Origin: Capitulum mitella
Lineage: Eukaryota; Arthropoda; Thecostraca; Pollicipedomorpha; Pollicipedidae
Assembly: GCA_030062745.1 (NCBI GenBank)
Contig: CP099842.1
Location: forward strand, 25,763,822-25,827,821
Reading direction: 5' to 3'
DNA: 64,000 bases
This document shows, one piece after another, positions 1-64,000 of the stretch. The position numbers were made by a program, and so were the translations under genes. The number at the start of each line of letters is the position of its first letter. Position 1 is the stretch's first letter. Under the pieces are notes generated by a model, which did not search any database, was not told where the DNA came from, and saw nothing but the letters and a program-made list of their open reading frames with translations.

Positions 1-306
1 CGGTGCTAGACAAAAGCTTCACAATCGTGCGTTGGAAAAGGCTGGAAAAGGCAATTGTCCTCTGCAGCGAAGTCTTTGTTCCGAAATCAAGCACAGAACA
101 AAACTACGTTGACTGATAAGGGCTGAATTCCAGACACACTTCTTTAGAAAGTCGAAAAACAACAAAGGCCGCATTTAATACATAAATTTCAACCGGGAAA
201 AAATCCGCGATACCTTAAGGCAATTATCTGCAGATCAGCTACTAACTGTGTGCGGCAGCGAACCGTGCGTCGTAATCTGGACCCACGCGGGAGTATCCGG
301 ACTCAC
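1..306. other. Left edge, intron of projectin
   Basis: No feature recognised; expected to be intron leading to the rest of the spring region or Ig9. Confidence 0.4.
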
Positions 307-324
307 CACCGTTGCTAGGGTCCT
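307..324 (-). CDS. Candidate projectin microexon (18 bases)
   Basis: A strong donor GTG/GTGAGT at 301-306 follows 18 bases that read RTLATV in phase 0 after AG. The upstream pyrimidine tract is weak and the peptide is not PEVK-like, so this may be a decoy donor. Listed because it would be the next exon in phase. Confidence 0.25.
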
Positions 325-966
325 CTGGTCTTTGGTAGTTCGCAGTCAGTCGTCGCCATGTGCACAGCGCGCGGACAGCCAGGGCGAGGCCATATACAGC
401 AAAGGGTAGCCGCTTAAGCACGCCATGCCATTCGCAAGTACTCACGCACACGTAGGTCGACAGCTGCTTTAGACAAAGTGTATCTACCATAGGACTACTG
501 AACTAAGGTCACGAAGTCGGCCATCAAGAAGGAACAGACACTGGAAGCGACGGAAGACTCCGAGGGAAAATGGCTTGGGTTAAACTTACATTGAGTTACC
601 AGCCGATAACTTTTCAGGCCAAAATCAAATGTTTAGTCCTGCTTCCCTTTAATGGCCAAATTCGTGAGGGCTGCTTTGCTTTCCGCTACTTGTTTGGAAC
701 AACAGTGACCTTGGTTGAAGCGGCATCGACGAGGCGTCATGCTTGCAGCGCTTAACACCATCGGTCCAAACAAGCAACAAAGGGCCCCTGCCTTCGACAG
801 CTCGACGCATCGACGCACCGATCCTGGTACAGCCCAACTAGTGACATCCATGCAGACGTCTTTACAACTCTGCCAGGCCTCGAACCCACGAAGACAACTA
901 CATTACTCCACTGTCTTGCAAAAGACCGGCTCGCACCGATCCTAACTAGGGAAAACCCCTTCTTAC

Positions 967-990
967 CTCGTCAATTGACGGCCTTCCCTT
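967..990 (-). CDS. bt: Projectin exon 29 (24-base microexon)
   Basis: Acceptor TTCTCCGCTCCAG with a long pyrimidine tract, 24 bases, donor GAG/GTAAGA, phase 0/0. It encodes KGRPSIDE. This is the last exon I can support well before the window ends. Confidence 0.65.
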
Positions 991-1717
991 CTGGAGCGGA
1001 GAACAGGAAATGGGGTATTAGAGCAACTCATTAAACACCCGGCACAAGCAAAATCAGATATCGGACAGGCAATAGTATTATGGTTTTTAGCGCTTCCTGA
1101 TTAACTGAATTAAAAAGAAAGAAAACATTACAGTAACAAACGCAGTGAACGACATCCGCAGGAAAGCAATAATTGTGAAGTACCACTGGAGGCAAATGAA
1201 AGCAAACAGGCATTACGCAGGAACCAAATCAATCAATCAAAACCAGTGCAGTCAAAGCACCCGCAAACGGTTCCGGTAACTCGCCGAGTCCGCCTTGCCC
1301 GAACGAAACGAGGAGCGCGACAACAAAAGCAGGAGCGTAACAGAACGACACAGAAACCTCCAGCGTGAGTCGGACACGAGGTGGACGCGACAAAAACCGA
1401 CGGAGGACAGAACAAAGCGAACGAAAGAAGCGGACGGAATGCTGCCGGCCACCAGGCGCCCCCTGACGGGCGGCTCTGGCCGACCGGTGCGACGGGAGGA
1501 CAGACACTGTCCGCTAAGCCACGCCGCGCCGAGGTCGTCTGGTTTATCCGCGCCGCTCGTCTGCGTCGCCCTGCGGCGAGGAGGGCGTTACCTTCTCGCC
1601 GGGCGGACGGAATTCGGGCGTGCGCGAGACGGGACGGAGACGCCGCGCTCCGAACGGCGACTTCTGCTCCGGCTCCGGCTCTGGCTCCGGCTTCTGCCGC
1701 CCCGGCTTCAGCTTCTG

Positions 1718-1771
<54 letters not shown>

Positions 1772-4700
1772 TGGCTCCGGCTCCGGCCGGGGCGCAGGCT
1801 CCTCGTCGCCGCCGGCGGACAGCCACCAGGGCTCATCCTCAGGCTCCTCGAACGTCGTCCACTGGAAGCGCGGCTTGCGGTACTCCTGCAGCAGCACCTC
1901 GAGCGGCTCGATGGTGGTGGGCGTGTCCCAGTCGGCCATCTGGACGGCGTGCGGCGGCGAGTCCTCGCCGCTTTCGGACTCCGAGTCCTCGAGTCCCGCC
2001 GAGCTGTTCACGGCTGGGGACGACGCCGGGGCCCGGCCGTTGGCTGTGGACGACTTGGGCGTGGTCTCGGCCGCTCCGGTTGTGCGCGAGGGAGGCTCGG
2101 TGGAGCTAGAGATGGGGGTGACCTGAGCAGTGGGCAGGATAGGTGGCAATCACCTGGGCGCTGTTCTGTCTAACGACCAGATATCTGGATGATGCGTGGC
2201 TGGGGTGGGGTACCCCGACTTAAACAAAGCCACATTTCAAACTGTGAAGTAAATTAAACAAAAATGAGCTGTAGATTTCAAAGTTACAAATCAAGATGGC
2301 ATGAAGTGCATAGAATAAGTTATCCTTAAATTTTTAATATTTCAGAGTAATTTCGTTTGAGAAAGATGCTACGCAATGCTTCGTAACACAATTTTGAAAA
2401 CATTAGTTCTCATATTAGGCGTCATGGACCGTGTCCTTATTTGTGGTGTACGTTTGCGTGTATAAGCAGCTATTACAGAGGCCTCAGCACCGACAAGGTG
2501 GAAGAACCTTCCACACTCGTGTCACTTGAATGCCGGCAAGCCCCGCTATAGCAATTAATTAGCGAATTGTTTTTGCTATATGCTGAACTGTTATTGCCAG
2601 TTCTGGAGGAGTGTCAGTTAGGTGTGGTGGAGGGTAGGACGCTGTAGGCCGTGGCGATGTTCGTCCGCCTCCGCTTCTCTTTATTTATTCCGTGCCGTCT
2701 GTACGTTGTTTATCATCGATGAGGCGGTGGCGGAGGCGGCGGCGGCGGCGGCTGCTGCTGCTGCTGCGACGGTGCCGACGAGCGGCCTACTCTCTCGAGA
2801 CGACATGCAGAACGACAGAGCGCCACTAGCTACCCACGGACAGCAGCCACTAGCTACTCTGACCGACCACCTTCCGGTTTACCTGGTTCTCGGCCCTTCG
2901 GGCGAAGGAGCGGCTCTTGGCCTGTCGGGAGAGCTGGCGTTAACGGGCGGCGAGGCACGCGGGCGGCCGCGGCCGCCGGCGGGGTAAGCGGGCCGGGACA
3001 CACGCCATATCGGGTGCGGTTGGGCGGCGGGCGGCGGGCTGCGGGGCTGCGCGGCGGCGGCGGCGCCGAACGAAGCGCGAGCCGGGCGCGGCGCCGGCCG
3101 GCGGTCCTACCCAGCACTGCGCAATATCCTCGGCGATCGAGCTGCGTCGGGCGCCGGGCGCCTTGAACTCGACCGGGCGCAGCTTGACGTGCGAGAAGTC
3201 CTCCTGCTCAGCCGGAATGGGGATGCGCCCGGTGATCTCCTCCCGGGAGAGGCGCCGGCCGCGCCACGGCTTCGAAGCAGGCCAGCGGGCGGTGAACGCG
3301 GGCGCCGACGCCACGCGGGGTCACAGCACGCCCCGGCGTTCTACAGGCTACACGGACGTGCAGTGTGCACTACACCGGCACTTGTGTCTCGTGAAGAAGC
3401 GTGGAACGAGTCGGGGGCTGGGGCAAACCACGGCAATTCGCGAGAGAGACGTCTAAGGCAAAATGCAGGGAGGGGCCACATACACGATGTTCGTATTTTG
3501 TCCGAGGGCGAGGGCTACCAACCTCTTTAGCCCCGGGCTACGGCGTTAGCGGTGTATGTTGGGTGTAGATGCTGAGTTACGCGTGCAGTTCTGTGATGTC
3601 ATCTCCCCGTGCGCGAGTGAATTTGCGCCTAGGATTTTGCCACGTGCAGTTAGAACTTTATAAACGGAAATGTGTCGCCAAGCTTTGCGCACTGAAAATA
3701 TAATTGGCTAAAATAATCACTTAAACTTGATTGGTGCATCATGCGTTGTTGATGGTCCAGTGTGGGCAATCGGTTTTAATAAATGAAATAAGAAATGAGT
3801 TGCAAGACATGTTAGAACACCGAGCAGGTGTCTTCTAATGCTTGTAAGATCATTTCGCGTTTCAAATGCAGTAAAAAGTGTGGCGCAAGCTACTCATTAC
3901 TCCAGTACATGATAGTGGATCTGATCTTTGTTAGGCGTTGCAGATGGTTATAATGTTCTGTAAGTGTACGCACATCAAGCAATCAAATGCTGTCCACATT
4001 TATATTTCCGATTCACTACGTCGTGCTGTGGTTACCCAGTCCACTTCTGTACGGTGTAAAATAGCTGTTGTAACATGATACACCATGCGGTCGACCCATC
4101 TACATGTGCTGAACAGCTTTGACAGCACAATGTACTAGTTGAGTTGTCAGAAGGACAATTAGTACTCAACGAGGTAGGCTGGGCTAAACGGGATATGAAG
4201 ACCTGCGTGATTTCCTCCCACAAAGGATTCACGGCAAAACACTTCATATGTACAGTTGCATTCTTTAATATACAAACACAAGTCACAAAGGGACCACCGT
4301 CACAATAAACACATTGTTGACATACCTGAGGCTGATCATCCAACTTCAGATGATCCTGGAAAAAGCAGCACTGAATTAAAGGTACAACAAACATCGGATG
4401 ATAGAGGGAAAAGACATAATGAAAGAAATAAATCGGTCAAAAGTTGCAGGCTGATCATGGAGCATGCATCCGAATGGGAAAACGCCTTTTCATCAACGAT
4501 TTTGCATGAATCTTGCACCGAAAACTACCCACTACCATGCCCTTACCGACGCATCCAGCTATTGCAACCTTTCCGCAACACTGACAGCTCGTCAGCGTAC
4601 AGGAACATTCTGCTCCGTAGGACGGATTGGATGAACTAGAGCATAGGTGAATATTTCCGGAAATTATTGGGCATATATGAATTAGGTCTCAGATCGATTC

Positions 4701-7700
4701 TTCCCGGTCAGTGCCGTACTTTCAATGCTAAATGTCTAAAAAATGCGGGTCCAGAATCCCTCTATCATCAGCCATAAAATCAGCATTAAAATGGTTATGC
4801 ACGGGATGCAAAGCCCGCACATAACGTTGCAGATCACAAGGTGGGACCAAGCTTCAGACCTCATCACCGTCTGAACCCAGTTGGTCGCTAACTCGGGCCG
4901 AGGACGTTGGTATGGGGCAGAGTCGGACAACGCAAGACAAGGTCGGCGGCTCTAAATCGTCAAGACGTCATCAGACAGCGGTGGCAGCGTGCCAAAGCAT
5001 GAACTGCAATGACGTCCTTGAGGACAAATATGTCATGGTGTGGAACAAAATTTTGTTTACTTCAAACATATATGTGAAATCGCCAAACGGCAAGGAAATC
5101 CTTGATAACAGGCCGTCTCGCTCAGCTGATATTTCAAAAACATAAACAAATGGGAAGGCTCTGACGGCACTTTTCATGACAACAGTCTAACCTCGGCATT
5201 GCCTAAGGACCAAGATAAGGTCAGAATGTATTCTGAAGATTAAATAGCAAGGACAACAGAGGTTTTTGTAGCTTTTCAACGCGGCTGTTCCATGGATGGT
5301 AGGAGTTGATAGGGCGCTAACAAATGATGCAATAACTTCGTAACTGAGTTCGGGTAAAGGCACATAGCACAAGGCAGCAGTTGGCATCCGGACAATGCAA
5401 ACCTTGCCGAATAAAGCGACTAGAAAGTTGTGATTTTCCGAACTGATTTCCACTCGCTTACACCAAACCAAATAAGTGATATAAAATCGCCGCGTTTCGC
5501 TGTCCCTTTCACTAGTCGTTACGCGTATGCCGTCCATGCTCGAAAATATTTCTACCCGGTCTAGAAACACTCCATACGTCGCATTTACCGAATCGTCGGC
5601 GTTCGGCTCCTCAATCTTGGGTGGATTCCACCTGGCAGAGTGGTGTTTGGACTTCTGGACAAAGACATTGGTGTCGTTAAAAACAGGACATGACGTGACG
5701 CAAACGGCATGCGATCGATCTACAGACATCTACTACACAGAAAAGAGACCGACACACATGAACACACAAATGCAAAGGTGAGTGCATTTTCAAAAACACA
5801 AATTGAGAAAACAGCGGGACTAAATTAGTGAACACAAGATGGAAACCAGGAACGCCTCTGGAGTTTTAAATGTCTGGCCGATGCCAGATGTAATTGTCAG
5901 AAGAATGACTGGTATATTCGTAAGGTGCAATGAAATCTGCTTAAAGAGACATGAGATAGATGCATTTCAATGAATTGCGACAATGAGTATCGTCATAGGA
6001 GACAAGCCCATGATATTCGTGATGAGTTGCGCAAAATTTGGTGCAAGATGACTTTTTAAGAAACTGGTAACTTTAGAAGGCAGACTATTGAAATTACACT
6101 TCCCACACTGGTTTCTTAACGGACAACGCAGATAAGTACATGGAACATCAGCGTTGGGAAATTTGTTAAACTAGACTGAAATGGTTCATCATTCGTCATT
6201 TTTTCGTTTAGTAGCACTTTTGTTATTCACTTGGAACCTGATTAATGGGACAGGACCAAATACCACAATTTATATACAGCACAGACCATCATGGCCAAAA
6301 CATGTTACTAAGACATGACACTACAATACGATCTGCTAATGGCTGGCCCGGAAATGCTCCGAATCTCTTTCCGGAGCAGAATGACTTGATTACGAGGGAA
6401 ACATTTTACACATACCTCTTGCTCTTTCACGTCAGCGTGCTTGAGTTCCACTTTCTCGATACCTTCTTTAGGTTTTTCTGCCTGTTGTTTCTGTTAATAT
6501 ACATACAAATGCATTACACGTAATGAAACATGCTCTTTAAACGCCGTCTAACACACCAATTTATGTACGAAACCTGGATTATATCTATCGTTAACCGCGT
6601 GTTTATCGTGAGAGAGAAAAAGAGAGGGGACAGAGGGAGGGAGAGAGAAAGAAAGAAAGAAAAAGAAAGAGAAAGACATTGGAGCTTTACGCCGTTCCTT
6701 TAAAAATGCGGAATAGACAGAAAGTACTGCAATGTTTGTTTTACAACACGTTCTGGATGTAAAAGAGTTATTAAAAGACATCACAAGTTGTTTTCAGTTC
6801 CAAACACAGCAGGATACCACGCATGACGTGAACAAATGGGAAGGTGACGAAAATACATGGGCGTTGGTTCAGTAGCAACAGAAAACCTTCTTAATCCATA
6901 TCATATAATCCAAATGACATGGATGCAAGGACCAGCTTCAACATCTTCAAGATCAATGTATGCAAAAATAAAAGAAGAGCCGAAACTTTGATTGGTCTTA
7001 ATTTACACATCATGACACCGGCGGAAACGCTGTCCTGATTAAAGTTCTCCTTGGTTTGAAGTGCAAAAGACAGGCTACATCTAAAAATGTAGGTACCAGT
7101 GTCCAATTTTTTTGCGATGAGAACTGCAACCAACATATGTAAAATGCTTTCTGCAGGCTTGAAAAATTGAGCTCCTACAAATGTTACGCTTGACCAAATG
7201 TTCAATAATGTTTGAGTTCTGGCAGAAAAACGTTTGCACTTCAAAGTTCGGCGAGCGATGCGGAGAGGCATCCATCCATTTTGTTATAGTGCATTGTGAG
7301 ATTTGCCAACTGAGACTGACGTTATTCCTAAAAGCAATCAGGTCCGTGCATAACGAAATAAAATACTACCCAAGTGAAGCACTTGATCAGTAATATGTTA
7401 TTCTTGCGGAATAAAGTACCAAACACTGTCATTACCGACATTGTCACATTAGTCGGCAATGACGTCATCGTAATGACGACTGCTTACACCACAACCAGAC
7501 ATGGATCAGGGCAGAACTACCTTAGCACTCGGACGGACAACCATGCACATATATGTAAGTGTAATGTAAATGTAATCACGCACTATGTACCTTCTCCTTT
7601 TTGCGATGCAACAGAGCGGCCTTCTGCTCAGCTAGGATCTGCTGTGGTGTTTTGGTCTCTACAATAGGTATTGGCTAAAAAGGATTGTATGACAGTGAAA

Positions 7701-10700
7701 AGAAGGCGCAGAGACGAGCGAGGGAAGTGTTAAGTATCAGCAGATCTCACAGGTAGCCGCAAGACATCTCGGAACAACAGCAAGCAAGGCTATGCATGTT
7801 CAGTGTAATGTGAAGACACTCGTTTTTACAACATACGAAATGTGAGCCCTCGCTGGCGCTGCTGTGCTCTGCACTTGACAGTTCTCAGCTGATATTCGAA
7901 AAAGGGATATTTAATTAAATCCAAGGGTCATTATACCTTAAGCTGAGACAGCAAATCATCTCGTCAGCAAGGGCACACATGAAGTGAAGGTTATTCACAA
8001 TGCTGTTGTTCTATGACTGTACTCTGTACATGTAGGGCGGCCACACTATAAGAAGGCAGCAGCGTTTATGTGTATATAAATCCATTCCGTGTCATCAAAG
8101 GATCCAATCTATCGCAGGGGCATTTACAATGCAAGGGAGTTACCGGATGCAGGACTGACAAAGATCGACCCTGGCGCTCGAATCCAGACCCGGCAAATCG
8201 CCGAACAACAGTGGCCAAAAACGACGCGGAGCACAATTCGCGCAGCCATCAGAACCATTCACAACATTAGCCGGAAAACCGCGCTCGAATACCTACAATG
8301 GAACTACTAAAAATGTCCTCATCATTTATGTCGAAGAGCGAATAACGCAATGTCGTCACTTTCACCACAGATTTGTCGCAGATTTTATGAAGACAATAGC
8401 TTGTGTCTATGTTTTCTGATTTCCATAGAAAATGTTGGATGGAATGGCTGGCGACCGTGTAGCCATTGCCACAGAAATGATCAAGTTCACGACCGGTGGA
8501 TTTCTGCTGTGCAAACTCAACCTAACAAGACTGCACGGGGCTGGGAGTTAGAAATGCGGCATTAATGCTGTCACAGAGACTTTGTGGTCAGACGACGACG
8601 TTTTGCGGCGGGACTTCTAGGCGTACCACGGATTTGAGCACCAGGGACATATTTACAGCTTTCGCTCAGCTTTATCCAATGGACAGCTACCGGGGATCTT
8701 AGTCTTTACCTGTCGCTTCGGCTTGGGCTTGGCGTCTTTGGTCTGCGACGCAGCCTTGTCATCCTTGCCAGCCTTGTCTGCACTGGCTGGTTTCGGCGCC
8801 GGAAGAGCCTCTTCCGACTAGATGGACAAACCAGGCGTTATTATCATGTACAGCTGACGCCAATGGCAGCCTCCGTCGCTGGTGCGGGGAGGCCGGCCAG
8901 AACAGTGCAAGGACAGACCTTGAAGAGAGCCCAAGGTTCACCACCAGGGTGTCGGGGACGCTGGCTAGAGGTGAAACGATTGTTATGTGACGGGACATAG
9001 ATTGTATAAGAAAAGAAATTATAGAAATGTAGTAATGTAGAGTGAATGTTCCATGATCGCATTAGGACTTTTGGAAACTGTGATGATGCAGCAAAGTTTC
9101 CACATGAATATGTGGTGATGCTCGTTTTCCATGTAGTCAATGCGTGGGTGATAATGTGATGCAAAATGCAAATGCATTCCCATCTTAACGAAGGCATTAA
9201 CACGATGCTTTATTGTGTTCACGGGAAAATGGAGTTATAAATGGCATTTGCGTCCGCATAAATCTTGGGAAAGTTTTTCCAGTGATAGAGTGGAAGAAAA
9301 TACAGCCGTTTAGGGTCCAAACTCCCAAAAATTTTCGGGGTGACTCATAACTTCTGGAACGCGCTGATAATCAATTGTGAACGAACTGTTCAGCATATGA
9401 CTGCATTTACATCACAAAAGCTTCAAATTAAAAAAAGCGGCAGTCTGTTAATTCGTAGTTTATGTCAAGCCGGTGGCGTGAAATTGTCGTTTTGCCATTT
9501 TAAAACAGTGCCTGTGATGCTTCAAAGATGATTAAATCGCTTCTGGGCCTGCGTCTACCCCAGTCAGTGCGGTTCCCAGAGTCGTACAAACGTCTTCACA
9601 AGGTTCACCCTCAACAGAACACGCTGGAAACCGGTTTCGGTGAGTCATCACCGCGTCATTCAAAACCGCACATCAAGCAGGCAGGCATCGCACCGCGCAG
9701 GACAGCCACACGAAAAAACCCAGCGTGGGATAGCCACACTCGAAGGCGCAGCAGCGCGCACCGCCCGAGGCGTTTCCGGGCGACGACCTTACACCTCCCG
9801 CCGCGGCCGGCGGCGGCCCTTCCGGTGTACCTGTCGGCCGCTGCCCTGCGGTCGGGGCTCGTCGGCGCCGGGCGGCGCTCCGCCGAGCAGCCGCGCCGGG
9901 CTGGCGTCGTCGCCGACGGCGCGACCCCGGCGCCGCCACGGCCCGGCGCCCGGCTTGTACGGCGCCGGCGCGCCTTCCAGCGGGCCGGGCCCAGCCGGCG
10001 GCGCGCCGTCGCCGGCCGCTCGCGTCGCGCCGACGCGGCGGTCGCGCGCGCGCCGGCGTCCCCGGGCCTGGGCGGACGGCGGCCACGGCCCGGCGCCGGC
10101 CGCCGCAAGCGACTGGCCGAGCAACGGATAGCGTGTCAGTGCACGTGCACGCTGAGCAGAGGGCGCGCGCCGCCACCTATCGGTCGCCCAGTGTCTGTCT
10201 ACACAAAGCGAGCGTGCTCCTCAAAAATGTGAGCGAAGAAGGGACAGGGCGTGCGGCCAGGCTGCAGAGCTTCTCTGGCCACGGACAGGTCATGCAACAC
10301 GAAGGGACACGGTAGTACAGGCATGTACACAGAGAGACAGACTGGGGAAGGGCAGGGCAGGCGCCGGGCGCCTGCGTTCTGCTGGCGGTTTGCGTACGTC
10401 GAGTGTGCCTCGAGGGACTGACACAGAGCTATTACGCGTCACACGCTACCGATCGAAACTACGTGGGGCGTGAACTATCCGCTGCGAGTACCTTGGATAG
10501 GGGAATGTCGGAGACCTCGTCCTCAGTACTCAGGTCTTCTGGCTCTTCGATTTGGGGCGTAGTGCGGGGTTTCTAGCAAAAAGGTAAAACCGATCATGCG
10601 CCGGGTAAGCAGTTAAAAACAAATGAGCACGACTTCATCGAACAAAAATGGGGAAAAACAACCAGGAGCATCAGGAAACTATTGTGCATAGGACGGTCGA

Positions 10701-13700
10701 CATATCGTGAAAACAAGCGGCGTACTTATAAATCGCGCTTCTAAAAAAGAAATGGCACCAGCTTTAAGTTCCTACTATAAACAGAAGGAACTACAACCAA
10801 CTAACTGCAATCAGCATAACACTAGTAAAAAATAGGCGCATCATTTCCTGTAGCTATACACAACGCAAACATTCGCAAAGTGACCTGATGAGAGGTCTAA
10901 AATATATGCCATACGAAAGGCAAAACAGTGCACATAGCGTCGTTGCCATGGGCTTTCAGCGTTAAGGAGTAAGGCCATTGTTTCATCAGAGACCTTAAGA
11001 GGGACTCCAGGGAGACATAACAGCTAATATCGGGTTTCTCCGGTCTGTGACCCTCCTGCTGTCCGGCGGCTGCACCAGCTCCGTTCTCTGTACACGGGTG
11101 GCCTTTTTCTTGGGGGGGGGGGGACAGTCCGGGAGGTTTCAGCGACCTTTCGTACCTTGGCGGGCTGGTCCGATTTGTCCTGGGAGCCGCGAGGCGAGGT
11201 CGGTTGTGCCTCCGGCTTCTGGGCGGGCTGCATGCCGGGAAAAACGAATCAGTCAGGCGGGGTGGGGCGTGCCGGGTTAGTGGGTTGGACGAGACGTCAA
11301 TGGCAAATGATCACTAGGCGGAAGGGAGGCTATCGTATCACGGCTAAATCGCAGACGAGCGCTTTTGTGTTTTGCAGATTGACAGGCCAGTATTTCGTGA
11401 CTCGTTTTATCCCAGATTGGTACGCATCATAGGTTTGAATGAGTACTGAATTCAAATTGAAGCAACAACTTATCGACGTTCGAATTTCAGCTGGTTAAAC
11501 TCAGGCGCAGGATATCAAGAGTCGTGAAGTATATATGTCAGATAGAACCTGACATGTAACTTGTATGTAGCTTCCTGCTTAAGAAGATACAATCATCTTG
11601 AAAGGGGAAAATACGCATTAACTTACGCAAGCAATGCAACGCGTGTAGCGCCCAATTAGAAGCATTATACAACCGCATCAACATAACGTTGTTCCTGAGC
11701 GCTGTACACCAAAAGGCGCAAATTATGTTCTAGGCTCTTGCCGCGCCATCCCAATGCCACCACGCCATCCCATACCACCAATGTATGCGGTGGATGACCA
11801 CCAACGATACTGTTCGTCTGTCCATTCCAAATGTAGTAGTGTTTACCAAAGCACAAAAAATTCCACGCCAAGCCCTCGCCGAGAATTAACGAGTCCCAGT
11901 TAACAGCGGCATTAGCTGATTATGAGGCTCTTGCCGCGTCATCCCAATGCCACCACACCACCAATGTATGTGGTGGATGACCACCAACGATGCTGTTCGT
12001 ATGTCCATTCCAAATGTGGTAGTGTTTGCCAAAATACAAAAAAAACAACGCCACGCCAAGCCCTCGCTGAGAATCAACGAGCTCCAGCTGACAGCGACAT
12101 TAGCTTGTGCACGTGCCGCCGGGCCTGTGCGGCAATTAGTGCGCGCGCGTCCGGGCAGACGCCGCAGCGCCAGCCGCCGTCACGAGGCACTGCGAGCCGT
12201 CTGCTGGCCGCGCTCCGGTCGCTGCGGGGCCGCTCTCTCACCGATCGCGGCCGGCCGGCCTCCCCCACGGGGCGGTCGGCGGGCTCCTGGACGGTGGGAG
12301 TGCGCTGCTGCGGCGCCTGCGGCGAGACCCCGGCGGCAGGCTGCTTCTGGGACGGCGCCGGCTGAGCTTTGTCTTCAGGCGCCGGCGCCGGCGCCTCTTC
12401 TTTCGGCTTTGGGAGACTTTTGCCGCCATGGCCTGCCCTTCGGCTCGGGCGTTTTGTCCTTCGGCTTGTCTACTTCGAGCTTTTTCGCCTCGGGCTTGTC
12501 AGCATCCGGCTTCTTCTCTTCCGGTGGACTGACCGCTGGCTTCTTGTCCTCCGGTTTACCGGGGGCCGTTTTCTTGTCGTCCGGCTTACCAGGTTCCGGT
12601 GCTTTGGTCCCGGGCGCCGGAGCTTCCGGTTTTTTGTCCGCGGGTTTGCGAGTGTCGGGCTTCTTTTCAGCAGGGCGTTCGTCTTTGCTGGTGTCAGGTT
12701 CCTGAGCCTTGGGCTTTGAAACATCGGGACTCTTCTCTTTCGACTTCTTCCGTTGCGGGGCCTTGAGGTCCGTATCGTCTTGCTTCCGTCCCTCCTCAGG
12801 CTTGGTCTCATCGGGTTTCGTCTTCTTCGTTTGCTTTGAAAAACACCCCATGCACGGATGAGGCTTTTGTTGCACGCTATCCCTCATGCATTCATTATAT
12901 AACCTGTTATGGATCTAATGATTCTCATTAAATGGGAAATATCTTTCGTTTTTTGTAGGCAGCTATATGGAACAATGGTTAACAAGCATATCAAAGGGAA
13001 GGGGGGGGGGGTAAAACTAGCTAGAATCCGTTTGCTGCATGCGAAATAAGTTCGGACATAAATAAACACATGTTAACTCTCTCAATGATTCCTTAAAGAT
13101 GAATTTAACGCCAAGGCATGTTGCTTGCTGGGGACGTTATAGACGTTTCTATTGACAGCATATGCAGCTACAATTCCTACAGTTATGAAATCATTCCGTG
13201 TTTCACATCAAGAGCGGGGATCACGGCCATTAGGAATATTTCTTTCTTTTGGTTGCAAAAATGTAACGGAAAAAGCTTACCTCCTCTGGCGTCTCTTTAG
13301 CTTTTTTCTTCGGCTTCATTTTTTCCTCATCCAGCTCCTGCAGAACATTGGTTCAACGATTGCTGATGCTCCGATAGTGAATGCTTTGGGAAGATCCGCA
13401 AACATGCAATATGGCACGTGAAAATGTTTCACGAGTTGAATAGGCATGATACTTTACAGAGTATCTTACTTTGCTGTTGTGATGCCAGAGGCGAGGATAA
13501 TACGCTGAGAAAAAGGAATGATTTCGAACGTCTTTCGGAGCAACTTACCAGTTTTTCCACAGCCTTTTTCTCTGAAAAGACAAGAATGAAGTCGCGTGAT
13601 CATACGGTTTATCTGGCGCAATAGGACATTTTTTAATAATTCACAGAAAAATAATTGAGATATCACAGCAAATGTTGGCGCGCAGAGTTAACAAACAGTA

Positions 13701-16700
13701 CCATTCCTGGTGTCACCTCCTTTAGGACTACTGGCGAGTTTCCCATATATGGAACACCTAAACGTGATCATTTCGTCGCTTCATGTTGTGTGATGGCCAC
13801 AAACTCCTGCAGCACCTAGCATTATGAATGATTATTTTGTCATCTCATGGTTTCAGGCATTCCGGCCGGTGGATGAGCACCGGCAAGAAGAACCCCATTG
13901 TCTGTCGGCAACACCTACCGTTGACGGTGAGCTGACAGGACGAGTCGGACGAGCCGTGCTCATTCCTGGTTACCACCTTGTACGTGCCGCTCGACTGCTT
14001 CTTCACCCCGGACAATGACATCCGGATGTTCTGGCCGTCGAAGCTCATGAAGACATCCGGTGTCTCTCGCAAAATGACTCCGTTCCTGCAGCGTGTGGAC
14101 AAATCAGAACTACCTCTCAATTCTGATCCCCGAGAGGCCCCCACTGGCCCAGTTTAAAACGTTACCGTGACAAGGCAGTCGCAAACGTCCACTTGCTTTG
14201 TGTAAAACAAGAACTGATAATTCGCAGGATTTCGCACAACATAGATGCCATTTAGGTTCAGCGGTTTTCCTACCCGAACGGACGCAATCCATGAACAGAG
14301 GCAACACAAAAAGACGCTGGAGAGAGAAGAACCTAGCCCGGCGGCTACCACTGACCTGTACCAGATGATCTCGGTGGACATGTCGGACTTGGAGAGGCGG
14401 CAGGCGAAGTCGGCCGAGGCGCCCTCCTCGACCGTGACCGGCGCCAGCTTGCTGCTGAACTGGGGGGGCTCGCCCTTCGGCTTGGGCTTCTCGTCCTCGA
14501 ACACTTCCGTCAGCGTGACCGGCTTCGACTTGGCCTCGCCCTTCTCGTTGCGCGCCACCAGCTGGTATTCGCCCCGGTCGGCCGCCGCTGCCTGCTTGAT
14601 CTCCAGCTTGATGGCGTACTCGCCCTGCAGGACGATGGAAGGCCCGCTTCAGCACAGGGAGCGAGGTGCGTAACAACACGCGGGTAAAGGACTCGACGGG
14701 GAGGACTTGCGACAACAGATGATGCGTGGGCAACATGTATAATAGTAGGTCACCTTCGCGACTCCTAATTGACTAGCAAAAGCTTTTTACGTATTATCGA
14801 AATGGCCTGGAATTAATGGAAAATTCAGCGTGAAGGGTACGACCTATGCCCAACTCTAGACACTTTTCAGCACTGTGAAAGTCGTAGAGGAGATAGATTT
14901 TGCAGAGTGATTGTCATACGCGGGCGAAAGTAGTCAAATGTTACAACGAAAGCGAGACAGAGGGTGAGAGTGACAGTGAGTGAGAGAGAGAGGGGGGGGG
15001 GAAGGGGAGAGGGACTGTGCACACTTCTGCCTACTACTTCTAGAACAACTTTCCAGTCGTGAAGACTAAACGAAATGATTCGGAAATATCCACCGCGGTT
15101 CGGAGAGCAGTGTCTGACACGCACCTCGGACATCTGCTCCATCATCACAGACAGGCGGGACTAGGAGTCTGACACTCATCTGAGACACCTGCTCCACCAT
15201 CACAGACCGGACGGGGCAGTCTGGCACTCACCTGAGACACCTCCTCCACCTTCACAGACCGGAGAGGAATGTCTGACACTCATCTGAGACACCCGCTTCA
15301 CCTTCACAGACCGGCCTGGACGGTGTGACACTCACCTGAGACACCTGTTCCACCTTCACAGACCGGCCTGGGCGGTGTGACACTCACCTGAGACACCTGT
15401 TCCACCTTCACAGACCGGCCTGGGCGGTGTGACACTCACCTGAGACACCTGTTCCACCTTCACAGACCAGAGAGAAATGTCTGACACTCACCTGAGACAC
15501 CTGTTCCACCTTCACAGACCGGCCTGGGCGGTGCGACACTCACCTGAGACACCTGTTCCACCTTCACAGACCGGCCTGGGCGGTGTGACACTCACCTGAG
15601 ACACCTGTTCCACTTCACAGACCAGTCTGGGAGGTGTGGCACTCACCTGAGACACCTGTTCCACCTTCACAGACCGGCCTGGGCGGTGTGACACTCACCT
15701 GAGACACCTGTTCCACCTTCACAGACCGGCCTGGGCGGTGTGACACTCACCTGAGACACCTGTTCCACCTTCACAGACCGGCCTGGGAGGTGTGACACTC
15801 ACCTGAGACACCTGTTCCACCTTCACAGACCGGAGAGGAATGCCTGACACTCGCCTGAGACACCGCTTCACCTTCACAGACCGGCCTGGGCGGTGTGACA
15901 CTCACCTGAGACACCTGTTCCACCTTCACAGACCAGAGAGAAATGTCTGACACTCACCTGAGACACCTGTTCCACCTTCACAGACCGGCCTGGGCGGTGC
16001 GACACTCACCTGAGACACCTGTTCCACCTTCACAGACCGGCCTGGGCGGTGTGACACTCACCTGAGACACCTGTTCCACCTTCACAGACCGGTCTGGGAG
16101 GTGTGGCACTCACCTGAGACACCTGTTCCACCTTCACAGACCGGCGCGAGTCGGCGGAGACCGAGCGTCGCTCGTGCAGCCAGCTGATATCGGGCGTGTT
16201 GACGCAGGCGACGCGCGTCTCGATGACGACAATGCGCCGCTCCCTGATGACGGTGATGCGAGGCTGCTGGCGCACCTCTGGTACCACTGGTGCACGCAGA
16301 CGGTAGTCAAGCACACAGACATGCACGGGACGACACCGGGAGGCAACAGTTAAACACGGATATGACGTAACATTTGCGGAGAAAACATTTCCCACCATTC
16401 GGGAAGCCTAGGACAGGAATCAAGAGAGATGTGGAAATGACGGCGATGAACATATTTTCGCTGATTTCAATATGCGGTTGTACACGATTACCTACAGTAT
16501 GAGGCTATATAATGTCAATATCTCTATATGGTTACCTTCAATATTGAGCGTGAGGTTGGCGTTGATTTCGCCGGCCTCGTTTTTAATATTGCACTTATAC
16601 AGGCCAGCATCCTCCGGTCGAGGCTCCTAAAAAAGAAACTGGGTCAACAGCGCTGGACAGGCAGAACGGAATGATAGCCCCGACAGAGGCTAGTCGGTGC

Positions 16701-19700
16701 ATCGCAGCAACTTAGAATAAGACGCGACTAGTAGACTAGTTCAGTCCGATTCATGTCTGCAGTTGCTACACATTACAATATTTGACATGCCTGTCAACTA
16801 CGGTGTGACTCTGTTTTTTCGCCGGACGCCTGTGTTTACCGTAATTGAAACAGGCAAAAGAACGTTAACCACTTGCTTCTGTAATACATAGCTTTATGTT
16901 AAGAGAAAAGGTTTATACAAAACGCCGCGCAGCAGTTTTAAGAAAGTAATGAAACCAAACTTAGCTAAAACGCCAGAGCAGAAATATGAAAGTTCTACAT
17001 GTTAGACTGCAGTTACAGATAACAGGACACCAGTGCACATCACGAAACCCTGGTAGAAGCGTCCGCCGCCATGAAGCATCCGCTGCCGCCAAAGCGTCGT
17101 CCCAAACGCCAAAGCTCGCCGTCGCCAACCAGCTGTGCCGAAGCGTGCAGGCTGGCCGCCCCGGCCGGCCGCCGTACCCGTATCCTGAGGTGCAGCGTGT
17201 GGATGTTGGCCTTCTCCTGCTGGGTGATCTGAATCCGGCTGGAGGCGGTGACGGCGCGCGTGCCGTGCCACCAGGCGGCCGTGACGGGCCGCTCCGAGCG
17301 CACGCGCACCTCCATCAGCACGGCGCCGCCCGCCTCCGAGCGAATGACCGGCGCGCCCTACAAACGCCGGCGGCGCGGCCGGCGGCGCCGGCGGCTCCGG
17401 CTCCGGCTCGATGTTGAGCGCCAGGTTGGCGTGGCTCTCGCCGAACTCGTTCTTGGCCGTGCAGCGGTACTTGCCGCCGTCGGCCGCCGTCGGGTCCTGG
17501 GCGGCCGGCGGGAGGTCACGCGGGGTCGCCAGCGGCGCGGACTCGGCCCCCGTCGCGGGCGATAAACCACACGTCTACACATAGGGGCAGCGATGCGGAC
17601 GGCCCCAGCACAGAACGTCCGCGGGTGGTGCGGACGACATGCGTCAATTAGAAAATGCGTCAGACGTACAGAGACGATCAAGACCAGACAAACACGCTAT
17701 GGTAGATTCGTGCGTGAAAATGACACGAGACGAAACTATCAAAGCGTCTGTGCTGAGTGTGAAAAAAACACTTCCAACATCTGAAGTTAATTTGTCGATG
17801 ACCACATGTATGAAGTGTGTGTGTTAGAAATTCACTGCGTGGTTAGAAATATACCGAACTACCAAGCATGGCTTTAAAAAATTATACAGACCAGCTCGCT
17901 CTGTAGTGCCATTTTCGGCGAGCAAATGTCTGAAGCCTCTTTAGCCGTGGTAATCACCATAACGATCCAGCATACATACGTCAGCCACCAATGATCCTGC
18001 ACGCCGTCCACTCACCCTGAGCTCGAGGATCGCCTCGTACTCGTTCTCCTTGATCGTCGTCCTCTTCATGGTGATGCGGGACGAGGTGCGCACCACCTCG
18101 GTGCCCCGCATCCAGGTGATCTCCGGCGGCGAGGAGGAGCTGATGCGACACTTCATCGTGATGAGCGTGCCTGACTCGTTCGGTAGGATCTTAGGCTTCT
18201 CGGTGAAGCTGGGCGCCTTGCCGGCGGGGGGCTTCTCCGCGTCGTCGCTGGCTGTAACGATACGGACAATCGGCGTCACAGCTCGGGCGCGTGACGTCAC
18301 GCCTCGCTCGTGACGAATCACTGGCAGACCCCGCAATCGGCGCGCCCGCGACGCACGCAGAACACGGCGATTGTGGCCTCCGAATGTTAGACAACATGCG
18401 CTTGTTTCTGCGAGTTTTATAAGTAGACGTGTGAGGTAATTCAGAGCGGATTCATATTAGCATTTTTTACGAACTGAACGATCTGACGTTATAGCACAGC
18501 CGCGCTCTGATAACCACAATGGCGATTGCGATACAGTAGCCCCATTAACAGCTGGGCGTCTATGAACAACGCAAAAGACACAGGTTGTATACCGATAATA
18601 ACACTGTCTTGTTTCGTTGTACGTTCTGATGTTACCTTGAAAGTTGAGCGCTATATTGGCGTTGCTTTCGCCAAACTTATTGCAGGCATTACACCGGTAG
18701 CTTCCACCATCTTCTTGCGTCGGCGAAGACACAGTCAAAGTGAGCAAATACGTATCCTTGCTGGTTTCCTGGAACACCACGATAGACATCGCTAAATCCC
18801 TCCAAGCTGCGGAAATCGGACAGAGTTCCGCAGTGATAAACAAGAAGGGCGTCCTTCTAGACACGCCAAGCAGCCTTTCCACACATACAAAGTCAAGCCG
18901 TCACCGAGTCACAATTTTTGCAACGACAAAGCCTCTCGGAATACGGAAATGGTTGCGAAGCAGAACGCCGCTGACCTTGCTGGCCATCCGGAGCCGAGAC
19001 GAGGCCGTGATGGCCTTGGTGCCGTGGTACCACGTGATCTCCGGCATTGGGTTGGCCTCCATCACGCAGCTCATGACCAGGTCGTCCCCCTCCTGGCGAA
19101 TGGTCGGCTTCTTCGGGAACCGGGGCGCCTTGCCGTCAGCTGCCCTGGGGAGTTGGGTTGGCAGTCAGCGTAATCCAATCAGCCTCGTGTTTACGTCTGA
19201 CCACCATGAAATATGTGTCTGCTGCTGGGCGGTGGCAACGGTGCCTTTTCAGAATATGCTAGAAAGGGAGACACCTGCTAATGTGACGTACACCTGGAAA
19301 TCCTGCAAAGCAATTCCAGGCTCTGTGACGTCTCGCATAATCCCCAGGGTGCTGGATAGTTGCTGTCACACACAGTGCCCTCCAACATTTTGTTGTGTTT
19401 GGTAGCTGCACTGGCGCGACAGCCGTGAGCTGTTGTTTCGTAATCTGGGTTATGAGCCAGGCTGGATTAAGGCCTCACTTTGCCTCATCGCTCTCCCCGG
19501 CAATGTTCAGGTTCATGCTCGCCGAGCCCTCTCCGTGCTTGTTCTTGGCGACAACCTTGTACTCTCCTCCGTCAGACGCTTGGACGTTCATGATCTGTAG
19601 CGAGGACTTGTAGAACGTCTTGGTGTCCTTCGTTATGCTTATTTTGTACCTACTACTTTCTTTAATTAAAGTAGATCCATGATACCTGAAAGAGAATCAC

Positions 19701-22700
19701 ACATTGGGAAACCGAAAATATGGGGAACGTTTATTGAAAATATCATTTTGTTTCACTCAAGATCCTGGAGTCAAATGCTCCAGCATAGAGCCGTCAAAAT
19801 TCATTACAAATAACGTTTCAAATGCCCGATGTGTCATGCATACTTCAGATAAGTAAATCAGCAAGTGCATCCGACTATAAGGAAACGCGCCAATGGCAAA
19901 GAGTTTCGTTTATTTATTTATTGCCCAGATACTGTACGTTCACGTGGCGAAGCTCGAAACCATAGGTAAATACTTAAGAAGAAAACAGCCCTCATTAAAA
20001 TAAACCCGCCTGAAGTGGCGTCATAAGCCGTTAACCCTATTCCCGGAGGGGTAAACAGTATAGTCGGTTTCCGGTGGGGGGGGGGGGATTTGGCACACTA
20101 AGATCTTGAGAACCACACATCCAGTTTTATAACAACAAACGGCAATCGATTTGACATGATGTAAACTAAATTTTCTAAAACAAAAGTTTCAAAATTTCGA
20201 AAGGGGCGGATACAAAGGGTCAGAAACGTTAAAACGGGGTACTTTTGCCTTACTATAACTTCATTGTTCATGGGCCGATTTTGATGTAATTAGCGTGCAT
20301 TGAGAGCTGATCGCAGGGACTTTTCCCTTTGACTCATAAATCTGGAATTTTGCGAGGATCCATAGGCCTTCACAAGATTTCAAAAATAGGGGGAATATTT
20401 TCTTTTACTTGAGTAACATAAATGCTTAAAACGTTCTTTTTTTATTTTTGCTGGTCATGGCATACCTAACAAGCACAAATCGTATCACACTGTTTGCATA
20501 ATGTTGGCATAGGCGGCGCCAGGGATATGAAAAGAAGGCGGACTGTCCTGACCTTATGTTCATCATTTGTCATCAGATTTCAGTTTCCGATTTTTGACCT
20601 TCATTGGCATCAAATGACCAGATGGTCAAAAGTCATATGTAATGACCTCGAATTCATTTCATAATGTTTGAAAATGTCTCCAGCCATATTAAAACAACAT
20701 ATCTTTAAAATTCCTCGTCGTGATATGGGGTATGCGCACGGACACTTAAGGTCATAGCTCCATGACCCGACCTGATATCGGCCCGAAACTGAGTGCACAA
20801 GTAGATAGGATCTTTCTACGTTACATATCTTCTGGATTCTGCGTTTGAAAATAGTCGTAAAAAGTATTAACGCAAACAAAACCTTGACTTATGACCTTGA
20901 CCTGACCTTGAGAAATAGCCTCATCACAACAAAAATGTTTTTAATGTTTGCCCAATCGCTGAACTATACACTCACACAAGGCTGTAAGTTCTGTCCTCAT
21001 CATGACAAACTGTTTTCCGCGGCTGTTTTTCTTTTGCCTTAAACAGTGGCAAAATGGTCTGAGGTGCCTCCCAGATGCCTGGCTCTGCCCCTGAGCAAAA
21101 CAAAATCATGGAAATTTTGGGATATTCCGTGAAAACGTAGGTAGGAAAAGTCACTAAGTTCCGTGAAGGTGCTTCAAATACCATGGAACTGACGAGCAAA
21201 AACCAGAGTTTGGGAGGATTCAGTTCTCCCCCACCCGGGAGTATGTTTAAATCATCTGCCACTCGCTCCTCACTCGCCAATCATCCCACAGAGGACTCGC
21301 GCGCACCAGGGCCTAGACGGCTGCAGGTCAGCGGCCATCCGGCACTCAAAGCCGACCAGCCAGTGGAACACAGAAGCTAACTGGCACTCACCAGAGCACA
21401 AACGGCTGCGGGTCAGCGGCCTGCCGATACCCAGAGCCAAGCAGTCAGTGGAGTTGAGAAGCCGCCTGATACTCACCAGAGAGTAGATGGCTGAGGGTCG
21501 GCGGCCAGCCGGCATTCGAAGGTGACGGAGGAGCCGTCTGCCGACTGCCGGATGACCGGTCTCTCGGTGAACGAGGGTTTGCCTTCCTCCGGCACCGGGG
21601 GCTCCTCGGCTGTCGGTCACAGATGCAGCGTCACAGTGCGCCACGGCGCGTTACAGCGTGTTGCAGCGTGTTGCAGCGTGTTACAGCGTGTTGCAGCGTC
21701 GCAGGGCGGCTCATCAGCGCTGAGGCGTCACGGGACACCATCGAGGATTGCCACCGTCTCAGGCGGCGTCATCGTACGTCATCGGCGGATTACGTCAGGG
21801 TAAAGGACCGGACTCACGCAACAGATGACATGACGCCCTCGGGGGAAGGCGATGCCGTTACGGGTTGCTAAACATTGTTGATCTCTCTTGTTCAAAACTC
21901 GGAGCGAATCTCAGTGAGGATGTGATTGGCAGGTATGGTTGGGAAGATATAATCCAGTAATAAATCAACATTGAACGCATTTCGTTTTGACTGGTTTGGA
22001 CTTATGTATCGCATTTCGATGTTTGGCGTCAGGGTTGCTCACTCTTTAAGATAGCAAGAAAACAGCGTACGGGAACGTGTGGCGCAGTTATGTGCAGTCA
22101 ATAGACAGTAGACCGGGCCGTAATATCTGTTATCTGCTAAACTTTGCCCAGTAAGAAATGTGTTGCTGACGTCAGTAATTTTCGTTGCTTGAATTGCTCG
22201 ACTGTGAACACAGTTTCTGCGCTTGGTGCATCAGCACACAGTTCTTAAAGATATTCCATGATCATATGCTGTTAAACCGGTTCTAGCACTGGAAAGCAAT
22301 TTTCATTCTGTGGTGACATGACACAACACAGAGTGGGACAGAAATGTACATAGTCTCAAATTAAAGTTTGACTACAAATGCATGTTTCGAGAACACACCC
22401 TAAAAAAACGGAAGTTGTCTTGTGGAATGGATGCCAAGAGCAACAGCGCCATAAACCAGTTAATGGCCTGGTAATCTTTATAAAGTACCACTCAATCTCA
22501 GAAATATTTTGATGAATCGTTACGTTGACATTACGATATGCTGATATATGACGATTCATAACCACGGTGATGATATGATGATTAATAACTACAAAATTAG
22601 AAATTCAAGCTGGAAATGAACTGTTTCAAAGAAACATTGCACATGTCTCCATTGGAAAGGTTCGCCTACCAAAAAGAGGAATAAGAAATAATCGGCGGAA

Positions 22701-25473
22701 AAAACGGCTTGCAAAAACATTGCAGAGTTCCACGAAAATGATTGACTTATGAAAACAGGATACACAGACACCTTCTCATCAATGTCGGTGAAGAAAAAAA
22801 AAGCATGAAAACGGGCCAAGTGATCTGAGATTTTCGGAGGCTGCCTTGTTTTGAGAAGTAACAAAATGTTCCGGCACTGATTTGCACGGAATCAGGATCA
22901 GAATCTGGTGTGTAAAGCGGTCCTCAACATTACGCTTAAACATAAAACATAAAACATGAAACATAAAACAACAATAGCGATATTGCACTGGCTATTGCCA
23001 GGATCTTCCTAGTTGGCATGAAACACATCGTTTACAGTTCTCGAAGTGCCTCTTGAATGTAGGACATTCATGTAGGCTGTACTTAGTTGTTTGGTTTGTT
23101 TTAATCTAATGAACTGTCGCCGTAACAGCTATGCGAACTTCGGAACATACAGGATCTCTATCCTTAAAACCTGTGAGGACGGCTCTGACCGGAAGGAGGC
23201 TGACATAATCTACCCAAAACAGAGACCGCACGCCAAAACACAATGCACAGACATCTTCCTGGCCCCTACTGCAATCACATTGCCGAACAAGTCTAGTGGA
23301 TGGCTCTGACTGAACAGGCACCCAACGACCTCTTAGCGGAGAACGACTAAAACACTTTCAAAACACATCAGTCTTCTCCGGAGCTTGCCATTATTCTAAG
23401 CTGCCTTCCCTCTGCTCACCCCTTTTCTAACACCTGAGTACGCTCTAGACCTGAACAACGGTGAGTGCTACTACAGCCTGCACTGCACCTAGGTCATTCT
23501 TCATATTCCTTTCTTGTGTACTGTCGATGAACAATAAGGGCATATTTGGTCAAAACGAAACCAGCGAAAAACGAGTCCAGAAAATTACAGTGAACTTTGG
23601 CGCCGCACGTATCAATGCTAACGTTTTTGGACAGTCAGTAATGCCAAGTAGCCAGCAGCTTCAAATGCCAATTTAATGCATGCTAATCATGGTAATGTAC
23701 TGAATCGCGCTCTTTTGTGTTTCTGTGTGATCTGTCGCGTGCTGCAGCGACATGACAGCAATGTCTGCGGTACCCAAGGCATATCTAACCCAAGACTAAC
23801 AATTCTGCCGGTGGTAAAAAAAAAACACAAAATGCTGCCTGTTATCCCACCCATTAAACTAGAGCAGAGTAAGCCCTGTCACGCATTTAATGGCAGACAT
23901 CTGTGAGTTTTTTCTCAGGCCTCTTTTCTGCGTCGAAAGCAAATTCGGGAGCAAAGCCGTCCAGATAGCATTCGAGCCCTCCTACCTAGATTCTGCTTCT
24001 GTGTATTCTGTCACATCCTCTGCACAGCAAACGCCTGAGCCGTGCTTTTGAAATATCTTGAAGAAGAGCCAGTGGTTCTTCATTCTTATACGATATGCAA
24101 CTATATCTTCACATCTTTCAGCACCGTTGCTGCACACCCCTCGCTAAGGGAATCGCGCTCTTCTCTCTCCGACAACATTTTCTTTTAAGTAGACCAGTAG
24201 GAACTCACCTTCTCGTCTTCTCTGTCCGTTGCCTGTATCAAAATGCTTTGAAGTGGTTTATCATGACAGACTATTAACTTAACACAAGGTTTCTTCTATT
24301 AACTTTTTTTTAAATTTTCCCCTATCTATTTAGTCACAATCAGTCTTTATGTACTGTTCGCGGGCGAATCAAAGGAAATTTACCCATACACACCGCTGTC
24401 AAAAGCTATGGAAGTACTTTAAAGCGCATTACTACATCTTCTTTTAAACTTGTTTCAGACGCACTAAGCATCTACGCCAATTAAGTTCAAGAAATTCAAT
24501 ACTTTAAAAACGTCATGGGTAAAGATATGCCATTAGTAAGATGATTTGCTTCTTGGATCAGTCTCTGGATAATCTAGTTAGGAGTTACACTATCATATCG
24601 TGACCCTAAAGTTAACTCCGCTGAAACAGAGCTCATCATCTTTGGCTCTCGCGCCAACAGTCGTTACCTGGATTTGACTGGTACTGGGTTATACGAGAGC
24701 GACTTTCATGGGAACCCAGCCATACAAGACTGACAGTCTACTTGAAAAAGCACATGGTACAGTCGCCTGTAAGTCTTCATAGACTCGTTCTACGGTACCC
24801 TCGTCGGGCTAACCCACTTGCACCATTACAGTCCACCGATTGTTATGTCAACGACAGTCAACGCCTCGTTCATCTGGTGTACTCGCAATTACGTGATAGT
24901 CTTTGCTAATGGTACACAAAAAGACCACAATTTTGCAGTCTGCGCCATTCATAAAAAAAACAAATTTCGTTGCATATGTGCGAGCTGATTGTGGTGATAT
25001 CGTGGATGTGTTTCAGTTTTTTTTTTGTACAGGAGGACGAAAAGTCCTCCTTTCTCAATTTTAGAGCGTCGCTTGTTTGCATGGCCTGTTTTTAAATGTT
25101 AAAAGGACACTTACAAGATAGCGGCTCGTGAGTTTTTACATGCACCTGAGTTCTCTTTCTTTGCATTTTGCTTTTAATGCGACCGAAGAATTCCTCATAA
25201 TAATCGTTTTCACGGCGCTATGGTGATGTAATATATGCATGCAAACATGCCAAAAAAGAGCCAACCTGGCACGGGGCGGCCGTGTTGTAGCATTGCACAA
25301 CACGAAAAGATTCCTCCGAAGTCCATTCTGGTGGCAAGGCCGGAGGCAAAATTATCCGCTGAACTGGAACTGCACTTCTGGGTAGCAGGTTCAGGGTACG
25401 AGCAACAAAGTCTGCTTAGCATGTGTTCTGAGTCCAAGGCCACGAATGCAAACCATCCGGGTAAAATAATACA

Positions 25474-25508
<35 letters not shown>

Positions 25509-25550
25509 CATATTATATTGTGTATTATAGCCTATAGCTTATATTATGGC

Positions 25551-25601
<51 letters not shown>

Positions 25602-28600
25602 AGCGAAGGTACTGTTAATATTTTGATGAAAGTTCACAAATCTCAGCATTAACTATTCAGTCATGTGCGTTACTGCCTACGAACAATTACACCGTTTGTC
25701 TCTGAACATTCATAGCGGAGCTAGGCCAATCGACCGAATATCTACCACACGAGTTCCACTACGCACTGCTGAGATCAATATAGAACAAACCGATGGGACA
25801 ACTTCCTAGGCGTGGGAGTAAAAGGGGTCGAGCTCCTCGGAATGTCTTTCTCAGGATGTCGGACTTGTATTGACTTACTGTCGAAATTGAGGCTGATGGT
25901 CGCATTGCTCTCGCCGAGTTCGTTCTTGGCCGTGACCTTGTATTTTCCGGCATCTTCCAGTGTGACGTCACGAATCTCCAGCGTGGCAGAATAGGCGTTC
26001 CCGTCTTTATCCACAGACATCTGCAAGCCACAAAAGATCTGGTGAACATAGGTGCTATCCAGCCGCACGCGTGGAAACGTCGAGTCCCGTTCATCAATCT
26101 GCTGACGGACTAGAAATGAAGCGGCTGTAGAAAAGGGAGATTGTGGCAGAGATGAGTTCTTTCCGTGCGCGTGCCCGTGTACCCTGGAACATCCCGTGGT
26201 CACCCTCACAGGTTTCACAGACACCTGGAACCTAAATTCGGTTAATGTGAGTTAATCTGGCCCCCAAAGTTTGAAGCTCGCACTTTGCGCAGGAGTGGCA
26301 GCTAGAACAATTTTTGAGAGGAATGTCAGGATAATGTGCCATCCTTTCAGGCGTCTCATTCCGTTTGAAACTTCAGACAGATCATTTGGTCCACCATTTT
26401 ACCTAGTGGCAATCAGGACTGATGGTTGTCAGAAAGAAGATCGCATACCATCCTAAACTTGTGATGTTTTTGGACTGCCAATAGCAGAAGTAAGACACTG
26501 AATGCGTAATGCAACGTAAGAAGGCAATACGCAACCAGGTGTTTGATTGTTATCGGATATATGAATTCATAACATCAATACAGAAGGTAGCTGTATTTTG
26601 CAAAGGTAAAACGGTGACTGAAGGACGGAAGGCGTAGCAAATGGGGATGGGGGTGGGAGATGGGTATGGTTCATTTCTTTAGAACGCTTACGGTTTGTTT
26701 CAGGGACCTCTGATTCCAAGAAGGTAACTGAAGTCTAACTCGGTGATCACCGAACAGCACTCCAGTAACCACTCAGACAAAATTTGCATAAAAAAAAACA
26801 CGATAATGACATTCCAGCAGAACACGCACGCGGTACAGACCGTGGATGAAGATCCTGGAAAGAGGAAGGATGCTGAGTAACAACTTTTGTTTTATTTTTG
26901 GAATATTCTGCCGTGGGAACCATGACGTAAGCTTAAAAGAAGTGGTGTCTAATCCCCATGGAGTTCCTCAATTTCGGGGGAGTCTCCAGCTATGGTGGAG
27001 ATGGATAAGTTATATATTACCTAGGTGGATTAACAAAATAGTGCGAAAGAGCGACAAATGTATCCATTTGCAAGCCTGGAATGGTTTCAGTGTGATTTGT
27101 CACCTTTGCTTTTGAGAGGTAATGAAGTGAATGAAGGTCTAAATAGCAACCATATACCACATAAATCGACAATAGCCAACTAGTCGAAACACCAGGAACT
27201 GCGCAAATTTAGTAAACTGTTTTTTTTCCTCTCCGAAATTCCGTAAATAAAACAGCCGACTTATCACTGTGAAAGAGGAATCAACGTTGAGCCACTGTCT
27301 CCGATTGGCCCTCATTGACGGGCCGCTGATATTTCCAGTGTTTCTCAAAGCAAGCAAAGACCTCAAAATCAGTTCCAGCATAGTCCAACGTAACAGAGAA
27401 ACGGGGTTCAAGATAAGATGATGTCGCAATGAAGAAGATTGAAACATACTAAACAAAACTGAGGAAAAAGGAAAAAGAGGCTACGGAACCTTTTGATATT
27501 TCGCATTGTGTTCAAGTTTTGAATGCACCGCTTATTCCAAAATAGTTTGCGATCATTGCTTGGTAATAGTAGTACTGGATTAGGTACAAATAGCCTCAAC
27601 ACTTAAATAAAACACTTTTATTAACTTTGTTTGGGATTTCGGAGTTCTTTGCAAGTGACGCTTCTAACAAGATGCACTAAACACATGCCCATTTTTAGTC
27701 TCTTGAACCGTCATGCGTAAACGCATTTCAGACATCAAACACCATTTTGAGCCCTAATTCGTCAAAATCGGCCAGCAGATAAAGGATCTCAGGGTTGGAA
27801 CTGAAGTGTGAGTGCAGAAACTCTACGAGCCTTGCAGAGCAATGCTGTACATGAAGGTAGAACACATCATAGGCTTACACAAACAATGAACCTCTCTCTG
27901 TGTTATGCTAAATCGGAGGGGTGTAGGGTGATATAACATTGTCAGGTGTTGCCTGTCAGGTGTTGAAAGCATATCTGAATACCTGCCATAGCATGATGTT
28001 CTATCATGCTAATTCTGTACTATGCACCGTCCTGACTGGTTGTAGGTCCCAAGTCAAATGAAAATATTAACAGCAACTCCAGATCATGAGTAAAGAAGGC
28101 ACTGGCCTTGACACAGGCAGAAATTGGCACTGCTGGACGGAATACCTTTGCTCCATCCCGGTGCCTGGAGAGTGTGGGACGCGGCTGGGTACTGACCTTG
28201 TGCCGGGCGGAGTCCTGCACCTGTACTCCTTCCCGGTACCAGGAGAGTGTGGGGCGGGGGTCGGCCAGCACGCGGCACTCGAACGTCAGCCGTCTCCCAT
28301 CCGGAGCCTGCTGGATGCTCGGCTTCTTGACGAACGTCGGCGCCAGGCCGTCCACCTGCCTGTGAACGCGGCGAGAGCGTCAGACTTCAGACACACGATT
28401 CAAGCACAGACTTCGGACGCAGAGGCCGACGACAGGCCGCAGACGGCAAACAGCAGACGGCAGACGACGAGACACACATACAAGAGAAGCAAACTGCACA
28501 AGGCAGACGGCAGTGAAGCAGAATTGGCACAAAAGAGACACTCAAAAGACACAGATAAGAGATGGATTACAGAAGACAGACGGACAAGTCGCAAGTGGCG

Positions 28601-31600
28601 GACTGATGATGGGGACTAAAGACGCAGACGACAGGCAGGCTGCAGACAGACTAACGACACTGACGACATAAAATGGATTAGATGATAGTCGGGCGATAGA
28701 GGAAAACCGACAAACACACGACAGAGGCGGCAGCCACGGACGGCAGATGATGAACAGACAACAAGCAGACAGGCGGTGACAGACTACAAACGGGTAACAG
28801 GCAGATTGACGATAGACGAATGAATGGTACACCCAGACTACAGTCAAACTTACCAAAAGTCCGCACTTGTGCCTTTAATTTAATACATTCCACATCCGAG
28901 GAATGAATGTTTCAGCTTAACTGATGTTAAGGTATATCTCACACATGATTTTTCTCCAGCTTGCAGAAACAATGGATGGATCTTAAGACGACCATTATCA
29001 TCACAGGAACACATATTTTGGCGACATTTATACCGACGTATATATGTTCATATGTCTTTTATATATATTATATGTACTGTATATTCATATATATATATGT
29101 TATATACATTATATTTCTATATATTTGTTACATTTATACATTATATATTATATATATATATATATTTATTTATCCAATACACTTCACAGTTACGTTGATG
29201 GTCTGAATATTAGTTGAAACGATAATATCAAAAAACAGCAATAATGCTAAAGCATTCCAACCAAGTCCAAAATATGTTTAAAACGAGAAACGTAGCAAGT
29301 ATGTGCATCGAAGAGTTCGGGATCCACGCGTGTTCAAAGGTATTGTTTAACATGGCAAATGGCAAATTAAAGTATATCGCGTCAAAGCTACTTCATAGAC
29401 TACTGTGTATCTACAAGAATAGGTCCAGGGCACCAGCATCATGGAACAATCCACTTTAATGGGATGCAGAAACAAGGAATGCATAAAGCAAGCATGTCGC
29501 AAACACTTTCCATGGTCCGACTTTGAAACCAATAATGCATATTTTAACCCAATAAAGGTTCACCACTGTATTTCACAGCCATTGTAAGACTGTTCAAAGA
29601 CAGACGAAGCGTAATGAATGCGTACCACCACTCTCAGGGTTCTATGCACGCAACATGGTTCTATGCATATTTTTATATGCGCCGCTTTGCAAAAGGTCTT
29701 GGGTAGAATGCGTGGAAAGGCAAATGATTCATGGACAAAGACACACAACCGTGCAACCGTTCAATAACCCCTATGGAAAAGGTGGACCAACTAAGACTTG
29801 ATCAAATGCTGCATTTTTGCTAAGATACGTCCACCATCCAAAACCAAATTCATATCAGCTTCAGACTAATTTCAAAGATTTCCCTTCAGCGGGGATGTTC
29901 ATCATGATAGTACAAAAGAACCAATCAAATCAATTTTGGTGCTGAGATCAAAAATCATTTTTTAGGAGCAGAGTTAGAAAAGGGAGTGAATGGCAGAATA
30001 ATATAGGAATCTGCTCCATCTGGACTCCGATGTCAATTATCATAATGTTTTGTATTATCCTGGGCAGATACGGCTGACAATTTGGGTAGTCTGAAATAGG
30101 GGAAGGGGACAAATGGTGGGATGAGTATCATTATTTTCCAGTATATGACATCAAACATGCTGAACAATGAATACTCAGTCCTGCAGGTGAGCTGGTTTCA
30201 TGTTACGCAGCCATCAAACAGCACGAGCTCTAAAGTGGGGCGAATCGACCCACATTTTCAATAAATCACCATTGCCTGACCCCCATTGGGGTAAATGCCA
30301 GACTCATGTAAGTATTGTGTACAATACTACGAACTATTGTCTTAAATGCACGGCCATATCTTACACGAGATAATGTAAGATAAGTTTTGATCAAAAGCAA
30401 GCCAAATATTTCGTGTGATCAGAACAAATCATACGTTTCTGCGTGATAAAGAAGTTTGATTGAACGTTACTGTCACAAAACCACTGACAGTTTTACGTTA
30501 ACAAGATTATTCGGTTCGAAACTGGTAAAAAACTGAGCAAAAATAGTGTCAAATTTCAGTTTTTGAACAAAGTGGACCTAGGGGTATAAATTAAGCTACA
30601 ACGATAACATCGCCTAACCACATGTTTCGCACGGTATATGAAACATCTCACTAGACTGGTCGTTCGTCAAAAATACCCTTATTTTCTTGGGACCATAACT
30701 TACACAATGCATCGTTTTACGAATAGTTGTACCAGCAGATATAAAATGACAAGACTGCCCAGCGCCCAAGTCCGTACGCCAAAGCCTATCGAAATCTGAG
30801 AAATACACATGTGCAGTTTCCCTATGTATTGCTTGACGTATGCCGGGATGCTGCCCTGTCACCACCGTATTGCAACAGTCTTGTATGAAACTTGCAACTT
30901 GAATTACTATCAACTTGCGTTGTAAGTTAAGTGGTTACCGGGTCAGCTTGTTCTCTCTCTAGAACAAAACCTTGTTCTGAAACTGCCTTGGGCCTGTAGG
31001 TGACGCAAGGCTCGGATCAGCTGAGGAGAGCGATAGGCCGTTCCGCAGTACACAACTGCTACGCGGGATAGTCTACCCATGACACATACTGACAGATTTC
31101 GAAAACCGCCATCTCAGCGCGGCGGTTTCGACATGTCGTCACACATGGGAGACACACCCGTTCGAGGCGGGGAGACTTTGGAGATGTACATGACATTGCC
31201 GTGGACAGGTACCTGGTTCCACTCACATATCGTAATTTTCGACGCATCACACTGCTTGCTACATTGTACACGACAGCAGTCACATTCAGCTGCGGATTCA
31301 GCTGTGGCTCTTAGGAACACACCCATGATTTCTCTTACGTGGCTGCAGATATAAGAAAGACAGTGCATAAAAATCTGGCAGGCTGGCTCCTCATTCCGCG
31401 ATTTTTTGCTCGCTATCTCCTTTTTCTTCCTCAAAAGGGCGGACATATGCCCCCCCCCCATCCGTTAAATGCGCTTTTGGTGGCCTGGAGCGTCCACCTT
31501 CCAATGTTTGTGGGCCGATTTCCACAACATTTTCAGTGTAAAAGGTGGCTTCGGGTTTCTTTCGTGATGCACCCCTTCCATTTCACGCCGTTTTCTCTAT

Positions 31601-34600
31601 GAGGATCGTTCTGAAACTCTCCGTGCTCGAAATCCTGCAGGATGCATTCGTTGATTCAAAATATTCCTTCGGCTCCCGATCAAAGAAGTCTCGAATCAGG
31701 CCGGACGAAGGTTAGGTTATTCCGCCTTTACATATAGGATACGCGGGATAGCCTAAGCTATTAAACAAAAGAGATTAAAATCAGGTGGTGAGGCGTGAGA
31801 GTATTCGGTGGGCCCATAATCAGTCCTTAAACAAATAACTAGTCACCGAAGCTATCATCTCAACAACTGTACCAGTAGCTCTGAGGAGCTGTGACGGCTT
31901 CTGTCAGATACATCGGCTTTGGAGACGAAGACGTAGTTGAGAACAGAATAAGAGGATGACAGGATCTACGCTTGTTGATGACATCTTTAACATAAGTTTC
32001 CTAATGCTGCATGACAAAGAGGTGCTCGGTTCATTACTATATGTCCTTGATAATGAAATCAGGAAACTGTCCCTACCATCGGCGTTATTTTGGCAACGCA
32101 CATGCTGTTCCTATGTACGGATGTTCCGTTTCATGTGGGAGAGGCAGCTCAAAACAAAACAGCAAAGGCGCTGTTCGCAATGTGGCAAAGAGAGAGAGAA
32201 GCACGATGTTGCGTTTGTCCTGAAATTCGCACAACGATACCAATTAACTTGCCGCCCGCCAGGTGGGTCAACAAACACAGTCTTAGCAGAACCAATGTTT
32301 GCTGAAAGGAAGACACAACGCGAAGTGCTCAAAATGTCTTGGTTGAAGCATTTATCACTGCAGCGAGAGTTGGCCTATTGTCTTTGACTCCGAACCTGTA
32401 CAGATTTCTAAATTCAACCAAGAGAATGTAATTCCAGGAAATACCTAAATTCCTACGGATCATGCTTTCCTGTATCGACTGCGAACAGCAAAACGTACAA
32501 CGATAAACCTTGCATGAATTTTCGTCCGGTATTTTAGAAACATTTTGCGAGAAAATCCGCCCCGTAGAATTAAACACCTAACGGCCTATGACGTTCACCG
32601 ACCGCTGGGATTCAAGTTTGCTCTTAATTGAGTACAGCGAAGAGAAAAAAACCAGCGTGTAGCAAGGTCCTTTCGATTCCGACGATATCTTATTTGACCT
32701 CTTCAGGTCGTCTGGAGGCCTCTCCAATTACAGCGAAAGAAAGAGTTGCATTGTTCGCTACAGAAGATGATCCAGGATTTTTTCCAATGGTCAGCGCGAG
32801 ACTCCCTCCCGGCCGGGGCCAACCATTTTTTGTCTTCATATATGAAAAACGTTGATCTGCTCGGGTTTAGGCTGAAACATTTGATGCAATTTTGAGTTTT
32901 TCCAGATAAAGTAACCAAAAAAATTCAAGTGCGTCATCTCATTTGAGAAATTTCTTGTTTTGTTCCCCTGTAAAGTACCCGAAATATGACAACGGCGGGA
33001 TTTTAGGCGGCTGCGTCCCTCCCTCTACTTGAAAGGTTGTGTGTGCATGTGGTGCAAGAGCCCCTCTGCCCCCTTGTAGCTTCTGGAGACTGTTTTGCTA
33101 GCTTTTTGGTGATCTCGGGCCGTTTGCCGTGTCAAGGCCCTCTAGTTGTCTCAGGTTCCTTTTACAGTTTCACATGTCCCTCGGGACGTCCCAGGCTTTC
33201 CTTTGGCAGTTTCAGGGACACCTCGGGCAGTGTCATGGAGCCATCTGGAGGTTTAGGGACCCTTAAGCCATCTCGAGTCCCCTCCTGTCGTCCGTGGGAA
33301 ATATTCGCCGCCTAAGAGGCCCCTCAGGCAGTAACAAGGGCCCTCTATAAATCTCCCTCTACCGTGACAGAGGTGCCTCTGGCAATCCTCTATGTCCTTT
33401 GGCCGTTTTAGGAGCTGTCTGGACGGCTCAAAATTTTAATAGTTTCAGGGGCCCCTTTGGTCGTCTCAGGGGCCCCAATTGCTAGAGACCAATAGTTAGC
33501 AGTCCGAAATGTCTCTCTCTAGCAGTCTCAGTGGACGCCCTGTGGTCCTGGTGCCCATCTTATCCTCTCTGGGGAGCATTTTTGCCGCTTCAGGGGGCCT
33601 CTGGCAGTTAAAAAAAAACTTTTTGACGATTTCAGGGCCCCTGTACAGTGCCATGGACCCTCTGATCGTCCCCGGTAGACTCCATGGCTGTATCAGAGGT
33701 CAACCTCTGTTACATGGGGTATATCTGGCTGTCTTAAGACCCCTCTAGCCGTATCAGCCGTATCGGGCCTTTGTTGGCGTGCCTTCAGAGACCTCCCTGA
33801 CAGCTTCAGGGGGACATTTTCTGTACCAGAAGCCCGCCTAACATACTCGGGGGTAGGGGTGCAGCTGCCAAAAAATTCAGGGTCTTCGTCCAGCAGTGGA
33901 CCCTATCACTTCATGCGGGCCTCCTGGACAAAAATATTGACATAATATTTTACAAGAGGTTCGCAGAGGGATGCATCCGGCCAAAGATTTTGGGGATGAG
34001 GGGTGCGGAACCAGTAGTGAGCCCGTAAACCACGTGTGGGCGTCAAATGTGTGTCAGTGTGTCACGTGTGTGCCAGTGAAAATTTCGCGATAATGGCGTT
34101 TGTCATTCCTAAACGTTACCACTTGCAAACTGCTGGCTCTTCTCTAATTGTCGATGATGGCATCAAAAGCAGTTTTTTTTTTACTCGGGGCCTTCACAGC
34201 TGTTAGGGGTCCTTCTATAGACCGTCAGGGACTCCTCTGCACGTCAGGGGGCCTCTCTACAGGCCGTAAGCAGGCCCCTTCAGAGACCGGCATTGGACCC
34301 TACAGGCGGCGGCAAGGGCCCCTGCATGCCAGCAGAGGGCCCTTCATGCCGACAGGGGGTCAGCTAGAGGCAGGCAGGGGCCCCTTGCGACCGACAGGGG
34401 GCCCTTACAGGCCGGCAGGGTCCCATAAAACAGCAGGGGTCTATCCGCAGGTCAACAGGGGGCCCTACAGGCGGCGGCAAGGGCCCATGCATATCAGCAG
34501 GGGTCCCTTCATGCCGACAGGGGGCGCTTACAGGCCGGCACACAAGTCCGTGAGACCCATTCGGGGCCCTATGCCATTTTATGGACCCCTATGCCGTTCT

Positions 34601-35316
34601 AGGGATTCGCTCCTCATCTTGGGTCGGCTCAGGGGCCCTGTGACGCTTTTGGCAGTCTCAGGGGCAATCTGCCGTGTTGGGCATTGTTGTGGTCCCAGGG
34701 GCCCTTTGCAGGCTTCAGGGGCCCCTCTATGCATCTCAGGGATCATCTAGCCCTCCTACAGGTCCCCCTGACTGCATCAAGAGCCCGTTTCGTTTTCACA
34801 GAGACCCTGTGAAGTTCATACGGGACCCCTTTGGGGCCCCTTTTGGGAGTGATAGGGCCCTTTTTCAGGCCTCGGGGGGAGTGATCGCCCCCATCATCTC
34901 CCCTGGATTCGCGCCTGGTTTGCTATCGCCTCCATCACGGGAAGGGGGTGCGAAACCTCCAGGCACGTAGCCAGGATTGTCCCCTGGGGTGGGCCAAATG
35001 TCAATTTTTGTCATATGCTGCCGGCGTATAGCGAAATTTATAGGAAAAAACACCAATTTTATGCAACTGTTAAATATGCAGCTCATATTTAACCAACAGG
35101 GATACATATCAGTTTTTGCCTTTGCAACATATACATGATCACTAACCCATCTGCGTGCGAAATCGCTATGTTTCTAGTGTAGACCGCTTGGCTTAGAGGG
35201 GGCATGGCCGCCATGACTACGTGGGGCCCCTTGGCTACGTCATTGGAAACCCCCTCATGTGACGAGAGTTAATGTTGCCCAGTTTTTTTTGTTTACCAAG
35301 AAAATCAATTAAGTGT

Positions 35317-35379
<63 letters not shown>

Positions 35380-38300
35380 CGCAGTGTTTGAGGCTTACAT
35401 AGTTACCATATGACATTGGAAATTGGTTTGGGAGAGCTGAGAAAGCTACTTTGTTAGAGTACGTAAAAAGATATTGCACAGCTAGATCCCAGGGACAACT
35501 TTGCATTGCCAGCATTGTCTCTAAGCATGGAACTCAAACGATTCCTTGGAACAAATTAGAAGCCTAGTGCTACGTTTGCGATACGCAAAACATTTTCAAG
35601 GAGTGAATGATTTGCAAAGCAAATCATGTCACCCGTCCTGAGTTGTGTTGCATTTAAGGCGTCAGTGAAAGCCTTTGAGAACGTTTTCCTATATTCACCC
35701 ACTGAAAACATCAGCATAATTTGTTCATCTTTTATAAAACTTTAGGGCCGCGCTTTGTGAGTCATTTATCATGCAAACATCTGCTATTATTTTTGTACCA
35801 CATCTACTGATAAATGAAGCCAAAAGTTTTTGTACTTTGTCTATTACAGAGAACGTCCCATTCCGCAGGTTTTAAACTGGAATAGCAAAATTGCAGCTTG
35901 TCTCAGAGTTTATCATGCCCATGTAAGTGTGGAGACTCTTGATAATTATTGGTGATGCCAGCATCACTTTGAAGCCCATTCTTGACAAACGTCGCCAAGG
36001 GTTAATGCCAAATTTCGGAGTCATTGGTATTGAATTGACAATACCACTAAGGTACCGGATTTTGTGCAATGTGATTGCAAATCATGTGGGCATTGTGCCT
36101 CATATGAGGCAAGCAAAAAAATATGACCACAATTGTCTGCTGTAATTTTTCACCCTTGGAATGGTCCTCGACTACATCAGAAGCGCTTTGAACCATGGAC
36201 GCGAAACGCATGTATGTTTTGTAGTTAGAGTTAGAGCAAAGATTAACAATCAATTATTACGCTATGCCGATGGAGAAAGAGGGGAGGGAGAGAAGAAACG
36301 AAACTGAAGCATTCCAAATCACTAAAGCTCTCCGGAGTATTTTCAAGACTAGTGGACCGTGAGACAAATCAAGACTAAACGGCCTTAATGTAGAACTCGT
36401 TTACGAACATGCTGTGTAAAACAAGAGGTGCTGTACGCCCTTTGTAGCTAAAAGTTTTCTTCGTGCCACGTATTTATTGCAACACCAACTATTCATTACG
36501 TTCAGTTCTATCAGGCATTACCAGCCTACTTACAAACATAGTTCTGTAAACGCCACTGAATAATGCCGATGAGTCTTGTGAACAAGGGTTTGGTTTCTAA
36601 CAAAACGTCGTCACTGCAGTCGGCACGCTGCTAGCGCTACACCAAAGGTTAAAATATGCCAAATAAATTTGAAAAAGTGTTGCAGGAGGAAGGGGTAAAA
36701 CCAGGGGCATAGTAAATTGTGTAGCATGACCCTCGCTCACGAAAGTAACCAGAATTTCTCTAGAGGGGTACAGGATCAACCTTACCCCTGTTTTAATAAT
36801 AGACATTCCATAGACTTCGACCACTTTTCGAGTTTCCCAGCTTTTTCTTTATCTTAATTTTGGCTCGTAAAGAAACACTAAATTTCAGTCGCTCAATGAT
36901 AATGATAACTTAGCCCTTTGGCTATGCTTCTGCCCCGGCTCCACAAAAATACTCAGTCTTTCATTGCTATTTAAGAGGAATGAGTAACTCCATAGACTCA
37001 AAGCAAGGTACCAATCATCAAATTCGTCATGAGCTATGCAAGTTTCGTCAGGCCGCGATTTGACAAGTGACAGGATGGGAAGACAGCCTCTGAGGCCGAT
37101 AGTGAGGGGGGAGGGAAGGAGTCCCACTACATCTTGTTAGGTCATACACGAAGCCAATAAACCTGGAAAAAGGACATAACGGAAACTGCATGGCCAAAAA
37201 TCTTGTTTTATGAATGAGGCACAGGCGGTGTCAGAAATCCAATTAAAAAACGGTAGTAAAGATCATAGTCAAACAGGAAGAATTCTGCCTCAAGCGTTTG
37301 GCATAAGCGTTGAGCTTCGTTAAAATATTCACGTTGTGTTACAAAGTGCACTGTGCTGTGGAGATGGTTGTGATAACCAGCGTGGATAGCCAAATATGAT
37401 TCTTGCATGTTGCGGAAATCCACACATTCGCCAGCAAACACATTCTTGGCGGATCACTGCCTCACGCCCACCATGACGTCATTGGTACAAATATACCAAG
37501 CCCCGTCGACGTCACTGACGATCGACGAATTCGACTCGTTAGACCAGCACCACGTGCTCAGGCCAGCTCAAGGCAATTTACCAACTGCTCTTCGGAAACT
37601 GACGAGGGCATGACAGTTTCTCACTTACATTCCAACGATTAAAGAACACCAGCTTTAATCTCCTCTCACCACGCAGTGGACGTAATTAATCCGTTTAATG
37701 TTTTCTCAGACTTGAAAACGTACCAGATTATCGAAGCTCGCTTTTCCAAGCATGATAAAAGGGGCTTTCAAACATTCTTGGGAAAACGTAATCATAACCA
37801 GTCCATCTTCTGTTTATTACGTGGTTGCAAAATCCGAAACCAGTGAAATAAATTATCGTGTAAGAACCGCCATTTGAACTTCATTCAAATGTTGCGGGTG
37901 AAAGTGTAGCGATAGCTGAAAATACTCCATTACGAGACAGGAATATCCGAATCACTTATTTGCACTGTCAGCGTTAACTGCACCGGCGCTGTAGCAGCCA
38001 ACAACTGACGCAAAAGAAAACGCCAGCTTGATATACCTAGAAAAAGTATGGTTGGGTTCAGCTGGATAAAACTGTGATATTTGATGTTTCTTGTAAATAC
38101 CAACACAACTAGATTTCGAATGGAGCGGACCGCAGCTTATTTTTCAGATGTCGATGTGAACTGTCTCTGAAGTGGCGCAACTATGATGATACGCGTCCAG
38201 GACTTCCAAATGATACGCACAATGAATTACTTAAGTGCCTACTATGACGTGAGATTCGGCACAAGTTCGCAAATTAAATTTAGATTTAGTGATCAACTCG

Positions 38301-41300
38301 ATTTAGTGACCAACCCGCTTGGACTGTCTGCTGGTATGCCTCTATTATCCTAGTTTTCCCGTACTCGGCTGTCTGTGGACTCTGTCCAAGATGCCGCAGT
38401 ACATTCCACACAGAATAATGAGCCATGGACTTAGGATGAGGAAGTACGGATCAGATCAATAGGTGTTATAATGTGGAGTCTACAGCATAGCGATAGACTG
38501 AACGATTTCCCAGCCTTTGAATAAGACTGGTAAGGCACGATTAGGCAGCACAACGGGGGAGAGTTTAGGGTGATCAAAAAGTAGTCTTTGCTGCCACTAG
38601 TTCAGATTTCAGACAGCAGGTGTTTGCATGCCCGACGATTTCAGGCTTCCTCTGCGTCTAAACGGCTAAAGCGACCAGATAATTTGGCGATATGTGTGAC
38701 ACTGACAGAGCGACAGCGAAACGCCAACCAGTAGCCTACAACATTCAAACGATGCTTCTCACCGCACCCATCCTATCCGGGGCATCGACATCAGGTTTCG
38801 GGACAGGTGCGACCCGTTGGCTGAACCCTGACCCCGCGGCACCGTTCGTCTGGATCTGGGGATAATTCTGGTGCGGCACGGAGCCAACTGGGACGACGAC
38901 GTCTGCAACAGACACTGCCGCCACGGCATGCCGGGAGGCAGGCTCGTGGCGACTCCAGCTCACCGTTCGCCAACAAACGAACATCTGGTCCAGGCGGCGA
39001 ACCGAGCATTTCGTCGGAACTCATGTTTAGGAGCTGAGATGTGATTCCTCTAATCCATGATGGCTGTAAACGTAGGCTAAGGCCAGCGATACATCACAGG
39101 CTGACGTATTTTTGTTTGGAATTCCGCAGTTCTGGTTCGTATTCTGATCCTTACATGCAAGCGGTAGTCATTTACGGTAATCCAAGCAAGACGAAAAATA
39201 TTGATGGGTTGTCTAGATGCGATTAACGGCGAGCAGACTTGCACTACAAAATCTTTTCAAAGCCCGTAACGTGAGTAGCGCTGAACTTCTTCTACGTTTA
39301 AATGGCCAGGATATTCCAGGCGTCTGCGTTAAATGTTTTGATGACTCAGCAAGTCTTACACCTGAACATAAGCCACGGCGTTGAAAGACGAACTCTGAAA
39401 CATAATCTAAAGATTCCGAAACTCAATCCGAAGACCGAAACACAAGCTGAATGTGTTGCGGTGCGGTGGGCGCGGGTTTTGTGGCAAGGGAATGAGCTTG
39501 CTCTCGTAAGCACTCCGGCAAAGATTCGGTGAAGTGTATTACAATAGCCATTAGAAAATCAACCATTTCCATCAGCCAAACGCAACGGAATGCAAATCTT
39601 TTCCGACGTTTGATGCAGTCCGTCTGTGGTATGCGGTCTCCAGCTTGAAACCAGGAAGGAACCTTCGCACTCCTCTGAGACCGCGCTCTCATCCATGAGG
39701 ACCATGCTCGAAAATCCTCCCCCTTCCGACGGCTTCTCTCACAGTTCTGTCACTTGGAGGACCCGTCACAGACTCGCCTAGCCTGCCTGCCTCCCGGACC
39801 ACCTGAACCAGCGCTCGACCCAGCGTCGGGCGGGCGCGGCCTCCGCGGCCCTCGCGGGGCTCCGCGGGCGGCGCCACTCACTCGTCCTCCATGGATGCCG
39901 GCATCGTGATCCGGCGCTGGGCGCGCCCGAGGTCTCGCTGCTCGGACGATCACCAGGCGAGCGGCAGACGCATAACGCGGAGGTCACCGGTCACGAGAGG
40001 TCAGCGGCAGCCGGGCGCCGGAGGTCACCCACCAGTCACCCACCGACTGACTCGGGCCGGCCGGCGGCGCCGCCTCGCCACCGCCGCCGGCGCAGGTATT
40101 TATAAATTAGATACATGCTTCCAGGACGCGCTGCCAAGAGGTGCCGTGAGGCGGCCGGCGGCCGGCGGCCGGCGCCGAGTCGGCTCGGCGCAGGCCGGCG
40201 ACCCCTGGACGGACAGCGGCAGGGTTGGCGGCCCCTGGACAGCGCAGCAGCAGGGAAGTAACGACTAGACAGTAGAACGCCTGGCTCGGCGAACTCTGGG
40301 AAGGGGAGTAACAGAGTTGATAGCCCCTAGACAGAGAAATAGCCTTGGTCAGCGACCCCGGGGAGGGCAAAGAGCCACGGGTCGGAGGCCCCTGGACAAC
40401 TGAGCAACCGCGAGACGGCAAACCCAACAAGGGAAAGCAGTTACGTATCGGTGGCCGCTGAACAGGAAACAGCACCCTGGACGGCGCAGCACCTGGATAT
40501 GCTCCCTTTGGGGGGGAGGCCTGTCAGTCGTGAACCCGCGAGTCAGGTCTCGGACAGATAGGCCTGAGGGACTGGTTGCGCCTTCCTGGGGTAACGATAT
40601 TTGGAAAACGGCTCTGCAGTATGATGCTCTGCCAATAGTGCACCTCATCTTTTGGCCAAAATAGCACACTTAAGTTAGCACTGACGGAAGTCATTGTTGC
40701 TGATCGTGCACAGCCTGCGCACCACACTCTTTGGATTACAAGTTATACGAAGTTGATTTCCAGTGCGTACGCGTTGGAAGCCGATCAGTTCAAACCAACA
40801 GCTTGGTTTTATGAGCATAACTAGCCAGATATAATTCCTTTCGTTGCTTCAATATCCTCGCCAATGCAAAGCTAGGTTATGATAGGAATCAGTTTCAAAG
40901 TGTGTTTGAAGCGAACACGGTTAAAAGGCTAGACATCTAGAGCACATGTATTGAGCATACATTCCGTGACTGGCCTAGAGGAAACACATTTTTGCAACGG
41001 AGTCACAAATCTGACGCTTTTAGTGCTATTAGCTCCCGTAAATGTTGTGGCACACCCAGAGGTCAGAGGAGCAAGGCTTTGGCACCGCAACAATGTTCAA
41101 GAAACTTGACACATTCTGGCTCGGGTCTGGCCTAGAACCACACCTGTTTCTGATGCAATCGATGATTTTTCACGTTCTTCACGACATCTAAAGGCGTGCC
41201 ACTCTCGTTGGCACTGCCGGTAGCATTTTCTATTTTTTAACTTAAAATGTAACCCAACCGAAGGAGACTTGGTTAAAATAATAAAAAGAAATCTTGCGAA

Positions 41301-44300
41301 AACATCTAGATATGATAGCGGTTTCCGTGTGATCCCGTTCGTAATATGGACCTTGACGCCAATACGCCCCATACACCAATGTGCTTTAATATGGATGGTG
41401 AGATAAATGGAGGAACCAACGCAAGTGTGTGTAATTGTCCGTACTCGTAAATTTTGGGAAACACATACTGAGAAAGGGAAAAGAAGGGACGCGATATCAG
41501 CGTTTGCAGTGATCCAAAGCGGACAAAGGGACACCTTCTCCAAAATGCCTAAAACTTGGCAACCAACTAATCGGTGTTCGTCGCTGACGTTGCCGCCGTG
41601 GACTGGCTATCCAGGGTGTGGCTCGTGCAAGAGACAGTGGAAATCGTGTTCGACCTTGTTGAACACCAAGCTAGCACTCACGTCCCGTACGTCGCGTCCG
41701 CATCCACAATCCCGCACCACCCGCGGTCTCTGACCCGACCTATGGACCAGCGACGTACAGCTTGCGCTACAAGCGACGGAGCGTACGCCGAGCTCGACGT
41801 TCAGGTGAAACGCGCTACACCACAACGTTGTCGTGACGACATCGAGCGCCGCCGGCAGGAGACATCGGCATCGAAGCTATGCCGCCAGCTCCGTTGCATC
41901 AAAGTCGGAGGAGTCGACCCAGCCTGAAATCATCCCTCCAGACGAGCTGGACAGCAACTTCACCTCCCTTGGGGCCCGCACAGGTGACAGCGTTACTGCG
42001 GGGTTTCTACAGTCGGGTCGCCATCTGCTCGGCGTGCAAGAAGCAGCGCTCTGGGGCTGACACCTATCACGTTCGTCCAGTTTCAACGTATTTCATTGAG
42101 TATGTCGAACAAAATTTCGTGCATGGAAAAGGACATCCCACTGAATGTTCTGAAGTTGTGCTTCAGAATTATCGGACATCCACTATTACGCAGCGTAAAT
42201 TGCAGCATTGCTAGAGACTGTGCCGTCGTTTTGGAAGCGTGCCATAGTCATTCCGCTGCATAGGTCAGATGATCCTTGGAATGCGTCAAAGTTTCGGCCC
42301 ATTGAAAACGTTCCAGAGATCCGCGAAATTGCCGAAAAAACTATACACTACCGAATCACCGACTGTATGCAGCCAAGTCGTTTGTTTAGAGAAGATCAGC
42401 ACGGTTTTGTGTCCCGCAACTTAACGTGCACAGCTCTTTCAGCTGCCACGCACCACGTTCTGCAGCGTATGGACCGGTCAGAGGTATCGTTACTGGCACT
42501 CCTCGATCTCAGGAAGTGCTGTGATGTGGTGGTTCATGACGTGATCCTAGAGAAACCCCAGTGGCTGCACATATCCCCGGGATGGTTTTCCAGCTATCGG
42601 GAGAGTCATACGCGGCGTGTGAAAGCCGGTGACAGGCTTTCAGAGCCGAAAGCGCAGCAGATTGACAAGTTCAAAGGACCGTATCTTGGGCCACTGCCCT
42701 TTAACATCGTCACTAGCGACCTGGCTTGTCACATCCCCAATAAGATCGCTGGTTTCCGCATATGTACTGTTGGTTCGACGATAATACCCAGCTGGTGATC
42801 AATGGCCCAAACTGTAGGCTGCCTTCAATAACAGCCGCTCAGGAGAATGTTTTACAGATTGTCTACACGTTATTCCTTCAACACGGCATGAAGGTGAACG
42901 CTAAGAAAACCGACTTCATGTTGTTGGGTAGTAAACGCAACCTCAACTTGATCACGGACCCAGGCACAGTGTTTTTCATACAGCAGCCTCTCGTCCCCTA
43001 AACAAAGGCTAGAAACACAGAAGTGATCATGGACTTTTGTCTAACATGGGACCGCATGTCAATAGCGCTGTTGTTAAGTGTACCGGCATACTCATGGGTC
43101 TTCTGCACGCCAGGAGCCTTCTCCCACGACGTCATCTGCCTCGTCTCTTCGATGTTCTGTTGCTGTCTCACATCAAACATTGCTTGCTAGTCCATGGGAA
43201 AGCATCTGCATCCCAGTCAGCCAAAATGTAAACAGGTTTTGAATTTCGCCGCTCGCGTGACTTCAAATCGGCAAAAATTTCAGCACGCATCTGATGTGAT
43301 ACGACCGTTCAAGGTGCTGTCAAAAACCTAGCAACTGTCGCTGACGTCAACATGCTGCACAACATTTTAAGATCGCAGCAGCCTGCGCAATTCCTGAAGA
43401 GTTTGTCATACGATAAGGACCACGTTTGTCGCGTCACCAGACAGTATAACATGTTGCATGTGCCCCGTGTTATCAGTTCCTTCGACAAGCACACTTTTGT
43501 CCACCGAGCACGTATCGAGTGTAACACCCGTGTCGTACGTCACAATATACAGCATTCCTCTTTACCGGCGTTAAAGAGTACCATAAAACAACAAAACCTG
43601 TCTTCGGTGCAGTCGACCTGATAATGCTGATTTTTATCGTGTGCTCCCATTTTGGCTTGCGTGCAGTGTGGCAGGCATTCAAGTCAGTATATTCTGCATC
43701 TATTTCATTCTTGTTGTCTTTTAACTATGTAGCGTATGGCAAAGGCCACAGTCCATACAAATAGCCCATTTTAGTGGATGTGGCGGGGTATTTGTCAACA
43801 CAATCCAATGCAATACAATATTTATATCAAACACACATCTGGCACACTATAAGATATGTGTACCTTGTAACGGGTAAACAGCACAGAAACATGACGAGAT
43901 ATGCCTGTATATTATTTGAAGCAATGCTTGTAACCAGCACAGTAGCCAGAGGGCCGCTTGGATCGCATGTTACGATCTTGTTAAATGGTAGAGAACATGC
44001 ATAACTGACGTCAACAAGTGTCCTCAATAAAAAACTCCCGAAAATCCTTCATCGGTTTCGTAGATTTCTCAGCAACATTGAAATTTCCTCATACGTCTCT
44101 CATTTTGATACTATTCTACGTAGACAAGAAGACTTTTACCAACAAATCTTGAGACAACCACGCGATCCATCTATAGCAAGAAAACATTGATGTCGGCAGT
44201 CAGATGATGGTGCTAGTAGCCGAAATCGTGAACCAGGGTAGCAAGTTGGGAAACGTACGGCTCGCCTTGGAACTGCTTCTTAATGGAAAGAAGGGGAATT

Positions 44301-47300
44301 CGCGATATTTTCCGAAGAAACAGCTTTGTTTAAAAAACAAAATAAACTAAAATCTGGATGAAAATAAAGGCCAAAATGAAGTTAAAACTTGAAATGACAC
44401 GGAGCTGATCCATCATCTTATTAAAGAACTTCAAGACTGAGGGCGGAAACGCTTGGACTTGGCCACTAGTAGTGGTTAAGGATAGCAATTAAGAACATAC
44501 GCTCGTACGAAATTAGAGATATCTGATTCTGTAGTCCGTTTCATTGCAGGTGACAGTGCTGGGAACTCTTGGGAAGACAGTCCATCACGGAGCCTTTCTC
44601 CACGTATAATGGTGGGCTAATAAGTTAAAAGATATTTTTGAGGGAGTGAAGAAAGACATCATTAGTTGCATTTTATAGTCTTTGAGCTTGTTCTATGGCT
44701 TATGACTCGCAGTAAGTGGATCCAGAAGTCTCCTGAAGGGGTCATGGTTCGAATGGGATGTATTCGGAAATTCGGGGACCCCTTACTTTCCGCCCCCTTT
44801 ATTACTTTTTCCTTCTATTTTGCCCGGTTTAATTAGATTTTTTTCACGCATCGGAAAAGCCGATGGACACCATAGTTCCTCATTTGAATTTGCGCCTGGC
44901 GATCTGATAGTTAATGGCTGGCTGCTGCTCTGCTTATGACATTGACGGCTGCAAAACACAGCCTGCATTCAAAGCTGAGGCCTGCACCGTGGGCTGTGAC
45001 CTGTTCCCAACAGTTCAGCAGTCCAGGGGTACAGCAGTGATCCGGTGATGCCGCCGCCACCTCTCGTTCTTATCCGAAGGGTCAAACGAACATCGGCAGA
45101 TGGCATTTTTTCATCCAAACTGAGTAGGTTCTGGCTGGCAACGTGAATGGAAGGCCAAGGAAACTGGAGACAGATGAATAAGGACCATCGCTTTTACGAG
45201 CAGGAAAATGATCGGGTGATCTAGCAACAAAACCAAAGATGTCCGATACTCTCAGAAGGACAGATTTGTGTTCATTGCATGAACGTGATACCGTGGTCAA
45301 AAAGGGCCTGTTCTATCCGGTCAACCGCTTCCGCCATTTGCATATAAGTAAAACCATCTCATTGCGGGTGCTGTCGAAGAGAGTGAATGGCTCAGATTTT
45401 TCAGGCTGTCAGACTGTGCAGACATCTGGCCACTCTTCTGTCCATGAACAGCGACACGGCCAAGCACTTCATGATCTGACGTAGGTAACTTCCGCAATGT
45501 CGAGGAAAGCTTCCATACATGCAGAATCCTGCTCGTGTGTGCAGCCTTCGTTGGGCTTATGGTAAAGGTCCATCGGGGAGACATTCGTATCCGTACACCA
45601 AGGCAATCAAAACAGATATTGCCGCCATTGCCGAGCTGCCCCGCTCAGTCTGCATTTCTCTGTGTGCAAGGAAGAGCAGGTATTGGTATCGTCCGCCAAC
45701 CTCCCCTTCTAACGTTTGTCATTTGGCAGAGCGGAGGCGTCGGCACCTCCGGATTACAGCTGTACCGCCGCACTTCAGAGTGCGGCACAGCCTACGGGTT
45801 CAACGTCATTAGCGAAGTCAATTACGAAAATTCCGTAGCGATGGGTCGGAAATTTCCATTTCCTTTTCTGAAATTCTCATTTCAAAAAAGTGCCTGCTTT
45901 AGTAGTTCTGAATGCGCTGAATCCAATGGTACTACTCGTTTGAAGCAAACGTTGGTACTCCTCGTTTCAAGCGTCTAAACATTAGAGATTTCGTGCATTC
46001 CCACGTTGTGAAAACGACTAATATTTCAAATGGGTACTGTCTGACCTATCAGGGCACAGGCAGTCTGGGTCTCCTAAATTTGCTGCCTGAATCCGCCCCT
46101 GGCATGAGGTTCTCTTGTGGTATTTCCATGAATCAACGAGTCTTTACCGACGAAGACACGTCATCTGCTCCAGAAGAAAATGGCACCGACGACCCCGATG
46201 GCGCACGTCCTAGGTGGAACTCGTCCGTAAAACAGGTTAAACGGTCATGGTTACGATAGCAAAAACCCGTCTCGTAAAAACTGGCCTTGATAACGCTCCT
46301 CTGATCATACCACACATCCCTGACAACGTTTGGAGCACCGCACAAGCATGCCATCGACATCACAACCGCATCCGTTTTACGACGTGGCACTTAAGACTTT
46401 TTGAACATTTTTTTTTCATAAAACAACCACGAAATGTTTTCTCATTTCGCTCAGCAGCATACGCATACATCTGTTAAACCGAATCTGGCACCATAAGTCG
46501 TTTTCCAGGCTATTCGGATGTTAACTATGAAAAGATGCCGCCGTAGAGGTTGCCTGCTCCGGCCAAGCCGATTTCAATGCCATCACTCGTCAGAGGCGCA
46601 GGGACGGGACCGTCGGAGCGTGCCGCTAGTGGGATAGGTCACGGGACACCACCGCCGCTGGCGGCGACCCACCCGACTCCCCGCACACAATCGGTCTCAG
46701 TCCGGCCCCGACCTCGCCCCCGGGCGCCGTACAACGCCGCGGGCCGCGCCAGGACCGCGCCGGCCGACAGCCAGACAGACAAACAGCCGAACGGACGAGC
46801 CGACGGACAGGTGGCGCTCGCCGCCCGCCGCCAAGTATAGCGGCCGGCGGGCGGACCCAGAAACCGCGCGCCGGCCGCGCGGCGCGCCAAATCGGCGCGC
46901 TGAATCACGCGCGCGCGCCGCCGTTCGCGGCCGGCGCGCCACATTGAGTCACTGCGACAGGCCGGTGGCGGGCGTCACAGTTCGGCGTCATCCGCGCACG
47001 CGGCGAGATATCCGGCTGACGCAACCGGACGCGTGGGGAGGCATCCGGCTGGCGCAAACCAGACACGCGGCTGGCGCAAAACAGGCACGCGGGGAGGCAC
47101 CCGGCTGGCGCAAACCAGGCACGTGGGATAACGTCAAGTCCGGTACAAACTAGGAACGCCGGCCAAGGCCAAGTCTGGTACGAATTGGCACGCAGGAGAG
47201 GACCGCGAAATGCATTAGGAAGACCGCGAAATGCATTAGGAATCGAGACAAAACTCGATATTAAGCTCATTCTTTCTCTTCCTTATACTCTCCCCCTCTT

Positions 47301-49770
47301 CTAATATTCCCCCAAAACTACGGGACAAAGCAACTCTGGACCAGCCCTGCCGATAACCTGCAATTTCGGGGCTCCTGGAAACTTGAGAAGACCCCGGAAA
47401 CCTACAGAGCTGCAGAAGTAAAAGCGACATCAGTTTTGATTTTGTGAAATATTGTGCCAAAATCATGCAAGTTCCTTAACGATAAACGATGCCTGGCTGC
47501 TTACTTCCGATGCTAGCTTAATGCAAATAAAAATCTTGCAGATGTAATGCTTTCGTCTAGTGTCCTAAATTAGTATTCGGTTATTTACATCATATACAAT
47601 AAAATCTCCTCCGGTGTCTTGGCACTGAAAACAGAACATTAAGCACATCCTCAGGAACATCCCATAAACGATGCTATCATGTATGATACACCAAGGTTAC
47701 GTGATGAAAGGTTTATATATTAGTGCTATTGATGCATGGATGCATGAAGTTTTAAATCCACCGCTACAAGATCATGCATTGTAATGTGAAGTCATGGTGC
47801 TTTCCAAACGACTTGGAACCCTTCAGTCGTGAAAACTAGGGCAGACCATCCATTCATTTGAAATATATACATATATATAATATATATATAATTATATGTA
47901 TATATGTATATATTATATATATATATATGTAAGTATATATATATAATATAAATGCAATACAGGCAGATCATCCAGACATTTTTTTATGTCGGGTTAGGAA
48001 GGTAAGTAATCTAAACCTGTGCATTTAATTAACACATTTCGAAAGAAGCAAATGTCAAATTCATTACTTCTCCTCACAATGCGCACATTTTCTGACTGGC
48101 CTGACCATCTCATGCTACTGATCTTTGCCCAACAAGGCTTACATGTCCTCAAGGGTTATAAAACAAATGGCACACCTCCTTCGACACACTAAAATGTGCT
48201 GTCAACAGTAATGCTCAGTTATGCAACAAAACAAAAAGCGCACCTTGACAAGATTTACTCATCCGAAGTCATAAGCCTTTTGAGAAATGTTTAAGGTGCG
48301 TGACCTTATCGAGAAATATATCCCCGGGGCCTCATAGGAACAAAACACGCTATCAATGGCCAGCTGTGACCATACCCAGTGTGCGGACGGAGGCAGACGA
48401 GCGAAATGCAAATTGCTTGGCAATGCAGATAGGCAACAGTGAAGCCTACACCTTCGACAATACGGGAACAGTTTCGTGTTAATGCACATGGGATCACAAT
48501 GAGACGAAATGCTTATTCCGGTGTCAAAAAGTGGGACATCTACGATATTTGGCAAAATGAAAAAATGAAACCTACGGCATATCTGAGCTGCTGAATCAAG
48601 GCGAAACTCACCTTACAACGGGTTTGTCGGCGGCTGAAATGGAACAATAGCGAGTCATCGAAACTTAAAAAAACACCACACCATTCTTAAAAGGTTACTG
48701 AACCGTAAAAAATTTTGGGATTGTCAAAGTTTGTCGCACATAAAACAGATGCTGCACTGGGTCAAAAAAATTCAGCACGTAAACAAAACAACTCATGTCA
48801 TGCTGAGCAGGCATTGGTATAGACGCTGCGACCATGGATGTAAGGGTCCTTTCTTTATCCTTTCTTCCATGAGGCAGAAAGGATAGTGTCCCTACCAACT
48901 TTGTGGAATGCTAAATTAAGTCCTATGGTTTTTCAGAAAGACAAAATTTGGAAACGCTTCTAAGAGGATGACTGTCACGCATTCTACGATGCGTGCAAAA
49001 TTGTTATGTTTTGAAATCATTTGGATGATGTGTTGCGTCGTTTGTTGTTTTCAAACCGTCCAGTCCGTAGCACTAAAGTAAACGCTATTTAGAACCAATA
49101 AGCTTAAATTAGAGACAGTGCAGATAGCAGTGCCAGCAACTGACTAATGAGCAATGCGAAGAGCTGGCAAATGTTGGTAGTCTATTCAAACCGGAAATCA
49201 GTTGCAGCTGAGATAAATGCTGACGATGACCTCTCTGCCCCGTTCACCGCCACAGCTACTCACGGTTGAAGCTGAAGTTGAATTTAACAGTGAGCAGCAC
49301 ATTTCGTTGACCGTCGTGGCTAGTCACGATTAGGGCTGAGGTTAATGTTAATAGTGACCTGCTCCCCTCCTATCTGCCGTGGCTACTCACGGTTGAAGCT
49401 GAGACCGGTTTCGGCGGCGACGTGTCCACCCTGCTGCCTGACGTGACTACTCACGGTTGAAGCTGAGGTGGATGCTGACCGTGACCCGTCCGCGCTTGTT
49501 CACGGCTGTGATCCGGTACAGGCCGGCGTCGGCCGCCACCACATCCTCCAGCCGCAGTGCCTCGTACGACAGGTGCCGCTCGATCTGGCGGGAGACGATG
49601 GTAGCGCGGCCGCCCGGCACCAGCGGCAGCTCGCCGCGGTACCACTGCACGCCGGCGGCCGGCCGAGCGTGCAGCAGGCACTCGAGCAGCAGCCGCCGGC
49701 CGTCCGCCTCCTGACGCAGCTGGGGACGGCCGGCGAAGCTCGGCGCAAGCTCCTCGTCCGTGTCCGCCAT
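967..49770 (-). CDS. bt: Projectin (bent/twitchin family) gene, 5' half, multi-exon
   Basis: Gene-level entry covering 29 exons that chain in phase on the minus strand; individual exons are listed separately. Projectin is a giant elastic protein of the arthropod sarcomere that links Z-disc and thick filament and ends in a kinase. Seen here: a start Met, eight I-set Ig domains with the usual Cys/Trp/Asp-x-x-x-Tyr core, a V/P-rich linker between Ig1 and Ig2, then roughly 700 residues rich in Pro, Glu, Lys and Asp. Eight Ig domains followed by a PEVK-like region is the established projectin N-terminus; Ig linkers such as GKAPSF and domain ends such as LNF/LNIE are typical of projectin and twitchin. 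The Fn3/Ig core and kinase are not in the window, so the gene is cut at the left edge. A different titin-like protein is possible but less likely. Three small frame breaks occur (see exons 8, 10 and 17). Confidence 0.85.
1592..2122 (-). CDS. bt: Projectin exon 28 with a Glu-Pro dipeptide repeat
   Basis: 531 bases, 177 codons, phase 0/0, acceptor CCACTGCTCAG and donor AAG/GTAACG. It begins [12 protein letters not shown], continues through a Ser/Glu-rich stretch ([14 protein letters not shown]) and the conserved-looking block [20 protein letters not shown]. It then has about a dozen Glu-Pro dipeptides encoded by a GGAGCC hexanucleotide repeat (about 1,720-1,790), and ends [15 protein letters not shown]-type spring with a pure EP run is expected to be flexible and extended. 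The opposite strand is also open here, which is a by-product of the GC-rich repeat. Confidence 0.85.
1666..1793 (-). repeat. Coding hexanucleotide microsatellite (GGAGCC)n
   Basis: On the plus strand the run reads GGCTCC repeats with a few interruptions (CTCTGG, and a break at about 1,690-1,715). It lies wholly inside exon 28 and encodes Glu-Pro dipeptides, so copy-number change would alter spring length by two residues per unit without shifting the frame. Confidence 0.85.
2724..2772. repeat. GGC/TGC trinucleotide repeat
   Basis: A GGC run changing into a TGC run, in the intron just downstream of exon 27 on the coding strand. Confidence 0.7.
2883..2921 (-). CDS. bt: Projectin exon 27 (39-base microexon)
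   Basis: Acceptor CTCTCCCGACAG, 39 bases, donor CAG/GTAAAC, phase 0/0. It encodes [13 protein letters not shown], a basic segment. Good pyrimidine tract and phase on both sides. Confidence 0.65.
3111..3269 (-). CDS. bt: Projectin exon 26
   Basis: 159 bases, phase 0/0, acceptor CTGCTTCGAAG and donor TGG/GTAGGA. It encodes 53 residues: [38 protein letters not shown] and a tail ending [11 protein letters not shown]. The sequence is complex and non-repetitive, unlike the neighbouring spring segments, suggesting a binding or structured motif. An open frame extends upstream of the acceptor, so a slightly longer exon cannot be excluded. Confidence 0.75.
4326..4355 (-). CDS. bt: Projectin exon 25 (30-base microexon)
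   Basis: Acceptor GCTTTTTCCAG, 30 bases, donor CAG/GTATGT, phase 0/0. It encodes [10 protein letters not shown]. The call rests on strong splice sites, phase and acidic content. Confidence 0.65.
5589..5654 (-). CDS. bt: Projectin exon 24
   Basis: 66 bases, phase 0/0, acceptor TCTTTGTCCAG and donor TCG/GTAAAT. It encodes [20 protein letters not shown] then DS. A closer AG (CTCTGCCAG) exists but is out of phase. Confidence 0.7.
6416..6490 (-). CDS. bt: Projectin exon 23
   Basis: 75 bases, phase 0/0, acceptor ATATTAACAG and donor GAG/GTATGT. It encodes [20 protein letters not shown] then VKEQE. The EKVELK motif resembles elements of titin and projectin springs. Confidence 0.85.
6610..6677. repeat. 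GA/GAAA-rich microsatellite
   Basis: Purine-rich stretch of GAGA and GAAAGA repeats in the intron upstream of exon 23. Confidence 0.8.
7591..7656 (-). CDS. bt: Projectin exon 22
   Basis: 66 bases, read in phase 0 from acceptor TTGTAGAG to donor AAG/GTACAT. It encodes [20 protein letters not shown] then EK, more helix-like than its neighbours. An alternative acceptor two bases upstream (TTGTAG) would break the frame, so the downstream AG is chosen. Confidence 0.7.
8710..8817 (-). CDS. bt: Projectin exon 21 (K/A/D-rich)
   Basis: 108 bases, phase 0/0, acceptor GTCCATCTAG and donor CAG/GTAAAG. It encodes [20 protein letters not shown] then [16 protein letters not shown], a typical PEVK-like segment. 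Confidence 0.85.
9831..10067 (-). CDS. bt: Projectin exon 20 (Arg/Gly/Pro-rich)
   Basis: 237 bases, 79 codons, phase 0/0, acceptor GTCCGCCCAG and donor CAG/GTACAC. The 3' part reads plausibly ([15 protein letters not shown], then [22 protein letters not shown]). The 5' part is very Arg-rich, in a segment so GC-rich that several frames are open. The phase fit supports the call, but the start of the exon is uncertain. Confidence 0.55.
10492..10572 (-). CDS. bt: Projectin exon 19 (acidic)
   Basis: 81 bases, phase 0/0, acceptor TTTTGCTAG and donor AAG/GTACTC. It encodes [20 protein letters not shown] followed by SDIPLSK. It is acidic, giving alternating charge with the basic neighbours. Confidence 0.8.
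11156..11227 (-). CDS. bt: Projectin exon 18
   Basis: 72 bases, phase 0/0, acceptor CGGCATGCAG and donor AAG/GTACGA. It encodes [20 protein letters not shown] and then QPAK: polar, proline-rich and disordered. A run of 12 G at 11,113-11,124 lies just inside the following intron. Confidence 0.8.
11732..12105. repeat. Diverged tandem duplication (about 193 bp x 2) with an internal hairpin
   Basis: Copy A (11,732-11,917) and copy B (11,925-12,105) match along their length, both opening AGGCTCTTGCCGCG and ending CATTAGCT. Each contains a near-perfect palindrome of the form GGTGG-ATGA-CCACC. They lie in the intron just downstream of PEVK exon 17. Confidence 0.8.
12242..12833 (-). CDS. bt: Projectin exon 17 (main PEVK-like exon), one-base frame break
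   Basis: 592 bases from acceptor GTTTTTCAAAG to donor TCG/GTGAGA. It encodes about 197 residues of extremely Lys/Pro/Glu/Asp-rich sequence with irregular repeats of the form [17 protein letters not shown]. This is the classic composition of an elastic, disordered titin-type spring. Near 12,430-12,445 (TPEPKGRP) the frame changes by one base. Beyond it the sensible frame is [20 protein letters not shown] and then a Gln/Pro/Ala-rich tail, whereas the first frame stops at 12,363-12,365. Counting one extra base restores phase 0 at the donor. The donor choice in the GC-rich tail is less certain than the rest. Confidence 0.8.
13281..13337 (-). CDS. bt: Projectin exon 16 (K/E-rich)
   Basis: 57 bases, phase 0 at both ends, acceptor ATGTTCTGCAG and donor GAG/GTAAGC. 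It encodes [19 protein letters not shown], a charged, proline-containing segment. This is the first of the symmetric cassette exons of the PEVK-like region. Confidence 0.85.
13549..13571 (-). CDS. bt: Projectin exon 15 (23-base microexon)
   Basis: Acceptor GTCTTTTCAG, 23 bases, donor CTG/GTAAGT. It takes the one base left by exon 14 to make Glu, then encodes KKAVEKL and ends in phase 0. The charged content and exact phase fit mark it as the entry to the spring region. It is too short to detect by ORF length; the call rests on strong splice signals and phase on both sides. Confidence 0.75.
13919..14085 (-). CDS. bt: Projectin exon 14 (Ig8, second half)
   Basis: 167 bases from acceptor CACGCTGCAG to donor AACG/GTAGGT. 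It completes the Arg codon from exon 13, then encodes [18 protein letters not shown] through the F-strand motif [15 protein letters not shown] (Tyr871; the usual Asp is Ser) and ends SCQLTVN plus one base. This is the last Ig before the spring region. Eight Ig domains before a PEVK-type region is the projectin count. Confidence 0.92.
14356..14624 (-). CDS. bt: Projectin exon 13 (Ig7 end, Ig8 start)
   Basis: 269 bases from acceptor CGTCCTGCAG to donor ACAG/GTCAGT. It begins in phase 0 with [11 protein letters not shown], continues [20 protein letters not shown] (Asp762, Tyr766; no second Cys) and an acidic/basic linker [19 protein letters not shown]. It then opens Ig8 with Cys821 and Trp834 (EIIWY), ending inside the Arg codon. 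Like exon 10, it carries the end of one Ig and the start of the next. Confidence 0.92.
14951..15012. repeat. GA-rich microsatellite with poly-G
   Basis: GAGAGTGAGAG-type repeat ending in a G run, adjacent to the old end of the 52-bp minisatellite. Confidence 0.7.
15120..16144 (-). repeat. 52-bp minisatellite made of the exon 12 3' end plus splice donor
   Basis: About 20 head-to-tail units. On the coding strand each unit is the last 31 bases of exon 12 (ending GTGTCTCAG) followed by 21 intron bases starting GTGAGT. Most units keep the perfect donor CAG/GTGAGT. Unit length is 52 (one unit 51), so the frame rotates between units. The unit nearest the exon is the true exon end; the most diverged units are at 15,120-15,330, furthest from the exon. 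A block of four distinguishable units at about 15,463-15,644 recurs about 468 bases later at about 15,930-16,111, showing a later block duplication. Confidence 0.95.
16114..16286 (-). CDS. bt: Projectin exon 12 (Ig7, first half); its 3' end seeds a minisatellite
   Basis: 173 bases from acceptor GTGCACCAG to donor CAG/GTGAGT. It completes a Val codon with exon 11, then encodes 57 residues: [17 protein letters not shown], Cys716 (RVACVN), Trp724 (DISWLHERR) and the end SVKVEQVSQ in phase 0. The last 31 bases of the exon plus 21 bases of intron form the 52-base unit repeated about 20 times through 15,120-16,113. The exon boundary is fixed by the phase match to exon 13 ([13 protein letters not shown]). 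Confidence 0.9.
16536..16626 (-). CDS. bt: Projectin exon 11 (Ig6, second half)
   Basis: 91 bases from acceptor CTTTTTTAG to donor GAAG/GTAACC. It starts in phase 0 and leaves one base. It encodes residues 659-688: the F-strand motif [16 protein letters not shown] (Asp664, Tyr668, Cys670) and the domain end ANLTLNIE. The remaining G joins TG of exon 12 to give Val. Confidence 0.9.
17178..17496 (-). CDS. bt: Projectin exon 10 (Ig5 end, Ig6 start), one-base frame break
   Basis: 319 bases, acceptor CCGCCCAG and donor CGG/GTACGG. It begins in phase 0 right after ELR with [20 protein letters not shown] (Asp558, Tyr562, Cys564), finishes Ig5 at LALNIE, passes an EPEP-PPAPPAA linker and starts Ig6. 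At about 17,350-17,360 ([17 protein letters not shown]) the frame shifts: one base is extra relative to an in-phase exon, matching a length of 3n+1. Ig6 lacks the usual B-strand Cys (Val, in LMEVRVRS) but keeps its Trp (AAWWHGT). The domain resumes cleanly and ends HTLHLRIR in phase 0. The break is in very GC-rich sequence. Confidence 0.85.
18016..18251 (-). CDS. bt: Projectin exon 9 (Ig5, first half)
   Basis: 236 bases from acceptor CGTTACAG to donor AGG/GTGAGT. Two bases complete an Ala codon with exon 8. It encodes residues 475-552: linker [20 protein letters not shown]-strand Cys508, C-strand Trp520 ([11 protein letters not shown]), and strands up to [10 protein letters not shown]. It ends in phase 0. 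No duplication of its 3' end is seen in the following intron, unlike exons 1, 3, 5 and 12. Confidence 0.9.
18636..18791 (-). CDS. bt: Projectin exon 8 (Ig4, second half)
   Basis: The clear coding part runs from the Met codon at 18,789 ([20 protein letters not shown]) through the F-strand motif [14 protein letters not shown] (Asp449, Tyr453, Cys455) to LNFQ and donor CAAG/GTAACA. By comparison with the exon 3/4 join, the acceptor should lie directly before this Met, but the sequence there is TTTAGCG-ATG. The nearest AG leaves two extra bases, and the other good acceptor (TTTCCGCAG, 18,807) is also two bases out of phase. Either one base is missing or two are extra in this sequence, or a splice site I did not identify is used. 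The coding content itself is secure. Confidence 0.75.
18976..19144 (-). CDS. bt: Projectin exon 7 (Ig4, first half)
   Basis: 169 bases from acceptor CTCCCCAG to donor AAG/GTCAGC. It encodes residues 367-422, starting [20 protein letters not shown], a form highly typical of projectin and twitchin Ig domains, with Cys392 and Trp404 (EITWYHGT). It ends in phase 0 (RMASK). The next exon begins two bases out of phase, discussed under exon 8. Confidence 0.88.
19479..19685 (-). CDS. bt: Projectin exon 6 (Ig3, second half, and linker)
   Basis: 207 bases from acceptor TCTCTTTCAG to donor AAA/GTGAGG. The first base completes the core Trp started in exon 5 ([12 protein letters not shown]). It encodes residues 298-365 with the F-strand motif [14 protein letters not shown] (Asp335, Tyr339), the domain end [12 protein letters not shown] and the split Lys codon that leads into exon 7. 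A piggyBac-like element (20,031-21,250) lies in the intron before it. Confidence 0.9.
20031..21250 (+). mobile_element. piggyBac-like non-autonomous element, copy 1
   Basis: About 1.22 kb bounded by TTAA. The left end reads TTAACCCTATTCCCGG; the right end, read in reverse, is TTAAACATACTCCCGGG, so there are imperfect terminal inverted repeats. A second copy starts at 62,796 in the same orientation and matches along its length. No transposase-like ORF is seen. TTAA targets and CCCTA-type ends are characteristic of piggyBac; the assignment is from ends only. It lies in the intron between projectin exons 5 and 6. Confidence 0.75.
21290..21520 (-). repeat. 85-bp triplication of exon 5 3' end plus donor
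   Basis: The true exon end encodes [17 protein letters not shown]. Copy 2 reads [17 protein letters not shown] and copy 3 [17 protein letters not shown] on the coding strand. Exon-end positions 21,477, 21,392 and 21,307 are spaced exactly 85 bases. Copy 2 keeps a consensus donor; copy 3 has lost it. Confidence 0.9.
21477..21609 (-). CDS. bt: Projectin exon 5 (Ig3, first half)
   Basis: 133 bases. The acceptor is GTGACCGACAG; two bases complete a Thr codon with exon 4, and the exon stops after the first two bases of Trp297 at a strong CTG/GTGAGT donor. It encodes [18 protein letters not shown], then the B-strand Cys285, ending at the conserved core Trp. Two further decayed copies of the last 40 or so bases plus the donor follow at exact 85-base spacing (donor-equivalent positions 21,392 and 21,307). 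Without the splice the frame closes quickly, and the full domain reads correctly only when joined to exon 6. Confidence 0.88.
21640..21705. repeat. 10-11 bp tandem repeat (CAGCGTGTTG)
   Basis: Four to six units of CAGCGTGTTR, just upstream of the exon 5 acceptor on the coding strand, where it reads as ACGCTGYAAC repeats. Confidence 0.75.
24600..24690 (+). mobile_element. Fragment of a second non-LTR reverse transcriptase
   Basis: A short open stretch reads [20 protein letters not shown], matching the palm-to-thumb motif ([13 protein letters not shown]) of CR1/Jockey-type elements. The flanking 24,700-24,900 looks like eroded RT C-terminal sequence but is not readable with confidence. Confidence 0.45.
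25472..25600. repeat. Two TA-rich microsatellites
   Basis: TA runs at about 25,472-25,510 and 25,553-25,600 separated by an AT-rich spacer, in the intron after exon 4. Confidence 0.85.
25879..26020 (-). CDS. bt: Projectin exon 4 (Ig2, second half)
   Basis: 142 bases from acceptor GGCTTGCAG to donor GACA/GTAAGT; it starts in phase 0 and leaves one base. It encodes residues 206-252, beginning [16 protein letters not shown], with the F-strand motif [14 protein letters not shown] (Asp228, Tyr232) and the domain end ATISLNFD. The second Cys position is Thr. Its join to exon 3 (RHK/MSVDK) falls at the same place in the fold as the join between exons 7 and 8. Confidence 0.9.
28140..28267 (-). repeat. 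75-bp partial duplication of exon 3 3' part
   Basis: On the coding strand the exon text [14 protein letters not shown] recurs just after the true donor as [14 protein letters not shown]; the two blocks (28,215-28,267 and 28,140-28,192) are offset by 75 bases. The copy's splice signal is decayed (GTATTC). Confidence 0.8.
28197..28355 (-). CDS. bt: Projectin exon 3 (Ig2, first half)
   Basis: 159 bases, phase 0 at both ends, acceptor TTCACAGGCAG and donor AAG/GTCAGT. It encodes residues 153-205, starting [16 protein letters not shown], with the B-strand Cys179 and the C-strand Trp191 (LSWYREG). The domain is finished by exon 4. A second donor-like site (ACAG/GTGCAG) lies inside the exon near 28,220. 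The last part of the exon is duplicated in decayed form just inside the intron (28,140-28,196). A roughly 450-base pyrimidine-rich stretch precedes the acceptor on the coding strand. Confidence 0.88.
28375..28830 (-). repeat. Pyrimidine-rich low-complexity tract upstream of the Ig2 acceptor
   Basis: The plus strand is a run of CAGACG/GACAGA-like words. On the coding strand it is an unusually long CT/GTCTG-rich region ending about 20 bases before the exon 3 acceptor. Confidence 0.65.
29036..29172. repeat. AT-rich TA/TATATT repeat region
   Basis: Imperfect TATATA runs over about 135 bases in the intron between exons 2 and 3. Confidence 0.85.
33040..34890. repeat. Degenerate [13 protein letters not shown] array
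   Basis: About 1.85 kb in which CAGGGGCCCCT, CTCAGGGG and GGGCCCT words recur every 20-50 bases with strong sequence drift. A better preserved duplication lies at about 34,292-34,400 and 34,460-34,545, sharing CCTACAGGCGGCGGCAAGGG. Long open frames on the plus strand (for example 34,148-34,750) are by-products of the GC-rich repeat. Confidence 0.7.
34963..35247. mobile_element. Possible MITE with CGTAGCCA ends
   Basis: The left end reads GGCACGTAGCCAGGATTG and the right end, reversed, CAATGACGTAGCCAAGGG, suggesting short terminal inverted repeats around about 285 bases. GTAGCCAGG-type ends are common on invertebrate DNA-element fragments. No ORF is seen. The class is not resolved. Confidence 0.4.
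35317..35375. repeat. (TA)n microsatellite, about 29 units
   Basis: An uninterrupted TA dinucleotide run in the long intron between exons 2 and 3. Confidence 0.9.
38763..38902 (-). CDS. bt: Projectin exon 2 (linker between Ig1 and Ig2)
   Basis: A 140-base exon between acceptor TGTTGCAG and donor GCG/GTGAGA. It begins with two bases that complete the split codon left by exon 1 and ends in phase 0, exactly what exon 3 needs; its reading frame has no stop. It encodes 46 whole codons, a Val/Pro/Gln/Asn-rich linker beginning [14 protein letters not shown] and ending DAPDRMGA, with no recognisable fold. Position, phase on both sides and splice signals support it, but it sits alone between two 10-kb introns and I recognise no homologue. 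Other frames of the same stretch are open too, but they do not join in phase. Confidence 0.65.
39780..40190. promoter_or_regulatory. GC-rich island inside the exon 1-2 intron, possible internal promoter
   Basis: Very CpG-rich. On the minus strand a TATA-like TTTATAAATA (about 40,096-40,105) lies about 190 bases above an ATG codon and the donor-like GACGA/GTGAGT at about 39,867-39,874. The resulting short exon would end in phase 2, which does not join exon 2 or 3 in frame. It is therefore not annotated as coding. Confidence 0.25.
40190..40500. repeat. Degenerate minisatellite (GGCGACCCCTGGACAG)
   Basis: Words such as GGCGACCCCTGGAC, GGCGGCCCCTGGACAG and GGAGGCCCCTGGACAA recur every 30-90 bases. 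It adjoins a GC-rich island at 39,780-40,190. Confidence 0.55.
41560..43625 (+). mobile_element. Decayed non-LTR retrotransposon (CR1/Jockey-like reverse transcriptase)
   Basis: A broken reverse-transcriptase frame. 42,208-42,798 carries [52 protein letters not shown] and [13 protein letters not shown], the ordered motifs of a non-LTR RT. The catalytic box continues in another frame at 42,762 as [12 protein letters not shown], followed by [17 protein letters not shown]. Thumb and C-terminal parts follow ([14 protein letters not shown] at about 43,095, and [17 protein letters not shown] at about 43,430-43,490). At least two frame changes separate the pieces, so it is dead. Upstream 41,560-42,200 may be the eroded 5' ORF, but no endonuclease was recognised. 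It sits in the intron between exons 1 and 2, antisense to projectin. Confidence 0.8.
46580..46960. promoter_or_regulatory. GC-rich CpG island, function unknown
   Basis: About 380 bases of dense CpG and GGCGCGCC words in the exon 1-2 intron. Frames on both strands are open only because of composition. It could be an intronic promoter or enhancer; no core element recognised. Confidence 0.25.
47015..47245. repeat. Minisatellite (GGCTGGCGCAAACCAG) and 20-bp direct repeat
   Basis: Units GGCTGGCGCAAACCAGRCACG recur at 35-53-base spacing at 47,030-47,130. Next to it GACCGCGAAATGCATTAGGA occurs twice in tandem (47,202-47,242). It adjoins the GC island at 46,580-46,960. Confidence 0.75.
47864..47952. 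repeat. TA-rich microsatellite
   Basis: TATATA/TATGTA runs over about 90 bases in the intron between exons 1 and 2. Confidence 0.85.
49199..49520 (-). repeat. About 64-bp tandem repeat of exon 1 3' end plus donor (about 5 copies)
   Basis: On the coding strand the exon end CTCAGCTTCAACC/GTGAGTAG recurs with its junction at 49,455 (true), 49,391, 49,329, 49,264 and about 49,200, spacings 62-65 bases. Copies 2 and 4 keep GTGAGTAG, copy 3 has GTGACTAG and the last has lost it. Divergence is higher than in the exon 12 array. Confidence 0.9.
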
Positions 49771-49807
49771 CGCGGCCCGACGGAGGCGCCGGAGCTCGGT
49801 CGGTGGC
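49455..49807 (-). CDS. bt: Projectin exon 1 (start codon, Ig1)
   Basis: The exon runs from an AG acceptor (TTTTCCCCAG) to a GTGAGT donor inside the last Asn/Arg codon. Coding starts at the ATG whose first base is 49,770, in context CCGCGATGG; the 37 bases above it are then 5' UTR. No in-frame stop separates the acceptor from the ATG, so an upstream start is not strictly excluded. It encodes residues 1-105: an acidic start [12 protein letters not shown] and a complete Ig domain with Cys31, Trp43 and the Asp81/Tyr85 pair. The second disulphide Cys is replaced by Thr (YRITAV), as in many twitchin Ig domains. It is the only Ig here encoded by a single exon. The 3' end is duplicated about five times into the next intron (49,199-49,520). 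Confidence 0.85.
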
Positions 49808-50200
49808 CTGGGGAAAAGGGAGAGTTGGTCAGCACGTGGCCGACACAGTTGCTCCTTAAGATGTCAACTGCAGATCGCACCAGCAGCTATGTCGCAACAA
49901 CCGCAAACTGTTGCGTTGTTGCGGTCTTAAAATCGCAACAACAATCCACTTTTATCAAGTGCAAACTGAGCCAGTGTTTGGAGGTAATAATATCAAAGTC
50001 ATGGACCATGCTCTGCTGAGCCTGTTGCGCGAATCTTGACTTCCATGCTCACGTGCAAGAAGTGCAGGAAACCTTTCGTGGAAAACCAATAGAAGGAAGC
50101 TTTGACTTCTACACCTAAGTGAGCTTCACACTCAAGGACTAAACTGGAAATGTTTTTTCAACGTGAAGTAATTTTGCACCTGGCACTGACCTAGAGGTAC

Positions 50201-50380
50201 TTTTTTTGGGGGAGGGGAGATATCTGTTATGCCGTACACTCAATGCCCCGGTCACGCCATGACCTTCAGGCCATTTCCGGCCTCAGCCAAGGGCTGGTGC
50301 CGTTCCTGGGGATCAAACTCTGTGTTTACCATACAACGAATCCAGTCGTCCGGCTCCCTATCCATCTGGCTACGGTAGTG
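50201..50380 (-). mobile_element. tRNA-derived SINE
   Basis: Read on the minus strand, an A-box-like TAGCCAGATGGATAG (50,358-50,372) is followed about 50 bases later by a B-box-like GTTTGATCCCC (about 50,307-50,317), then a unique body and a short A run at 50,201-50,207. The RNA polymerase III promoter spacing with an A tail is typical of tRNA-derived SINEs. It is not a tRNA gene, since no acceptor stem or cloverleaf closes around it. Confidence 0.6.
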
Positions 50381-51189
50381 ACTTACACATAGTAATAAGT
50401 GATGGATTCGAATGCTGATTTAATGTTTATATAGCATATGGCAGCTGTTGTCATCGACATGACACTTTTAACGATCTTGTTGATATACTAGTGTCGAGAG
50501 CTAAATTTAGCATCAAGATCAGCCCAGTCGCGGCACGTTAACAACCGCTGTGGTTAAGCCGATCCACGCCGTTAACGTAGCACAAGGGCAGGATAAGAGG
50601 CGATCCGATATGTTTGTTTAAAGCAGTACTTTCCAAACACGTGAACCGAACTTCAAACTCAGCCCGCTTGCAGGGGCGCCATAGGCGGCTCAGAAGCTGC
50701 ATTGGTCCAAACACGGCAGGCTTTGGACAAACACTCGCCAATGGACTTCGCGATTCCAGGGTCATTGAACCTTTAACACTAGCAACTTAAGAAAAACGTG
50801 GCAGTTACATAAAGCTCCGAAACAAGTACAGACTGTCGTGAAAGTACCACTTAAAATTCTGCCTCTATAGGCAGTTCTTCAACGGAAAATGGCTATTTAG
50901 CCAACATGAGAAAATTTACTTTGTTACCCTCTTTGATGTTGCCATTTTTAATGCAATCCTCTGCGTAAGCGGTGTATAAAAAATGTTTTTCAGACAATTT
51001 TTCGGTTGCAAATGCCGAGTTATTGGAATGGCAGTATGTCCGAAAAATGCTAATCACGTTTCACTTTGAAACACGTTTACTGTAAAATTTACACATCCAT
51101 CCCGGGCAGCAAACAGGAATATTCGAGTAGTTTTCGTGATGTGTTACGTATTCAAAGCGGCTAAGGTACGTACGACTAGGACACCATCA

Positions 51190-52075
51190 GGCAGGCCTTT
51201 AAAGAACAAAATCCATCCTAAGGACACTGCCAACCAGGCCTTTTTCCTACACCATTACCTAATCCACTAATTATGCCAGTGACAGCCTAGGTCTTTTCTC
51301 TGTACCAGCATCCATTCTTTTGACTCTACTAGCCAAAATATCGTACTTGTGCCAATATTCCCAACCTTTGCCAACCAGATCATTTTGTACCAGTTGTTGT
51401 ACCAGATGCTGTTGGACCAGCATCCCGCCTAGTGACTCTGCCAATCAGCTGCTCCTCCCTTGACTAGTATCTAGCCTAGTGGCCTAGGCCAGCCAGCTGC
51501 TCCTCCCCGGACCAGTATCTAGTTTAGTGATTAGGCCAGCCGGGCTCTCCTTCCTGGACCAATAGCTAGCCTAGTGACTCTGCCAGCCAGGTGCTTCTTC
51601 CTGAACCGATATCCAGCCTTCGGTGATTCGGCCAACCGGGCTCTCCTCCCTGGATCAGTACCTAGCCTAATGACTTTGCCAGCCAGCTGCTCCTCCCTGG
51701 ACCAGTATCAGTTCTAGTGACAGGGCCAGCCGGCCTCTCCTTCCTGGGCCAGTATCTAGTCTAGTGTCTCTGGCAGCCAGGTGCTCCTTCCAGAACCGAT
51801 ATCCAGCCTTCGGTGATTCGGCCAATCGGGCTCTACTCTCTGGACCGGTGTCGGGCCACCAGCAGCCTGTTCGGCCTGCTGGGCCCTGGACTGGTGTAGG
51901 GTCACCGGCTGCCTGTTCGGATGGTTGGACCCTGGACCGGGGTCGGTGGCCGGCGACCTGGACCCTGGAGCGGGGTCGGGTCACCGGCGGCCTGTTGGGC
52001 TGGCCGGACTCTGGACCGGGGTCGGGTCACCGGCTGCCTGTTCGGCTGGCTGGACCCCGCCCGAGACGGCGGTTA
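51190..52075. repeat. Compound minisatellite (about 59-bp then about 47-bp units)
   Basis: From about 51,190 a decayed and then clearer unit of about 59 bases (GCCAGCCAGCTGCTCCTCCC, GGACCAGTATCTAGCCTAGT) repeats to about 51,850. Then 47-base units (CTGGACCGGGGTCGGGTCAC, CGGCCTGTTCGGCTGGC) run to about 52,075. Units get cleaner toward the right-hand GC-rich segment. Confidence 0.85.
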
Positions 52076-52245
52076 GGCCGTTCCGGCTGCCAAGAATTCG
52101 ATCGTTCCAGGGCCGCCGGGCCGCTCCGTCGGCGGCCCGCGTCGACGTCGACGGCCCGGTCGCTGGGGAAGAAGAGGGGAGGGGGTCTGCGGTTAACCAG
52201 CAGCACCGCACCGTCCGGCTGACGCCAGGCGGTCAGAGCAACCAG
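52076..52245. promoter_or_regulatory. GC-rich CpG-dense segment, possible promoter or 5' UTR exon
   Basis: CpG-rich non-repetitive sequence at the clean end of a minisatellite, about 2.3 kb upstream of projectin exon 1. Exon 1 begins at a splice acceptor, so at least one untranslated exon must lie to the right; this is one of several candidates. No TATA box or donor was identified. Confidence 0.25.
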
Positions 52246-54409
52246 CTGATGGAACTCAGGAACTTCCGGCTTATTCGCGGGGCTTTCCGGGAAGTTGATT
52301 TAGTGAGCTGGGTGAGATCATAGTTTGACAAAGCCAGGTGGAACTAAGGAGAGTAAGGCACGGTACGCTGGTTCTCTTGGGTGGGTCGTCGACGTGTTAC
52401 CCATATCCGGACGATGTCTTACGTTACAACTGTTTTAGTTTACAAAGGAACAGGCAATGGAGTTCACCATATGCTGCACTAGTCGATTAAAAAAGGCGCA
52501 ATGAACAACCAAGGTCTGAGGCTTTTTTGGGTGAGCCAACACACATGCATATTCGTCTAAACCAATGCTGACCTTTATCCAATCTCTTCAGGTCATCGCA
52601 CTTCGTATAACAATTCCGATGCTTTGCGAATACGCTTTGATACCAAAGATTGGGGCTTAAAATTTTGTACCCAAAAAGGGCTTTGCTGCACAGGAGATTT
52701 TCCCCTCAAAGATGGCAACGTAGAAAATTAAAAATGCGTATATATTGAACTAAAATCCGAATCCTGAAACATAACAGAAACAAAATGCCGAAAGATCCCC
52801 CGCATTAAGACTTGACAGGCTAAGTATGCCAAAATAATTTCAGTATTCTTAGACAATCCAACAAAATCTAAATGTCAAGGAGGTCAAAATGGCGGCTCAA
52901 ATAAAGCAAAAAATGCCCCTGGCATATGCCCAGATTAATTAAGCTGTTAAATTATTCAAAGGGATTGGTCTCTGGAAACCACGACATGACAGCGAACTAA
53001 GAGCTTCCCAAAGACTCGGTAACAAAGAAGCAAGGAACCAGACGCCGATGCTTCGTAGTAAGTGCATGAAACGATAATAAGCGATGGAGTCTGTCATAAG
53101 TTGACAAACAGCCGCGACAAAGGCTGTTTCCCAACTATTTCCCGACTCAGGACCGTTATTACCCTGGACCCATTTAATTTTTAGCTGGACTCTTCGCAGA
53201 TGTTTGCTATATCGTGGGGATCCAATTCATGTTGATATCAGTTCTGTCTTCTAATTCCCATAATTCCTGCGTCATTGCGTTTCCACTGCACGTGTTGTTG
53301 TGATACATGTCCATGAATGCTCCTCATGAAAAACGGCGCATGCAGCAGAAAAGTTGCTGTGTTTAGTCGTCTCACAGCTCTCGACTTTTTTCGTCCCAAA
53401 TATTTCGATGCGTCAGATAGGGATAAAATCTTCACAACTGACTGATATTAAACTGAAAACAATTTGAAGTTACGAGGCTTCGTCTCACGTCACAAAACGG
53501 GGGACACGTCCATACCACAACGGAGAGGAAACGCGTTTTCATCGAGATGAAATAGTGCAATAAGGTCAATTGTGCTTTCGTAAGTCCGAATGAAGACCGG
53601 TTTAGGCCGGCTTCTGTAGCAAGCGGCTCTTTGGTTTCTAACATTATGATTAATTTTGCTTAGATCTCCGGCTCCTGCTCACGAATGCCACGGAAAGCTC
53701 AAATGCTCACCTGACATTCGGATGTTCCGCGAACATTCCGGAGAACTGTTTTCGAATCAAATGTTCGACGGAAAATGTTAACGTTAGTGTTGGAATATTG
53801 CCCCAACATATGCCGAATATTTTATTCAGCCGCACCCAGCTAGCCGGCTCTAAGCTCTACCCTGATTTACTTGTAGCGGAGTTGAGGTTTACTTCTTGAA
53901 ATCGGTCGCGCATTCCGCAGGCAAACAATATACATTCACTTTTCTGTTTATTTAAGGGACAAGTCTTCCTGAGACTCCGTGAGCTGCACGGAAACACACC
54001 TCCGTAACACACACGTGGTCACAACAGCCACAAACACAATCGATTGCTGTGCACGTGCACGGTTTCGCGGGGTTGCGAAGCCAATATCTCGACGCAAATC
54101 TGGACATTAACATCAACGCAATCCGCAAATCTGACATCAGGACAATATGACGTACATCAGCTGTCACTGAAGACGACAGAAAACGGTGACAGCGAAATCA
54201 ACGAATGTTTGAATCCTCGTGCACAACCATAATTTGAGCGAAGTGTGTGTGGCACGAAACGTACCAAGCAGCATGCCAGCAACACGTACAAATCGGACGC
54301 GAACATTTGTTTAGGGGACATACGCGAGTGCGCACGCAAATCCTGACAACCATAGCAGCATGCGAGATCACATGAAGCCGTCATCATTTCCTAGCGTTTG
54401 TGTTCAACA

Positions 54410-54830
54410 GCGCCGGGCGGAACCTCATCCCTCGACCGCCATCACTCAAAACAAACGCTGAATCAAACCCACGGCGCCCGCCGCAGCCAACAGCCCACAC
54501 ACATCGCCGACAAGCACGCGACACCACACCACATACAAACGCCCGCTGCGGGACATACTTGCGTCGAGCGCGACACGCGGCTGGCGGCGTGCGACCGTGC
54601 GTCCGGCCGTCCTGCAACACCTGCTGACCGCGGGCCGTCGGCGCCAGTGGCCGCGTCACCGGCGGCGGCGACCAGCCGGAGACCCGGCCCGAATTACGCC
54701 CGCGGCCGTGCCAAGTTCCGGTGGCCGGGGCTGCCGCCGGCTAAACTGGACGGACGCGGCGGCCGGCGGACTGGAAGCGCTGGTGGGACGCGTCGGAGCC
54801 TGTTGGTAGGCATTAGGGAGGCTGGACTCA
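54410..54830. promoter_or_regulatory. GC-rich CpG island upstream of projectin
   Basis: CpG-dense segment 4.6-5 kb upstream of exon 1. On the minus strand it contains a possible donor (CGCAA/GTATGT, near 54,555), so it might hold an untranslated first exon. Unproven. Confidence 0.3.
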
Positions 54831-55679
54831 GGGAAGGTGGCGTGACAGTGACTGAAGGTGTTGGCAGCTGTTGGATGATAACTGAGAGTAGCGAGTAAGG
54901 CTAAAAAGACGTTGAAGAGAAATTACTCAACGTAACTCAAATAACCATTATAACAGTCCGTTTAGAGATGTGGAATAGCACAGCTGTTTTAAACTAAAAA
55001 TGGTGGACCAGCGGGACCTCGGATTGCTGTTGACGTGACTTATGAAAAACGCTTCCTGTGAATACCGAACTGATATGAATTTTGAGCGCACTTCTGACCC
55101 TCCACACTGCACTAAAAAAGATAAAAAATGACTCGCCCCCGTGACAAGAAGACTCATTGATCAAATGTGACCAGGCTTGCGGTTTTGGGTGGAAAATAAC
55201 GCCTCAGGATGAAAAACGATACATTCACTTGTGGAAATAATTGCATCTGAACATCATTTTGGTAGCACATTGCATGTGCCCAGATTTTGATTTTGCATTC
55301 TTACAGTGCAGGGTTCAATCCTAATGCATCTTTACCTCGAGGATTTTGACATCCTTTGGCAATTCTTACATCTGTGCACCAAACCAAAAAGTAATTTGTT
55401 GCATTGCGACTGCTGACAGACTTTATTTTCGCCAAGACCACCAAATATATTTACATCCTTCAGCGTTTTGCTACACATTGACATTCAGCGCAAAGTAAAT
55501 TTGGCCACACTGCAATGGTCCAGCTCGCGAACAGCAATGTGAAATGAGCCGAGGCGAATTCGTCAAAACAGGTGCTAATGTCTTCGTCAAGCAGGTACTA
55601 ATGCGGACGGTGGCAAGGCTACGTGAACAAAGCCGCACAACGTCCTTGAGAAAACAAGGCGGGTTTAACCAGTCGTGCC

Positions 55680-55935
55680 GTTCGTTATCGGCGAGTGTCA
55701 GCGCCCGGTGCCGCTGTCGAACAGAGCCCTGTTCAGCGCCGCATAAAGCCCCGCACCGCGACTGGCCGCGCCGGCCGGCCCGCTTTGTGCATTATCGCCG
55801 TGCTGTTTGTGTTGGCGTCGGCCTGCGGCGACACCGGCCCGCTGTTATGCGTGGCTCGTGCCGGCCCGGGGGAAATAAGGAGGACGTTTGGGCGGCGGCG
55901 GCGCACGTCTGACACTGGCGGGCCTTCCAGCTCTG
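55680..55935. promoter_or_regulatory. GC-rich island
   Basis: Short CpG-rich stretch with GCCGGCC words; no coding or repeat signal recognised. Confidence 0.2.
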
Positions 55936-58367
55936 GCTGACAGACTGTGGAACATGCACGTGATGGCAGGGAAGGCATTTGCCGCCGTGCACACTACCAG
56001 CCTGCCGTTCTTGTATCATGATTCGAAAAGATTTTAAAAGAAATGATCACAAGATATGAAGTATTTTGGGAGGAAACACGTTCGTTCCGGATTTAGTTTT
56101 CAAAGCTTGCTCTGAAAACCAAATAAAGCTTATCAAAGATCCTCTCGGAGGAGCTTCGTGAATCAGGTGGACCCATGAGGCGCATCTGTTTGTGGTTTCA
56201 ACAAATTAAATATTGCATCAGAAGCCATGAGTGGGTCGAAACTATGAAGTGTACCAGCCAAGCTCCACAGTTTGGTTTTGAGATGAAAACACAACGTTTT
56301 TGTATTTCCTGTTTGTTTTTGCATACACTAGGATGCTTGAATTTCAAACAGAGCGTCACAGAGCAAAGAACAAGATGAAATGCAGGCACTTCAATGTTCT
56401 CATGAATGCAGGTTGATTGACGTCTTCTACATCAATCAAAATATAACGGAAATGAAAAGGAACTTAGTAAAATGAGCCAAAACGTACGACCCAAATGACA
56501 TCTAGAGGAAAAAAGTTTGAAACAACTGGAAACGACGTTCGACGTCTGAATACAGGTCTTGAAAAGACAAAACCCTTGCCAGACGCAGTGCGCCTTATTG
56601 CTGTACCTAGTTGATCTCATTCATCATGACTTAAACACTTATCGTAGCTCTTGAGAAAATGCAATCTTGAGATAACTCCACGACAGGGCAATCCCAGATA
56701 TTTCCAAAACGCATAAGATTTCCGTTTAATCAGGAAATATCCATATGATCATATGTTACTCACGTGGGTGTTCCTCCGTAAACATTTAGTTGTGCTACCA
56801 CCGCCATACATCGCTGACCTGGGCTCGCGCGCCAGAACTCACCAGGACTTGCACACCTCTTTGGCATTGCACGCCACTTTAAGCAAAGCAGGCTAGCAGG
56901 TGTTACTCTGCACTGGCGGCACTTCCATAGCAGTGTTCCCAGATATCAAAACAGATTGACGATGAATGGGCCACGTGGGCCATTTCTGCCTGCCGATGGC
57001 TAGGCCCGAAGCCAAGGAAAGCGCCGTGCGATCGTCCGTGATATAGGGCATCCCGAAGCTCTCGTACTAGTTACGACCCTCTCCCTCAGCTGGACGTGAG
57101 GAGCATGCTTCTTTTTGTGTGTTGTAAGACCTGTATGCGAAGTTATCTAAAATGTTTGCTGAGGTCTAAAAGTTTGGAGAGTCCTTAGATGAATTCAGGG
57201 CGAACAACTGTTTCATCCTAAAAAAAAACTATTGGTTCAGCCAGAGAAAAAAGATTTTAGTGAAATTCCTGCCAACGGTCTAGAGCCACAATTGTTCGGA
57301 TCAGTACTGTGTTGTTCTCTTTTAGCAGACCACATCCAGCATCACCAGAGCTCCATCATGCTTCTCTTCAATAATGGTCTGCCTATGCCATCCATCTGGG
57401 CTGTCTAGGTCTATGCCAACTCTTAAAATGTAAATGTTCCGTAGTTGGCGCGAGTAGGTAGAGGCATGCGCTATTTGCTACTATTTGCGCCTCAAAAGAA
57501 ATGGCCCTGGAGTGGTGCAAGAAGGATTATGCTTGAAAAGAATGGAATCAGCAAGATTCTGCTCAGCATGGACTCTCAAATGTAGCATGACACCATACGA
57601 TTCCCAAAACATTTAAACCCAAAACGGCGGAAGCTTCTCTTCATAGGTGTCCCGCAACTGTAGACAAATGACACCGGGGAGCCAGGCAGAAAAAAACACT
57701 TTCCAGCAAGAAAGAGTTTTGTAGGTATTTTTGGTTCCAGTATTATGTACCAGTACTGTACTCGTATAATGGTGAAAGACCGAATACGGTTTTGGCATTC
57801 GGACTACTGAACTCGCCTTCTCGCAAGGGGACCCAAAACAATTTCGGGTCTGTCAGGCCCTAAATATTTCTTCATCGTTATCAAATACTCTGTTTCCTTG
57901 TTCACAATTAACAAAGACAATTATGACTAGTCTCAGTATTTACAATGTCAGACGCCTCGTTCGCGATACCTGAAGCGTGAAAAGATACCGATCCACGACA
58001 ATTTGGTCATATTTTCCCATCGACATTGTTACCTCAAAACTGCATCAACCTGACGCACGTGCGGCTACCTCGTCCCACCATCCCAGCTCTTACCTGCACC
58101 TACACTCCAACAACGTCTCCGCGTCTCTGTTCATTGCGCCAACAGCAACAAAGCCGCCGAGACGCTCCCACAAGCGAGGACCACAACACCTAATGTACAT
58201 GCCGGGCGGCCGTTACGGCCACGTGGCAGGGCGCGCCGGCCGGCCCGGCCTGGATGGATGGATGTCCGCCGGGAGTTGGCATCGGCGGCCGGGCGGCGGC
58301 CGCCGCCGCCACATCTGGAGGCTGTGCACAGAAAATCACCGCCCGGGGAGGCGATTATTTACCCCTG

Positions 58368-58450
58368 ATGGCAGCCTGTCGGCAAACGCACTTGGTGAAA
58401 GTAAAACCCATGAACCAGTGGAAAATATGCGACTGGGACGAGTTTGCGAG
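58368..58450 (+). CDS. Candidate plus-strand first coding exon
   Basis: Downstream of a CpG-rich stretch (58,190-58,330) an ATG opens MAACRQTHLVKVKPMNQWKI then CDWDEFA, closing at a near-perfect donor CGAG/GTAAGT at 58,451 in phase 2. A second Met (MNQWKI) is an alternative start. The peptide is not low-complexity and the donor is strong, which suggests a gene running rightward out of the window, divergent from projectin. I recognise no family, and no second exon was identified to 64,000. Confidence 0.3.
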
Positions 58451-59711
58451 GTAAGTCGTAGACGAGTGGAAGATCCAAGATAAATAAATTGTTCCGTGAA
58501 TGTTAACTCGGGGCTGAGTACCAGTGTGAGACTGGTAAACGGCTAAACGCGTCGTTAATTACTCATATTTCACTGAAGATTGTGCTCGCAGACACGGATA
58601 CAAGCAATAAGAAGGTCCATTTCCTAAGGCCTGGGAAATTTGGAACCAAGAGCCATTATACTAATTTTACGCATCATCACAGTTTTAATCGCCGATATGG
58701 TTAAAACAACAAAACCACCACTTGCTCTATCAAAAACTTAATTCCAAACCTGGTTTTTCGCGAAATGTAAACTACTGTTCTTTGCTTATCCGAGTACAGA
58801 GGCCACGTACAGAGGTGGCGCTGGGGCCTTGAAAATGAGTAAATAAGTCATGTACTCTTCTTGGGTTGCACCCAACCCCTTTAAAAGTATCTTACTGTTT
58901 TCATGTCTTCTCTGAGCACCGTACATGACGTGTCGTCGCCGGAGTGTGAAATGTTTCAGTTTTTCAATATCTTTTCATGGATTTTGGCAAATATTCCTCA
59001 TGTAAAACTGGCTTACCCCGCGCCCGCCGGGGGAGGGGTTAAAGTTAAAGGTTGCCCTCATTTTTTGCCAGCTGCGTCTGTACCGTACACGATGAGAGTA
59101 CCAAAAGTTCAGTATAACGCAGCTGATCAAATGACACCTGCAGCGCAACAAAAAATCATACGGGTTGTATTTTACCCACATTGCTAACAAAATAGTATTA
59201 CCATGTTGGGTGATTTGCTGCTGCGCCCGTTGGCCAGTGAGCGGTGAGCTTGTATTCGGTAATGTAGCCATGCCTAAAAAACATACGAAAATGCACGTTG
59301 TCTGACAAGGAATTAAACAGGTAATCGAGTGGTATAAATTATTCCTCATTTCCATTATGAGATTTAACAATACATGTTTAGTAAGATAACAGCCTAGATA
59401 TGCCAAGAGTTTTGAAAGCTATCTCACAACTGATATCCAAAGAACTCTAACACGACATCATCATTTAATCATACATTTATCGTTATTAAAACTACGTCAA
59501 TCCGGCAAAACCTGCAGTGTCTTTGATGCTGTTTCAGACAGACCATCTCGCTGGGCATCGTAGGCTGGGTCGGTTGCCGCCGTGCATTAGCGGGCGACGC
59601 CGGCCGAGTTCTGCTTCTGTTCCCCAGCTAACGTAAGGGTCATGTTGCGCTATGTGCATGTGACCGTAAATTGAAAAAAAGCACGAGGGTAGAGGGGTAA
59701 GCAAACGGACA

Positions 59712-59806
59712 GACAGACAGACAGAAAGAGAGAGAGGGGAGAGAGGGAGAGAATGGGAGAGAGGGACAGAATGAGAGAGCATGGAAGGGAGAGGGAGAGA
59801 AAGAAG
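59712..59806. repeat. GACA/GAGA purine microsatellite
   Basis: GACAGACAGACAG followed by GAGAGAGGG-type repeats. Confidence 0.85.
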
Positions 59807-62795
59807 CCAATCTGTGTAGGAAAGAGCGGCCAGGAGGACGACAGTATTAACAGCGGCCGGCCATCACTGCCGCACAACTAGAAGTTTCGGAATTATTACA
59901 GGCTTTTCCAGGACAGCTTGAACTGTACTAATGACATCACGCCAGACAGGTAGGCCAAACTGTAATCTTTCGTTTGAAGTGAGTTTCGAAACTGTCACGC
60001 AGGTGATACGCTTGCTAAATTTTATTGGAAGCATCACACATTTTCCGGTCATAACTTCTGACATTTCTTTTATCTGCAGCTCGCCAAGCATATCCTGTAA
60101 AAAGCTATGCATCAAATAACTTTACCGAAAAACTCATTTATTTAGCACATCCGCAAAGGCGCATACTATGCTAACACTCTAATCCACCAGTTAACTTACT
60201 TGCTTACCTGAATGCAAGGGAGTGGTTTGTCTCTGCAGTGTAGAATTTGAACAAACCACGTACCGGTGACCGGCTTACCCCATTCTGGAACTCACCTGCT
60301 TACTTTGTGTCAGGCTTGCGTCGTCAGCAAGTCATCAAAAACTATTTATTTCACGATTTTTATATTATATATATATTATATACAATTCACGATTTTTGCA
60401 AATCTACAAGGATTTTCGTACCAGATAAATATCTGTACATGCATTATCTTTGTCAAAGCCTTCTTTTTCCCGTTTCGCTATAATCTGTTAGTTCTAACTA
60501 TATCTTTTTGGACGACTTTAGTTTACTAGGCGCGTATCTTTAGTTTTTTAGCAAAAAATATTTATCACCAGCACTATATACCAGCAATTATCAGCACCAT
60601 ACACAAAAATTGTTTTTATTACAACGATATGTTCATAACTAACTGTAACAGCTATTGACGCCAATGATGTTAAAACTTTAGGATGAAGCTTGTTGGAAAC
60701 TAAAACCCGTTTTAACATAAAACAAACTGGCAGCTTAGTTGTTTTTCTAATCGGTTAGATAACCAAGACGCAACAACGCTTTTTCCTTACATTATTTTGA
60801 AATGAAAAAAGACGAGGATGTTGACGGGATCTGCTTTAGGATTTTCTGTCATTGTTGTCTCCACCAATGCCGCTTCTATGATGGAAAGACTGTCCAAAAA
60901 CTTGACCTTTCAGCGGGTAAGCAATGTTTACATTGTCTTCCCTCGAAAGCCGCCCCTGGCTGTGTACAGTCATGTTGCATGTTATGCATATCTGCACACC
61001 TCACATATGCACACCTCACATATGCACATACGCACACCTCGTCGCAGTAAGACTATCCAGCACTTGGGAAAAAGACATCCATAAAGGACACCACCGCACC
61101 TGAACATCAGCCAAGTTGGACAAAGACTGGGATTGAGGATGCAGGATATAACGATGTGACAGCTGGCACTCAGCAGACCGTTGTTGCCTGTAGAGCGCCC
61201 CGCGCTGAAACATGATACAAACTTGCCACATGGGAGGTAAGGCCAGGGATGCGAATGGAGACAGAGGTCACTCCGGTTGGGTAATGAAAGTAATGGAAAT
61301 CAAAGGTCCCTCCAGTTGGGTCACCCCTAAGATTTGAACAGATAACTAAGACAGAAACGCATGAAGTCATTGTGTTGTTTGTTGAATCGAATTTTAAGCA
61401 CATTCTAGTGACATTCAGTCCGATAGATGGCTTTTGTAGTACGCCTTGCATGAATTTTGGATCGACAAGTGTAGCGGAGATAGCCTCGAAGGGCTGAAGG
61501 GAAGGTGTGCTACTAATGTAACACGGTTTTAAGCGCTAGGCAAGGCTGGGAGTGTAAATATATACTTCCTCAGAGTCTTTATACATTTATCCCAGATCTT
61601 GGTGTGACAGATGTGGTAGTACAGCAGCATTACAGTTCTTCATTTGACATTTTGTTTGCTGCATGTAGGGGCATTGCACTGCGTTTAGAGCTTATTTTAA
61701 CATATTTGTCATCGGCGGACCTAGAAAATTATGCTTCATTCCGGAATTAGTTACTTAGAGAGCTATTCAAAATACCCAGGAATAAGAATAAGTTCATTTT
61801 AAATTGTTTTCGTTTATAACCCTGGGTACCTGTAAAGCACATAGCAAGCCTACCAAAGAACACATTTATGGAAATCTCTCACGGTTTCGTAAAATCCCTA
61901 TTCTAAACGTATATACTTGTCAAGCGTTTGGCACTTCAGACGCTTTTTCATTACTCTTGGGAAGTATTTTTATGAAGAAATTTTGTTCCAGAAGACTTAA
62001 ATCGATACATGATGGCCTTCCAAATCACCACGCCATTTTATGATCCATAATTTTATGGCCAAATATGGCGATGATATTCGACGTGAAAAAATTCCCAAGA
62101 AACCGGTTTTGCGTGCAAAAAATGATCAACCTAAAAAGGTATAAGGTCACATCGTGATCAGATAGAAAGATTAGTGCCATTATTAAAAATTATGTGAGGT
62201 GGAGTTGCACAACGTCGATTTAAGGGAATATGTATGCACTATGGAGCGAAATAATAAGGCGAAAGTACAACGAAAATTGTTTGTATAGCATTCAATGGGC
62301 CTATATCTTGCATTACCTTAGCTCCAGATTAGTAGTGGAAATATGTTTGCACATTCCAAATATGCACTCAAGTTTAGGAATTCATGCTATGCTGTATGAG
62401 AACTTCCCCAGAAAGCCCCAGCACTTGAGCAATCTCTCGTTGACGAGAATTATCTCAAATGCCTGATGGCACTGCTACCAAATGCAGGCATTTGAGAAAT
62501 GTGTCTTCACAATTTACTCCTCCAACCACGTGGAATTCAGAGGTCTGCATTGGGTATGATATGACGTGATATGGCATGACACACGCTCGCTGAATCCGTA
62601 GCTCCTGGACAGGGACGTAAGAGCAGGTCGGCAGGACCAGAGCTATTTTGAGATTGCTTTTATATGCAACACTGTAGGGCCTGATTATTATTTTTCAGTT
62701 CTAAGATCTCTTCCCTACCTGCCGTTTGGCTTCTTGTATCTGTTATCCATGCCAATGAACCCTTTCGCAAAACCAGTCTTTCTTAAAATCTTTCT

Positions 62796-64000
62796 TTAAC
62801 CCTATTCCCGCAGGGATAGCGGTATGGCTGATTCCCGGGGGGGGGGGGCGGATTTGCCCCCCCCCGAGATCTCGAGAACTACTGGTCCGATTTCATCGCA
62901 ACAAACGGTAATCGATTTGCCATGACGTAAACTACATTTTTATAAAAGAGGTTTTTAAATTTTGAAAAGGGTGGACATAAGGGGGGGGGGCAAAAATTCA
63001 AAATTGGGGATATTTTTGGACTTCTTGTAACTCCATTGTTTATGGGCCGACTTTGATGAAATTAAATCGAGAGGTTATGGATGGGACTTTTACCATTGGT
63101 CCATGCATTTGAAATGTTGAGCAAATTCATAGGCGTTCAAAGGATTTCAAAAACAGGAGAACTAGCTTTTCAACAAATGAAGGAACAGAAAAGGCAAACG
63201 CACATTTTTGGCTTCTGCTAGTCGTGTTATGCTAAAGAAGTACAAATCGTATTACAACGTTTGTATAATGTTAGCATAGGCGGTGCCAGGGACATGAAAA
63301 AGGGGCAGCTGTCATGGTCACATGTTCCTCAGATCAACTCTTGACCTTTGACCTTAAATGACCTCCAGCGACCTTGGAGTCACTTGGAATGATTTCGTCT
63401 GTATTTAATATTATCTGTAAACGTTTCCAATCATTTGAATTCACCCTATGTCAAAAATTTCATTTTACGACTATTGTGATATAGGGTACACGCACTGACA
63501 TTTTAGGTCATAGCTCCGTGGCCCGACCTGATATCAAGCTGAAACTTGATACACAAGTAGAGGGCACCATTCTACGTCATACATGTTTCGAGTTTGGCAT
63601 TTCAAGAAATAGCGCAGAAATTATTGCTATAGAGCCAAATTTTTACTTTTGACCTTGACCTGGCCTTGTAAAGTTATCTCAGATGAACAAAATTGTATTC
63701 ACACGTTGCCCAGCTATTTAGCTATGTATCCATATAAGGTTTTAAGTTCTATCTTAAAACGCTAGTTTTGACAGTCATTTTTCTTTTACCCTGAACAGGA
63801 CCACAAATGGCCTGAGGTGCCTCCCAAAAACGCTGCCTAGCTGCGCCCCTGAACAAAACAGAATTTCAAAATTTTGTCACAATACGTAGAAAGAATTGTT
63901 AGGAAAAGTTAAGAAGTTTCGTGAAGCTGCGTCAAAAATCCTGGAATTGGCAATCAAAAAACCTGAGGGGGAGGGAGGATTCAGCCCCCTGCCGGGAATA
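62796..64000 (+). mobile_element. piggyBac-like non-autonomous element, copy 2 (cut by window end)
   Basis: Begins TTAACCCTATTCCCGC and matches copy 1 at 20,031 in order throughout, including a G-run near the left end and the TGACCTTGACCT-type block near the right end. The last visible bases, CCGGGAATA, are the inverse of the left terminus TATTCCCG, so only about ten bases including the final TTAA should be missing. Confidence 0.75.

What the first reader, a model, noticed from the sequence alone, without database searches (positions are those of the whole stretch)
21290..49520. Same process at four Ig exons: tandem duplication of exon 3' end into the intron
Exons 1 (64 bp x about 5), 3 (75 bp, one decayed copy), 5 (85 bp x 3) and 12 (52 bp x about 20) each have their own, unrelated sequence duplicated in the same place and direction: exon tail, usually with donor, repeated into the start of the intron. 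In every case except exon 3 the unit spans the exon-intron boundary. Unit sequence, length and age all differ, so these are independent events in one gene. Exons without the feature (4, 6-11, 13, 14) serve as internal controls. I know of no named class for this; it could reflect a local replication or repair bias at splice junctions, or selection for redundant donors in a giant, highly transcribed gene.
Basis: partly seen in the sequence, partly recalled or inferred. Interest (0 to 1): 0.85.

Follow-up and report, generated by a model that had tools for sequence, protein, structure and literature searches.

The report
Tandem repeats spanning muscle-gene splice donors
In a barnacle-like giant muscle gene, four exon ends are repeated in tandem into the following intron, three of them with their splice signal; this looks like ordinary repeat birth that selection tolerates at that spot, but finding it four times in one gene is unusual and worth a genome-wide count.

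Summary
The minus strand carries the N-terminal Ig region of a twitchin/projectin-type gene; the relative with the highest identity is a barnacle, Pollicipes (81%). At 4 of 15 modelled donors (exons 1, 3, 5, 12) the exon's own tail recurs just inside the intron: 64 bp x5, 75 bp x2, 85 bp x3, 52 bp x20. The other 11 donors and 13 scored acceptors look like background. The exon 12 array lies outside the stated coordinates. The four units are unrelated.

The excess at donors depends on the null (P 6e-5 to 0.06 with 15 donors), was posed after the fact, and donor versus acceptor is P=0.057. "Redundant donors" is not supported: 0 of 21 downstream donor copies keep the frame. A close precedent exists, the human ABCA7 intron 18 repeat that includes the exon 18 donor; boundary repeats have been surveyed in human genes.

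Best reading: recurrent minisatellite birth, tolerated because the exon-proximal donor survives. Most interesting detail: the exon 12 array and the coding exon share a recent history, implying exchange. No genome-wide test was possible.

The parts
49455..49807 (-). Exon 1: one Ig domain (I-set); donor ACC|GTGAGT, phase 1; possible start [12 protein letters not shown]
   Evidence: exon model; Pfam I-set E 1.5e-9; 42-46% identical to the N-terminal Ig domain of other arthropod homologues
49201..49496 (-). Exon 1 array, period 64 bp, 5 copies including the exon copy (42 nt of exon); 3 of 4 intronic copies keep a GT donor
48612..48633 (-). Likely 22-nt microexon joining exon 1 (phase 1) to exon 3 (phase 2): PADKPVV
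   Evidence: only hit of a search filtered for the expected linker; the joined frame reads like arthropod linkers
39882..39904 (-). Exon 2, alternative start exon MPASMEDE, donor GA|GTGAGT; no array
   Evidence: matches Pollicipes MPASMEDDQADGLAPTF
28197..28359 (-). Exon 3 (first half of an Ig domain), donor AAG|GTCAGT
   Evidence: Amphibalanus and Pollicipes proteins join at this residue
28144..28264 (-). Exon 3 duplication, period 75 bp (68 nt of exon), one decayed intronic copy without a donor
21477..21609 (-). Exon 5, donor CTG|GTGAGT, phase 2
21295..21526 (-). Exon 5 array, period 85 bp, 3 copies (50 nt of exon); intronic copies have GTGAGT and GTGCGC
16114..16286 (-). Exon 12, donor CAG|GTGAGT, phase 0
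   Evidence: Pollicipes junction VEQVSQ|GEYA
15101..16149 (-). Exon 12 array, 52-bp unit x20 (36 nt of exon), higher-order structure; 16 of 19 intronic copies keep GT, 15 keep GTGAGT
13919..28196 (-). Control junctions in this stretch: donors of exons 4, 6-11, 13, 14 show no array
   Evidence: scores 6.5-11.5

Best explanation
These are intronic minisatellites born by separate short tandem duplications that happened to start in the last 36-68 bp of an exon and run across the donor into the intron. They survive because the original donor, next to the exon, can still be used, so the message is unchanged; duplications inside exons would be purged. The gene lies in a GC-rich region with many minisatellites. 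Exons 1, 3 and 5 carry old, decayed copies. Exon 12 carries a younger array that expanded by unequal exchange and grew mainly near its exon end, with the exon's coding tail taking part in the exchange. Shown: the arrays, their unrelatedness, the higher-order structure, and that no downstream donor gives an intact frame. Inferred: use of the first donor in this species, neutrality, and the mutational route (slippage or unequal exchange).
For: Four unrelated units. Minisatellite-rich background: of the 11 arrays entered in the placement test, 7 are not at a modelled donor. The four array-bearing donors have high local GC (0.63-0.65). 0 of 21 downstream donor copies (16 exon 12, 2 exon 5, 3 exon 1) give an intact frame. 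Predicted Pollicipes proteins join exons 3-4, 5-6 and 12-13, and a predicted Amphibalanus protein joins exons 3-4, exactly at the first-donor residue. The exon 12 array has classic minisatellite features: variant copies c1-c5 recur almost unchanged as c10-c14, and the last copy, c20, is the most diverged. Copies c19 and c20 keep T in a codon where the three closest relatives' residues (I, V, V) require T, while the exon and c2-c18 have A: the exon and nearer copies share a later history. A homologue on an unnamed contig (P0138) shows no repeat within about 126 nt after its exon 12 donor, while the same test finds the 52-bp repeat in this window, so the array is not conserved.
Against: Arrays hit donors more often than expected: circular shifts P 8e-5 to 0.0025; placement P 6e-5 to 0.06 with 15 donors, down to 5e-6 with the earlier 13-donor model, no GC matching and exon overlap capped at 70 bp. 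So a real donor bias is not excluded. High GC alone does not bring an array: exons 10 (0.69) and 13 (0.61) have none. In the exon 12 array the exon-derived 27 nt differ less between copies (9.1%) than the last 19 nt (31.3%), and this holds without c20 or without c19 and c20; plain neutral decay does not predict it. Two CpGs in that last part, few independent block changes, or templating from the exon could explain it. Copy c6, in the middle, is also diverged, so the age gradient is not clean. No transcript data for this species.
Confidence: 0.68

Rival explanations
1. There is a mutational bias at donors: replication, R-loop or repair events at exon 3' ends in highly transcribed genes seed tandem duplications there more often than elsewhere.
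For: 4 of 15 donors against about 0.5-0.65 expected under circular shift; 0 of 13 acceptors; GC-matched placements with exon overlap capped at 70 bp expect 0.44, P 0.0006.
Against: With GC matched and no cap, 1.61 expected and P 0.059. Donor versus acceptor P 0.057. The hypothesis came from the same data. Differential tolerance at donors and acceptors could give the same picture.
Confidence: 0.17
2. The arrays act on splicing: repeated exon tails and donors bind U1 or splicing factors and tune inclusion of the next exon, as the length of the ABCA7 repeat does.
For: ABCA7 precedent: skipping of exon 19 rises with repeat length (PMC5954066 passages). 16 of 19 exon 12 intronic copies keep GT; the exon-derived part is the best conserved part of the unit.
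Against: Donor hexamers are not better kept than their neighbours. The exon 3 copy has no donor. In the homologue P0138 the exon 12 intron starts without the repeat, so the array is not conserved. In ABCA7, retention of a repeat unit did not change with repeat length.
Confidence: 0.1
3. Selection for spare donors that back up the true donor.
For: Several copies keep a perfect GTGAGT.
Against: 0 of 21 downstream donors leaves an intact reading frame; units of 64, 85 and 52 bp are not multiples of 3.
Confidence: 0.02
4. The introns themselves arose by tandem duplication of exon sequence with a proto-splice site (Rogers model), and the repeats are footprints.
For: Known route of intron gain, sometimes with duplications across a junction (PMC4974935, PMC2891723).
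Against: Two homologues on unnamed contigs appear to read through the exon 12 donor into intron sequence at the same residue (P0138, P0143), and P0138 lacks the repeat there, so that intron is probably older than the array. The repeats do not reach the acceptors.
Confidence: 0.03

Closest known systems
Human ABCA7 intron 18 VNTR (PMC5954066)
   Same: Minisatellite at the start of an intron that includes the exon's own donor; 23.7 copies in the reference against 20 here; using the donor one unit on retains one unit and shifts the frame
   Different: 25-bp unit whose first two bases are the donor GT; here units of 52-85 bp also carry 36-68 nt of coding exon tail, and it happened at four exons of one gene
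Internal tandem repeats at exon-intron boundaries in human segmental duplications (PMC2812944)
   Same: Tandem repeats placed at exon-intron boundaries, changing or risking splicing
   Different: That survey compared recent human paralogs (162 boundary alignments before manual inspection, 27 accepted intron modifications); here one arthropod muscle gene
[quoted passage not shown] PMC4974935, PMC2891723)
   Same: Duplication crossing a splice junction
   Different: No new intron is apparent here; the existing donor and intron remain

Membership tests
Donor-including intronic minisatellite (ABCA7 type) | Tandem array begins at or across the donor and runs into the intron | tested here: met
   exons 1, 5, 12 by position, exon 3 by period only
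Donor-including intronic minisatellite (ABCA7 type) | Repeat copies carry a donor-like GT | tested here: met
   16 of 19 (exon 12), 3 of 4 (exon 1), 2 of 2 (exon 5) intronic copies; not met for exon 3 (0 of 1)
Donor-including intronic minisatellite (ABCA7 type) | Copy number varies between individuals | not testable with these tools
   one assembly only
Donor-including intronic minisatellite (ABCA7 type) | Array length changes splicing | not testable with these tools
   no RNA data
Twitchin/projectin (unc-22) gene | Serial I-set Ig domains matching arthropod twitchin-type proteins, in phase across exons | tested here: met
   names in the hit list vary (twitchin, unc-22, disorganized muscle protein 1-like, hypothetical)
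Twitchin/projectin (unc-22) gene | FnIII repeats and kinase domain of the full protein | not tested
   not looked for; they would lie beyond the N-terminal part studied
Intron gain by tandem duplication | Intron absent before the duplication | tested here: inconclusive
   exon 12 intron probably present without the repeat in P0138; exons 1, 3, 5 not tested
Mutually exclusive exon array (Dscam type) | Each copy is a complete in-frame exon | tested here: not met
   units 52, 64, 85 bp are not multiples of 3; only exon tails are copied

The most novel reading that the evidence does not exclude
Exon 3' ends with their donors are preferred nurseries of intronic minisatellites, because duplications there are both born more often and tolerated; the coding exon then stays in exchange with its own intronic array, so the array is a fossil record of, and a possible source of changes to, the protein sequence at the exon's end.
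Probability: 0.2. Interest if true: 0.65.

Novelty: new member of a known kind. Interest (0 to 1): 0.4.

Why it matters
If junction-spanning duplications are enriched at donors genome-wide, exon tails would be a predictable source of new minisatellites, of cryptic donors and of coding change by exchange with the array. The ABCA7 case already links such a repeat to disease risk (PMC5954066), so a rule for where they arise would be useful. As it stands it is four instances in one gene.

Tried and rejected
A scan of viral contigs for exon 12 confirmed no relative (27 pattern matches, none held up). Rfam: no match at gathering scores. PDB search only showed generic Ig similarity.

Considered and dropped: redundant donors; intron gain; mutually exclusive exons (unit lengths); one shared repeat family at all four exons; donor-specific conservation within the exon 12 array; exon-part conservation as a general rule (exon 5 copies 1-2: 0.64 identical in the exon part, 0.66 in the rest; the third exon 5 copy shows 0.74-0.76 against 0.21-0.34 but its last part may run past the array end, so I did not use it).

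Limits of my statistics: repeats of period 12 or less were masked, including a 10-bp array 36 nt upstream of the exon 5 acceptor (21646-21699), which does not reach the junction. The list of 11 arrays was merged by hand: the coding PEVK array (12439-12742) was left out; 9932-10097 (score 17) and 40222-40413 (score 19) are weak; 51413-51846 and 51840-52057 were counted as two; a one-point cluster at 46821 was dropped. Fisher used 0 of 14 acceptors although one was never scored, so I cite (4 of 14 against 0 of 13). The exon 12 copy comparison counts 12 distinct copies; three inserted columns of c19 were dropped.

Literature searches that gave nothing to the point: no paper; 15 listed, none with the term 'barnacle genome'; listing only. 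PMC4039745 was seen as outline and abstract: a C. elegans minisatellite is over-represented near alternative splicing regions.

Full report
What the locus is. The minus strand of the window encodes Ig domains joined by introns whose phases fit, apart from a 1-nt frameshift inside exon 10. The translated exons match arthropod muscle Ig proteins: by E-value the top hit is an insect (Ranatra, 61% over the whole query), by identity the top is the barnacle Pollicipes pollicipes (81% over 319 residues; 120 of 202 hits were listed). An Amphibalanus amphitrite protein named Twitchin matches exons 3-4. Hit names vary (twitchin, unc-22, disorganized muscle protein 1-like, hypothetical); 'twitchin/projectin' rests on these, and 'barnacle' on the two cirripede matches. 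Pfam calls the domains I-set. Two short exons were added: a start exon MPASMEDE at 39882-39904 that joins exon 3 in frame as in Pollicipes, and a 22-nt microexon at 48612-48633 that joins exon 1 to exon 3 with a linker like those of other arthropods. The microexon came from a search filtered for the expected linker, so it is an inference.

Check of the observation. A diagonal self-comparison finds the four arrays; TRF finds three of them. So 4 of 15 donors have the feature. The stated coordinates leave out the exon 12 array (15101-16149).

Is it more than chance? The repeats themselves are certain. Their placement is the question. Sliding all 15 donors round the window, 4 or more hits occur in 32, 11, 4 and 1 of 12640 shifts for thresholds 18, 20, 22 and 24 (the unshifted position is one of these). 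Placing the 11 arrays at random without regard to GC expects 0.73 donors hit (P for 4 or more 0.0037), or 0.24 (P 6e-5) if exon overlap is capped at 70 bp. Matching GC expects 1.61 (P 0.059); with GC matched and exon overlap capped at 150, 100 or 70 bp, as coding constraint would do, P is 0.012, 0.0024 and 0.0006. The earlier 13-donor model gave 5e-6 to 0.042 over the same settings, and per-donor GC matching 0.048. The answer thus moves with the null; the question was posed after seeing the data and rests on one gene. Donors against acceptors is 4 of 14 against 0 of 13, P 0.057. I read this as suggestive, not shown.

Are the events independent? Among the four arrays, only exon 12 and exon 5 match at all, over 15-17 nt at E 0.12-0.42. 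Periods are 64, 75, 85 and 52 bp. Exon 12 is the youngest (many copies identical over the exon part), the others are decayed. Four separate events is the simplest reading.

Inside the exon 12 array. Of 19 intronic copies 13 are identical to the exon over its last 27 nt, 15 keep GTGAGT exactly and 16 keep GT. Variant copies c1-c5 recur almost unchanged as c10-c14, and TRF also reports a five-unit period of 259 bp: marks of unequal exchange. The last copy, c20, is the most diverged, but c6 in the middle is diverged too. In one codon the exon and c2-c18 read AAG (c11 with one base deleted there), while c19 and c20 read ATG; the three closest relatives have I (Pollicipes) or V (P0138, P0143), all needing T at that base. 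More distant arthropods vary at this position, so a parallel change is not excluded. The simplest reading is that the distal copies keep the older state and the exon shares a later history with the nearer copies: either the array was re-seeded from the exon, or the exon was overwritten from the array. Among the 12 distinct intronic copies the exon-derived part differs by 9.1%, the donor hexamer by 10.6%, the remaining 19 nt by 31.3% (column tests P 0.003 and 0.02); without c20 the values are 6.4, 8.5 and 29.8%. This is not donor-specific. Templating from the exon, CpGs in the remainder (2 against 0) or one block replacement counted many times could explain it. Exon 5 does not show the contrast between its first two copies.

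Does it work as spare donors? No. Using a downstream donor copy adds a stop (20) or a frameshift (1) in 21 of 21 cases (exon 12: 16, exon 5: 2, exon 1: 3). In predicted Pollicipes proteins the joins are exactly at the first-donor residues for exons 3-4, 5-6 and 12-13, and in a predicted Amphibalanus protein for exons 3-4. The Pollicipes protein used for exons 12-13 (P0094) is a partly mis-joined model: it runs from exon 13 into an exon 3-like sequence. The homologue P0138, from an unnamed contig, appears to read through its exon 12 donor for 42 residues; a codon-compatibility test finds no copy of its exon tail there (longest run 11 bases), while the same test finds this window's 52-bp repeat with a run of 32. 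P0143 reads only 10 residues past the donor, too short to tell. So the array is not conserved, and the intron is probably older than the array.

Known precedents. ABCA7 intron 18 in humans has a 25-bp repeat whose first two bases are the exon 18 donor; one unit can be retained, and longer arrays raise skipping of exon 19, while unit retention did not depend on length (PMC5954066, passages). A survey of human duplicated genes found repeats at exon-intron boundaries (PMC2812944, passages). Duplications crossing junctions are a known route to new introns (PMC4974935 passages; PMC2891723 outline and section 10). A Daphnia tandem-repeat survey does not use the word splice in its main text (PMC3152781, passages). 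My searches for junction-spanning minisatellites (capped listings, open-licence papers only, titles and abstract starts seen) brought up ABCA7 as the one clear single-gene case.

Verdict. A real, well-described set of four exon-tail minisatellites in one muscle gene, three with donors in their copies, of a kind already known from human genes. The recurrence in one gene, and the signs of exchange between a coding exon and its intronic array, are the parts worth following.

Noticed in passing
window 17178-17496, near 17360: Exon 10 carries a 1-nt frameshift relative to its homologues; either an assembly indel or a real lesion.
   Followed up: partly
window 12375-12914: Lys/Pro/Glu-rich PEVK-like coding repeats (period 15/30 bp), again with an apparent frame change near 12430.
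   Followed up: no
window 21646-21699: A 10-bp tandem repeat (5.4 copies) sits 36 nt upstream of the exon 5 acceptor; not junction-spanning, but on the other side of an exon that also has a donor array.
   Followed up: no
window 51413-52057, 34287-34540, 46989-47242, 11732-12105: Other minisatellites or local duplications not at any modelled exon; the region is repeat-rich.
   Followed up: partly
window 1544-2149 (minus): Open frame with a Pro-Glu repeat (EPEPEP) that may belong to a further exon of the same gene.
   Followed up: no
window 42199-42798 (plus): Open frame that looks like a reverse transcriptase fragment (recalled resemblance, not searched).
   Followed up: no
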